From Gyrodactylus bullatarudis (Eukaryota; Platyhelminthes; Monogenea; Gyrodactylidea; Gyrodactylidae): a stretch of 64,000 nt of DNA. The position numbers and the translations under genes were made by a program. Location: NCBI GenBank assembly GCA_012064415.1, contig SSNU01000173.1:62001-126000 (forward strand). The letters run 5' to 3'. The first letter of the stretch is position 1; every line of letters starts with the position of its first letter. Below are positions 1 through 64,000 of this stretch, in pieces. Below the pieces are notes generated by a model. The model ran no database searches, was not told the origin of the DNA, and saw nothing but the letters and a program-made list of their open reading frames with translations.

Positions 1-485
1 CATAAGGAAGGTTAGAGAAAACTAGCGCCTATTGGAGTGATAAACGTTATATTTCGCGGGGTCTCTTCAGACTCTACCCCGGTAACATTTAAATACTATT
101 ACAATGCAAAATATTCCCTGGCTTCCATTCGTCCATTTCGTGATTGTATTTTAGCCCTCACTAGGGGAGAGAGGAAAGAAAGGGAGTTGTCAAGGTGAAA
201 GACTCTGCTCACAACTAATTATTTCTGCCTTTTCATGAAGTGATCAATTTTCTGCTGTCCACTGTCTCTACGTCGTTTTCTCTTCACTTTTCCACAACTT
301 TTCTTGTCGGTAATTACAGGTTGGGTCATAATTAAAATACAATCACGAAATGGACGAATGGAAGCCAGGGAATATTTTGCATTGTAATAGTATTTAAATG
401 TTACCGGGGTAGAGTCTGAAGAGACCCCGCGAAATATAACGTTTATCACTCCAATAGGCGCTAGTTTTCTCTAACCTTCCTTATG
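1..485. mobile_element. Palindromic foldback element with ~153-bp terminal inverted repeats
   Basis: Bases 1-153 are repeated as reverse complement at about 333-485, apparently without mismatch, around a 180-bp centre. The right end is CCTTCCTTATG at 475-485 and the left end begins at base 1, so the left flank and any target duplication lie outside the window. The minus strand carries a 76-codon ORF (219-449) that runs from the right arm into the centre and ends in a basic tail followed by QQKIDHFM, which resembles a PCNA-interacting (PIP) box. This is probably a non-autonomous DNA transposon that keeps the 3' end of a transposase gene. The family is not identified. Confidence 0.8.
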
Positions 486-1275
486 AGTTTAGAACTAAGC
501 GAAGATATTCTTGATAAAGTACGTCAATATTATCGTTCAAATGCATTTATATCTCTCTATAGAATCAAAACTGCATTATTTTTGATCCAATATTAAAAAT
601 TAAACTATAGATACTTGTAGGCATGGAAATTTTAGCTGGTAAAACAATCTTGTTATATATATTAACAAGTATGCGTGGTTGATTTGTAATTACCCAAATG
701 AAAAGTATGTCAATCATTCGAGAGATTGTCTAAGAAATAAATTCTTTAAACAATAGACAGGAAGAATACATACATGTTTTAATTGTCTCAGTCAGTTGAG
801 CTTCATACATGTGGTAGAAGAGTGATAAAGTTTGGTGATTTATTTGCATAAAATATTTGAGATTATACAATATCAATAAGAGTATATTATTTACAACTGA
901 AAAATAGAGTCAAAAGAGCCTTGAGAAAAGTGTAATCCAATAGAATAGAATTTCATCATCTCACCTGACTGAGTGAATAGAATGTGAACAGATTAATTGA
1001 TTTTATCTACCCCACATTCAGTGTGTATTAGGCGTGTATTTGGTTTAGGGTGAGAATCTATTATTTGGATAGTCCCATTTGTGAAACTGCTAATAATATA
1101 TGGTTGTAAAGAGTATTACTTTATAAAAACATGGTCCGATAAACATTAGGAGTAGATTTTCTTTTTTAACAAACTCCAAGCCTTGCAAAGTGAACTAGAA
1201 ATGTACACGATTTTGAATTTTTTTGAGTATTCATTCGATCACGTTCCTTACATAGTGTCATAAATTAATAATTTA
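486..1275. other. Intergenic, no gene seen
   Basis: AT-rich sequence with no coding-like ORF, RNA gene or clear repeat structure that I can recognise. Confidence 0.6.
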
Positions 1276-1851
1276 GGGCGGTCAAAATGCTATTTTTAGT
1301 ATGTTAATAAGCAATGAAATCTGATTAGAATGATGTAAGACATGCTTTTGTCTCAGTTTTAGTTTCTGAAATAATTTTGCTAATTATCTGCTTGCTATTT
1401 TTAGCTTCTTAATTTGCTCACCGAACAATGTAAACAATACCAAACATAAAAATCATGAGCCATTCTTTCTTATCCATGATAAAATCATTGTCTTCAATCT
1501 CCTCAAATCTCTCAGATAACCAAATATTAAAATTGAAGCCTGTTAACGGCTATAGGAACGAAGAAAGTTTTTGATTCAAATCGAAAATTATTTGATAATT
1601 AGTTTTAAACCAATCAGAGTAAATCATTGATTTTCATTGATCATTGGTTTTCATCGTATGAATGGGTACATTGTTCAGAATTCTAGTTTCAACGAGACAA
1701 AAATATAGTTTCATAGAATATTCCAAAGTACATGCAAATAAATAAACTATTACTGAAGAAGTGACATTTTAAAATGGGAAATTTTGTTAATTGCTATTTT
1801 CAGGATATAAATGCTATTTTTTGTGAAATTTTTGCTATTTTCTGACCGCCC
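1276..1851. mobile_element. MITE with GGGCGGTC termini and TA target duplication
   Basis: The left end GGGCGGTCA and the right end TGACCGCCC are inverted repeats, and the subterminal sequence also matches imperfectly in inverted orientation (runs of GCTATTTTT). Both ends are flanked by TA (1274-1275 and 1852-1853), as expected for a Tc1/mariner-type insertion. The 576-bp body has no transposase ORF, so it is non-autonomous. Confidence 0.7.
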
Positions 1852-1994
1852 TATTATGACTCATAAAAGACCTTAAGTTTAAATTTTTTCATTCAACAGC
1901 AAAAGTTGATGATACTACTTTTAGGCAAATTTTGATTTTTAAATTCCTTTAAGCATGAAATGTTGATTTCTAAGCTTAGTTCTGACCAAAATTA

Positions 1995-2300
1995 ATAGAG
2001 CTAATTAATATGAAGTTGGGTATCTATGATTTTTACAGAAATCTCGATTTTTCATCAAGAATTCGAATTTATTAAAGATCCTTTGGAATCCTACTCATGC
2101 TGCCCACATCTACCAGTTGAAGAAAAAGAATTATTTTTATAAAAAATATGGTCATTTTTCAAATCCCCATTTTTTCGATCTTTGAACTGAAAATTTTTGT
2201 TGATTTGAAAGTGGGAGAGTGATCAAAAATTGATTCTCAGGATCGAGAATATTATTCCTTGCATTAAAGTTAATACAATATTTTCACCTCTTCTACGTCT
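1995..2300 (+). repeat. Copy of the dispersed TGATTTTTACAG repeat family
   Basis: It contains GAAGTTGGGTATCTATGATT followed by the CATCAAGAATTCGAATT stretch and, further on, a GATTTGAAAGTGGGAGAGTG segment. The same order recurs around 5100-5330, 42690-42870 and, in part, 12490-12740 and 23090-23200. This copy is single-armed rather than a foldback. Confidence 0.6.
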
Positions 2301-4199
2301 CAATCCAAAATATCAGTGAGACTGTAAGTTCTATATATATCATTAGAATCGTCTTTTCAAGCTTGATCAGAAAATCACCTTGGCTAAATATCGATAATTT
2401 GCAAAATCTATCTCTAATAAACATATCGGTTCTAGTTGCACGAGGTTGAAAATTTATACCAAGTGGTTAAAGCCTTTTTCCCCGAATGGGAGACAGTTTT
2501 ATATGGTATTCTTGTTGCTTCAAGTTGATTTCTTTCCTTACCTAGGCAGCGATGAAAAAATGCTTTAGAAAGATCTAGAATGGTCCCTAATTGAACACTT
2601 TTAAATTATTTCACATTGACTTAAAAAAGGGGTTCAATAGTAACTGTCTACTAAATCATTCTCGTTTCCTAACAAGCTTTAAAATTCACGATGAAATGTT
2701 AATCTTGTTTAGTTCATACGCCTTTTATCGATAATCTATGTTATTCGAATAAAAATATCGAAGGCTATTATTGGCGAATCTTATCAAGAAAAGTACTACT
2801 TGAGTCTAGACTCAAAAGGAAGATAGGAGAACGAAACAAATAATTATATTGGTTTATGCTCAGAATGGCCGTAATGATCTTAGTCTCTTTTGTAACTATT
2901 TGTGTTCTCTATATGGCAGATGTTTCTTCTAAAGAATTATTTTGTTCATTCTATTAATATCTGACTAAATTCATGTAAGAGAAAAGGGTGACCCTAACAG
3001 ATTGCGAGAAAAGTCATCTTCCAAGGTCACACCAGCAGAAATTTAAACACGAGTGCTTATCGAATAGTTAACCACAACCAAAAGGAATACAGATAGATTC
3101 AGAGAAATTGAAAATAAAGTTTCAACTGCATTTTCTTGTGTCAATAAATGGTAGAAAAATATTCAGATAAAAAGGTGATACATAGATAGAGAGACATGTA
3201 AAAGTTGAAGAAGAAAATTCGTCTCAAATTAATATTAGTAGTATTATTATTACACGATAAGTAAGAACACATGCATTGATAAAATCGATTAATTAGTAAT
3301 ACAGTTTATCAAGTGAAAATAAAACTCATCACTTTGTTTGAGTATAGTAAAAGATTTGAGTCTTTTTCTAGGAGTTTGTAATGCATTGTGTAATTGGAGT
3401 TGTAACGAGAGATTCTTTAAATTGAGCAATCACTACACTATAGAGTTTGCAGAGTTTGACCCTTTTTAAATTTAACGTAGTAAGTCACAAACAGTGTTGG
3501 AACCGAGGTTGATTATGGTCAGTTCTGTCGAATACCCTGGAAATTAGCAAGAACAGGAAAAAGTATTCGCCTATTGGTTGGCTCTGAAATAATAGATAAT
3601 CATTGAAAAATCTTGTTATCAGTCAGAAGGTCACTTCCAACACGCAGTGCTCAAAATTTATTCATGAAATTCTTTTCCCGTGATATGACTCACGTCAAAT
3701 AAAGAGTGGGTTGGATTTTCTGGATTATAGTAAAATATTTTATTGATGAAATATGTAGATTTTTAGGAAAATTAGGTGGGTAAATTCTCAAACAAGTCAA
3801 TCAACTTTTAGCACAAGTAGCTAACATATTTAAAGTACAAAACTTTAATGAAAAGTAAAATAAAATATTTAATGTCATAATAGGATAATAAATCTATCAC
3901 TCCCTTAACTTTACTCATTCTGGAGGGAGTAGAAAAAATATAGAGTAGCAACAGAATTCTCTCTAATTCCTATATTTTATTTCAAGTTAATATCTGTACA
4001 ACTCTCTGGGATATTACACATCTGGGAGTATCTGAGAACAAAAAGGTAGTCTTATAATAGAAGATGGATTATTACATTGTAGGTAGTTTATCCAAAACTT
4101 ACAAAAGGGGCACGATTTGTTGCTTTAGACAACACAATTAGGATGAAAAGATCGAATGTAACTGCAAGTAGTAGCTTTGTAAATTTTCCAACTCGCAGA

Positions 4200-4480
4200 A
4201 TTTGTGTTCAATTTCAAAAGATAAACTTAACCCTTATAGTCTCAGAGAATATTTTTTCATGACTCGCATTCAATCTTTTGTCTATCTCATAGTTTGTGAA
4301 TAAGCTGATTACGAATCTACAATTATTTTTGGTTCAGAAGTTATCGATCAAAAATAAGAACCTGGGAAGTAGGTTTTCAAAAACACGTTTTAAGCAAGAA
4401 TTAATTTTTCGAAAAAAATCAACTCTCTTTAAATTAGTATAGCACGAGTTTGACGAATGATAGAGCCAGGATCTTTGCGT
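4200..4480. repeat. Diverged dispersed repeat (copy 1)
   Basis: It shares ordered blocks with 14110-14280, including TCATGACT, CAATCTTTTGTCTAT and ACGAATGATAGAGC. The copies are clearly related but diverged. No ORF or terminal structure is evident. Confidence 0.5.
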
Positions 4481-4826
4481 ACTCCAGGAGGTTAATAAAT
4501 TTCCTATCGAATGGGTGATAAACGAAGTATTTTCTGAGGCTTGAATGAATAATAATGAGTTGTTAAAATGACGTGTGATAGAACTTTCACTATGAAACTT
4601 TAAGCGCTAAATCGACATATTCAAAGGCTCCATATTTGTGAATTCTGAGTCAGAAATACAATTACTTCCGGCTTGGCACAGTTGGCCCATCAGAGTCTTA
4701 AATACAGAGTTCAGATCTCAGGCGACTCTTGAATTATTTCAAGCAAATTTGGTGCTCTACTCATTACCGTGTTATTGATTATAATTTTTCTAATGAAAGA
4801 TTTCATCGAATTTTTTTCTCTATTAG

Positions 4827-7800
4827 GAAAAGATTCTCCACAAAGAGAATATAACTCCGGAAACTGCACGTCTTCAGACAGAGCTGAATGAGACTCGTCT
4901 CCGTGAAGCAGACCTCCAGATGGCCTTGGAAGAGTTAAAGTCTCGAATAGACCTGACTGATAAAATTGTCCAATCCGTAAGTTGTGAATGCTACCTATTA
5001 TAATTATAATAATTAGTCTTATAATTTCAATTTTACTTTTCTATGCTTTATTAAAACGATGAATTTAGGATTATTCCATTTTTTAAATTTCTTAATTGAG
5101 AATATTTGTTAATTGCACGGTTCTTTGAGAGGGGTTAAATCTAAGATCTTTATACGAAAATCAGTAAAAATGATAACCGTTTGTAGAAGAAATTATATAA
5201 ATTTCAAGAAAATCATGGTCATTTTTATCAAATTAGACGCCAAATTCCCTTTGACGAACTTTGAGCTGAAAATATTTATTGATTTGAAAGTGTTAGGGGG
5301 TGGCCGAGAGATGTTTTTCAGGATCTGAATTAGACAAGAGAGTCGATAGAATCCTTTTCCTGACAACAAACTTTACTTAAGTTCTACGATCTAATTTGGG
5401 AATAAGGAAAAATCGTACTGTACACTTCAAATTTTATCATTTATTGCTTATTCTTTTATCAATTTTACTTTGATTCTAATATAGTCTCAAATATAATGGA
5501 GAAATGATAAATTTTTAAAATTTTTCTGTATTATTATAAACATCATTATCGTCATGACTACGATACGATTTCCCATCGGAAGGGGTAGAGTTTTTCATTC
5601 ATTTCACTTTGTACAATTTGAGGCACTAAAGGTAATTGATTCCAGATCAGACACTGAGATTTTACTTTTCAATGACTTGTGTGTCTGTGTGTGCGTGTAG
5701 TTTATTTTAATAAACTTTTTATTACTCTTCTGCATTCATGAGATTTATCTTGGGATCAAATATGTCCCCGTTTTTCTATTCTACAAGGCCTATTCCACAC
5801 TATCTGTTGTTTAGAATTTTAAAGATATATTAAAAAGAAAAAAATCGCTCAGTTTTATCGATTAAAAGGAAAAGCTAAATCAAAGTATGTAATATGATTT
5901 TGAGATGACATACTTCTAATTTACTGCTAGGTGTATTTTTATGAATGGGCTACAATTTTGATTCAATCTCGTCTTGACTATTTTTTTCAATAGATTTTAC
6001 TACATTCATTTAAATATAAGTTTTTATTACATCAAGTTTGAAATTACCCCCAAAACCATGATTTGTACTGCATTGAATATTTTTCATGTATCCATATACT
6101 CTAGTTAAGAGAGAATGCTCTTTGCTTAATTTCTCTATATCGATCTAGTTTTTCACTTTATTTCTTTCTGAATCAATTTCTTGCACTTTAAGCCTTGCAT
6201 TGCAGAAAGAAAGGATGTACTCGTCAAATTGAAATATTAATTTTACTTTTTACGCTCTCTAAAATTGTTCTGTAGGAATTAGAAAGTTACTTACTACTCG
6301 AACATTTTTATTGCTCAAAAGTTCTTTATTTACTTGTACTCGTTTCACTATAGGAACCTCAGTTATTGGAATTCTTCAATTCAATCATTCATGACAAAAT
6401 TCCTCCAAAATCTCGTTCTGTTAGCATTTCAACAACCAATCCATGTTCAACCAGTGATAATTTGGACTTGAATCGAATTCAAAATCAACAACATCCCCAT
6501 AAGAATGCTAGCTTTAATCGGTTAGATACGATTGTAGACAACTCCCCAATGATTCAACCTAATGGAGGTTCGCATGTCAACCCCATTGAGAACGAATGTG
6601 AGTCATTTTTCATAGGTTTTTGTAAAAATCTATAAAACTTTTAAACATCCTTATTTTAAATTTTAGTGTTGAAAGAAACCACAAAAAAACACCAAGGTTT
6701 TGAATCTCCCCAGAGTGATTCAGGATTAAGTAGTTCGTATTCAGCTTCAGGTCCAAGTTCAACAGCCGAATGGACCTCTTCTCAGATATCAACTAAGAAA
6801 CCCAAAGTTGATTCAAAGTAAATTCAAGTTAATGTGGTCACTGTTAAGTAGTTTGTTAATAAAATTATTTTTTATCAAGTAAAGTTTTTGAAACAACTGA
6901 TGACTCTGATTGTTATGTATTGAGAAGACAGAAAGAATCTAACATCAACTACGATTCAAATGTGAGAAGTATCAAATCAAATTCAATGTACGAACCAAAT
7001 ATAGACTCCTACTTTGGTGTAATGAATGATAGTCCATTTGTTAAGAGCATCGACTTCGAGGTGACCGACTTGGAAATAGCCCATGACCCCAGGGAAAAAC
7101 TTGAAACTAAGCCTCCGCCAGTGAACAATGCAATCTCAAAGTGGAGGAATTCCCTTAAAGAGTCCTTCTCATGGATATCAAAGGACTCTGGTGGAGTTTC
7201 ACATTTCACTGGACCAGTTTTAGGCAGGAATATCGATTACAAGTTTGAAGCTCTTGCTGCTAAACACGGAGAGGCTAGGGCACTAGCAAAGCTTAGAACT
7301 ACTCAAGTCGAAGTAATTTTTATAATCCTAATTTCTTTCTTTATTCTTTATGTATAGTTAAAACGAGTGAAGGCTAAATGCCAGCAATTCGAGAGTCATT
7401 TTGCTAAACAAGATGAAACTGTACACAAATTAGAACAACAGCTAGACGAGCAAAAGTCCAGAGAGCGAAAGCTGAAGCATGAAATTCGTCTATTACAGCG
7501 GAAAATCTTTCAGATGGAAGCAAACGTAAGTTTATCAATGCATGAAATGAAATATAAAAGGATCAATAAAAAAGATTATGATCACTTGAAATGTTGTTAA
7601 TAGAGATCGTTAAATCACCTTCTTCATTTTTAGCACCGTGAATTTGAGGTTACTCAAAAAATCAAAGAAATGGAATTATCTAGTAAGCTTGCCGAAATTA
7701 CATTCCGAATAACACAGTCAGACACAATAAATCAGCAGATTAGTGCATGGAATCAAATTAAATCATCCTCAATAGGAGATACTCCAACACCCGTTAGCAA

Positions 7801-8076
7801 TTATCGACCTAGTGTTCCTTATTCTAAGGCTGAAGAGTCCTTGCTAGCGGTAGAAATCGACCGATCTAATCTAATTGGGAATCATTCTACGAGAGCACCA
7901 CCAGTAATAAAGCAAAATTAAAATTTTAAATAGATTTATATTTAATTTTCTTCCAGAATACACTAGAAATTAGCAAGCAACCAAAAACTGGGAACCATTT
8001 GGAAGCATCGCCAATGGAATCGCTAAATCAATATAAACTTGACCAAGATTTAATAGAGTCAATAATGAACAAATAA
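4827..8076 (+). CDS. Coiled-coil protein, 3' part of gene, EVI5/TBC-like
   Basis: Seven exons join in frame: 4827-4976, 6354-6597, 6667-6817, 6880-7312, 7358-7525, 7634-7903 and 7957-8076, giving 512 codons with the stop. All junctions are GT-AG with compatible phases. The first exon encodes a heptad-rich segment with ETRLREAD, reminiscent of the coiled coils behind the TBC domain in EVI5 RabGAPs. Next come a Ser/Asn/Pro-rich linker, a segment with SKWRNSLKESFSWISK, a long coiled coil (exons 4-6) and the C-terminus DLIESIMNK. No start or TBC domain is present, so the gene most likely begins before the window; the first listed exon is entered from an intron. Family assignment is tentative, because other long coiled-coil proteins share this pattern. 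Poly(A) signals lie at 8125-8130 and 8175-8180. The introns here are 62-1377 nt, with several short ones. Confidence 0.6.
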
Positions 8077-8124
8077 AATCCTAGCTTGAAACAAGAAAGA
8101 AGAAGAAAATGGGCAACCAACCAA

Positions 8125-8180
8125 AATAAAACTTGAAATCTTTATAAAAATATCGAGTTTATTATTTTTATTTAAATAAA
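8125..8180 (+). terminator. Poly(A) signals of the coiled-coil gene
   Basis: AATAAA occurs at 8125-8130 and 8175-8180, 49 and 99 nt after the stop codon. On the opposite strand AATAAA at 8158-8163 serves the convergent gene, so the two 3' ends interdigitate. Confidence 0.6.
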
Positions 8181-8187
8181 TTTTTTC

Positions 8188-8430
8188 TCAACAGCACATT
8201 AGTATTTTTCTCAATATTTCATTTTTTAAAGGGATTGAAGTAGTTGATTCATCAACTGATTCCATTCGGTTCAAATTAATAAGAGGAATGAAACAGTCTT
8301 GAGAAGGAGTCTCATCTATGTATGGAAATACAGAAATTTTAGAAAGTCTTCTAACAAGCTTGGATGGGGTTATGGCATCTTTCCACTTTATATCATCATC
8401 TGAAACTGTATCAATATTAGATAATATCAT
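8188..8430 (-). CDS. Small hypothetical protein, 80 aa
   Basis: An intact single-exon ORF that I do not recognise. It encodes an acidic N-terminus, a basic patch (KLVRRLSKISVF) and no signal peptide or membrane segment. Support for a real gene is contextual. It is head to head with BET1, with 153 bp between start codons. A minus-strand AATAAA (8158-8163) follows its stop by 25 nt. It fills the gap between two genes without overlapping either coding region. Residue composition looks protein-like rather than AT-rich noise. It could also be one exon of a longer transcript. Confidence 0.5.
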   Translation of the reverse strand: MILSNIDTVSDDDIKWKDAITPSKLVRRLSKISVFPYIDETPSQDCFIPLINLNRMESVDESTTSIPLKNEILRKILMCC

Positions 8431-8583
8431 TTTCGAAAATTAATTCAACTTGAAAATGTGATCTGGATTTATTTAAATAAATATTTCTAGAAAATCTAGG
8501 TGTTTAACCATGTCGCAATTACAAAAAAAATTATTTTCAATCGTCATCTACTGAATAGATTTTATTCATAAATATATTAATGA
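8431..8583. promoter_or_regulatory. Putative bidirectional promoter
   Basis: 153 bp separate the start codons of the divergent 80-aa gene and BET1. The stretch is AT-rich with TTTATTTAAATAAATATTT near 8468. It is inferred to serve both genes purely from spacing. Confidence 0.45.
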
Positions 8584-8904
8584 ATGAGTAACCAACGGCA
8601 GTACTATGGATATAATGATTTGAAACATGTTGAAAATGAAAATGATAAGATTACAGAAACTTTACATCGGAAAGTTGATATATTAAAACTGTTATCAAAG
8701 AATATTGGATCAGAATTACAGGAACAAAACATCTTTCTTTCTGGATTCATGAATGAAATGGATAACTCTGATAATGTGCTGCGTCGTACTATGAAACGTT
8801 TAGGATTCGTTACTAGTAATAAATCAGGAAAGATCTTGTACCTTTATTTATTTGGTTTTTGTATATTCTTTTTCCTTGTCCTCTGGATCCTTTTGAAATT
8901 ATAA
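8584..8904 (+). CDS. BET1: BET1-like Qc-SNARE
   Basis: A 106-aa intronless gene. BET1 acts in ER-to-Golgi vesicle fusion as a Qc-SNARE. The N-terminus carries ENENDKITETLHRKVDILKL, which corresponds to the LENEN...L.SKV...K.LS core of BET1. It is followed by IGSELQEQN around the SNARE zero layer, a GKTMxKL-like RTMKRLGF segment and a C-terminal membrane anchor (about residues 84-104) that ends LLKL. Length and tail-anchored layout match the family. The stop lies only 39 nt before the ATG of the next gene on the same strand, with a splice-acceptor-like TTTTATTCCAG in between, which hints at a dicistronic unit. Confidence 0.88.
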   Translation: MSNQRQYYGYNDLKHVENENDKITETLHRKVDILKLLSKNIGSELQEQNIFLSGFMNEMDNSDNVLRRTMKRLGFVTSNKSGKILYLYLFGFCIFFFLVLWILLKL

Positions 8905-8943
8905 AGATTTTTCAATAATAATGATTTTATTCCAGTTTCATTA

Positions 8944-9663
8944 ATGCTTCTTAATCGTTCAGAATTCCTTTTCCCACATTTTTTCTATTTATTTTTTCAG
9001 GAATCAGTTCTTTCAAATGTAATATTTCTGATTGGACTTTCATTTGTAGCCATTTCTTTTGTTAAAGAGCTAAGGATAGTTGATTCTCCTATACCGAACC
9101 AGGACTATACTTATACCAGAACGTTTGAAAAGTAATTTCATATTCTTACCCATTAGCTGTCTCTACCCTGGGTTTGTAAATACCTACAACTTACCAATTC
9201 TTATCAAATCAACATTTAATGTTTCTTCAACTTCCAAGTCTGATTTGTGTGATCCCGATCTACATTTTGCTCTCCTCAGACCAGAAGAAAAGAGAAAATC
9301 TTGTCAAAACCTGATTTGTAACTCATACTTGAATTCCAAGTTATGGCGGGACATCCTTTTATCCGGTGAATTCACTTTCCTCAAAAAGTCATTCTTGAAA
9401 GGAGACGATAAAATTGATATAAATCCAGAATTCGAGCTTAACCTAGCTAACAAGACTGCTGTTCTGTTTGTAAGTATGAATCCAGCTTATAATATTACGG
9501 AGACGGATTGCTGTTATCGATTAGTGGTACGTTAAGTTTCTAATTTCTCGAGGCTTCCTTCAACGATGTCAAAGTAGTCTCTGGCGATGAAAGTCCAAAG
9601 GAATCATCAACAGGAACATTATTCCTAGAAATTTTCTTTTCCATCTTAGAGGCCTTATTTTGA
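8944..9663 (+). CDS. TMEM248/TMEM219-like membrane protein
   Basis: Three exons, 8944-9131, 9157-9526 and 9553-9663, give 222 aa and are separated by introns of only 25 and 26 nt. A membrane segment (about residues 24-40, IFLIGLSFVAISF) is followed by KELRIVDSP, similar to the FKIKEIKSP that follows the first membrane segment in TMEM248. Next is an extracytoplasmic domain with several Cys and N-glycosylation sites (NVS, NKT, NIT), then a second hydrophobic stretch LFLEIFFSILEAL at the C-terminus. The two-membrane-segment layout and length suit TMEM248/TMEM219, but similarity is limited. Removing the two mini-introns is required to keep one frame; without them the ORF stops at 9133 and 9533. 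The start is the first ATG after a possible acceptor at 8934-8935. Confidence 0.6.
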
Positions 9664-12341
9664 TATAAACTCTGCTAGACAATTTTTATTTTCATAATTC
9701 TTTCAAAGCATTTTATTTTTATGAATAAAGGAAGAAAATTTCTTGAATGAATCATTTTAATTTAAATTTTCACATGAAAAATTTTGACAAAAAAAATTGT
9801 TGATTTAAATTTCTGTTAGTTTTGTTAACTAGTATTTAAGTTGGATTTCTTTTATCGTTGACCTCTCGACTTTTATAAGATGGAATCTTCTAAATTTGAT
9901 CTGTAAGCAAAATATGCATAATTTAATTAGCATGCTACTTAGTAGTAACGTCATGATTAACATAAAAATTAACATGCGTATGAAATTTATTATTTGATAG
10001 ATTTTATTCACCGATAAACGTAGAAATATTCACGGGTTAATTTCTTCATCTCAATGATTTCAATAAAAAGATTTACTCAATGAGAGAGTACAAATATTGG
10101 TAAAAGTAACAATTAAATTCCAACGTTTCATCCCATCAAAAGGAATCTATCTTCATACCAGAAATGTTTTTTTTATTTGAAAGAAGATGAAAAAACCATT
10201 CTAACTCATTGAAGAAGAAGAAAGAAATATGTTATTCTATCTACACACTGTGATATTATTGTAGCAATAATAATTACAATAGTTTCAGTTGTCTCTAAAT
10301 AAAAAGTTAAAGTCTTGTTATCCAGAAATAAGAATAACATTGCTTCAAGTGAGAAGTAATGAATGAATGGTAAAAACTGAAACGAGAAAAATAAAGAATG
10401 AAAAGACGAACGGAAATTAAAGTTCAATACGCACAGAGAAAGAACATATATAGAAGGAATTTTATAATACGAAGAATAACAAGAATTTATTCACGATGAA
10501 GAAATATTAATTTCTCAATAATTTCTTTCCCAAACGAAAAGGAATCTGATAAAATCTCATCTTTTTCTGCTAAATAAATTTCTTTACTACATTTCTATAC
10601 TGTGTTAGAAAAATTGTATTATTTACTATGTGTTTAAATAGGTAGTTGTAGTAAGTTTTTTATTATGAATGAATGAATATCAAAAAAGTCAAAAATCCCT
10701 CTTACTACATTCATTGAGAAGATTAATATTATTATTACAATATATGTGTGTAATCTTTGTTTTTATTTCCTATTCACATAATAATAAGTTGCAGGGATAA
10801 AAAGTCAATTGTAGAGATTATTTTTCTTCTCTTTCTGTTGTTGTTTAAATTTTTTTCATAAGAGAGGAAAAATTTAAGATTTCTCTTCTTGTGTCTTATC
10901 ATGGGGATGTATCTCATTTTCTTCCTATCTCAAGAGAGTTTGAGAGGATGTCTCTCTTCTCTCTTCATATAAATACATTTTAATGTGTTTAACGAATATA
11001 AAATCATAATATAATTCTTTTTATTCGAAAATGATGATGATGATATAGTTGAGGACAGGAAATCTTGAAATGTACATGGCTAATGTTGATTTTTCCCTTC
11101 AGAAAAAAGAAAAAAACAATTCAATGCCTCAGAACTGTACTCAAAATATTTTTCATCAAATAGCTTTCATTTATTAGAGCTGATATCCGATAAAGGTTTT
11201 TTAACGAAGCGGTATCTTATTTTACTATAATTCAATTAAAAGTAGTATGCTTAATTAATTAAACGTGAATTTAAATATAAATATAAAACGTAATATTTAA
11301 ATATTATTTTTCAAATTTCATTCAATAATTGAATTAATTCATGACTAGCAATTCGAAATGGCTCAAGACTCTTGAATACACTTAGTACCCCCTTAGTACT
11401 GAAGCAAAGTTGAAAAGAAGATGAGAATTTAATACTTACACGGATAGTGTATTTATTGAATGCGATTCGAAAGAATCAAACTTTGGTAAGAGCCCTTTCA
11501 AATTTAATCGAAAATTATAGAGAATTACAACCTGAAAGCAAATCTTGACTCAGTACATTAGTTGAAGGTTTTCATAAACTCTTAATTAACTCAGGATATA
11601 ACAACTTACTTGATTGTCAATTTGTCTATTGTCTTATTCGTGATTGTCGTCCATATTGCTATTCCTAGGGGGGGGGATAAAATTATGAATTTTTAGAATG
11701 TGAAACAATGACTAGAACCCTATGAGCTGATAATGAAATAATTTCATACTTTTTCTTGTGAATGATTAGGATTCACCGCCCTATCTATTTTTAAAACAAG
11801 TTCTATTCATAATTAAATATAGAAAGGTAAATGAAAAATACCCAACTCATATTATTCAACAGAACCCTAATAATCTTTACTAGAGTTTGGCGTTCTTATC
11901 GACCAATAAATGAAACCCATTTGTTCATTTTTGATTGGTTCTTGTTAATTCCCAGGTGTAGATCAACTTGAAAGCAAAAGAAAATCTTTAAATTCCATCC
12001 AGTAAACGACTCATTTGAATAAAACAAATCCAAATCTCATTTATAGAGAGTTAATTAAGTTATTTAACGGAAATATTCCTCAGTTTTGTTCCAAGAAGGG
12101 AAATACATTCCTTTATCTTCTCTGTAAAAAGTTAATTAGAAAGAAAACATCTCTTTGGAGTCATTCTTGTAATACAATGCAGTACAGTTGAGCAGAGGAA
12201 TGAACAAACTAAATAGATAGATAGATATGCACACTGTGCGTGTGTATGCATTCCCATCTGTAATCATAAATGTCGTTTTATCTGATTTTTGACATTTTTT
12301 CTAATTGCATTTTCTTCAATTTCATAGAAAATTGCACATAC
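9664..12341. other. Intergenic or dachshund downstream region, no gene confirmed
   Basis: AT-rich DNA. I searched the minus strand for the missing C-terminal Dachshund box and found nothing convincing. A G-tract lies near 11669-11677. No RNA gene is recognised. Confidence 0.5.
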
Positions 12342-15300
12342 CTGGATCTATTATTGTTGGTAATATCATTTGTATCATTTTGTTTACTATCATCATCATC
12401 GTTTGAGAGGAATTGTTCACTGAGCAACTTGTTCCTTCTGACACTTTGGAGAATATTTGTAAACTAAAATAAATTTCGAGTTGATTAGATAGAGCTAGTT
12501 AAAATGAAGTTTATGATTTTTAAAAAAATTCCTAAAGAAATTATGGCAAATTCCAAATCTCGACTTGGCACCAAAATCGCATTTTGTTGATTTCTTAAAG
12601 TGAGAAAGAGAGTGATCCAAAGCTGATTTTTCGGGATCACAACAAGACAAGGAGAAACCATCTTGTCCTTTAATCTCCAAATTTGATTTCTTTCTCTAAT
12701 CGTGATCCTAAAATAAGGGTACGAACTGATTGTAACATTCATTCAATCGCGCGTTTTCGGATAGATAAAGAAATGATCAAAAATAAAAAACAGAAATTTT
12801 TTTCCTTTCAAAACTATTAAATGATCAGTGGTAAATTAGTTAGGATAGAAAATTTCCATTTACTAAATTAATAATGTTAAACTGATAGATTCACGGTCCT
12901 TCAGTTCGAGTTGTGAATAAAGTGTTATTTCAGATTCAGAAGAATTGATAAAACTCGAATGAATTTTGGTTAATGATAAGGAAATTTTTGTCATCTGGCA
13001 GTGGATTAGTGTTGGTATCTTTGAGAAAAAATATTATGAATTGGTTAACAAATTCTTAAACAAAAGCACATTTTGAAAAAAACGTTTCTTTGAAATTCTA
13101 GAACTAGATCAGAACTGGTTCTATTATGTTCCGAGTCTTACGTTGAAATCAAAAAAAACCTTAAAAGAATGCGATTTTGGCGCTAACTCCGAATTTTAAA
13201 TATGCCATGAATTTTTAAAATAATTTCTTTTCAATTATTTTTTTCAAAATTTAAAAATCATAAATTTATTTTGACTACAGGCGTGGGTGTTGGGTAAACT
13301 AACAATATTTGAAGTGGATAATAATTGCAGATTTGGACAAAAAGCATCCCTTGAGAAATCTGATCTAGTGACTGGTGGTGTCACTGCAAAGGAGGAAGAT
13401 GTCCGGATAGTTGTATTCTCATCTTCGTCAATATCAAAAGAGTTGTCCTCCTCCTCGGAGAGTCTGCAGAACTTGAGAGTTTGGCCGAAATCAATGTCGT
13501 TATTCTCACTCGGAGAACTGTCCACGTCCTCTTCCTCGGCAAGGTAGGCAATATTGAACAGTTTGGCCTTTGGCTCATTTAAAACTATGAAGTATTAAAA
13601 ATTAAATTATTCATACGGACTTTGGTAATAACCCTATAGGTCCTGCTTAGTTATCTCTATCATTTTTCCTATTAGCAACTCATCATGTTAAACGTTTCTT
13701 TGAAGACATATTTCTCAGGTATGAAGAATGACATGACTATAGAAATCAAATATACAATGGCACGAACTATCTCCAAAGGTGGGATCAAACAACGACCCTA
13801 TTTTTTATCGATAATTCTTCAACTGAAAATAATTGCGTTAAATTCATAATCAGCTTATCATGTAAAAAGTTTGTCTGGAACTTTCAAGTTCAACAATGCT
13901 AAAAGTTTTGATGTTAAATTCTATAATAAATTATCATTGTTAATAAATCTAGAAAGTTTCTAAACATGATTTCAAAACCCAGAAGAGTTGAAGATAGAAT
14001 GGGTTGGATAAATTAACCATAAATATCGGTAAGCTACCCCAGACTGAAAATAATCCTGCGTGGGATAAAATATCTCAAGAGCGAAACCCGTGCCAAAATC
14101 AGTTATTCGGCTCCAACCTAATGAGAGAACACTTTTTTTCATGACTTCCATTCGATCTTTTGTCTATAAGACGTTTTGAACAAAACTTGATTATTTGAAA
14201 AAATGAACTCTTTTTTAATTAGCATAGCTCGTGTTTCACGAATGATAGAGCTGAGATTTTTGCGTAAAAGATGTATTCCCGTGGCTTTGATATATAACGA
14301 TTAGTTGCTCAGGTGGTACACGCCATCAAAGGCACAGTGGGACTAAGGGTTAACCTATCAGGATTTCATGATTCTTGATCTCATGATGAAAATAATTTTT
14401 TTCAATTTCACGAGTAAAATTCCCTTCTTTGTTAGTCAAGGGATGAATCAAGACAGAAACATATTACAATTGTGTGCAAATCAACAGAAATTATTATCCA
14501 CAATAAATTGAATTTATCCCTTTCTTGCATCTGCGCAATGTACAGGACACTTGAAAGGACTCTTCATTAAAATTAATGTGTAGTTTCTTTTACATCTTTT
14601 CTCTACTATATACTGCCTCTCACAATTCCACAGTGCATATATTTATGTATTATATTGCATTGTTCTGTGTGTAGAAATGAGAAGATGTTTGACTGATGTT
14701 TCCTTCATTTTTCCAACTGTAGAGAAAAAACTTGAAAACCAACATTGTCCATTCAACAGTGTTTTTATTAGCATAAACGAATAATTTTGTTTACCAAAGA
14801 GATTTCTCTCGTTATTATTATGGCCTCTAATGAGAGTTTGTAGATAGTTTTGTTACTGTTTCCAAATAATAATTTCTATACTTACTCTTGTATTTGCATC
14901 TTCTTCTTGCGCAGAGCTCCTTCTCAAAGATTAACAATGTAGTCCATTATGTGGTGTTATTCTATTGACTCGACACAGTTTTACAGAGAGAATGACACTG
15001 CTCTGCCATGTGTAATTAATATTTCATGTTTCGAGTTAAAGTATTGAGTTTCATCATCAGAATTGAATTTCGTAATTTTTTAAATTACAACTCTCAAAAA
15101 AGTGATAAATGTTCATAACGAGAAGCATAATTATGAAAATAGGTTTTTATTGGGGGCGTGACTCACTCTTTTTAGACTTTTTGACAACTGCAGTTTCCAT
15201 TCGTCCACCAGGATTGTTGTTGGGCAAAACTGACGAGATCATATCAAAGGATCTTTTCATGAGCCTTTCAAAGGTGACACTTTTGTCAGAAACCTTTTTC

Positions 15301-18300
15301 CCTTCATTACTCGAGTGTTTTTGTAAACTATTCATGCACATATTCGACTGTAACGAGTTCAACAGGAATTGTGTAAACATTTCCAGCCTCTCATGGTTGA
15401 ATTCAAACTCTGGTGTAGTTGTGGAACTCTTCATGTCATTGGGTGTCTTTGAAGAATAATTCTTCTCGATACTCGACGAGATCCTTTTCGATGGACGTCC
15501 AGGCCTGGCACTTGAGTAAATAAAAGGATTGACATTAAAAAATTGAGAAATTTTGGCACGTGTGTCATTCATTCATTCATTAGAGTAATAAAACTAATCT
15601 TGATTGAACCAGTTATTATTATTATTTGGGGTATAAAGAAAATACAATTTCCTCTTGAGATTAGGCGGTCGATGTTGTATAAATTTCAGAGAGATGAGGA
15701 AAATTCTCGTTAACTTTTCAAATCCAATCAATCTTGAAGAATGAATATTCTCCCCTCTAATAGTTATCTTATATAATTGAGAATTGTAAATTTTATGTAA
15801 CTTTTGCGCAAAATTCAAGCCAGATAGAAAAACACTAGAGACAAAGAAGAATTATCAAGCATTGAATGCAATTGCAGAAATACACTGAGGAATGTCACAT
15901 TATGCAGGAAATATCAAGAAATATACAGAGGAGAGATGTATTTATGTAGGAGTGCGCCATTCCTCAAGTAACACAAAAGAAATGTACGAGGCAAAAGACA
16001 AAAAAACATGGGGATAAAGGGAATGATTGATTTGATTTTTGAATTGTAAAATCTGTCCTCCGAAGTGAAAGAAAAGAGTCAAATGTGATGATACTTCTTC
16101 TAATTCTGTTTCTTTCATCGGACAATCGAAAGTATTGAGCACTGCCTCCGTGAAACCGAAATTGAGTAATAGACTCTCTTGAATTACCTAAAATCGCGTG
16201 TCGATATGATGAAATCTTTTTAAGCTTTTGTAATAAGATGAACAAATTGTGAAAATTTGTAATATTTATGAAAATAAGAGAAATTTTAATTTTAACAAGT
16301 GTCAAAACAGTTTTATCAAGACTTAAATCAATTCTGCAACTTTATTGGAAGAAATAATGTTATTCAAGATTGAACCATTAATATGAAACATTAAAAAACG
16401 TTTTTTATTTGAAAATTTCTAGTGTTTCATTTTATTACGGAAGCATTAACTTATAAAAATCGATAAGTAATCGTCCACTCGATATTTCCCATAGTTAAGT
16501 CGGTTTTGAGTTAGTGTTGTTATTTTGAAAAATGAAACTGTTGAAACTGTATATCAATGATCCTTAAGCTATAAGATTTTCTAAACTACCTCGTACCAAA
16601 CATCATGCAGGAAAGCTATTCTCTATTTGGGATTTTATGATTTTTACTAAATTTTTCTTTTATTTGAATTTTTTGTTGAGAATATTTGTCGATTTCAAGG
16701 TATGAGTGGAATCAAACGTTATTTTCAGGGTCATTTTTAGACAAGCAAGCCAATAATAATCCCAATTCAATTTTTGAAATAACCGGCAATTTGAATGAAG
16801 CGTTTCCTTGTCTGTGAAAGTAGAATCATGCAAAATTCTTATTTGGTTCTTAGAAAAATTTAAATCTTTGACTTAATAAAACAACAGCATTGAATGTTTT
16901 TTTAGAAGAAATTTCTTGTGAATTTTTATCAATTTTATCTTTATTTTAAGCTATTTTGTCACTATTCATAATTATATACAGTACATTAATCAGGAACAGC
17001 TATTTTACAAAAATATTTAATTTTCTCTTGTTTAAAATTCATTATGAAATTCGCGCAATTTTTGACAATTTTGTTCCAGAAGCATAAAAAAAGGTATTTT
17101 GAAGTGGAATTTGGTGAGACAATATTGAAATATTTGAAATTTAGGGTTAATCACAAAAGTAGCCCCAAATCCATTCGAAAAATTTCCAAGAGTAGCTCCA
17201 TTATAGAATTTTTTCTTCACATTTAGCTCCAATTTTTTTCGAAATCAACCCCATCGTAATTCAGTTCATCAAATTCTGAATATTTCAACTTTTTTGAAAC
17301 ATCTGTCTCAACTGAATGCATCTTTTATAAAGATAGTAATATGTTTATGAATTTTAAAACAATGTATTTATTACCACTATGAACTGATTAGTTAAAATTA
17401 GAAATATTTTTTTACAAATCGTATTTTTTTAACGATGGATAAAAAGGGTTTCATGTGTTCTCTGAGCTGAAAAATGAATAATTTCGGTATATGCAAAGTT
17501 AAGAAAAATAACGAAAAGTGCTTTTCAAATCGCCGCTCAATTTTCAATGAGTTTTCACTACGCAATCACTAAAATCCGGAATATCTTGGCCATTTGATGA
17601 GTTTCTTAATTTTTATCTTCAAAAATAGTAATCTTGTCATCAAAAGGGGCTAAATGATTAATTTCGTTATTTTATTATATCCTTGGGATATTGTGGGTTC
17701 AGGATGAATTTTTAGTTCGAAATATCTAAATTTTTATCCAAAATTATTCTCTATTAAATAGTGATAGTGTCAAGGTTACATTTTTTGTCATAAACCTCTC
17801 AAATTTGATCTTATTACTTTCAAGAAGATTTTCAGGTTTTTGATTGAAATAGTTTATCCGTAAGATTTATTATACTAAATCGAAAATGATTGGGAGAAAA
17901 ATATTTTGGCTTCTATCACGAGAAAAATGGCCAAAATTGATTGAGCACGTTAATTTTAATACAAAATCATTGTTTCTATTGCAACCAGCTCTTAAATAGG
18001 TTTTGGTGCATATGTTTTATACATCATCCAAATTCTCCTGAAGAGACCATTCAGATTCTGATCCAAGCTAGAAATCGAAAATTTGCAAAATCCATCTCTA
18101 ATGGACAATGACATAATGGAGAATAACTTTCGCGCTTTAAAAATATGCAAAACTTGATCTGAGTACTAAAATTTATCAGAAAAGTTTGTCCTCTGGTGAG
18201 CTCCTCGGAGGAAAAAAATTTTCACCCTAGCCTAATGTCTACTGTAATTGATAGTGAATGAGAATTGTAAATTATTTTCAATTTATCAGCATTTTGTATT

Positions 18301-21300
18301 GGATATGCCAAGAAGAATTCAAGTAAGAAATTTAGAGAAACGTGAGAAAATTAATAAATATTCGAATTGATATTTGATCTTTCTTCCCTCTCAGAACAAC
18401 TGCCTGAATAATTTGGGAGATAGACAATTGGAAAATTAATCATAACATATCATACTACGTTTATCTTTATGAATTATTACTAATGATCAGTAGTAACAGA
18501 GTAATGTTGTTGCTCATAATTTTTAACTTGAGCAGTAGTCTACAGCTTATTAGTAGTATTCTAAAGAGTAGAACAGTAACGAGAATAATAATGGGAACGT
18601 GAAGACATGACAGTCTTTATGAATATATGAATGTTTGTAGATATACATTTTTTCAAGTTGAAATGAATAAATATGAGAACTAAACTTGTCACAAGTCTTT
18701 TTCAATTTTCCTTTCAAGTTGTATTTCATAATTTTGTTTATGTGAAAATGTAATAAATTTATTTTTCATCTACCCCCTTACCCCATTCTTTCTCCTACTG
18801 TTCTTTCCTCAACTGCTCGGGGAATTTGTTCATTTCAGAATTAACATTTAGTATTCCACTTGATTATTCTGTGAGAAATTATCCTGATAAATTATGAGTA
18901 TGAGGAATTAATTTATTTCTTTTGATTTCTCTTTTGGAATTTTAGTTTTAAGATGTATGAATTGTACAACTTGTGAATGAATAAAAAACGCAAAATTTTA
19001 TATGGCCAATAAAATGAATGAAAATTTGTAGAATAATTAAGTTCTATGAAATTTGGAAAATTAGAAAAAAGATATATATTGGGGCCATATGTACATTTCA
19101 CAAAGCATCATCAGTGGCAATACTTTAAAAATGATATAAGTTGAGAGTTCATTCAAAATAATATTTTACAAATTATGAAAGAAATAGTGAACGTCAAAGA
19201 AGAATATAATGTAAGCTAAAAAAACACCAAAACTCTCCAATAAGTAGCAACAGTGGAGAGAAAAGTGAAAAAGCTCACATAGGCCAAGGTAGTCGAAGAT
19301 TATACGAATAGTTTTTTTTGAACACATAAGTTTGGTTTATATCTATTTATGAAGAATTTCTCCTTCACCCAAACGTCTGTACTGTCATCCCCTGCATTTT
19401 TGTATAAAATAGAAAAGTTTGAGATTAAAGCTTCATGCCCTTCCTGTCTTAGATGCCTGGTCACCGCTGTATCTTTCTTAAGATGATCGTTCCCTCTAGT
19501 TGACAACTTCCTAATTTTTAGATTACATTATATTCTTCTTTGACATTTACTATTTCTTTCATAATTTGTAAAATATTATTTTGAATGAACTCTCAATTGA
19601 TATCATTTTTAAAGTATTGCCACTGATGATGCTTTGTGAAATGTACATATGGCCCCAATATATATCTTTTTTCTAATTTTCCAAATATGATTTTAAGTGG
19701 ATTTTCGGACGTATTTGAAAATTTACGTGAATATTTCAGTCACAAAAATCTATGAAATTACTATGGTATAGAGTAATCCAACTGCCCTTCAAATCTGAGA
19801 TGTAGCACGTGTTATGCATACATTTGAGAAATACATTCGGAAGCTCAAGAATGAGTAATTTCATAATAGTTGTAGTTTAATAATAATGGATCAGGTGAGA
19901 GAATTTAATTCTTTTTCAAAAACAAACTGAACGAATCCTTTTGTCTGAAGAGAATATTCTCAGCCCAACTCTTAAGGGGAAATATCTGATTTTTATTTAT
20001 TCATAAAACATTTATCAAACAATTGCCCCATTCTTGCATACTGTAAACAAGAAAAACTCTTTGATAAATACTTATTAAAAAGAGAGATGATATTCACACG
20101 GATTAGCCTACAAAAGTGGAGGGGAATTGTGTATGTTTACGAATTATTGTTTCTTTTTCATCAGGTGAGAAAATTTACACACACACACTAGAGAAAATTT
20201 TCTTGTTTTTGGGTGATGAGATGATGTGGTGTGTAAAGTGAAACATCTTTTTGTTCCATGATGAACAAAAAGGTGGACACGAAATTCTTGCAAATTTTAA
20301 TAAATATCGAGAGTTTGAAAAGGAAATACCTCAAGTTGAATAGAAACTATTGACGTGAAGAGTTCCAACAACAGAATTTACATTTTTTAACCAGATTTTT
20401 TTGTGTAAAAGCGAATTCAATCTGGCCAAGTTTAGGCCATTTTTGAATCTCAAAAATGCGCCAAATTTCCCATCTTTCAACGTTTGATTTCAAAGTTTTT
20501 ATTCATTTCGACGATCTATAGCGATTCGTTTATGACATTTCGTTAAGAGAAACACGCTGTATCCAAAGGAAAAGATTTTTTTAGATCATTTTCTGTCGTA
20601 ATCAAAAATCTATCGTTTTCCCTATAGATAATGACGAATTTCTGTAAAATTCTTTAGGCCAATTCGAATAACAGCAACGAATCTTTAAGATCAGTAAAAA
20701 TTGACCTCAAAGGTTGAAAAAGAGGCAAAATTTTTGTCAGAAGGAATTTTTTTCGGAAATTTTTTTCTTTTAACAAAGATTTGTACTCAGTCAGAAGTTG
20801 AGTAAATTCAAACAAAAATATAGCTACACGCCTTATTTTTCGGAAAAAATGAAAATTTGAAAGGAAATCAATTTTACTACCATTTGACATATAAAAAAAC
20901 TTTAATTTTAATTTTTTTAAAAACTGAAAATTCGTTTTTTTGAAAATATCTCCCAAGCGAGATGTGATTCCAAGAGCAGATCTGAAATCAGCGTAAGATT
21001 CCAAAAGAAATCAAAAGTGTCCTGCCGTGTTATTAATGAAAATCTTAATTCTGGCTTATTCTGGCGTTCTTTTGAATTAATAATTCCCTGAAAAAAAAGT
21101 AAAACCACTTTGAGACGTTTCAGCTATTCAATTAACTTCCTAAGTGGAATAAATTATCTAAACAACCTCCAAATTTATCTCTAAAACGTAAAGAAATCCA
21201 ATTCGTTTGTACCATACCCTAAAATTATACCTTAAATCAAAAATATCAAAAATCAACTGTTTAGTTAATACTTTATGAATAGTTTCTTCACTGTTACATT

Positions 21301-22535
21301 ACCGTTGATCGTATCGTAATCGTTAGCAAAAATTTCTAGAGTTTCATTGTTGGTTATATTTCTAACTCTGTTCCATTGTTCCATCAGTGAAACATAACAC
21401 TTTCTCAAGAATAATTCATGAAAATATATTTTCACTGAAAGATTTTTGAAAATCTAGTCAAATATTTAGAACGTTTTTTAAACCTATTCTCTGAGGCATC
21501 AGAAAAAATAAAATAACTTTCTATGGTAAAACAATAGCTGAAGATTCAAATATGCAATCTGCGGCTCAGTATCTCTCGCTCGCCCAATTGCTGAATATTG
21601 CTTATCAATATGGAATCCATCTGCTATCAAATCTACTTTAAATCTGGAACTAATTCAAAAAAGATTTACCAGAGCGTCTAGTAAAACCCATCTTAACTTT
21701 CTATCAAAATTGATCTATTTAGACATAGAAGATTAGCAAGATCAATAATATTATGCGACAAAAGATTAGACTCGTTATGGAACAGAGTGCTCCCTAACTA
21801 AAGAACTAGGAATTCTAAACCTTTCATTAAACCAATTGATAATTCGAAATTTAAAAAAACCTTCATATTATGGACGCCGGCGCTCCACTAGAATTGTAAC
21901 CCTCACAAAGAGATTGATCTATGAATTTGCAAAAACTTTTAAATAAACCAGAATATTTACATTAATTTGACTCGATGATTGTCAATAATACTTTGTGAGC
22001 TTATAAATTTTGTGCCAATTATAATATTTCATAATTATATATTTCACCTCTTTCAAAAGTAGTTTGGTGTTGCATTAAAGATTAAATGGTTTTCATTAAA
22101 TCAAAGAACTCACCTAGAATTTGTACAGTCAGCGTATAAAATGTCGAATTCATACGGTGCTATCAGTTTGCATCGATTAACACCCGGCTGTATAGCGCCA
22201 AGACCTCTTAGTATACGAACCTGTTCAACATTACACACGACTGGAGTTATTTCTAATCTCTTCAACTTGGTGTAGACGGTATGCAGGCCGCCAACCAAAT
22301 GTTTCAGGAACATTTCAAAAGCCTGTGGTAAACAAATGAGCTCTTTTGCTTCTACAGTGAACGTGGCCAGTTTCTCTCCTCTATACTCAATAAGTCGAAC
22401 TTGATTATTCTCTGGGACATTGGGAACTGGATTCGGTGTACAGTAGGTCGGAGTTTTGACATGATCCCCACTCGTGGAGGAGGTTTTCGGGGTTGCACTA
22501 TTCGTCTCAACTAGTGATGGTATCTTCATGAACAT
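12342..22535 (-). CDS. dac: Dachshund transcriptional co-regulator (partial)
   Basis: Exon A 22114-22535 starts at an ATG (22535) and encodes the SKI/SNO/DAC DNA-binding fold, with near-universal segments FLKHLVGGLHTVYTKLKRL and VCNVEQVRILRGLGAIQPG. It ends at CTNS. Exon B 15167-15510 continues with SARPGRPSKR, exactly the CTN-S-x-RPGRP-KR order of Dachshund proteins, with phase 2 on both sides. Exon C 13279-13584 (acidic, Ser-rich) fits the phase of exon B. A possible exon D (12342-12463; Asp/Asn-rich) is uncertain, because its phase agrees only if exon C uses an alternative GTTAGT donor. The C-terminal coiled-coil Dach box was not found. Dachshund acts in the nucleus in eye, limb and neural development with Eya/Six. 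The 6.6-kb intron between exons A and B is full of repeats and contains a Penelope fragment. Confidence 0.85.
14110..14280. repeat. Diverged dispersed repeat (copy 2)
   Basis: Ordered matches to 4210-4480, including CACGAATGATAGAGCTGAGA versus CGAATGATAGAGCCAGGATC. It lies in the dachshund intron between exons B and C. Confidence 0.5.
15511..19050. other. Dachshund intron, no other gene seen
   Basis: AT-rich intronic DNA with several weak copies of the dispersed repeat family (for example 16600-16760). No convincing ORF, RNA gene or complete element. Confidence 0.5.
19051..19686 (-). mobile_element. Penelope-like fragment framed by 164-bp inverted repeats
   Basis: The arms 19051-19214 and 19523-19686 are reverse complements of each other, with few mismatches over 164 bp. 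Between them, a minus-strand ORF (19300-19506) encodes the C-terminal half of a GIY-YIG endonuclease of the Penelope type: RHLRQEGHEALISNFSIL, then KEKFFINRYKPNLCVQKK. The GIY-YIG core itself and the reverse transcriptase are absent. Inverted terminal repeats at such ends are known for Penelope-like elements, so this looks like a 5'-truncated copy. Confidence 0.75.
21545..21900 (+). pseudogene. Non-LTR retrotransposon RT fragment
   Basis: Translated in shifting frames, the stretch shows SPIAEYCLSIWNPSAIKST followed by LELIQKRFTRAS, the familiar region downstream of the reverse transcriptase palm in jockey/I-type LINEs. Several stops and frameshifts show that it is dead. It lies in the dachshund intron, antisense to that gene. 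Confidence 0.65.
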
Positions 22536-25212
22536 TTCTGTAGTCTCTCTCGCTCAAAAAAATGATAAATGGTTCATATTCTCTGATTAAAAGAAAGCAT
22601 GATACAAGAAGGGGTGTGTGGGGTAGATGTAGTGGAGAGATTATTAGAAGAGAAAGAAGAACTCAGAAGGAAACGCGATATATTTTGTTTGGTTAATAAG
22701 ATAATAGCGATTGTATTACTCAATAATCATATATATGCATATATATTCATGAGATACTTACTTTTTGTACATGGTCTATTCTACATCTATGCTATTTTGT
22801 ATGGATAATAATATATAAAAATGAGTACATTTACTTTTGTACACTGTGATGATGAATGAATGAATGCGTGAATTTACGACAAGAGTCTTTGGGGTCAATT
22901 GCACACGGGTTTGTGAATTGAAAAAGAGAATCATCAGGCTGGACGAAAAAATAGTATTTTAATGGAATATTATAGATATATTATTTCTAAATTATAAAAA
23001 TGCATCTAAACATGAGATCAATTATGAAAAAAATTAAGTTAAAATAATGTCCCAAGCTTAAAATTTTGTTGGACCAATCTGAAATACATTTTACGCCAAA
23101 TTATCATACTTATAGCGAATAAAAAGCTATTTTGATTTGAAAGTGGTAGTATGATCAAAGGTTTTAAGGATCTCAATTAGACATGGAAATTAATTATACT
23201 AAATCTGATCTAAGAGTTAATCTTATTTTCGTTTGAGAGTTGAATTTCGATTTCTTGATCATCGGGGCGGGCTTTTGAAAATTTAAACACTCAGCTTTTT
23301 CTTGTCCTGAAAAACATTTTTTGATTGTCAGCTCAAAGTTCGAAAAATTTGAAAAATTACCATAATTCTCATGGTAAAAGGATTAAGAATCTTTAACCTA
23401 ATTGAATTCTTGATGAAAAAATTAACGAAGCTATTCAAATACGCTGCCTGACTATCTTCAAAATTAGTAAATTTCCAAAATTTTGTTTATTTCATAGCAG
23501 AAGCATTCAAAGAGTTGACTCAGCCAGACATGGTGGAATGATTTTGAAATAGCTCAAACACTATTACAGGCGATTTCATTATTTTTACGAAATTTCATTC
23601 AAGTCTAGTGTCTGGCAAATTTGAGAGCCGTTAAGCTGGCAGATTGAACTCAAAATTAAAATTTTGTTTTAGTTAGTATTTTTGCGCGAAAAAGGTTATT
23701 TATTTTTTCTTTTATTAAATTTTTCTTTTTTTTTCTTCAAAATATAGACAAAAGAAATAAGATAGTAGTTGTAATTCCTGACAATGAATTTTATTTTTTT
23801 TAATTTTCGTGTTTAAAAATTGAGTGTAGCCCATTACTACAGTAGTAGTTTTAAAAGAAAGAAAATTTTTAAATTAACCACTATATATATTTTATGACTG
23901 ATTATGATAATAAAATACATTATTACATTGTGTAATTGCAGTGCAATATTGTATAATAGCACGAAAATGCATAACTACGTAGACTAACGTGTAATAACAA
24001 ATTAAAGAATATCCTATTATGAAATTTTAATTTGAATGTGTTCATCTCAAACATAACTAAAATTCTTCCCTCTTCTTCTTCTCTATGTAAGAAATACAGA
24101 ATAGAAATTTCCCCTTTTGTATTCTTAAACAGGGAAATTCTCAATAAACATATATTTGAGAAGAGAAATTGTTTAACTTTTCATGCAGATAAAATATTAT
24201 TTAATCCACCTAGAAAGTTTCCCTGTGTATTTTTGCGTCTAGAGAAATTGTAACTTTGTCATCGGTATAATAATTCGATGGATGTTAAGCGATTTCTTCT
24301 CTCTATTCTCAGTCATTTTTTGCATTCTCTTCTGTATTTTGTAATCAGGAATTTCCTTTCAGAAAGAATTGTAATATTTTATTGCGTGATTTTTCTTTCA
24401 TTTGACAAATAAAAGCTTACGAATAAAGTTACAGTAACTCAGTTGAACATTAAATGTATTAAATGTTCAGAGATGTTTCTTTTGACAACTAAAAAGGATT
24501 TGTTTATTATCTAATGTACATTATGAACAAGTTAAAATATGTTGCATAACAATAATGTGTTTACTTTAAAGTAGACATATTAAGTAAATATTTAATTATT
24601 GGTGTTTTTATTTATATTCTAATAGATGTAGCATTTCTAGGTAGAAACGCTTGCATCTGTTAAAGTACTGTACTTATTTTCAGATACTTAATTTGCTCTT
24701 AGAGATTTTCTTTCTTGTTTCCTTACTACTATTTATTTTCTCTTCAGCTATATAAAAAGAAAACCTGTATCAAATTTAATTAGCCTTGAATAGAGATTCA
24801 GGTAAAATCATTAATACCAGGTCAGATCAAGAGAAAAAAAAGATTTTATAAAAATAGATATAATAAGTATATTATTCAAGTATATAATTTGATATGGAAA
24901 CACTTAACTTTTGCAACATCTACAAAAGAGCTTCTCAACTTTTTACAAGTTTAGTTCTTTAACTGAAATACATGTATAGAAAGGCTTCATCAGTCATTTA
25001 CATCATACAATATAAATATATGTTTATATGAAAGAAAATAATAAAAATAAACAATAAAGAAGTGAGTCAGAATAATGGACGCGTCAGTGTTAGGAAATTC
25101 AAATTGTATAACGATATGATGGAATACGAAAAAAACACGCAAATATACTCAGTAATAGTTTCTTTTTCTGGGTAAATTTAATGGGAGGAGAGTGGCAGAG
25201 AGGGAATGAATA
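22536..25212. other. Intergenic, repeats only
   Basis: No gene is supported. A pair of inverted blocks around 23090-23420 (sharing the GATTTGAAAGTGG and CATCAAGAATTC motifs) belongs to the dispersed foldback family. Microsatellite-like ATATAT tracts lie near 22725-22750. Confidence 0.5.
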
Positions 25213-25846
25213 TTAAAAATCATTTAAACCACTATTGGCAGATAGATAACCACCGCCAGCTGGTCGCACGAGCCTGGAATTTGAAGTAACTGAATGATGA
25301 CTAATTGGATGAGATTCCACGGTGCAGTTTTTGGCAAAAAGATTCTTACTAGCTATAGTATGATACTGTTGAAAATCACCACGATAATAACAGTAAGATG
25401 TTAGTACACCATTGGCATCAAGAACTTTTATGGGTTTTGTTGTACGTTCACTAGAATTTGTTATTGATTGAATACATTTAATTTGATTTTTTAGAGATTC
25501 ATTTGCAATCTTGATTCTTCTAAGTTGATTCTTAAGAAACTAGGTAGAGAGAAATGTATTTAGAATTACATTTAATAACCAAATAATAATTGATTTTTAA
25601 TATTCAACTTTAAATTATTTGACTCACATCAATATCAGCATTTTCGTCATTCACCAAAAGGCTAAGACTGGTAAGTTCCATTTCCTTCTTTTTGGCACAT
25701 TTGCGAGCGTACTTACGATTCTGTAGACGCCTTCGTATAGATTTTAGTTCCTTACAATCATCTTGGCTAATTTGACCGCACTCAACCAATTTCTTTAGAT
25801 CTGCAATACTCAAATTAGTTAAGTCTTCTCGTCTTTGAGTCTCCAT
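25213..25846 (-). CDS. Maf-like bZIP transcription factor
   Basis: Exons 25628-25846 and 25213-25539 are joined by an 88-nt intron in phase 0 and give 181 aa. Residues about 9-30 (LTNLSIADLKKLVECG...) resemble the Maf extended homology region. They are followed by the basic region with NRKYARKCAKKK, the N-x-x-YA-x-x-C pattern peculiar to Maf proteins, and then a leucine-zipper-like amphipathic helix that continues into exon 2. Length is that of a small Maf without an acidic activation domain. Small Mafs dimerise with CNC or Bach factors at MARE elements in the nucleus. The basic region is divergent (Lys or Arg at usually fixed positions), so specificity may differ. The start is the first ATG; it is head to head with the EF-hand gene. 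Confidence 0.7.
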
Positions 25847-26009
25847 CAGTTGTGGATATCAAAAGATTAAGATGCTAATCTCCTGTAGACTTTAATAGGT
25901 TTGAAATTTCTAGTGTTTTAAATTTTTATTTTATCTGTTTGCGCTAAAACATTGAAATATTATCTTTGTGAAAATGTTGTTAAAGTAAGTAGTTGTTCAA
26001 TTTACAAAT
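25847..26009. promoter_or_regulatory. Putative bidirectional promoter
   Basis: 163 bp lie between the start codons of the divergent bZIP and EF-hand-like genes. No canonical motif was identified. The call rests on spacing. Confidence 0.4.
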
Positions 26010-28041
26010 ATGAATTTTGAAGAAAAGATAAAAAATAACAGCTTTGCAAATGAAGTTGAGAATTTATTGTTAACTAACTTACGAAGAAACTTTAAGAGAA
26101 TATATGAATCTTATCAAAGAGAAATTTCCAACAAGGGTGGAAGCCTGGCAAAGTAAAATATTCATTTTTTAACCATTTTAGACATGAATTCTTTGAAATA
26201 CTTGTAACTTATACTCCAAAAATGACTCTTGCTCAATATGAGGGATTAGTTAAAAAGTTATTCTTAAGTTTTTTTACTACAGATATAAGCTTGAAGATAT
26301 GAGTGGTATTGACTTGAATAAGTTCATGACAATGTTGAACATTTCAGACAACGAGAAATATGAAAAGGCATCCTGTCCATCTCTCGGTTATAGATTATTT
26401 CAACAGAAACCTTTGTCCTTCATCAAAACTCTTATTCCTCTTGCGAGTATGACTGAAAATGGAAGAATTCTCAAGGATCAAATGAAAATAATTTTCCAAA
26501 ATGCTGACATCAAAGTCACTGACTTCAATCGTTTATGGGTCCAGTAAGATTAATTTATAACCAAAATTTTAATTAGGAAATTCGACCCCCTTATGTTAGG
26601 ATCCATTCTTACTAAAGATTTCTTGAAAATGTTTGATAGAGAGAATCAAAAACAGTGCAATGTCGAAAAGATTGTTGAAATTAATAAAAATAAAAATCAT
26701 CAAATAGGAGACTTCCAGTTGAATGTCATTCAAAAAGAAAATAGTTGTACTCAAGCTGAAGAAGAAAAAGATGAAGTTAAACCTTGTCAAGCGAGTGGTC
26801 TTTGTTTAATAGAAAAACTTCAATTTCTTGTAAGTATATTTTAGTACAAGTTTGAAAATTTATCTCAATTAACCAATCAGTCCAGGAATTGATTTTTAAA
26901 TTATTTTAATAACAAAGTTTGAGAAACCATATCAAGAGATGAAGCTTAAATTTGAGTCGAAAAATGTCAAATCCAATATTTTCACTATTGAAGAAATCAG
27001 AGACATCCTCTGCGAGTGCAACATTAAAATAGACGCAAACCTTCTTGATGAATATCTTGAGCATTTAATTAAAACGAATGATGATCGTCTCATTGATGAT
27101 GCTGGATTTCATGAACGTCGTAGAGAAGAATCAAGATTTTCCTTGAAACAATTTCCCTATGACCGTTTACTCCTTCGATACCAATCGAGAGCATTTGATT
27201 CTCTATTTAGTAAAAGGATTAAGCAACTTTTGCAGTTAGTTTTTATGGAAATTATTCCATTTTTTCCAGTTGCCCTGTAATTTCAGAAACAATTCAAACT
27301 ATTGAACAAATTGAGACTGCAATCTTGTTGAAATTCCACGGAGATTTCTTAAAGTTTTACTCTTGTTTAATGTGAGTGTTTTTGATTAGCTAAAATTATT
27401 TCAGACAAACCATTGGAGATGAAAGGAAAATAAAATTTAAAAAACTCAAGGAAATTATTGAAAACACTCTCGGTATAGGGGAAGGTGGATGTGATACTAA
27501 TGGCTTCCCAATGATAAAGGGTAGTTTTTCTTGCACTGTTGATGTTGATGCCTTTTTAAAACTTTTCATACGACCGTAAGATTGAGTTAAACATAACATT
27601 TTAGAACTAATGTCTGTGAGAAGAAAAACGGGCCACTGTTTGAGCCGTGAGTTGAAATTCCCTATCCTTTTCCATCCATAGAACTAGAGAGTTATCAAAG
27701 AAACCAATGACAGATTCAGTTAAGAGACCTAGACTGTTCCTTTTAAAAGAGATCAAAAGGATAATCGGCAAGCACACTCATCTGCTTGACAAGAAGAGAG
27801 TTTGTGATTACAAGAAATTTTACTGTGAAATGATAAACAAGGAAAAGTTTGCCTACATTTTCAAAGAGTAATTTCATCAAAATTGATTTATAAATAATAT
27901 AATAGAATGGGCCTGGAAATGAATAGTTTAGAAGTAGACGATGTCTGGTCACTCTTGGAAAATGCTGACCCTAGGCCTAATGACCTTCATCGTTATGAAC
28001 GAGTCATGCATTTCTACTTTTTGGAAGCTCTCAAAAGATGA
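26010..28041 (+). CDS. Degenerate EF-hand repeat protein (EFCAB6-like)
   Basis: Ten exons: 26010-26152, 26182-26256, 26283-26543, 26577-26829, 26918-27234, 27270-27371, 27405-27575, 27605-27646, 27682-27867 and 27906-28041. They join in consistent phases to 561 aa. Eight of the nine introns are 26-38 nt and one is 88 nt. The N-terminal 90 residues have the helix-loop-helix spacing of EF-hand pairs (RRNFKRIYESYQREISNKGG, then EFFEIL, GIDLNKFMTML) but the loops lack the usual Asp ligands. Similar helix-rich repeats follow to the end. There is no signal peptide or membrane segment. EFCAB6-type ciliary proteins with many degenerate EF-hands are the best guess. A poly(A) signal is at 28087-28092. 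Confidence 0.65.
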
Positions 28042-28069
28042 CATGAAATGTATTCCTGATCAATATCAC

Positions 28070-28092
28070 TTTATTACAAAATGATGAATAAA
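28070..28092. terminator. Interleaved poly(A) signals of convergent genes
   Basis: The EF-hand gene (+) has AATAAA at 28087-28092; PPT1 (-) has AATAAA on its strand at 28070-28075. Each signal lies beyond the other, so the two 3' UTRs should overlap antisense over a few dozen bases. Confidence 0.55.
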
Positions 28093-28132
28093 TGATAACA
28101 AAGGTCAATTGTTCAAAACCAAAATGTAGAAA

Positions 28133-29105
28133 TTATCTTAGAAACTTTTCAACAATTTCACTAATAAACCATTTATCTGAAAATTGCAAGTGATCACCGT
28201 CCACTGAGAGGAGATGGACCCTCTTTCTATCATTAAGGTATTTTAAGCCAATAGGGTCGTCTTTTCTTAGCAATTTGCTTTCGGAAAAGTTGTAGAGCTT
28301 TTCTACACTGTTCTCTACAAAATAACCGAACCATTCTGATTCCCTGGGTATTACAATTGAATCCTCGTTGAATTTAACCAAGACTAGATGCCCCACCTTG
28401 TGCATTCTTTCAGTCCAGGTGGCATTTTTACCTCTTTCTGCGTTTATCATTGCCAAAAATGAGCTATACTCTCGGTAAATATTTTCACGTAATGGATCAT
28501 GCCAGTATTGTCCTTGTATAATGCTTTTGTGAAAATTTATTTTGCGTAAACATAAAAAATTACTTTTTTTGAATAAAGGAAGTGTAGGCCTCTTTGCTCA
28601 ATAATTCATCTATAAGCTTGCAAAAATAATGATATTGGGGAGAGCACTTCGGCAGGCCGAATACTCCTTGTTGAGGACCCCCGATAGAAATTACAGATCC
28701 TATTTTTCCTTTAAATGGGCATAACTGTACTAAGGATCGTACGAATAGTCCACCTTGGGACAATCCAATCAAATGAATTCCTTCATCAAAATTAGAATCA
28801 TTGAGAAGGTCATTGCACACTTCGTCAATTTGGGACAATGCATAATCCAAATAGCCTCTTTCTATATCCTTTATAATACGGTAGTTTTAATCATAGTTAC
28901 CTACATGAAAGATAGATCCTAGTTTTATTATTTTTGCATATTTTACGTCTGTATTATTCTTAATTATGTCAGCAAAATCTTCAAAAGCAGGATTATAACC
29001 ACTATCTCCCATTCCATGCCAGAGAACAACAGAATACCTTGTGTTGTCTTCAGAATTCAGAATTCCTAAAAGGACGATTCCAAGAAATAGATTCAAAGCA
29101 TTCAT
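28133..29105 (-). CDS. PPT1: Palmitoyl-protein thioesterase 1
   Basis: Exons 28905-29105, 28564-28868 and 28133-28523 encode 298 aa; the two introns are 36 and 40 nt. PPT1 removes thioester-linked fatty acids from cysteines of proteins in the lysosome. A signal peptide (MNALNLFLGIVLLGILNS) precedes VVLWHGMGDS, the family oxyanion region. The nucleophile is Ser104 in GLSQGG, and the other triad members are Asp223 (NEDSIV) and His280 (DGDHLQ). GGPQQGVFGLPKC, YWHDPLRENIY and SEWFGYF are PPT1 signatures. The first junction rebuilds DIERGYLDYALSQ, aligned to human DVENSFFLNVNSQ, which confirms the 36-nt intron. Length matches the family (about 300 aa). It is head to head with calcineurin B. Confidence 0.95.
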
Positions 29106-29187
29106 GATTGTTTTTATTAAAACAACTTATGCCTGATTAAAAATTCTTTAAGTTGAAATTTTGACGACTAATTTAAAATAATTAAAA
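29106..29187. promoter_or_regulatory. Putative bidirectional promoter
   Basis: Only 82 bp separate the start codons of PPT1 (-) and calcineurin B (+). Both transcription starts and any 5' UTRs must fit here or overlap. Confidence 0.5.
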
Positions 29188-29697
29188 ATGGGTAATGAGA
29201 ACTCGATACATGGCCTTGAAACTCCCTTTGACACAGACGAGATAAAAAGATTAGAAATCAGATTCAGAAAATTAGATTTAGACAACAATGGCAGTATCAG
29301 TCGTGAAGAGTTCATGAACTTACCCGAATTAAAACAAAACCCGCTTGTGGAGCGAGTAATTGAAATATTCGATACCGATGGTGATGGAGAGATAGACTTT
29401 ATCGAATTCATCCAAGGAATGAGTCAATTCAGTGTTAAAGGAAATAACAACAAAAAGCTTGAATTTGCATTTAGAATTTATGATATAGACAACGATGGTT
29501 TCATAAGCAATGGAGAGTTGTTCACAGTCCTCAAAATGATGGTAGGCAATAACCTTAAAGATACACAACTACAACAAATTGTCGACAAGACAATAATCTC
29601 CGCTGATAAGGATAATGATGGTAAAATATCTTATGAAGAGTTTTGTTCCATTGTTGGTGACTTGGATGTTCATAAGAAAATGGTAGTTGACGTGTAG
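29188..29697 (+). CDS. Calcineurin subunit B
   Basis: Intronless, 169 aa. This is the regulatory subunit of the Ca2+/calmodulin-dependent phosphatase calcineurin. The N-terminal MGNE allows myristoylation at Gly2. Four EF-hand loops are intact, each beginning with Asp and ending with Glu: [36 protein letters not shown] and [24 protein letters not shown] and the C-terminal [20 protein letters not shown] are calcineurin B signatures, close to the C-terminus of animal CnB. The complete lack of introns next to intron-rich neighbours could mean a retrocopy or intron loss; the reading frame is undamaged and there is no visible poly(A) tail after the stop. Confidence 0.95.
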
Positions 29698-30365
29698 ACA
29701 TGGAATGTTGAAAAATGTTAATTCAGGTTCAGCTATCTTTTCCCTAGTCTTGTGATATGTTAACATTTAATTTTATCAGTTTCAAATTAATAATTTTATT
29801 TATCACTTTTATTATATCGATAATAATATATATAAAGAATTTACAGATTTCCTCTATGTCAAAAATAGAGTAATAAGCTTATTCTCAACTTATAATACAA
29901 TAATAATTGAATAAATACCTCATTTTTTGATGAACAAATATCTTGCATCATCTACTGGTATAATTGAGAACTACTCATTTAATCATCAAGTACTACTCTC
30001 TTCAATATTAAGAACGAATCGATTTATAAATAGTTTTATAACCTTTAAATTCCTCATGATACAGTAGTTTTCTCCTCATTCTTGAAAATAGAGTTAAAAG
30101 AGTCCAAGACTTATACCAAATAATTTACTAACAAGCAAACAACAGACTTGCAGTTTAATTTACTCAGTTCCCACTCATTTAATTTAAAATTATATAGATT
30201 AAACTTCAAGTTAAAGTTGCAAGATGTGAAAATTTTTCATAAAAATTTTAAAAAGACACAGAATCAGAGAATCTTAATAACAAAAACCCCAATGATTGTT
30301 CAGTTTTGTTTAAAATAATCAAGATTAAATCTCATATAGCCAAGTAAAAGTTTCACTAGTTTGAA
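29698..30365. other. Intergenic, no gene seen
   Basis: AT-rich sequence holding the calcineurin B 3' region and the upstream region of the carboxypeptidase. No repeat or ORF of note. Confidence 0.6.
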
Positions 30366-32105
30366 ATGATTGTTCCCGTATGGGCTACCTTCCTGACTAT
30401 AATAATCAGCTGTGTTAATTCCGAATTCCAATGGAATAAACACCATAATAATCCTGATCTCATCTCGACACTAAAACAGATTAATGATCAATGCCCTTCC
30501 ATAAGTGACATATACACTCTTAGCTTTGGCAATTTGAATCAAACCACTCTTGGAAATCATCTTTGGGTCATTGTGTTTGGGAAATCACCCAAAAAACACG
30601 AGGCTCTAGTTCCTGAATTCAAATATGTCGGAAATATTCATGGAAATGAAGTTGTTGGTAGAGAACTCATCCTACGATTAGCTGCTGAACTTTGTTTTGG
30701 TTACATAAACGGAGATGCACAAATCAAATGGATTATTGAAAATACTAGAATTCATCTTCTCCCCGCGATGAATCCTGATGGATATCAATTGGCTGTTGGA
30801 GAAGATAAACACAATCTTAAAGGCCGTACAAATGCAAGAGATGTTGATTTAAATCGTAACTTTCCAGATCTCAACTCAATATTCTTCCAGAATGCCAGAA
30901 TGGGACTAAATAAATTAGACCATCTTTTGACTAAGGATATTCTGGAATCTAAGGAGCTTGAAATTGAAACTTTTCTTGTCATCGATTGGATTATGAGTAA
31001 TAACTTTGTTCTTTCTGCTTCAATGCATGGGGGAGATCTAGTGGCTAATTATCCCTTCGACACCTCTCCAGACCATAAGAGACATTATCAAAAATGTCCT
31101 GATGATAAAACATTTGTGTAGGTTTTCATATTCTCTTGATTTCACATTCTTTCAGCCAATTGGCAAACAGCTACTCCTTCGATAATCATCGAATGTATTC
31201 CGGAATTAAAAAGTGCACAGATTCAATTAACAATTTCTTCCATGGGAGAACCAACGGGGCCCAATGGTATCCCGTCGATGGAGGAATGCAAGATTTTAAC
31301 TATTTGGCCAGTAACTGCTTCGAGATCACTCTTGAATTGGGCTGTGAGAAATATCCAGAAGGTGTCGACCTAGAAAAGTATTGGCAATGGAATAATCGAT
31401 CCCTTTACGATTTTTTGTTACAAGTTTGTTTGCATTCCTTCTTCTACTCTTTAATAGAAAATCTATTGAATAAATAATTTTTCTCAAATAAATGATTTTA
31501 TTCCAATTTAAAGGTTCACGCCGGCTTCAAAGGAGTAGTCCTTGGTGAATTGGAAACTGGAGATCTTGCCACGATAACTGATGCTGAAATTCGCGTCACG
31601 AAAATCGAAGAGGATGCCGCAGTACCGATAGAGCATACAATTTTGACAGGTGAGGAACCTGTTTGAATTTCAAGTTTAAAACTCTCGAATATTTTTCTTT
31701 CTTGATTAAAACAGGGGATCATGGAGATTATTTCAGACTGGTAACACCCGGCCTTTACATAGTCTGGGCAGTTAAAGAGGGTTTTGAGCCAGCATTAGCC
31801 TGCATCAACATTGAAGAGGCAGCATCCCTTGAAAACCTCAAGGAGGCTAAGATCATGAACTTTGTGTTGAAAAAATCCAAGTCTTCAGGGCTGAATGATT
31901 TTGAAATAATCTCAAATATGGTCAAAAAACATCTACACGGCCCATATAGAGTCTCTGGAGCTGGTGATGACGAGATTTGTCATGATTTATCCAACAAATA
32001 TGTGAGTTTGCTCTTGGAATAAATAATGATGATATTGATTCTTATTCTCTATATCTAATCCACCCATATTTCTGATTTTACTTGCAGATGTTCACACAGT
32101 TCTAA
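30366..32105 (+). CDS. M14 metallocarboxypeptidase (CPE/CPN/CPM type)
   Basis: Exons 30366-31117, 31156-31423, 31514-31649, 31715-32001 and 32088-32105 encode 486 aa; the first intron is 38 nt. A signal peptide (residues 1-19) is followed by the catalytic domain: zinc ligands His92 and Glu95 (NIHGNEVVG) and His221 (ASMHGGD), substrate-binding [13 protein letters not shown], and catalytic Glu311 in [10 protein letters not shown] transthyretin-like domain begins at VHAGFKGVV, as in the regulatory carboxypeptidases. The enzyme removes C-terminal Arg/Lys from peptides and is secreted or sits in the secretory path. There is only one catalytic domain, so it is not a multi-domain CPD; no GPI signal is evident, and the last exon adds just MFTQF. 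The final exon is therefore the least certain. Confidence 0.9.
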
Positions 32106-32580
32106 GAAATGAGTAAAAAGCACATCTCAAAAGACCAATCATGATTAAAGCATACAGAACTACTACTATTATTGTATTATTATTCAGAGTATTTTTGTCC
32201 TGATATAAAGTGAGAAAGAAAACATGTAAGCTTCCTAAAATGTAAAAGTATTGTCGAAAGTATTGAATTGGAAAAGAAAAAAAAGTTTTTGCCATCAAAT
32301 TTACCATGACCAAATTAGAAAAATAAACATAAAGACAAGTGATGATTTTTCTGACCCAACCTGGAAGAAATAAATCTATTTTAATTAAAAATAGTCTCAC
32401 ATAATCATTGCAACTTCTCTTGTTTTTTTCTTTATGAGAAAAAGTGATCTCTTATCGATCATTTATGAGATGCTAATTCACATGAAATATCAGCTTTTAA
32501 ATCAGCTAAACCAACACTTTGAATAATATACTTGCCTTTTTAGTCAATAAGACTCAATTAAAACTTGAATTATTGTATTA
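32106..32580. other. Convergent 3' intergenic region
   Basis: It lies between the stop codons of the carboxypeptidase (+) and the coiled-coil gene (-). AATAAA on the plus strand near 32322 and 32370 may end the carboxypeptidase transcript. No other feature. Confidence 0.5.
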
Positions 32581-33992
32581 TTAGTCACATAACATTTTCG
32601 CAATCAAGTTAGGCTTTAGTTCCTCAAACGAATCTAAACTCATTGAATTAAGCCTATCATAAAACTCTTTTTCATCGGCAACTTTCTTCTTTTGAAAGTC
32701 CTCGAGTTCTCTTCTCTCGTCATATTCTCGATTCATTTTCAAATAAGCTTCATGCAACAATTCATTGCCATATTGACGTTTTAATTCCAGTACTTTTTGC
32801 CTATCCTTAACATCCTCCACCCGGAAGTGTGAATCATAGATTTCCTGTTTTCTAGAATTTAGAATATCAAAATTTCTTTGCTCTAAAAGATAATAATTTG
32901 ACTCATTATAATAATTGAACAGACCTTTATCTCTGATTTGATCTTCTAGGAAAGACTTGTAATTCTTTTGTTCTAGTTTTCTTTCATCTCTAACCTGATT
33001 AGCCAGGCAATTTTTCGACTTAAGATGCTCTTTTTCAGCTTCCAAGAAGGCTTCTTCTCGAGTTCTTTCAAGTTTTTCCTTGAACTCCTTGATTGCCTTG
33101 TAATTTTCCATGTATTCTTGAAATTCTTGGCGTCTTGTCTCTTTTGAATCTTTCAAAAGACCTCTACTGCTATCAAATTGTAGATCAGATTCAGTAAGAA
33201 TATCGATCAAATTTAATTTCCTGTTATCTTCAAATTTGCGGAAACAATCCTCAGCAATCTTTTCCCGACAGTTTACTGAATTTTGGATTTTATCTCTCTT
33301 CTCCTGACGCAGTTGGTTGTCTAAAATTTCTTTTTCTTCGTAGAATTTCTTCATTTTTTCCTCCTCTTGGTTATCTCTTTCTGCGTCAGCTTGTTTTTTT
33401 CTCAGGTTTTCTTGCATTTGTAACTTGAGAAAGTCAACGTATTCTCTTAAGAGAAAAAACAAGGTTGAAAATGAGAATTTTTACTTTTTTGATTTTTCAT
33501 CTTGACTTTTGACAAGTTTACAGAAAGGATTATCAAGAGTATCCTCAATCAGCTTCTCTCGTTCGAGTTGGGCTTGAGAAAGTTTCTTCTTCAATTCTAT
33601 TTGGCTCAGTTGGTCTCCTTGAATTTGCAAACATCTTTTTTTATTCATGATTTTCTTGAAAACAGGATCATTGTAACTATGTATAAGAAAATTATAAATT
33701 ACAGTTTGTTTGCTTCCAATTTTTTGAGAGCAGCCTCTCGCTCTCTAGTTTCTTTTTCTTCTTTTTTTCGAATGAAATCTTCTTCATTTTTCTTTCTTCT
33801 TCCTAAAATTTCTTGTTCTTTTTGAAGGTTAATTTGTTCTTGGTAATAACAGTTTTCTTGGAATAACTTTTCTTTTAATTGCTTTCTTCTTTCTAGTAGC
33901 TTATCACTCTTTGATTTGAAATATCTATCTAATCCTTCTTTGACCATCCTTTCGATGTAAAGGGATTCCTCATTTTCTGGCTTTATGAACAT
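32581..33992 (-). CDS. Coiled-coil protein, probably ciliary (TPH/CFAP-like)
   Basis: Exons 33703-33992, 33485-33676 and 32581-33445 give 448 aa; the introns are 26 and 39 nt. Almost the entire protein is highly charged, Glu/Lys/Arg-rich coiled coil (for example EILGRRKKNEEDFIRKKEEK), with repeated R-x-E-F and K-x-x-E segments as in trichoplein, MNS1 and CFAP53-type proteins that line axonemal microtubules. No signal peptide, membrane segment or catalytic motif. The start at 33992 is the first ATG, 149 bp from the divergent DEPDC5 start. The exact family could not be decided by eye, and coiled-coil bias makes false similarity easy. Confidence 0.75.
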
Positions 33993-34141
33993 TTCGATTC
34001 GTTATTAACGAGAATTGATATTTTTTCATAAAAACGCTTTTAATCACTATTGGCAGTTTAAAGACCAAAAAGACTTCTTTGTTTGTTATATCGATTAAAT
34101 TTTAAGAAACAAATGAAAAAATTATCGATGAAAATTTTATT
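33993..34141. promoter_or_regulatory. Putative bidirectional promoter with DRE-like sites
   Basis: 149 bp lie between the start codons of the coiled-coil gene (-) and DEPDC5 (+). It contains TATCGATT at 34089-34096 and TATCGATG at 34123-34130, each 7/8 to the arthropod DNA-replication-related element TATCGATA, often found in divergent housekeeping promoters. Binding is inferred, not shown. Confidence 0.45.
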
Positions 34142-37100
34142 ATGAAAGTAAAATTAGTGTTCAATAGCAGAAAATCTCAAAAAGGTAATTTTCAAATACT
34201 AATTCTAGATGTTATCATCAATCCTAACTCTCTTCCCAATATTGAAATTAACAAGATTGTGAAGCTTACCCCCTGTGACTTGGACCAACCGATTTATCTT
34301 CAGATTACCGGGTTAAGTGAGGAAATTCCTAAAGGTAATTGATTGAATTAATCCCTTAGATGTCATCCAGGCTGAAAACTCTTTTCAAAACCACTTTAAA
34401 ATCCAATCAAACAAGTTATTCATGGCAGAACTTGTCGATGAGAAAGACGTGGAGAAAGAGTTTAGCTTGGATTTGGTTGAAATCCACTTTCGAGATCAAT
34501 ACTACAGCAGAGCAGATATCTTTAGATTTAGCTCGTCTCTCCTCGGCACCCTTGTCTATCGAAATTATAAAGTTGACTTTTGCAATGTTATGAAAGGCAC
34601 TATTGGTCTGTCATATTTCCAGGGTGTGAAAAAATCCCTCGGCATAATCGGGAAAAACACGAAGCTCGTGTATCGTTCATCAACAGCGGTCCTTCACATT
34701 TACATACAACTGAGCCAGGAAATGTGGGAATTCAATGAATGCGGAGATTTATATTTTGAGAGAGCGTTATCCTTTCTTAGGAAACTCATTCTGGATGTTT
34801 GGCGTGAAAATGCATGTAGTCATGACGTAACTTTGGTATTCTTCACGAGAGTATTCATTAAAACATCCACAATTAAAAATATAGACTCTTCGTTTAAAAA
34901 CGATTATCTGGGCAGGTATTATGAGGACTTTTACCGTGTTATAATCCAGAATGAGCGCTTCGGCTTTGAGGAATGGAAACGGTCCTTGTCTCATGTCAAA
35001 TCAGAATTTTCCTCATTCACCTCACATCTTACCAGGTTTATTCACAAGAAATTTGGTCCAAATTCTCAATTCGAAATGAGCAATTCAACTGATGGCAATT
35101 TCCTTGAAACTCTCAATATGACTCTGAATTGTAAGAATAAAATAATTAAACTTTAATCCTTCCCTCTATAGTATACGAGAGTTATAATATCGATCGTAAT
35201 TTTGATCGAACCGGTAAATGTTGCTTCATAATTACACCTGGCGACGGAGTATTCTTTGTTAATAAAGACATTGTTCAAATAACCAAGACAAGGATTATAG
35301 CGTCTGGAGTTGATATCGATCTGATATCACTTGGAAAGCAGCCAATACACTTTGTTCCATTATTTCTTGTGAGTATTTCTCTTTAGCGAAGAGATTCAAT
35401 TAATCTCGTACATTTTTCAATAGAGTTTTTTTGAATTATTTGATATTAGTTAATCTTGAATAGTCTAAAATGGAATTATAATTTTGAACCAAGTAGTTCT
35501 TCAGGAAGCTCTTCGGCGTAGATAAAATAGAATTAATTTTCAGCTTTAATATCTCAGTTTGAATGAACTAACATTAACAAGGAGGCATATATTTACAGTG
35601 AACTTCCTAAAAAAGTATATAAAGAAGAGGATCTGACTAAAATATTTAAACCTCTCTACAAATGAGTAATGAGATGAATTTAAGATTTTTTCTCCCCAAG
35701 TCAACCCACTTTAAGTGCTTCTATCTCTCTTATTTCAAGTTCAAATGGGTTGAAAATTCGAACATGTCATCTATGTCTATCTTTATACCACCGGAATAAA
35801 TTTCTAATTCATATCTCCTAAAACAACAGAGTTCACTATTTTTCATCCTAGCTCACTGAATTAAACACTATTCGATGCAGAATCAAAAGTTGAGTCAGCT
35901 GGGTAATTTCCATTGCAAAATATTGCCTGGGGACAGTTTTATCAGAACTTAAATCCCGTTTCTAATTTTTTAAACTCATATATGAGAAACTATTTTAAAA
36001 AATTATCTTATGTTAATTGAATAAAGATTCTTGATTGAAGAGAAAAAATTCTTCGTTAAAAAGTTGAATTATAGGAGTGAGAAATAAGAAATTTCCTGCG
36101 TTTAAAAATGAAAAGGAAAAAATCCTCACAACGTGAAATAGGAAAAAAGGGGGTCTTCTATACGATGACTAAGCTAGAAAGAGTGTGACGTAGTTGTTTG
36201 GCTTGGTTAAAAGAGGGGGTCTCTCAATTGTGAAAACGACTTTTCTTATAGATTTTCCAAAAAAATTGAAATGAGTTTAAAAAATTAGAAACGGGGTTTA
36301 AGTTCTGATAAAACTGTCCCCAGGCAATATTTTGCAATGGAAATTACCCAGCTGACTCAACTTTTGATTCTGCATCGAATAGTGTTTAATTCAGTGAGCT
36401 AGGATGAAAAATAGTGAACTCTGTTGTTTTAGGAGATATGAATTAGAAATTTATTCCGGTGATATGAAGATAGACATAGATGACATGTTCGAATTTTCAA
36501 CCCATTTGAACTTGAAATAAGAGAGATAGAAGCACTTAAAGTGGGTTGACTTGGGGAGAAAAAATCTTAAATTCATCTCATTACTCATTTGTAGAGAGGT
36601 TTAAATATTTTAGTCAGATCCTCTTCTTTATATACTTTTTTAGGAAGTTCACTGTATATGAATAATTTACGAAATCGAAACATGTAGTTTAGGAGATTCT
36701 TTTGAAAGATGATAACACAAATAATTAACGAAAAAAAAGCGATTACGATTTGTAAAACTATGAAATTCATTCATGATTTTTACTGCAAACTATGAGAAAT
36801 TCATCTTATTAAGGTATGTATGTCCATGAAGAAGAATTTTTGAATCTAAAAAGTTATTTAGAAACTCTGTATTAATTAATAGGAATTGATTATATACCTA
36901 TTTAGGTCCTCAATAATGATCAAAATAGGGAAAGTAATATATCCCATTTTGTCATACCCCATTGGATTAACCACAGCTTCTATCGGCCACGCCAGGAACT
37001 CGATCAGATATCTATGGGAGCACCAATCATTCGTGTGAATGTCACTCCGAGATCAGATAAACTACGCAACAGCTCTGACGGCAAATCCAAACTGGTAAAT

Positions 37101-40100
37101 TAAACTGTATTTTTGACTACCACTATAATCTTTCTTACATTTTAATTATCTTCTGATATAAAAAGGTGTTCAATCGAGTTGTGAAGCCTCTCTATCCGAG
37201 GTCAAGGTGTTTTGATACAAACTATCGAACGATTATCGTCCAGAAGAGGAAGAAACCCGAAGAGAAAATCAACCAGGTCAAAGAAAGAGTTATCTCGTAT
37301 TTTGGAAATGGTAGGTTCTAACTGGGCTCTATTAGAGTAACTGTTTTTATTTTATCCCAGATCAGCAAAGATGTTTAGATAGTCAAGTACCTTCCTCAGT
37401 GGATGAGACGCTTGTAACCTGAACTCTCTTCAATTTTACTTAGAATTATTAGTATTCCTTTTGGTCCAGATCTGAGAAACCATTCAAAATTAAATAAAAA
37501 TTAAAACCAATCAGATGACCTGTAGAAAAATCAAACTTGAAAAACCTGAAATTAATCATCTGCTAAATCAATAATTCATAAAAGTCTTATTCTCTTTCTG
37601 TACAATTTCGATTTGACCAATATTTCCAATATAGATGGTATCCTTTGTATCAATTTCAAGAGACCCACTATTTATTCTTTTCCCAAAATGATTTTGACCC
37701 TTAATTATCTTGGCATTTTAAAAGTCGAAAATGTGTCCCTCCCCTGTGTGTTCCATTAGTTTGGAATTTTAATTACCCATGAGAACATCTCAGTGTTATT
37801 CATTAGTCCTACACTCAAAAGATCTACCCGTCTGTCCTACATACTTCAAAAATCAATAGAGTACCCACCTTTTCCTTGCATCCGATATTTTATTTTTATT
37901 TTATTTACAGAGAATGAAATGATTAAATCTCGTCGTAGAGTTTACTCCACCAACCTCTCGACGAAACAGGCCAACTTGGACCATCTCTCAGTTAATCAAA
38001 GCAACTCAACCTGTTCATCTCCGCACAAGTCAAACTGTCAAATTCAACGTCTAGAACCTTTTGACTTTTACAAGTATTTCACTCACGATTGTCCCAATCA
38101 AGTATCTCGAAGATGTTCCTTCTCTGAGGTCTACAACTCTATCAATACTATTGCTTGTCGGAAGGATAAATTAAAACTAGAGAATTGTCCATCGAGTTCT
38201 GTGACCAATCCTCAAATAACCCATGGAATTAGCTCTATGCACTTTTGTAACCTTTCTAATGATCGATCCAGGTAAATAATCGGATTAAAATACAAGAAGC
38301 GTTCTTGATTCATAAAAATATTTTTTTATTCAATTTCAGGGCCATTCTAGAGGCAGCCCAATGGCACAACTCCTTGTCCCAGTTGACACTTCGGGATAAT
38401 GAACTATTCAAGATGCAAGACGAATGTCGAACAAATTCACGAATGTTCTCTTTAACTTCGAAGAATGATGAGTACTTGAGTTCCATGAGTTATGTCAATA
38501 AAATCAACAATTTGCAACTGCAGACAAATTCCAGCTGGAAGCGTTCCTATGACTATCACTTGAAGTTGGAGAAGAATACATTCCAATCAGAAATACGTAG
38601 ATGGGCTCATGTCAAGAATATTGGTGAGTGTCCCTAAAAACCACACTTGAATATAATAAGTTGATTTTTCCTCATTTTGATTACACTCAGATTGAGTACA
38701 GCCATTATTGTTTAAAATTCAACTTAAACTTGACTAAGCTTACTGGAAACTAACTCATAAGTCATTTACTCAAAAATTTATTGCGGAAATTTCCAGTGGG
38801 CACGATAAAATAACTGAGACTCTTCAATTTCAGTGCATCTAACCTTGTAATGGCCCCCTCTCCTGGACCGTGCTTGTAATTTCCATTCAAAAGTTATGAC
38901 TGATAAACTATTTTAAATGAAAAAATCTTGTTTATTATTCGGGTAAATGTACTGCAATATTGATCAATAAGATAAACAGAAAAATACGCGTAATTATTAT
39001 AATTACTTGATCATTTTTCAACCTTATTCTATCCAAAATTATAATTTACATAATAAAATGGTAGTACAGATGTACTTGCAGAAAAAATATTATCTTGCAA
39101 ACTCTATTGATTTGAAATCACCTTTTTGAAAAAAAAAAAACTTTCTAGACACTAATGGAAACAGCATCCAGTCACAACACTTGAAGTTGCCTTTCCAAAA
39201 CCTGTTACCCTACGTGTCCAGTGTCCAGCCTCGGATAAACATGTCCCTCGTATGGACAGAATATTTCAGTTTCCTCCGGCTCTATCGAAAGATTCAAAAC
39301 CTCATCAACACTGAGCACAACGGACAATTTGACGAGGAGGCCCAAGCTAAGTACAAGGCCACTCTTAAAGAGTCCATTGAAAAGCTAAAAAATTCAATCA
39401 CAGATGCCTATGCAAATCGTACTTCGTACTATCTCGATGATCGGATTCTACCTCCAGACCATGAACTCCATCAAATTGGTATGTCATTCCCCCTTCAACT
39501 AGTAAAGAAGTCAGATTTTTAATTTCTACATGATAATAAAGAAATTAATCTGTAAGATTTTAGCTAGACCCTTTAATAATCTTCAATGTTGCATACAAAT
39601 CCTTGCTTGAATATCTTTTCATTCTATTTGAGAAAAGAAAAACTTCCAAGCTATGCTGAATCCCTTGATTTTTTCTCGGAAATCTATCATTTCCCATTAG
39701 TTATTGGGTTGGTTTTTGTTGTATGAATTAAATTCAAAAGATTCCACTGAATAGACAAGAAAGGGACCATTTAGAGAAATTAGAATCTAACCAATTCTCG
39801 TAGTATCGCATGCATTCTTACCTAATTGCATATATAGTCATTGATAACGGTTACATAATCCAAAAGTTTCTCGCTTATAAACTGACTTTCTCTATCTCAA
39901 GGATCAGTCAAGTTGTCTGGTGAATTTAAAACGATAATTTTGTTCCAATCAACTAACGGAAGCTTAAATTAATTTTGGCGCAAAAACCATCTTTTATTAA
40001 AAATTAGAATTTCAGAGAAATTAGTAAAACTGATAATTCACTTTCTTATTGGATACATTTGAAAATATGATGAATTTTTTATTAATAAATTTTTTTCCAA

Positions 40101-43100
40101 CAAGCAGAAAATCAACAGATCAAATCTGATCTCTATATTGGTAATGTTTAATCGTTAAAGTTAACAATTCATATTCCATTGCATTTCGTAACTTTATTCG
40201 CTGTTTTTCCTTTTGAATTTCGCCAAAATAACAATATTCTTCATGTATTTTATTCGTTTGCTATCTAAAAAATATTTTTAATCATCATTTCTCATTGCAT
40301 GTTTCAGTGTATTTTAATAAAACTTAACAAAATTTCATTTGTAACTTCAACTCATGAAAGTCCCAGAGATTTTCTTCTCATGAATACGTTGAATAAAAAT
40401 TTGACACAATTGTTCTTAGTTAAGGAGTTATCGATCTTTGAAGCTTTAGTAGATAGAGTTCAGGCGATTGTAATGTCACGTTTATCTATGACCCTGTGAA
40501 GTAGGTTCTAATCAAAAAGAGTTTACAATAACGACTTGCTTGAAGGGTTAAAAAGGATTGGTTTGCACTATTTGCTGTAAAGAAGAAATCCAATGAGTTT
40601 CATACATAGGGGAGTTGAATTTGCAAGTGAAATTTCCAGAGTGTTTGTTGTAAATCTTCATGTTTATTTTTTAATTTGGCTTAGATACAACCCTTTATTT
40701 ATCCTTTGTACATTTAGGAGTAGATTGGAAGTCTCTAAGCACGCCAGCATGCCTCCCAGTAACTACAGACTATTTCCCCGACGAACAAACCCTAAAGGAA
40801 ATATTCTTCAATGTTACCGAACATCAGATTATCACAGATAGGACCCTTTGCAATGAACTCAAAATAAATGAATTGTGCGTTACACTTGTTATATTTCTTT
40901 TAACATATTCTGATTAACTTTTAGTTACAACCTTGAAATTAGATTTGCTTTTCAAGTTCATATACTTTTGACACCATCTCTTACAGGTTACATGTTTTAA
41001 TTTTCATTCATTTCATTAGCAACGATAAAATCCCTGGTAGTCAATACATCCGAAGACCACTCACTGCGAAGCAAATATTCAAGGAAATGGTCTATCAGAG
41101 ATTATCTCATGTAACTCATCATTTCATAAGCTTTCAGTTTAATTTTCCTCTATTTCAAGAATTTTTTAAATAAGCCTAAAGATGTTACTTTAAATTTGAT
41201 AGGGCTTTCAAATTTGTCTGGATTTTTCCGATGCCAATCCCTCATCAGTTGACAAAGTTGTAAAGAGCCGTCAGACAAGTTCAGTCAGTATTAACATCAA
41301 TCCTGACCGAGGACAGCCCAAGAAGAATGAAAATATCTTTCTTATGAAAACAAGGGAGACCGTACGAAAGACATTGCCAAAAACTCAATCTCCCTTCAAC
41401 AGGGTTAACCGAAGAAATGAAAACATGCCAAGAGCATTGATTAGCTCAACCAGGGGCAATAAGAATGTTGTTAGTTATTATCATTATTCGTTACTGGGAA
41501 TTACTAGGAATAACAGGCTCAGAATTAGAAATGCAATTTAGCGAATACGTTTCATGTCCTTCAATTAACCCTTGAAGAGCCAGATAAATTTTTTTCAAGG
41601 GACATTGCTGAAATTGAAATTCTCCATGGTTTCAGAAACCAACTACTTTTATTAGTTTAGGAGATAATGGACCAAAAAAATTAACATTTTTATCTCAAGA
41701 GATGATCACATTTTCGAATTCTACGGGTATATTTATTTTTTTCTGATATTCTAAAATGGATTTTCAAAATAACGTTTATTATATTTAAACTAGTCATATT
41801 CAAGTTGTCTTAACTCCACAATAAATCAATTTATCAGATTGAGTCATAGTTCATTCGAGAGAATATTAGTTACTTTCTCAGAATTATGGTTTAAGAAAGT
41901 TAAAAATATGATCCAGATGGGGCATATAGGATTAGATACATTTGTAATTTTCTCTTTATTATTATTACAGAAATTCACCAGAAATGAAGAAACTACAATG
42001 AATCCAATTCTTAGCATATTCGCCAAAAATCAATCACGGCAATTGGGCATTGGCCTATCAATCTCAGATGGAAACAGTTCCTTTCATAATCTAACCAATC
42101 AGGTATGTTCTCTTGCTTCTCTTTCCGATTTGTCTCTACACTACCTGTTTCTAAATATTATCACAATTAATGTAGCTAGTCTATCATGTTTCAGCAATCG
42201 TATTTTCATTAAACCTGTCTCCTGTTATCGTATTTTCCGAGAGGAATAGAAATAATTTTAATTTGAATTGTACAAAAGAGTTAAGTAGAAGATTTTAATA
42301 TTACTTTCAAGTATAGTAATCTTTACATTATATTAAAAGTTATTAGAAGAAAAATATTTGAGTCTTGAATAATCAAAGTAAATTTCTTTTGAATCATTTT
42401 GAATAGAGCTAAATGAATCTGTAGCCAGGTTAATTGAACTTTGTATTTTAGAATTAATTTCTGCTAATAAATCGCTAGGCTCTACTCATTATTATCATTA
42501 ATTTTATGATTTTCAAAGTAAACTTTATAGCTTGTTAGGGAATCTCGAAGTCTAGTTTATAGAATCTACCCAGAAACAGGGTTATCAAGATTGCTTGGGG
42601 ATTTGGTTATTCTCAAGACTTCCTAGAGTTCCCAGATTCCCTGTAACAATCGATAACTTGAGGCCAGCTAGCTAAGAATTCTTGAGAATAAAGTTAGTTG
42701 ATATGAAGTTGGGAATCTATGATTTTTACAGAAATCTTGAGTTTTTTATCCAGAATTCGAATTTGTTAAAGATTTATTGGAATCCTACTCTTGTTGCCCA
42801 CTTTAACTTTAACTTATTTTTATTTATCAAATTTCAATTTGGCGACAAAATCCCATTTTTTGATTGATTAAATGAGATTTTCCAGGATCAAGATTAGATA
42901 ATAAAGCTGACTAGAGAGATTTTGAATTAATGAAATTTCATTGATTTTCAAGTAATGAAAATGATCAAAAAATTGAAATTCAGATCCCAAACGATAATAA
43001 GGCTATGCATCAGAAAAGATTCAGTTGAATTGATTTTCTTGTCTAATCTTGATCCTGAAAAACCTCTTTTGATCAACCTTCAGCTTTCAGATCAATAAAA

Positions 43101-46100
43101 ATTTTCCGTTCAAAGCTCGAAAAAATGGGATTTTGGCGCCAAATTGAAATTTTAAAAATGACCATATTCGAATTCTTGATGAAAAAATCGAGATTTCTGT
43201 AAAAATCATAGATTCCCAACTTCCTATCAATTAGCTTTATCATGGGTTTCTAGATTTCTTGTAACATATACATTTGATTTCTAATTTATCCTCATCAGAT
43301 TTCCTACCCTCATTTCTCATGATATAACCCATTTTCTCTCATAATCATACTAAAATAATAATTCATCAGTCCATGAGATCTCTTTCACCGAATCAGCAAA
43401 ATTTCAAACAAACAAGCTCTGGAACAAATCTCTTTTCTCGACAGATTTCTGCTATGCCAAATCTCACTTCTATGAGTGCACAATACACTGAAAATCACCA
43501 ACAATCTACAAATTCATCTGGCATCGATCTTGCCGATGATATGCACCATTTCACCACAGTAATTAATTATAACACAGCACAATTTAATAATTTATTTCCC
43601 ATGTTGTTTATTTAAAAAGGCGACCAGAAGTAGCATCTCTTCTCTTATATCTAGCCTAATGGTCTGACGAATAATAATGGAGAATTTTCTGAAATTTAAA
43701 CAGAATAATGAACACGTATCCCCTATCCAATCTATTGCTCAAACGAAGAGCCAATCAGATTGATTCGAAAGTTCTTACATTATTTCACCATCATCACGAA
43801 TAATTATTTACAACAGTATCAAGAGAAAATGATTATCGTTTCAACATTAATAAACCTTCCTTAGTTAAACTATAAACGATATAACGAATATATAAGACAC
43901 AGGAATGGAGTTTAAAACTATTTTTTGATCTCGTTAATTATAATTAATCATAATTTACTACCAAGTAGTAGTTCTTCAAGAAGGTATTTGGCATAAATTG
44001 ACTATAATACTGTTCGCTTCCTAAATGACTATGTTGTCTTTTGACTTGTACTGGTCTATCTGTAGAAAAAGAAAAGGAAGAGAAGGGTATTTTTTATTCT
44101 AATCCTAATCTTAATTTTCCTTCAAGTGATGAATTATATTATATAACTATAACATAATATAATCCTTATTTTTTAAAGAAATACTACACCCTTCGCTTCC
44201 TTTTCTTTTTATTCAGGCCAATAGACAATTTAGTCAGGTAGCAAGCGAATAACGTCATAGTCAATCTATTTATAAATGTGGAATTATAATTCTCTCACCT
44301 GGCTGTATTCAATCTGGTCGCCTTAAGGGGTTAAAAAATTTGCTAATTATGAATAATAATTATAATTAATAATATAGTCGAATACCATAAAGTTGAGCCT
44401 TGGAAGAATCTTCCACAAGATTACAATACTCGGTGACGAAATCTCTGTCAAAAGATATGAATACAAGTACGTTAATAAAATATGATGTTAAAACTTGGGT
44501 CTTTTTCTACTGAATCCGAAAATGTCATGTAACACTTTATTACTGGTATCTATATCTGTAAACATCTCCATTTGTAAAAAATTTTGGTATTTCTATCATA
44601 GCAGACATGATTTCAAATAGTTATTTTTAGAAGAATATTTTAAACAAACAAAGAAAGGTCTTACAAAATCAACTAAAAATACTGGATAAATTATAATAGT
44701 ATTATTATTATTTATTTCCAATCTATTCAAGAATATTCTATAATTCATTTTCAAAATCATGAAATAAAAAACGTTCTAAATATATTTTCTTCAAGCCTAA
44801 AATTATTTTCCGAGATAGTCAGAAATTTTTTAAACATAGAATTCGTGCTTAGAATTTCATAAACTTTGATTTTAAATTTTTTCGCCGACCACAGCTATTC
44901 ATTAAAAACATAGTTTTCTAACTCATATTTAACCCAGCTGAACATTTGCAAACTCCTCTTGACAAGATTAACAGGCTTTAATGAGAAAATCATGTAACTG
45001 TAAAACTTGATATTGCCTTGGCCTTGATTAGGATAAAACAATTTTATTTTCCCCGAACAATTTTCCATTCCATGATCAAAAATTGATGTTCGTACCGAGA
45101 AAAAATCTAAATGAAAATTTTTCATGTTCTGATATACAAGAATCCCATTTCCCCTAAAGTTATCAAATTTTACCTAATTTCCTAGGAATTTCATTCAACA
45201 TGTGAAAAAAGACTCAATATTTACTATAAGCCCTATTTGTATTCAAAATGTTGCAAAATAAATTCAAAAATTTTAATTTTGTCTTTTCTCGTAGTAAAAT
45301 TCATTGAAAAAATCCTGGCGCGTGTTCAAAACTTGTCCTTTCCAATCGAGATTTTGTATATTAGAACAGCCTCAAAAACGTATGGAAAAAATGCTTAGTT
45401 TTCAAATATCTTCAAAATTAGATTAAAGCTGGGAAAAGTTGAAAAATTTGGCCTACTCTACTATCGATAGTCTTCAACTGTAGATACCCAATCAGCGTGT
45501 CTTTAACTCTTTAGGTCTAAGAAAAAAATTGAGACCATCATCAATATATAATTTTTTTTTCCTTTAGAACTGATAAATCTGAGAAGCCAATTGAATATTC
45601 CTACTATCTAACAGTACCTGACTCAAACGAGTACACTTTGTTATCTGTGAAATTCCTTAATCGGAGTACGGCCACTTTCAACTGGAGCTACATTGATAAC
45701 TACATCCAGCATAGAGGCATTTCCGATGCCTTCCCTATGGTCACAGTATGTTGAATTTCCGATACAGCTTCATTCATAAAGTCTTGACCTGTTTCTCTCT
45801 AATCAGAGTCTAAAGTATTGGAGAAGTCGATTTGTCCTAGTGCCTGCCGCTGTGGGTCCTACCAAGCATCTCTTTGAGATGATTAAAGAGTCTGTCTCAT
45901 TCATTCATTCATTAACTTTTTTAATACAAACTAAAATTCCTTCATCTAGCTACTACACTCCTCCATCGTCTTCGAACCAGAAAAAGTTTGTTTATTGCGA
46001 TGTATATGAAGAGAAGACTGAGAAAGAACTCGAAGCCAGTCTCAAATCCTTCGTACACTTTATGGAGTTGATCAATCGTGTCAGAAAGAGTATGCGAAAG

Positions 46101-49100
46101 TTACCTCCAGGCCTTCCCTCAGTAAGTTGAACTTTACATTTTATATTTTAGTAAGATAAAAATTCGTCAAGATGTTCTGCATTGTTATACAAATCTCAAT
46201 TTTCTGAAAATAAATTCGAAAGAAAAATTTTTTTCGGCATTTTGCGCTAATTTTAATAGTGCTATTTGTTTGAAAAAATACTTGTAGTTTTGTGGCACCC
46301 ATGGCAGCAGAAAGTTATTACAATTTGCTTTTTTATTTTATCTTCTCAGATTCTAGAAGTCGTAGAGTAATGATCTTCGTATCAATCGAAAGCAAAAAAA
46401 GATTTCTCGTCCGAATTTACGATCGTTTAAGTTATGAGACTTTTCATTTCTATTTAACAAGTCTTTTTATCTTTAAATTCTCATTCTCAAGACTTTCGGT
46501 TAAAATATTTTCAATCGGTTCTAAATTTTGTAACGGTTCTAAATATATTTTATATATCTTTCAATAGACATAGAATCCAATTATCACTATCAAGTTTTGT
46601 CGATTTATAAAAGTGAAATCATAGAATTCCCAAATTCATTGAGAATATCTTTTGAATAAAATGATGAGATGCTCAACTCTGTTCAAAACATCCATTCTAA
46701 AACAAGTACATTAACCAATAAAAATAATACCTGGTAATTTCATCAGGTTGAGGACTTCTTAATAAAAGATTATTGAGTCTTTTGAGTGATACTTATTTTT
46801 CACTTTTCAGAGAAATAATTTTAGTGTCTTAAAAAAGTGTTTAAGGGAATATTTTCTGTTGTCCTGTTTCTGGTTATATTTTTTTGTCTTCTCCACTTAG
46901 TTACCCAATGGAAGAGGAAAAAAAACAATCACCTCATCAGAATTACCCATGTGATCATGGGCTTATTTGCTTCTTATGAATTCATCAAATAAATTTTCAT
47001 AATAACATTTGTAACACATCTGTACAAAATGTTATAATTTTTAATTTTAACATAGACATTTCATGAATCAAGTTTAAACAATCACTTGAGTCTGGAAGAT
47101 TTTAAATCGTATCATGCTATGAAACATTACATGAGTAAACGTCGGTCAATGGTAAATCCTGGTGTTTTACCTGTTAAAGACTATGATGTAAGCTGTCTTC
47201 ATGAACTATTATCTAATTCTAATCTAAATTTCTCTTTATTTCGCAATCTATTTTCTCCCATAACCATCGATAATTCCATGTAATAAACAACATGTTTCTT
47301 GTAACAATGCAGCTTGTCCAAATGTGATTCTGAACATACGAATCTGGTTTTTACTCCCTCATATTTTTTTCAGTCCTGAATCTGAGTGCCAACAAATACT
47401 TGAGGGTTTTTTAACACAAATAATTAAAATATCAACACCATTTTAACTGAGAACAAAGATAAGACTATTGATCCACGTCCATCAATAATTTGAAAAGTGC
47501 TAATATTTTGAGATATCTTCTCTAAAAATTCGTTATTCTTCAAAAATAATTTTCTAGGAACATTGAAGAATATAACCGGTTGAATATACAATGTATATTA
47601 ACTGTGTTCACCAATTTCATTTTCATATCAAGAGACAAGCTTCCATTAGAAAGAAATCTAGTCCTAGGTCTTTTACATTCGTCCGGTGATATAATTTCAT
47701 TGATCAACTAATTAAAAATTAATCAAAAAATTATCTAATCAAACTAATACCTCATCAATGATGAGTCATCATTAATTAAATTAAATGGTGAAAATGTTAC
47801 CATAGACCATGAATAATAACAAATGATTTATATACCTCTATTAAAAGCAAACAATGTCCCAGATTAAATGTAATATTAGACAAGTAACTACTAATAACCC
47901 TGGTATGCCTGTCAAGTCAACACAATGGGCGAATTTATGGCGTAAAAGGAAATCACAGCCATTAGCGAATCTAACATTGAATCATCTAAAGAATATAACC
48001 GAACAGCCACGATCGGCCCAGTCGACGCCGAAGCTTTCAAATGTAAAATTAGCAAATACTCAAGAGCCAACTTGTCACTCAGCGGCTAGCATCTTGGAGG
48101 CACCAAAGGTTCATCATCTTTCTCTCACCTGATTAATTTTTTCATTCTTTGGCATTATAACGACCTTTCTCCGCCCTACTTGCAGTTTCGTCCAGTTAAA
48201 ATAGATTATTATAGTTGAAAGCAGGCAGAAAAGTCCATCTATTGAAATTTAGCATTTAAAAAAACCAGTTAAATAATTTTGTATTAAATATTCACGTATA
48301 CTTACATATACGTCCGAAATTCCCATACAGTTATTCATCATCGTAATTATAAAAAGAATTTTTTAATTTAGAGAAATATTTCGCTAGGTCTTATGAATCT
48401 CTAATCCTGGTTCAATTAAATGATTATAAATATTTGTTTGATGAAATTTATGTTAATGAAATTGTAAAATTCTCGAAACACTTCCAATTGATGAAAAACC
48501 AAAAAAATTTCTCTATTAATGGGTGTAGAAAAGAAAAAATTAAAAATCAATTGGGCCAAGGTAACTGCAAATCATGTAAATGGTTCTTCTGAATGCATAG
48601 GTTAGGATCTTCATTCATGATTAGACCTCTCGGATTTTGAGGTCTATAAGTTTATCGTTGGGACATTTGAATAAAATTTTGAAATTTTCTTCCGTTGCTT
48701 GACAACCACATTGCTCTAGGTGCTTTTTTATTGAGGAACTCTTTCTATTGAGGTGTTCTTTTATCCTAACAGCTAGATGTCTTTGGGTTCTTCCTATGTA
48801 TTTGGCACCACATGTAGCCTGAAAGATGTAGATGAGATGTAGATTATACAGTCAGAGTCTGATCACTTTAACAAGTAAAAATCCAAAGGATAACAGCATA
48901 GATCTGTAGATAGAAAATAAAATCTAATACTTGGTGGCGATGAAGGAATCATCTAGAGGAATTTGAAGTCAAGTGAATAATTAGTGATAAAGCTTATATT
49001 TCACCGGATCTCGCCAGACTTTTACACCGGCTCGATATTTATAGAGAAAATAAAGAAAATGTACAAGTTCCTCTGATTGGTTATAATCTTATTGGCTATC

Positions 49101-52100
49101 CGTCTATCTCTTTTAATTTGATTTGATTGAAGAGTTTTTGGGCTTATGAAGAGTCCAAAAGTAAATCGACAACAACTGTTGTGGCAAGCAACTCATTTTA
49201 AAAATATTTTTCCTTGAACTCGGTCCTAATGGCGCTCTTGGCAAAGATTTTGGTATCCAGGAAATTTATTACCAATTCTAACTGAATTTTTGAGGATTTA
49301 TTCGTCAATAATTTTCGATAAAACTTTTTACAGGTCGTTTTATTAGGTATCATTCGTATCGGACATAATTTTTCTGCCTGCATCAAAAGCTATAATTGAG
49401 TATGAAGGTGAGAGTTTATTATTTTTACAAAAAACTTGGTAGTTTTCTCCTGATAGTCACGAACAAAATTATTTATGTAATGAGCCTAAAAGTTGCTTGA
49501 ATACTAAAGATTAGGCCTATTTTGAATTTATACTTTAACGTCTGTTCTCAAAATTTTTATTAACCCTTCAAGTCCCTACTTTCTCAAGCTATAATTCTGT
49601 TTTAAAGATACTGAAAAAAATTTATTGACCAGCTTTCTGAAAGAAGAATTAATATTCTTTCGCATGAATTATGACGATTTTTTTAAACTACTCACAGAAG
49701 TTGAAGAGAAAAAAGAAACAAACTTTTAGGATTCAAAAATGTGATCACCTTGAATTCATTCCTTGAAATAAAAAATGGCTATTTTTTGGGCCAATAACTC
49801 CTAAACTAAAGGTTGGTTTTTGTAAAAAAATTGCTTATTTGTTATCAGCGTATTCTGAAACCATAACAAAATTTCCTGTCTTAGCTATGTAACTTGAAAA
49901 AATTTTCTCTGGATTAATACAGTTCGAATAAACCCGTCATTTTTATGAAAAAAGTAAAATTTTCAATTCTTGGGTCATCTCCTTTCATGATAAATTATGA
50001 AAAATTTCATATGGCTCGATTGCCAACAATAATGACAAAGTTTTTTGAACTACTCTGACCAAATTCTTAATATTTTACCTAATGTAAACATATAATAATT
50101 CCTAATTTCGGCCAATTTTGGAAATTTTTTTATTCCAGCAACTTTTGGTCTCATGGATTCGAAAATTAATAACTCTTTTCCCGAATACCAGAGTTAATGA
50201 GTGTTTTACTAAAAATACTAAATTCTCATCTCTTCATTTCAAAGTTAGCTTTTCTCTATACTAACTCTATTGACTCACTAACTATGGGTCCCCCTGTATT
50301 TATATCTTTCACACTTTGTCGGTCTATTTTTCCTCATTAAAACTCACCCCCCCCACACACACAACATGCACCTAAATTAATTTATCGTGAACAAACATGA
50401 GAGAAGAACTTAATTTCACTGAATCTAACTAAATTTACTCCTAAAAAATCAATATCAAATTGATCCAAACATGTTTTTAATTTTTCACTTTTGTTTTTTT
50501 CTTTTACATTTACATACACTTGTAAGATTACACCCCTAACTGTTGCTTCTTTAGAATCATTTTACATTTGATCTGTCCAAAGTTGACACCATCTCAAGTG
50601 GCGGCCATAGCAACAATGAGAGTCTCTATACAATGAAAGACCCTTCGGAATTGACCAGAGCATCACCTCCTTTGAAAGTCATCTCTGCAATGATTGATCC
50701 AGAGTGAGTGATCCAACATCTTTAGATTATTAATCAGTTTTCGTAAAAACTCATCCAATATCCTTTGGAATTCATGGGGGATCACTTTTATTTCTTATCC
50801 TTGATGAAATAATTAGCAAAATTCAAATGAAGTTGAGCTTTTCTCATAACTCGATCTGTATTGGTCGATGAAAAATATCAAAAGTCACGGCTTTTGGGTT
50901 TCTTGCCTATTTCATTTCCATCACGCTTAATATTTTTCAATCAACTAAATCCAAAAGTTTAGAATAAATCTCTCTCCTTTATTCAGGTCAGGAATTCACT
51001 TGATAACCTCATCATCTGGCTTACCAAATCTAACATTTATGTCGTACTATGTAACCCTGTGGGTACAGATTCATTTCAAAGATATTGACACAATCAAAGA
51101 TTCTGTAAACTACCTTCAGAGTCTCCTTGAAAAAGGATGGATATGCCATGCTAGTGGAAATCCAAAGCATGAGTTCATCTTTGGTTCGTATCTGTACTGT
51201 TTCTTGAACCCGGAACAATCTACGATTGCCCAAGACTCTTCAAATGATATCTCCAGTGATTTACATTTACTTTATTCAATTAGTTTCAACTCCTACTCAA
51301 TTATAACAAGTTACACCTAAGACTTATTGAGTAAAAGAGATTAGAATTGACATTTTTTGCCTCTATAAAGTTCACGAAATTTTCTGATATTAATTTTGGA
51401 AACCGGTTAAAAAGAAGAAACTCTTTCACCGATTTAAGAAAAATCTCAAGTTCCAAATCTCGGGTGATTTCAAGATGAGAGTGAAATTATTATTCATTTT
51501 TCTGGATCACCAATAGACAAAAAAACCAATTGTCCCTATTCAATTTTTCAAGTTTTTTTTCGAATTTTGTCCCAAATTATTTTTTTTACCGCACAAACTA
51601 GAAAATTTGTAATCTGAACAAAGTAACTACCCTGATTCCGAATCTGAATTCCTTTTTGAGAGCCGACTTTTCATTCAAAAAATAGCAAATGTTAAATTGG
51701 CATTTATATTCTTAACTTCTCAAATCTACAGCTATTGTTTTACGATAAAAAGTTATTCTATTTCTTTCTTATGCCTCAGCAAATAGGTTTTCAAAAATAT
51801 ATCTTTCTAAATATATTCTCTGGTGGAATAATGGAACATGAAGGGTTAAATCGGTGAAAGTGTGCCTTTTGTACCGGTTTCAAGAAAATCTTGAGACCTT
51901 GATGGAAAAATGAGTTTTTTGTAAAATTATTAAATTCCAAAATTCATCGAGAATTGCTTCAGTTATCTTTTAACAATTTACACGGCCACAATCAGTAATA
52001 ATTTGAAAATATGCATTCCAATCTGGTCTCATATTCGTTTGAGTCAATCTTGATTCAATTTTTCTAGCTCTCACCATTCCAGCAAAATTTCCAAAAGACT

Positions 52101-53454
52101 ATCTGCCCAGAGGGAAAGAGAACTCTGAGAATGGATGGTCCAGCTGCTTCCAGACTGAATGGTCCGAAGTTGCCATTTGTCATTCCCCATCAAAGATATC
52201 AGAAAACTCCAGCTACTATCATCAATTCTCAAATGTTTGCAAAATTTTCGGCCTTGACGACAAGACTCATTTTGAATTTCTCAATGGAACCCTCTTCAAA
52301 ATGTGCATTGCTGACTTGGAAAACTTTGATCAGACAGATCGTGTCGAATGGACCAGATGTTGTTACGCGGCCAATTTTCATCCGCTCTGTGCCTTTAGCT
52401 TTGAGTTTCATTGGCTTGTAGCAACTGGAGTGTTCCTTGGTGAATTGGTACGTTATTGAACTGATTCAATAACACACAATTTGAGATATTTTTGGTTAAT
52501 CTAAAATCATTTGTTTATTTTTTATTAAATAAGCATCAATATTTATTAATCCCAATTATAATGTTCTTTTCCCCAAATTCAGTTAGCAGATTGGTGTAGA
52601 AAAGCGGCAAACGCATCTTTTCAATTTTTCCCAGCCCCTTGTTATCCTTTTGGACAGCCGACAACTGCCAATTTTGCTGCTGATCCCCTCCGATTACCAA
52701 TTTTTATTCCCCTGAATATGGAAGCTGTTCTTTCCGATAAGCCTGATAAGAGAGATTTTACACAAATCACTTTTAATGAAATCCAGAGTTACTTTCCCAG
52801 TGAGTCCTTTGATTTATCACCAATTAAAATTTAAATTATTTTTCTTCATTCTTTAGATAAAAGGAGTCATGACCTACGCCAGAAAATTCGTAACTTTCAA
52901 AAAAAAATTCTTATCAAGTATGCTCTCCAGAATATTTTTAAAGTGCTATAAAATAAACACTTTGTTAGATTGTAAAACCCTCCTTTAAAAAAATGCTAAT
53001 TAAACGGAAAATAATTTAAAAATTAAACTTTAGATTTGGCTTCCTCCGAGATTCTTATACAATTGACCAAACGGATGAAGAACTTGAAGAGACACTGAAG
53101 CCAAATCTATCTTATATCCATTGCAACGGGGGAATGTTCGCGTTGATACCATCTTATTCATCGAATAACTTTGGGAATATGGCTTTTGATGATCAAATAA
53201 AATTTCACACTCAGTATTTACCCAAGGAGCAAAATTCTTATCAGATCTACCCGAACAAAGTGAATGAGACAGACCAAAATCAAGAAAGAATTGGATTCTT
53301 CTGGTCTTGGAATCATGTTTTACCCAAGAAATGGCATGGCCAGTACACTGGAGATGATCAATTCTTGGACCATTTTTTACTTGATTTTCAGAACTACTGC
53401 TCAGCAAAAGATACACGTTTAAAAGACTTGTGGATAATTTATAATGATATGTGA
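34142..53454 (+). CDS. DEPDC5: DEPDC5/Iml1, GATOR1 complex subunit
   Basis: I place 25 exons: 34142-34184, 34209-34334, 34360-35130, 35172-35368, 36906-37094, 37166-37310, 37361-37413, 37913-38271, 38340-38623, 39149-39478, 40718-40874, 41020-41110, 41203-41469, 41971-42102, 43370-43602, 45568-45745, 45807-46121, 47056-47187, 47863-48108, 50555-50703, 50987-51255, 52068-52447, 52583-52799, 52857-52917 and 53034-53454. They total about 1914 aa. GATOR1 is the GAP for RagA/B that shuts off TORC1 when amino acids are low. Diagnostic matches: [103 protein letters not shown], the DEP domain (about residues 1450-1540) and the C-terminal [20 protein letters not shown]. Exons 13-15, 18 and 19 have weak conservation. 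Exon 1's 24-nt intron could instead be coding. Confidence 0.93.
35594..36656. repeat. 386-bp near-perfect inverted repeat in DEPDC5 intron 4
   Basis: The arms 35594-35979 and 36271-36656 are reverse complements with three mismatches that I can find (about 99%), separated by a 291-bp spacer. The transcribed intron would fold into a long hairpin. The arm contains a coding-like tail ([20 protein letters not shown] then stop) on the plus strand in the left arm and the minus strand in the right arm. Such similarity between arms implies recent duplication or gene conversion. Confidence 0.9.
36585..36770 (-). CDS. Possible 61-aa single-pass membrane microprotein
   Basis: The ORF begins outside the large inverted repeat and ends inside its right arm. 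Residues about 4-26 form a hydrophobic helix ([19 protein letters not shown]) followed by a basic stretch (FRFRK) and an acidic/basic tail. The last 20-odd codons plus stop are duplicated intact in the left arm. It looks protein-like and resembles small mitochondrial or ER membrane proteins in layout, but I do not recognise it. It may be a real nested antisense gene or a chance ORF. Confidence 0.4.
   Translation of the reverse strand: MNFIVLQIVIAFFSLIICVIIFQKNLLNYMFRFRKLFIYSELPKKVYKEEDLTKIFKPLYK
42691..43237. repeat. Foldback element of the TGATTTTTACAG family
   Basis: The left arm about 42691-42763 (GTTGGGAATCTATGATTTTT) is the reverse complement of about 43166-43237 (AAAAATCATAGATTCCCAAC) with some mismatches. 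The middle repeats the GATCCTGAAAAACCTC and GATCAAAAATTG segments of this family. It lies in a DEPDC5 intron. No transposase. Confidence 0.7.
43992..44272. mobile_element. Short inverted-repeat MITE (copy A)
   Basis: The left part has GTTCGCTTCCTAAATGACTA and CTGGTCTATCTGTAGAAAAA; the right part has GTCAGGTAGCAAGCGAATAA and CTTTTTATTCAGGCCAATAG in inverted orientation. A related copy lies at about 60066-60333, and a partial left end at about 35490-35525. The copies are diverged. Confidence 0.6.
48640..48850 (-). pseudogene. Penelope-like GIY-YIG endonuclease fragment
   Basis: The minus strand reads [20 protein letters not shown], then [20 protein letters not shown] and FKILFKC, the core of the GIY-YIG nuclease carried by Penelope-like retroelements, including the invariant Tyr/Gly-Gly-type YIG and the following Arg. 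After LKIRE the frame stops; a +1 shift recovers PNLCIQK, the conserved end also seen in the 19.3-kb copy. Thus the copy is frameshifted. It lies antisense in a DEPDC5 intron. Confidence 0.75.
49700..49930 (-). repeat. Dispersed repeat related to 41640-41770
   Basis: Read on the minus strand it shares TTTAGTTTAGGAG, GATCACATTTTTGAAT and flanking blocks with plus-strand 41640-41720. Both are in DEPDC5 introns. Identity is moderate. No ORF. Confidence 0.45.
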
Positions 53455-53651
53455 ATCAAATAGATTTTAATTTTATTTTCGTTTCGCCTCTTTCTGAAAG
53501 AGTCTTTCATCTACTAGATACTAATTAAGTTTACCAAATTGATTTCGTACGTTAACAGTTAACCTTGAAATTTAAAAGTTGAAATTTTTAGATGATGTCT
53601 TGTTGTTTTACTCTTAGGGTCAGGAACTCACCGATTTGAATTAATTTCAAA

Positions 53652-54968
53652 ATGAGTCAAATTGATTACAATCATTACAGAAATATGAGACAATCAAATC
53701 AAGACTTTGACATAAAAATTGAATGCCAAGGTACAATTTTTAATGGTCACAAGAAATTAATTAGTGAAAAATCAGAGTACATTAATGGATTATTAATTTT
53801 TCACGAAAACAATCCTCCATTATCAACCGAATTATCCTTGAGGCTTGACGAAATCTCCCCGGGCATTCTCTCAAAAATTCTAGATCTAATGTATGAGGAG
53901 GATTATGAATTTATCGAATCTGAAATCCCCCAAGCTTTTGTGGCATCAGATTTCCTTTTGTGTCACGAAATTTCTCACAAAATCTTTGAAAAAATCAAGA
54001 TTAAATTAGAATCAAAGGAATATTCCAATGAAACCCTTATTAAACTGTTTGGAATTCAAAAGGATCTCTCTAAAGATGCTTTGAAATCAATCCTGATCAA
54101 GTGTATCTCCAATTATCCTATGGAGTATTTGGAAACTTACAAGATTCTCTCTGTGGATCAAATTCGAGAAATTATTCAATACAAATCATTACTATTTAGA
54201 GATGAAAACAACAACTTTATTCTTTTTGATAAATACCGCAAGAAATATTTAGAATTTATCGGGAAAATCTTCACTGACCCATCGATAATCAAAGAAACTC
54301 AAAAATTTTCAAATGAAATTCTTGACGAAAGACGCAGGAATAAATCAAAATTATTCTATGGCTATCCCAATGCCTTGTTTATTACGGAGAAGAAATTTGG
54401 AAATCATCCTAGTGAATATAACCGATTTGAGACGGGAACAAAATTATACCTTGAGAATCCAGAAGATTTGCACCTGAAGAGTTTGGAATTCTATCAGGTT
54501 ATCGACTGGGATGTCAAGGGACAGAACATGCTCACAGGCGCCAGATTCAACTACAAAGATAGGAATACTAATGCGAAAAGGAATCATGGTAAAGTAAACT
54601 TTACCAAACAGGCTACTCAAAGATTCGAATTGGAGGATGATGAACTCATTACACATCTCAAATTGAATTCCGGCTACATGATTGATGGAATAAGAGTACA
54701 GACTAGCCATAAAAGAGTGACACAATTTGGTAATGACTACGGTGGCTGTGAGCTCGAAATAGATGTACAAAGCGTTCAAGTTGATCTATTGAATCCTGGC
54801 AAAGTGTTAGAGGCAGACTCTGAACAAAAAGATGATGATTCTCTAGTGTTATCAGGGAAAATTTCATGCATTGGATTCTACGGAATGAAATGTAACATAT
54901 TATATTCGAATTCTACAACATTTAATGATGTCCAGTTGATATTTTCTGGATTTATAAATTACAATTAG
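53652..54968 (+). CDS. BTB/BACK protein with jacalin-like C-terminal domain
   Basis: Intronless, 438 aa. Residues about 19-105 form a BTB/POZ fold (DFDIKIECQGTIFNGHKKLI, then SEYINGLL and a LMYEEDYEF strand). Residues about 110-200 are helical, as in BACK domains that follow BTB. The C-terminal third has the repeat pattern of a jacalin-like beta-prism: LITHLKLNSGYMIDGIRVQT, FGNDYGG, then LSGKISCIGFYGMKCNILYS, with the G-x-x-IDGI motif and a closing G-rich strand. BTB proteins often act as Cullin-3 adaptors, and the C-terminus would then select substrates. The assignment of the last domain is by pattern only. No signal peptide. It starts 197 bp after the DEPDC5 stop. Confidence 0.8.
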   Translation: MSQIDYNHYRNMRQSNQDFDIKIECQGTIFNGHKKLISEKSEYINGLLIFHENNPPLSTELSLRLDEISPGILSKILDLMYEEDYEFIESEIPQAFVASDFLLCHEISHKIFEKIKIKLESKEYSNETLIKLFGIQKDLSKDALKSILIKCISNYPMEYLETYKILSVDQIREIIQYKSLLFRDENNNFILFDKYRKKYLEFIGKIFTDPSIIKETQKFSNEILDERRRNKSKLFYGYPNALFITEKKFGNHPSEYNRFETGTKLYLENPEDLHLKSLEFYQVIDWDVKGQNMLTGARFNYKDRNTNAKRNHGKVNFTKQATQRFELEDDELITHLKLNSGYMIDGIRVQTSHKRVTQFGNDYGGCELEIDVQSVQVDLLNPGKVLEADSEQKDDDSLVLSGKISCIGFYGMKCNILYSNSTTFNDVQLIFSGFINYN

Positions 54969-55713
54969 ATTAATCCTATCAAGATTTTATATTTATTTAA
55001 TTTTCATAAATATATTATTTTGTTTACTTGTAAGTAGATTTATTATTATTTAATTATTGTAGAGAGATGAAAATTTAATATCGCTTGAGAGGTGAATTCT
55101 GAGAGAAATTTGGACAAAAAGGCTTAGACTATCAAAATCATGCCTTCGTGTTCCTATAGAAATTACAAAAATTATACAGTCTTCATGATTTAAATTGCCA
55201 CCCTAGATTTTTTGTGCACAAAACCGATTCTGCAAAAATACAGAAAAAAATCATAGCTAAAAACTTGACTGTAAAAATAAAAACTGAAGGGCAATAATTC
55301 ATGAACCAAAATAACACTTTTTTGGCTATAATTATTAATTAGAGGTGATAATTGTTTAAATGCAATCAATTTATTTGGATATAACAAATGTAAAAGAATT
55401 TTTGGTTTTTAATGTTTTTAATTCTTTTCCATATATAACGTGTATTATGAAGCCAATATTCTTTTAGAAATTCTATAATATAATAGAAAAAGGCATTCTT
55501 GTCTATTATTTTTAGAGGCTCCCATTTTAGAGATTAGACGAGAAGAGGAATTGAATAGAGTATAGTATTGTATAGAAAAAATTCTTCATATTATGACATG
55601 TATATAAAAGTGTCTGGCGCTCATCCTTTTCTATCACTCTTTCGAAGCACTCTTGTATAATATCAAATATTTGAATGACAATGCATAATTTGGTTATAAT
55701 GGCCTCGTGCAAA
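54969..55713. other. Intergenic, no gene seen
   Basis: AT-rich region between the BTB gene and the astacin 3' end. No recognisable feature. Confidence 0.6.
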
Positions 55714-58700
55714 TCATAAGCCTCCGCACCAACCGCATGTTTTTGCGCAGTTCTTTTTTGATTCGTAAAAATAGGTCCTGCAATAATTCCTACTCTTCAA
55801 TGACTCACAGTCGTAACGATAGTCTTCACAAACCTTGACTATAGAATGATTATCATTAAGTATACAATAGAATTGAGAAAGATTATTGTAGTAAGTAAAC
55901 TCACCCCCACAGACAAATGGACATTGGACAGTTAATTCTGGCTTGTTACATTTTTGTCGGTATATCGGACAAGTGATCGGATCAGGCTTGCCATTGTTAG
56001 CTGCCATTAGCTTGGATATTTCCTTGTCACATGCTCTACACGAACGTCGGCAATTCTCAAACATCCACACCTCATGGTAAATGCATTCTCGTTTCTTTGC
56101 CATCAACTCGCATTCTTCATTATCCGGGTGTTTATTTTCACACGCAATGCTCAGATCAATTCGTTCTGTTGTCGTGGTTGTTGTAGTTGTCGTTGTGGTT
56201 GGAATTATACGACGTCTTTTTGTCGTTGTAATAGGAGCTACTGTCGTTGTAGTTGTCGTTGTTGTCGTGGTTGGTTCAGGAGTCGTCGTTGTTGTTGGTT
56301 CAGGAGTTGTCGTCGTTGTTGTCGTTGTCGTTGGTTCAGGAGTCGTTGTCGTGGTTGGTTCAGAAGTCGTTGTCGTGGTTGGTTCAGGAGTCGTCGTTGT
56401 TGAAGTTGTTGTTGTTGTTGTGGTTGGTTCAGGAGTTGTCGTTGTTGAAGTTGTCGTGGTAATCAATGGTATTGTTGGATTTATCTTGAGAGCAATATCG
56501 CCTGGTTGTGCTTGATCATCTTGAATGTCTGTTTCATTCTTTGGCACCTTTGGGACAAGAATCAAGTTAGACTTTAGCATTTCATTAACCAAAATCTAAC
56601 TTTGCAAAAAATGAACTATCTTAGAGCGAACGTATTAAAGCTAAATGAAATAAAGTTTCGAGTCTATGATTTTATTTCAATATAAACCTAGTTAACTTAA
56701 AGATGAGAGTTTACTGTTTTTACAAATACAATAAAATATTTTTTTGAGTCACAATAAACTCGATAAAGTTCAGCAATGTTGCCGTTCAAACGGAGTTTTG
56801 AATTCCTTGATGAAATAAGCCAATAACTTGTGGAAATTTAGGAAAATTTTGAAAATAATCTGACGAATTGAGTTTCACTCTGATGAAAGAAGAAAAGTAA
56901 ATCTATTTTAAGATTCTGCATGACTGTCTAGAGTTATGTTTTATGGCATTTTTTCCAATTGGTTTATTTTTACTTTTTGACTGTTAAAAACTGAAACACA
57001 CCTTGTGAAGCGCAAAAGCTATTTTTATCTGAAATATTTTTTTTTCTAGAACAGAAAAATAAAACCTTTTAATAAGAGAAGAGTTAGAGACGAAGTCGAA
57101 CTAGAGAGTTGATATTAGCGAATATAAAGAATTAAAAATCCATCCATGGTTTTATGTAGAGAGCTATTCTCAATAGATTTGAGAATTTATGATAAATTTT
57201 CTGAAGATATCTTAAAATCGGATTAGGAAAACTTTCACCAATTTAAGAATATTTTTCGAAAAAAATTGGAGACATTTTTAAAATTTCTCTACATGAAAAT
57301 GTTCGTTGCTATCAAGAATAATAAATGTTCTTTCTAATGGGGATATGATCAATTTCAGATTACTACGTACCATACCAAAAATATCAACCAAGTTCGTTAA
57401 GCTACTGAAAACGACACTTGTTCGTTTTTTTGGCCATAACGACCAAAATATGAACGGTGACGAAATTCTGAAAGCAGATCTGAAATCAGTATAAAATTCT
57501 ATTTCAAATTATTATTATTATTAAATTATTTCCTAAATCATTATCCGTCCTATCTCACTTTGAAATTACCAGAAACTTTTATCTCTTTGTTTACTCGAAA
57601 TTTATAATGTGTCCATTATTTTTCTTACATCATAAACCCTTAAATACATCAAGCATAACTGTACTTAAAGTCAACTTACAAGAGGCTCCGGTCCGAGTAG
57701 ACTCGAGTTTGTTGTGATGTCATGGTATCTGAAAAAGAATTAAAAATTTCAATATATTCCTATTTAATCTGTGTTGTTAGTTTGTAATGAGGAGTGGGTG
57801 TTTTTTTTCGGAAAAAATAAAGGCTTGTTTATACTTTATTGGAATTGTAAATGTAAATCTCTTCAAGACCACAGGCTAGATATAAACTTGAAAAGCTTTT
57901 CAATAATGTCTTTCAAATACTTCACCCACTCGTGTTGCAGGACTAGGTCTGGACAGTAATTGCACGATTTGGCACAATGCCGATGCATCCAGACTGGGTT
58001 AAGGTTACACTCGCCAACTTCTGCCCAGTCCTGGCAAGCCTTTGGATTCGCCTTATCGGCACACTTTTCGCTGTTCAATATTTCAATGTTCCGTGAACCG
58101 AATTCGATTTCCTTTTTGGTGAAGACTGCCGATTTCCTCTGGTAATTGGGTAAAATTATACTTTCCTTCCGACACCAACCGCAAGAGTATGGACATTTCA
58201 TGATCATGAACTGTGGGTCCTTTGAGCAACGATTGGCTTTTTCATATTCCTCGCACTCTTCCAGGAGATCACGACATCTTGAAGAAAGAAAAAGATAAAA
58301 AAGTAGAGAATTCCAAAAATCAATTAAAATCGTTAAATTTCTTCTTTTTCAAGGACACAGAAGTGTGAATAGAGGTGTTAGAAGTAAAGAATCATGTCAA
58401 TCATGAGATTAGCGTAATCTTTCATATAAAAATTATAAAAAAGTTAAAGTTCATTCGAAACACAGATCAACATACATTTCATGTTTAAGACTAAGGTTGA
58501 TTGTATCCGCTTGAAAGCAATAGCCACATGTTTTACGACACTGAAAAGACATTAGGGTATTCTCATGTGTACATTTCATCTTGGCGGCTTCCTCTTCGCA
58601 CCAGTCTTCTGCAGCAAGATTTATACAACGTCTACTCGCAAATTCTATATAATAATTCATTAAGAACCATTTTTTATCAACGTATCCACTGACCATATGA

Positions 58701-60528
58701 ATGAAAAAGGTTCAAATCTGTTTAACTAACCTTCAATTGTTACACATTGACACTTTTCATTGAGAAAGCCCTTCTTCTCTTCACACGGCTTATGGAGATT
58801 TGTTGAACAGGTCTTATTACACGAGTATAGCTCATTAACTGCCTTTACATCCCAATAGCTGATATCTTTTGAGTATACATCAAGGAGGAGGGCTTGCAGT
58901 TTTGGGTTTTTCATTTTAAAAACCTCTCCAGTTTCCGAGAAATCCTTTGGGAATTCAATGTAAAAAATTACTATGAAATCTAAATTCCTTCATCTTCAAA
59001 ATGATGACAAGACAAAATGAGTGAGTTTCAATGGAAAGCTGAAATGTCACAAACAAGCTTTCAAAATGAAATTGCTATACATGAAATTGCCCTGAGGCTA
59101 AGACTAAAACTTACTGCTGTCTCATTGGGTAGGAGATAAAATTTCTATAAAGATACAATCTTTTAATTTTAACTCAATAAGCATTATTCTCGAATAGCAG
59201 GATTAACTGATGAAAACTACGCAAAAAACTTCACTCACATCTGGTCCATATTGCATGACTGACTGAATATCGTAGGGCGACAGATTGACGCTATCATTCT
59301 TCTTTTCAAATATATCCTTAAACTCGACTTGAATATTATCAAGGAATATATTCAGATGGTTATCGCGATCATGCCGACTGTGCTCATGGACAAGACCAAT
59401 TACATGTCCCAATTCATGTAGAAATAGGCCGTACTGTAAATAAAATATTCATCACGATAATTGATTACAACCAAATCTTCATTATTGTAAACAAGAATTT
59501 ACAGACAAATATTTTAAAATTGACAATACCTTTTTGTTTCTAATTTAACAAGACATAAGTGCACTAAAATACATTAGTGATTTGTATAAAAATTACATAT
59601 TTAATATCTTAACTCTGATGAATTGTCTAGGAATTGGTTAGCGAGTGATGGTAATTTAAAAAAGCTTTTTGAATAAAACCCAAAATCAAAATTCGACTAC
59701 TCACATAACGACATCCATTCTTCGACATGCCCACAGTCTGGCTTCCTGGTGCACCCAATTTCCCGACCACTTCGGAGTAGCAGCTATTTCCATCCTTTAT
59801 TGTCACATAATTCAAATGTCTCCTCTTATTATAGGGAATAAACTTTAGACAGGTCTCCTCATTCCACGTCTCGACAGCCTTTTCAATAAATTGCTGCTGA
59901 CTTGAAGCTAGAAGAAACAGAATGTTGATTGACTCAGCATAAGTTCAACATGTTATAATATAAAACATTTGGTTTGTTAAACCTTCAACTACTACCCTGG
60001 CCTTTCTTCAACTTTAACTAATTATAATTCATTGAAATTTGCAAATTATTTTGAACTAAATAGTCCTTCAGGGAACAGTTTCGGCTTACATTGGTCTATC
60101 TGTAGAAAAAGAAGAAAAGAGTGTAGCATTTCTTAAGAAAAATTATAGTTCAAACTATTTTTATGATTTTTATTTAATATTATCAGATTTATTAGTCTAA
60201 TTAATTCTGATTTATCAACAATCACTAAAACTATCATATTCCCTATTTCTTAAGAAATACTCAACCCTTTTCTTTTTCAACAGAGAGACGTATACAAAGC
60301 AGAAGACAATATAGTCAGGTAGCAAGTGAACAACATTAAATCTCATGTGTTCATTTTCCTTCATACATTTTTAACAGAATACTCACTAAATGTATTATCC
60401 TCCACAACAAAGGGAATGACACCATTCGGCCATTTAATTGCAACCCTCTCTGTGGAAGCTCTCCTGATTCTTCTCGAGTCGATCAAAAAAAATGATAGGA
60501 CTGCAAAGATAAGGATGGTTATTTTCAT
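55714..60528 (-). CDS. Secreted astacin metalloprotease with ShKT array and mucin linker
   Basis: Eight exons on the minus strand: 60387-60528, 59705-59907, 59239-59433, 58731-58944, 58476-58644, about 57888-58277 (or to 57921), 57680-57728 and 55714-56595. Phases agree; about 740 aa. A signal peptide (MKITILIFAVLSFFLIDS) is followed directly by RRIRRAS, a basic cleavage site, and the mature start VAIKWPNGVIPFVVE. The zinc site is HELGHVIGLVHEHSRHDRD (His121, Glu122, His125, His131), with the Met-turn SVMQYGP (Met175, Tyr177). After the catalytic domain and a Cys-rich piece come three ShKT modules, then about 100 residues of Thr/Pro repeats (TTTTPEP), then two or three more ShKT-type modules ending CAKTCGWCGGL. 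It is extracellular, probably a cuticle, gut or host-interface protease. Known astacin-ShKT proteins occur in nematodes, cnidarians and crustaceans. Confidence 0.9.
56150..56480. repeat. Coding trinucleotide tract (GTT/GTC) for Thr/Pro linker
   Basis: Imperfect triplet repeat on the plus strand which, read in the minus-strand gene, encodes runs of Thr with PEP spacers (TTTTPEPTTTT units). It is prone to length change and should be polymorphic. Confidence 0.8.
60066..60333. mobile_element. Short inverted-repeat MITE (copy B)
   Basis: It shares CTGGTCTATCTGTAGAAAAA or close variants and GTCAGGTAGCAAG with the 44-kb copy, in the same order, with an inverted TTCTTAAGAAA core at both sides. It sits in the first intron of the astacin gene. 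Confidence 0.6.
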
Positions 60529-61440
60529 CTTGTGGTTTCCTTACTCGGTTTCTTTTGTAGAAAAAATCCTTTTTTCCAACGTCTTATTTATACTGAATAG
60601 AGATATTATCCAATCATTGGAGTTGGCCAATCAAATCGTTACACTTTTCATAGTGTCAAATGCTTTAATACTGTTAATACGACTAGGTGAAATATGCGTG
60701 AGAAAAAAGATGGATTTATTACACAATTTCCAGCCTTTATCATGATCAACGCCCTACGTAGACCTTACTCATGCAAAACGCAATGGTTTTTTCAACTAGT
60801 GAAAAATACATTTTTCTGATAAATTTTTCATTGCTTGTAATAGATTTTGATTTATTTTTCATTTACTCAAAACCTTATCACAAGTGTATTGTGTAAACAA
60901 GAGAAAAGTGTCAATATTGATCAGATCGAAATTGAATGCCAAACGGCTGAGATCTTTTACTTTTGTTGATAATCCAGTCTTAAAATTTTCGCAAACACCG
61001 TGCACACTAAATGCGATATTTCCCAGAATTATTTCTTAGTTTACACAAATTAAGTGTAACATCTGAAAAGTATAACTTTAAAAGGTTATTCATTTAGACC
61101 AGCGGTAAAATTCCTTAGTGAAAAGAAAAATATATTCACGAGGATATCTACGCCTTACAAATGATGCAAAAATTGAATTTCTCACAGATTTTGAATTCAA
61201 AGATTTTTGATTGTTGAATTTAAGCTGTCTTAAGAGGTCTTTGGTGAATAATAGGACGCAAAATCAAATTTTTAGATCTGAATCTAATTATTTATCAGCT
61301 AGGCTCTAGAACTGAAGATGAAATTTCGTGAAACCGCATGTAATTTTATCGGCAAGAAACACGTGAAAACCAAAAATGTTATTTTTGTAAGCACATTAAA
61401 AAAAATATTAAACATATTTTGTTCATATTTATTTTAAACA
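60529..61440. other. Intergenic, upstream of astacin
   Basis: No gene found. It should contain the astacin promoter; I could not assign a TATA box with confidence. Confidence 0.5.
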
Positions 61441-62080
61441 ACCCAGAATGACTAGAATCTCATTGAACAAAGCCAAATCTCAACCTTCAAATATCACATC
61501 TGGAGTACCTTAAGGATCCACTATTGGACCAACACCATTCAATCTTGTATTCTCTCGAATTGATATAACATATTAAAAATATGCAGATGATATAAAAATA
61601 CTCCTGTCTAGTCAAAAGTGGTTTTGACTCCATCCAAAATGATATAAATCTTCTCACGGCTACCTCTAGGACAAATTGGTCTTTCTCTAAATCATAGCAA
61701 GAGTAAAATCATGAATTTCCAATCTCCAAGCATATCACTGTCACCAGTGAAGCATATCTTCTCTGCAATCTTCCGACAGGTACCATAAAGAAAACCGAGC
61801 GCCTTCAATTTCAATTCCTACGAGCGTGCTTCAGGCCTTACTCATACAAGGAGCTCCTGGAAAAGGCTTATCTACATCTGATCTGGCTTAGAAAAATTGC
61901 TTCATCTGATACTCTTTACCAGAAAATTCCAAAACAGAATCCACACGGTCACAATCTCCGCTTCTCAAGAGAATTCAGTGTTTCTCACTACCCTTCATCC
62001 CCTGAGGCACCTAGATGCATTTAAAAACTGTAATATCAAACAAATTATTTTACAAACTTTTTCAAATAAAAAATCTTATA
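61441..62080 (+). pseudogene. Non-LTR retrotransposon reverse transcriptase remnant
   Basis: The conserved order SGVP.GSTIGPTPFNLVFS, KYADDIKILL, then DSIQNDINLL and LERLQFQFLRACFRPYSYKE-like segments identify the RT palm and thumb of a jockey-type LINE. In-frame stops replace expected residues (for example after SGVP and before KYADD), and frames shift, so it is inactive. Its left boundary and any 3' tail were not defined. Confidence 0.75.
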
Positions 62081-62627
62081 TATAACCCTTTTGATGCCGA
62101 GACTATTTATAAGAACCAAAACTTAGCTATGAAGATACCAAGTTATTATAAGTTCACATTGTGGGCTTCAATTTAAACTTTAATTGATCCAGAAACCTAT
62201 CAAACTGGTAGAGTTATGAAGGTTCAAAAAAATTGGAAAATGGACATATATGTCCATCGGCACCCAAAGGGTTAAATTTTGAGATTTTTTTTTCATTCAA
62301 TAAAAAATATTGCTTCATCTTCAAATGAAAGTAGTCATTTGAGGTTAGAGCTACTTAGAAGTTGGCCAAGGGATATTCTTGCAAGAAGTATTGAGTAAAA
62401 AGTAAAAATGGTAAATTATCCCCATCATGTCAACAACTAGCGTCACACGTTACATTTGGTTACTGTTGATATTACCCACCATTTGTGAAATTTGTATCAA
62501 AGTAATGTCGAAATTTTTCACCTGTTCAACTAATTATTTTCCAATAAGAGAGCCCTTGACAATATCAAGTTGAGATTTTATGTATTTTAGAGATACCCTA
62601 TCTAGTATTTTAGCCAAATCTAAAGCT

Positions 62628-62913
62628 AATTAATATGAAGATGGGAATTTATGATTTTTACAAAATTCTTATTTTTTTCATCAAGAAATCGAATTTTTAA
62701 CTCAAAGTTCAAAAAATGGGAATTTGGCGCTTCTTCAAGATTTCAAATTAGCCGTAGTTTCCTTAAAATTTGATTTTTTCTAAATTTTTTTCTCCGTATA
62801 CTGAAAGAGGGCCTCATGATCTAGATTCCGAAAAAATCTCGATCAAATTTGATTTCTTGATGAAAAAAATAAGAATTTTGTAGAAATCATAAATTCCCAT
62901 CTTCATATTAATT
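62628..62913. repeat. Small foldback element of the TGATTTTTACAG family
   Basis: The arms 62628-62690 and 62851-62913 are reverse complements over 63 bp with few mismatches; the left arm contains AAGATGGGAATTTATGATTT. The spacer is about 160 bp. No ORF. Confidence 0.75.
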
Positions 62914-63140
62914 AGGTGTCTGTTCTTTAGGCAACAAGGAAAGGGTACTCAAAAGAAGATTTTCAGGACCAAGATTAGACGAGAAAACAAATGGTGCCAA
63001 GTCTGATCTAATGATTCCCCTAATTATGGTTTTATTAAAGTGTTTCATGTCATCGGTTCATGCTTAATTTTCAATGCTATTACTTTGAATTTACATGGTC
63101 GAAAATTGAGTAACAGACCTTACAAAGAAGTTCATAAACC

Positions 63141-63590
63141 TAATTGACATGAAGATGAGAATTTACTATTTTTACAAAAAACTCAATATTTTTCTCCGGA
63201 TTCATAGAAAAAAAAATAATTTTTTGAATTCTAAAAAGGAATGAACTGATAAATGTGGATGTGCGAAAAAAATCCGAAATAATTCAATCTGACCAAAATT
63301 AGGCCGTCTTTAACTTTTCTCGGAAACAGTAGAATCTTGGTTATCTCTATGGCCATATTCGAATTCTTTGTCTAATGTTGATCCCAAATATCAGTACTTA
63401 ACTGCTTCGAATCATCGAAATCGATAAAAATTTTGAGCTCAAAAGTTGAAAAAGTGAAAATTTGGTGCACTTTTGAAATTCGACAAACGGCCTAATTTTG
63501 GTCAGATTGATTTTTTTCGAATATCCACATCTTATTAGCTCATTCTTTTTTAGAATTCAAAAAATTATTTTACATCTTCATGTCAACTAG
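63141..63590. repeat. Foldback element, related family
   Basis: The outer ends TAATTGACATGAAGATG and CATCTTCATGTCAACTA are inverted, and the inner blocks 63217-63305 and 63488-63559 pair as well, including CTGACCAAAATTAGGCC with its complement. The whole is an interrupted palindrome of about 450 bp. Confidence 0.7.
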
Positions 63591-64000
63591 CTTTAGAAAA
63601 AATTGATATGTTCAATTTCTCGGATAATAAATAACAGTATTTTCTTTTTTTGTGAAAAACCATTAGATCTCAAAAATTATTGCACTATTGCATCTTCTTG
63701 AGAATGAGTTATAAAGACAATTATTTCAATAAATCACCAAGGATAGCCTTCATTTTTGATTGATATATAATTTCTATTCTTTAATTTGGTTCTTTAATTC
63801 ACAAAATAGCAAATTATAAACTAAATTTATTCGCTTGACAAAATATCACATGATTGCTTGTTATAGCAATGCATTATGGAAAATATCTATTATAACTTAA
63901 CTGGAAGAAAGTTAAGAAAGACCTTTTACACATGGATTAAGATTTCAACAAACAACCATTATGTCAGGGATTTTGACACATATTTTTAAAGATAACATTC

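Follow-up and report, generated by a model that had tools for sequence, protein, structure and literature searches.

Probable U2-type micro-introns down to about 25 nt in a flatworm genome, and a possibly weaker donor signal in the shortest of them

How short can an intron be and still be removed from an animal gene by the spliceosome? The question is raised by a 64-kb stretch of genomic DNA (64,000 nucleotides, hereafter the window), in which a sequence-only reading had listed 17 introns of 25-41 nt, all with GT-AG ends, as needed to keep the reading frames of six genes. Every one of these intervals was confirmed at its coordinates and length, starting with GT and ending with AG on the coding strand; 13 are on the forward strand, and four (28524-28563, 28869-28904, 33446-33484 and 33677-33702) are on the reverse strand. 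In five of the six genes, a single frame stays open once the listed introns are spliced out, and the sixth gene (26-28 kb) requires an additional 88-nt intron, 26830-26917, that was absent from the earlier list. Judging from protein homology, we consider it highly probable that the micro-introns are genuine U2-type GT-AG introns, which this flatworm excises with its ordinary major spliceosome acting by intron definition.

Introns of the window

Three genes of the window, encoding proteins of known families, provided the strongest support. These genes and their short introns are as follows.

28136..29126, reverse strand: PPT1 (palmitoyl-protein thioesterase 1) gene, three exons, spliced protein of 298 aa
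28869..28904, reverse strand: PPT1 intron of 36 nt; strong, identical junction in 6 of 6 reference proteins tried
28524..28563, reverse strand: PPT1 intron of 40 nt; strong, identical junction in 6 of 6 reference proteins tried
30360..32019, forward strand: M14 carboxypeptidase gene (CPN/CPD type), introns modelled up to 31430; PF00246 E 1.7e-62, PDB 2nsm E 2.6e-83
31118..31155, forward strand: carboxypeptidase intron of 38 nt; strong, carboxypeptidase N alignment gap-free at the junction
34106..35383, forward strand: 5' part of the DEPDC5 (IML1) gene; PF12257 E 1.3e-82, PDB DEPDC5 E 1.8e-78
34335..34359, forward strand: DEPDC5 intron of 25 nt; strong, human DEPDC5 alignment gap-free at the junction
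35131..35171, forward strand: DEPDC5 intron of 41 nt; strong, human DEPDC5 alignment gap-free at the junction

Human PPT1 (PDB) matches the spliced protein with an E value of 6.4e-61, and the alignment passes through both introns. Thus, the earlier statement that the spliced proteins of PPT1, DEPDC5 and the carboxypeptidase align smoothly across the junctions was borne out by homology. PPT1 was also informative about the host. Flatworm proteins, those of Paragonimus, the monogenean Cichlidogyrus and Schistosoma among them, were its best matches, and a tree of 24 proteins (the host and 23 that we chose from the 120 listed) placed it within the flatworm set with a support of 100/100, on a long branch, the smallest supported set holding it comprising 11 rows. 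On this protein evidence the host is a flatworm, the PPT1 tree placing it no more finely than that. Downstream of the DEPDC5 exons lies an inverted repeat (35700-35979 and 36271-36550) with arms of at least 280 nt that are 99% complementary and 291 nt apart; its first arm starts at the edge of the searched stretch and may be longer.

The remaining listed introns fall within three further genes.

26010..28032, forward strand: EFCAB6-like gene, 561-aa model; EFCAB6 in PDB, whole-sequence E 1.6e-4
26153..26181, forward strand: intron of 29 nt; moderate, junction at residue 47.7, gap-free in the EFCAB6 match, coding model agrees
26257..26282, forward strand: intron of 26 nt; moderate, junction at residue 72.7, gap-free in the EFCAB6 match, coding model agrees
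26544..26576, forward strand: intron of 33 nt; plausible, coding model only
26830..26917, forward strand: intron of 88 nt, newly added; also the choice of the coding model
27235..27269, forward strand: intron of 35 nt; doubtful, coding model prefers 27165-27223
27372..27404, forward strand: intron of 33 nt; doubtful, coding model prefers 27354-27404
27576..27604, forward strand: intron of 29 nt; doubtful, coding model favours a single intron, 27576-27681
27647..27681, forward strand: intron of 35 nt; doubtful, coding model favours the same single intron, 27576-27681
27868..27905, forward strand: intron of 38 nt; plausible, coding model only
32584..34001, reverse strand: gene of an unnamed family with a coiled-coil look
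33446..33484, reverse strand: intron of 39 nt; plausible, coding model only
33677..33702, reverse strand: intron of 26 nt; plausible, coding model only
8914..9654, forward strand: unnamed gene at about 9 kb, span from the coding model
9132..9156, forward strand: intron of 25 nt; plausible, coding model only
9527..9552, forward strand: intron of 26 nt; plausible, coding model only

The best single stretch of the EFCAB6 match covers residues 8-99 with an E value of 0.12 and spans the 29- and 26-nt introns, and a large protein search gave no homologue of this protein at E<=0.001. Given the earlier-listed introns, no join other than 26830-26917 was found to carry the open frame through to 561 aa. 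For the coiled-coil-like protein, searches of Pfam, PDB and a protein database yielded nothing within the cut-offs applied (E<=0.001 in the homologue search), and a Pfam search with the gene at 8914..9654 gave no match. Taken together, 5 of the 17 window introns were graded strong on homology (two in PPT1, one in the carboxypeptidase gene and two in DEPDC5), two, both inside the weak EFCAB6 match, were graded moderate, six were plausible on coding potential only, and four, all in the EFCAB6-like gene, were doubtful. Homology support is therefore absent for 10 of the 17; four of these ten are disputed by the coding model and for this reason should be left uncounted.

Other features of the window were also observed. 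At its edge lies an inverted repeat (1-153 and 333-485) whose 153-nt arms are 100% complementary and which may run past the window. Two pieces (19303-19527, and 48624-48851 on the reverse strand) presumably represent the GIY-YIG end of retroelements, and the region at 55.5-59.9 kb on the reverse strand resembles a metalloprotease gene of the astacin type that also encodes ShK-like cysteine modules and a linker rich in threonine.

Chance, error and introns elsewhere in the genome

How much an open frame proves was evaluated by a search for short joins of coding-like frames, which covered the 64-kb window and 18 other 10-kb stretches. GT-AG joins formed 73 clusters, and five decoy dinucleotide pairs formed 83, 79, 68, 64 and 69. 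Because GT-AG joins were no commoner than decoy joins, frame-keeping alone is weak evidence; de novo frame joining was dropped as proof, and homology was therefore used. The earlier wording that all 17 introns are "needed" is too strong in view of the four doubtful introns and the limited value of frame-keeping. Spliced alignment with free splice sites was found to overfit and was not taken as evidence.

As a control on the GT-AG ends, which are imposed by the aligner, the spliced aligner was run with each of the 256 donor-acceptor dinucleotide pairs at 11 homology-aligned loci of our choice. Nothing scored above GT-AG at six loci (two pairs tied with it at one of them), one pair did so at three, PPT1 included, and eight pairs did so at two, the carboxypeptidase gene and L023; GT-AG was thus outscored at 5 of the 11 loci and nevertheless ranked among the best 10 of 256 pairs at all of these chosen loci. 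At the carboxypeptidase locus, 8 of the 255 other pairs outscored GT-AG and one tied with it, while at DEPDC5 GT-AG was the top pair of the 256. A coding-potential model that uses no homology agreed with the listed introns in the gene at 9 kb (2/2), the coiled-coil-like gene (2/2), DEPDC5 (2/2), the carboxypeptidase gene (1/1), PPT1 (1/2) and the EFCAB6-like gene (4/8). However, across the six genes this model placed GT-AG no higher than 10th, and as low as 42nd, among the 256 pairs, and in PPT1 a 78-nt intron was picked instead of the homology-supported 36-nt one. By itself, the coding model is not decisive for introns.

Homology was then the basis for introns elsewhere in the assembly, which comprises 77.3 Mb in 471 contigs with a GC content of 31.5% and in which the window occupies G000:C160:62001-126000. 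Of the 129 kinase-domain matches listed, 45 by our count run through stop codons; 16 of these 45 (L021-L036), together with twelve stretches that flank matches or hold partial ones, were aligned to presumed human kinase reference proteins. The kept introns of the kinase loci measured 24, 27, 28, 30, 30, 36, 36, 40, 40, 41 and 45 nt; a further eleven fell between 54 and 78 nt and another seven between 136 and 683 nt. The best reference for the loci with micro-introns was a CDK, PLK, PKA, CaMK, AKT, Aurora or GSK3. Three of the first 16 loci (L033, L034 and L035) had no intron, and L022 (taken alone) and L025 had only introns that were later dropped. In 10-kb stretches, a GDI-like gene contributed a 28-nt intron, a p300-like gene introns of 35 and 84 nt, and a NOVA-like gene introns of 61 and 1086 nt.

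The homology-defined set amounted to 41 introns, seven from the window included, and fell into groups of 24-45 nt, 54-84 nt and 136-1086 nt. Introns of <=30 nt made up 9 of the 20 of <=45 nt in this sample, which is biased to short lengths: selecting kinase loci by internal stops favours short introns with lengths divisible by three, and because the first 16 loci were chosen in this way, neither class proportions nor peak positions can be read from the set. The twelve flanking stretches and the GDI-, p300- and NOVA-like genes were chosen without regard to stops. Some rows had been dropped before the tally because we judged them to sit at the end of an alignment, in a linker, next to a gap or in a weakly aligned region; in nt, these were 17 (L022), 120 (L025), 60 (L031), 32 and 18 (CaMK), 44, 365 and 1445 (GDI), 109 and 336 (NOVA), 31 and 30 (p300), and 153 and 782 (RBM17). 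Twenty-six kinesin exon matches were inspected for gaps and kept outside the tally. By counts only, micro-introns were paired within PPT1, DEPDC5, a CDK-like gene on contig C404 and a PKA-like gene on contig C252. The coexistence with introns above 1 kb that had been claimed for the window holds for the genome, the 1086-nt NOVA-like intron being located outside the window. Among the other stretches, L008 searched in three forward frames against Pfam gave one match, below the cut-off; we take L010:747-4324 to resemble retroelement pol and L013:2893-4050 to resemble a piggyBac-like transposase.

These data bear on the possibility that assembly or sequencing errors, or pseudogenes, produced broken frames of which the "introns" are spurious repairs. 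The parity of GT-AG frame-keeping joins with decoys and the 4 of 17 joins that are not the choice of the coding model are in line with such a scenario. However, inserts of 24-45 nt were found in many conserved genes whose protein runs on across them, and a preference for GT-AG is not expected from random errors, so we regard this explanation as very improbable. Homology thus supports the earlier proposal that an animal has spliceosomal introns with GT-AG ends and lengths that go down to about 25 nt. Excision by the U12-type spliceosome or by a non-spliceosomal (XBP1- or tRNA-like) route appears more improbable still. A U12 snRNA gene is present in the genome; nevertheless, a U12-type donor, RTATCCTT, occurs in none of 18 micro-introns, which carry A at +3 in 15 and at +4 in 14 cases.

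Donor signal, U1 and splicing factors

Among the 41 homology-defined introns, none of the 9 of <=30 nt has G at donor position +5, as against 7 of the 11 of 31-45 nt and 18 of the 21 above that size. The difference between the shortest class and all longer introns (0/9 vs 25/32, p 3.3e-5) was also seen in the strong set only (0/7 vs 21/27, p 3.2e-4) and with ten unproven window introns added (2/13 vs 29/38, p 1.7e-4). The introns are few, and the hypothesis arose post hoc from the same data, which makes these p values optimistic. On the exon side, introns of <=30 nt have G at -1 in 3 of 9 cases and A in 5 of 9; with G at -1 in only three, there is no sign of a stronger exon side offsetting the weak +5.

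The genome contains two tandem U1 snRNA genes (L052 and L053; G000:C9:19561-19740 and 19001-19170), one with the usual 5' arm, ACUUACCUG, and the other with ACUUACUUG. The variant carries a C-to-U change at what is presumably position 9 of U1, by which it could form a pair with an A at -1. The mean number of U1 pairs by rising size class is 5.67, 6.18 and 6.14, and with the variant U1 5.89, 6.36 and 5.81.

Could the introns of <=30 nt then be a separate class that takes a modified route, with the donor read without +5G by a variant U1 or with little stable U1 pairing? The absence of +5G from all nine, the second U1 gene with its capacity to pair with the -1 A of five of them, and the ciliate Paramecium bursaria, whose introns (median 24 nt) are described in the available part of PMC12862383 as without a +3 to +6 consensus, are in favour of such a class. 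However, the pattern is post hoc and small, and adding the unproven introns raises the count to 2 of 13; mean U1 pairing is nearly equal across size classes and little altered by the variant; a dropped, ambiguous 30-nt candidate in a p300-like linker (GTAAGA) carries +5G and would count against the pattern; +5G in introns of 31-45 nt is not clearly unlike that in longer ones (7/11, p 0.2); and the variant U1 gene may be a pseudogene. We therefore consider a separate class possible but rather unlikely. The earlier suggestion that two size classes are defined by different mechanisms is accordingly not demonstrated, although the +5G contrast hints that way. Stated in full, and as tentatively, the idea would be that one animal genome uses two donor grammars, an ordinary one with +5G and a GTAATT-like one without it for introns of <=30 nt, in which U1 must leave before U2 settles, across a donor-to-branch-point distance of <25 nt, about half of the human minimum, perhaps with the aid of the variant U1. 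The weaker +5 signal of the shortest introns is possibly new: a search of open-licence literature gave no earlier description of flatworm introns in which +5G is lost with decreasing length.

Under the preferred reading of ordinary U2-type splicing, the geometry of the shortest introns still needs to be accommodated. In human introns, the smallest productive donor-to-branch-point distance is given as 46 nt in the available text of PMC11291888. A 25-nt intron leaves a distance of less than 25 nt, too little for U1 and U2 to be easily bound next to each other. Most probably, the donor would be passed early from U1 to U6, and the weak +5 at <=30 nt would fit a donor that lets U1 go easily. The 3' end would, also most probably, be recognised without the full U2AF heterodimer, as in human short introns, which according to the accessible part of PMC8363638 can be spliced via RBM17 (SPF45) instead of that heterodimer.

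A check of spliceosomal factors, which had been suggested together with one of the branch point, showed that genes for U1, U2AF2 and RBM17 and an HCNGP domain are present in the genome. The match to U2AF2 (63% identical; G000:C344:30782-32170) covers residues 9-474 in a single open frame and gives no hint of an intron. In the RBM17/SPF45 gene on contig C185, a distance of 2 kb separates the UHM (65% identical), whose match contains one TAG, from the G-patch (64% identical). HCNGP is a family name that we take to denote SAP30BP. The branch-point check was less telling: YTNAY occurs in 17 of 18 micro-introns vs 14.1 expected from shuffles (p 0.058), too near to identify a branch point, and four other motifs gave p values of 0.16 to 0.82. 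The pyrimidine fraction near the 3' end is 0.70 in micro-introns vs 0.68 in longer introns; as it is not lower, these values do not demonstrate the truncated tract by which the RBM17 route is marked.

Significance and comparison with known systems

Homology in several genes indicates that the spliceosome of an animal can take out entire introns of about half the human donor-to-branch-point limit, and the ordinary introns of the same genome would serve as an internal control for the signals and factors that set the lower size limit. The weaker donor signal of the shortest introns may help to explain how an animal splices them. For annotation there is a warning, because such genes will be split or cut short by prediction programs whose minimum intron length is set at 30-50 nt.

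The sequence-only reading had described introns near 25 nt as best known from protists, which is misleading as regards novelty. Micro-introns of flatworms and dicyemids are in print, so that the phenomenon is already known, and in the published excerpts compared here micro-introns are a known flatworm trait and our case is no first. In Opisthorchis felineus, introns peak at 37 and 90 nt, and the micro-introns are clustered, 5'-biased and have splice sites nearer to the consensus (PMC6530080; micro-introns also in PMC7716572). In tapeworms and Gyrodactylus salaris, peaks are at about 36 and 73 bp, and the introns of the first tapeworm peak are said to sit towards the 3' end (PMC5036155, which carries a correction notice). 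The introns studied here resemble these in their flatworm host, their GT-AG ends, their length of tens of nt, the interruption of conserved coding sequence, and the presence of a second short class (73-90 nt in print, 54-84 nt here) and of long introns. In contrast, the published excerpts give peaks at 36-37 and state no lower limit, whereas 9 of the 20 introns of <=45 nt in our short-biased sample are <=30 nt, and the shortest lack +5G, unlike the near-consensus micro-introns of O. felineus.

Introns near 25 nt in an animal are shared with dicyemids, for which the accessible texts give a mean of 26.2 nt in Dicyema acuticephalum (n=16, PMC2222250), a median of 27 bp in another Dicyema sample (PMC6543705) and a mean of 38.2 bp in D. 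japonicum (PMC6736024). However, dicyemids as described there have mostly one short class, whereas introns here range from 24 to 1086 nt in several classes and are not near-uniform at about 26 nt. U12-type introns differ by their donor, found in none of the 18 micro-introns here. The human introns spliced via SPF45/RBM17 are likewise short, and an RBM17 gene also exists here; they are ultrashort at 43-65 nt in the available part of PMC8363638, and the micro-introns differ from them in length, a shortened pyrimidine tract not being demonstrated here. Paramecium bursaria, with introns of 15 to 100 nt in the accessible text of PMC12862383, is similar in intron length and in its weak downstream donor consensus; it is a protist, whereas here the weak donor is confined to the shortest class of an animal.
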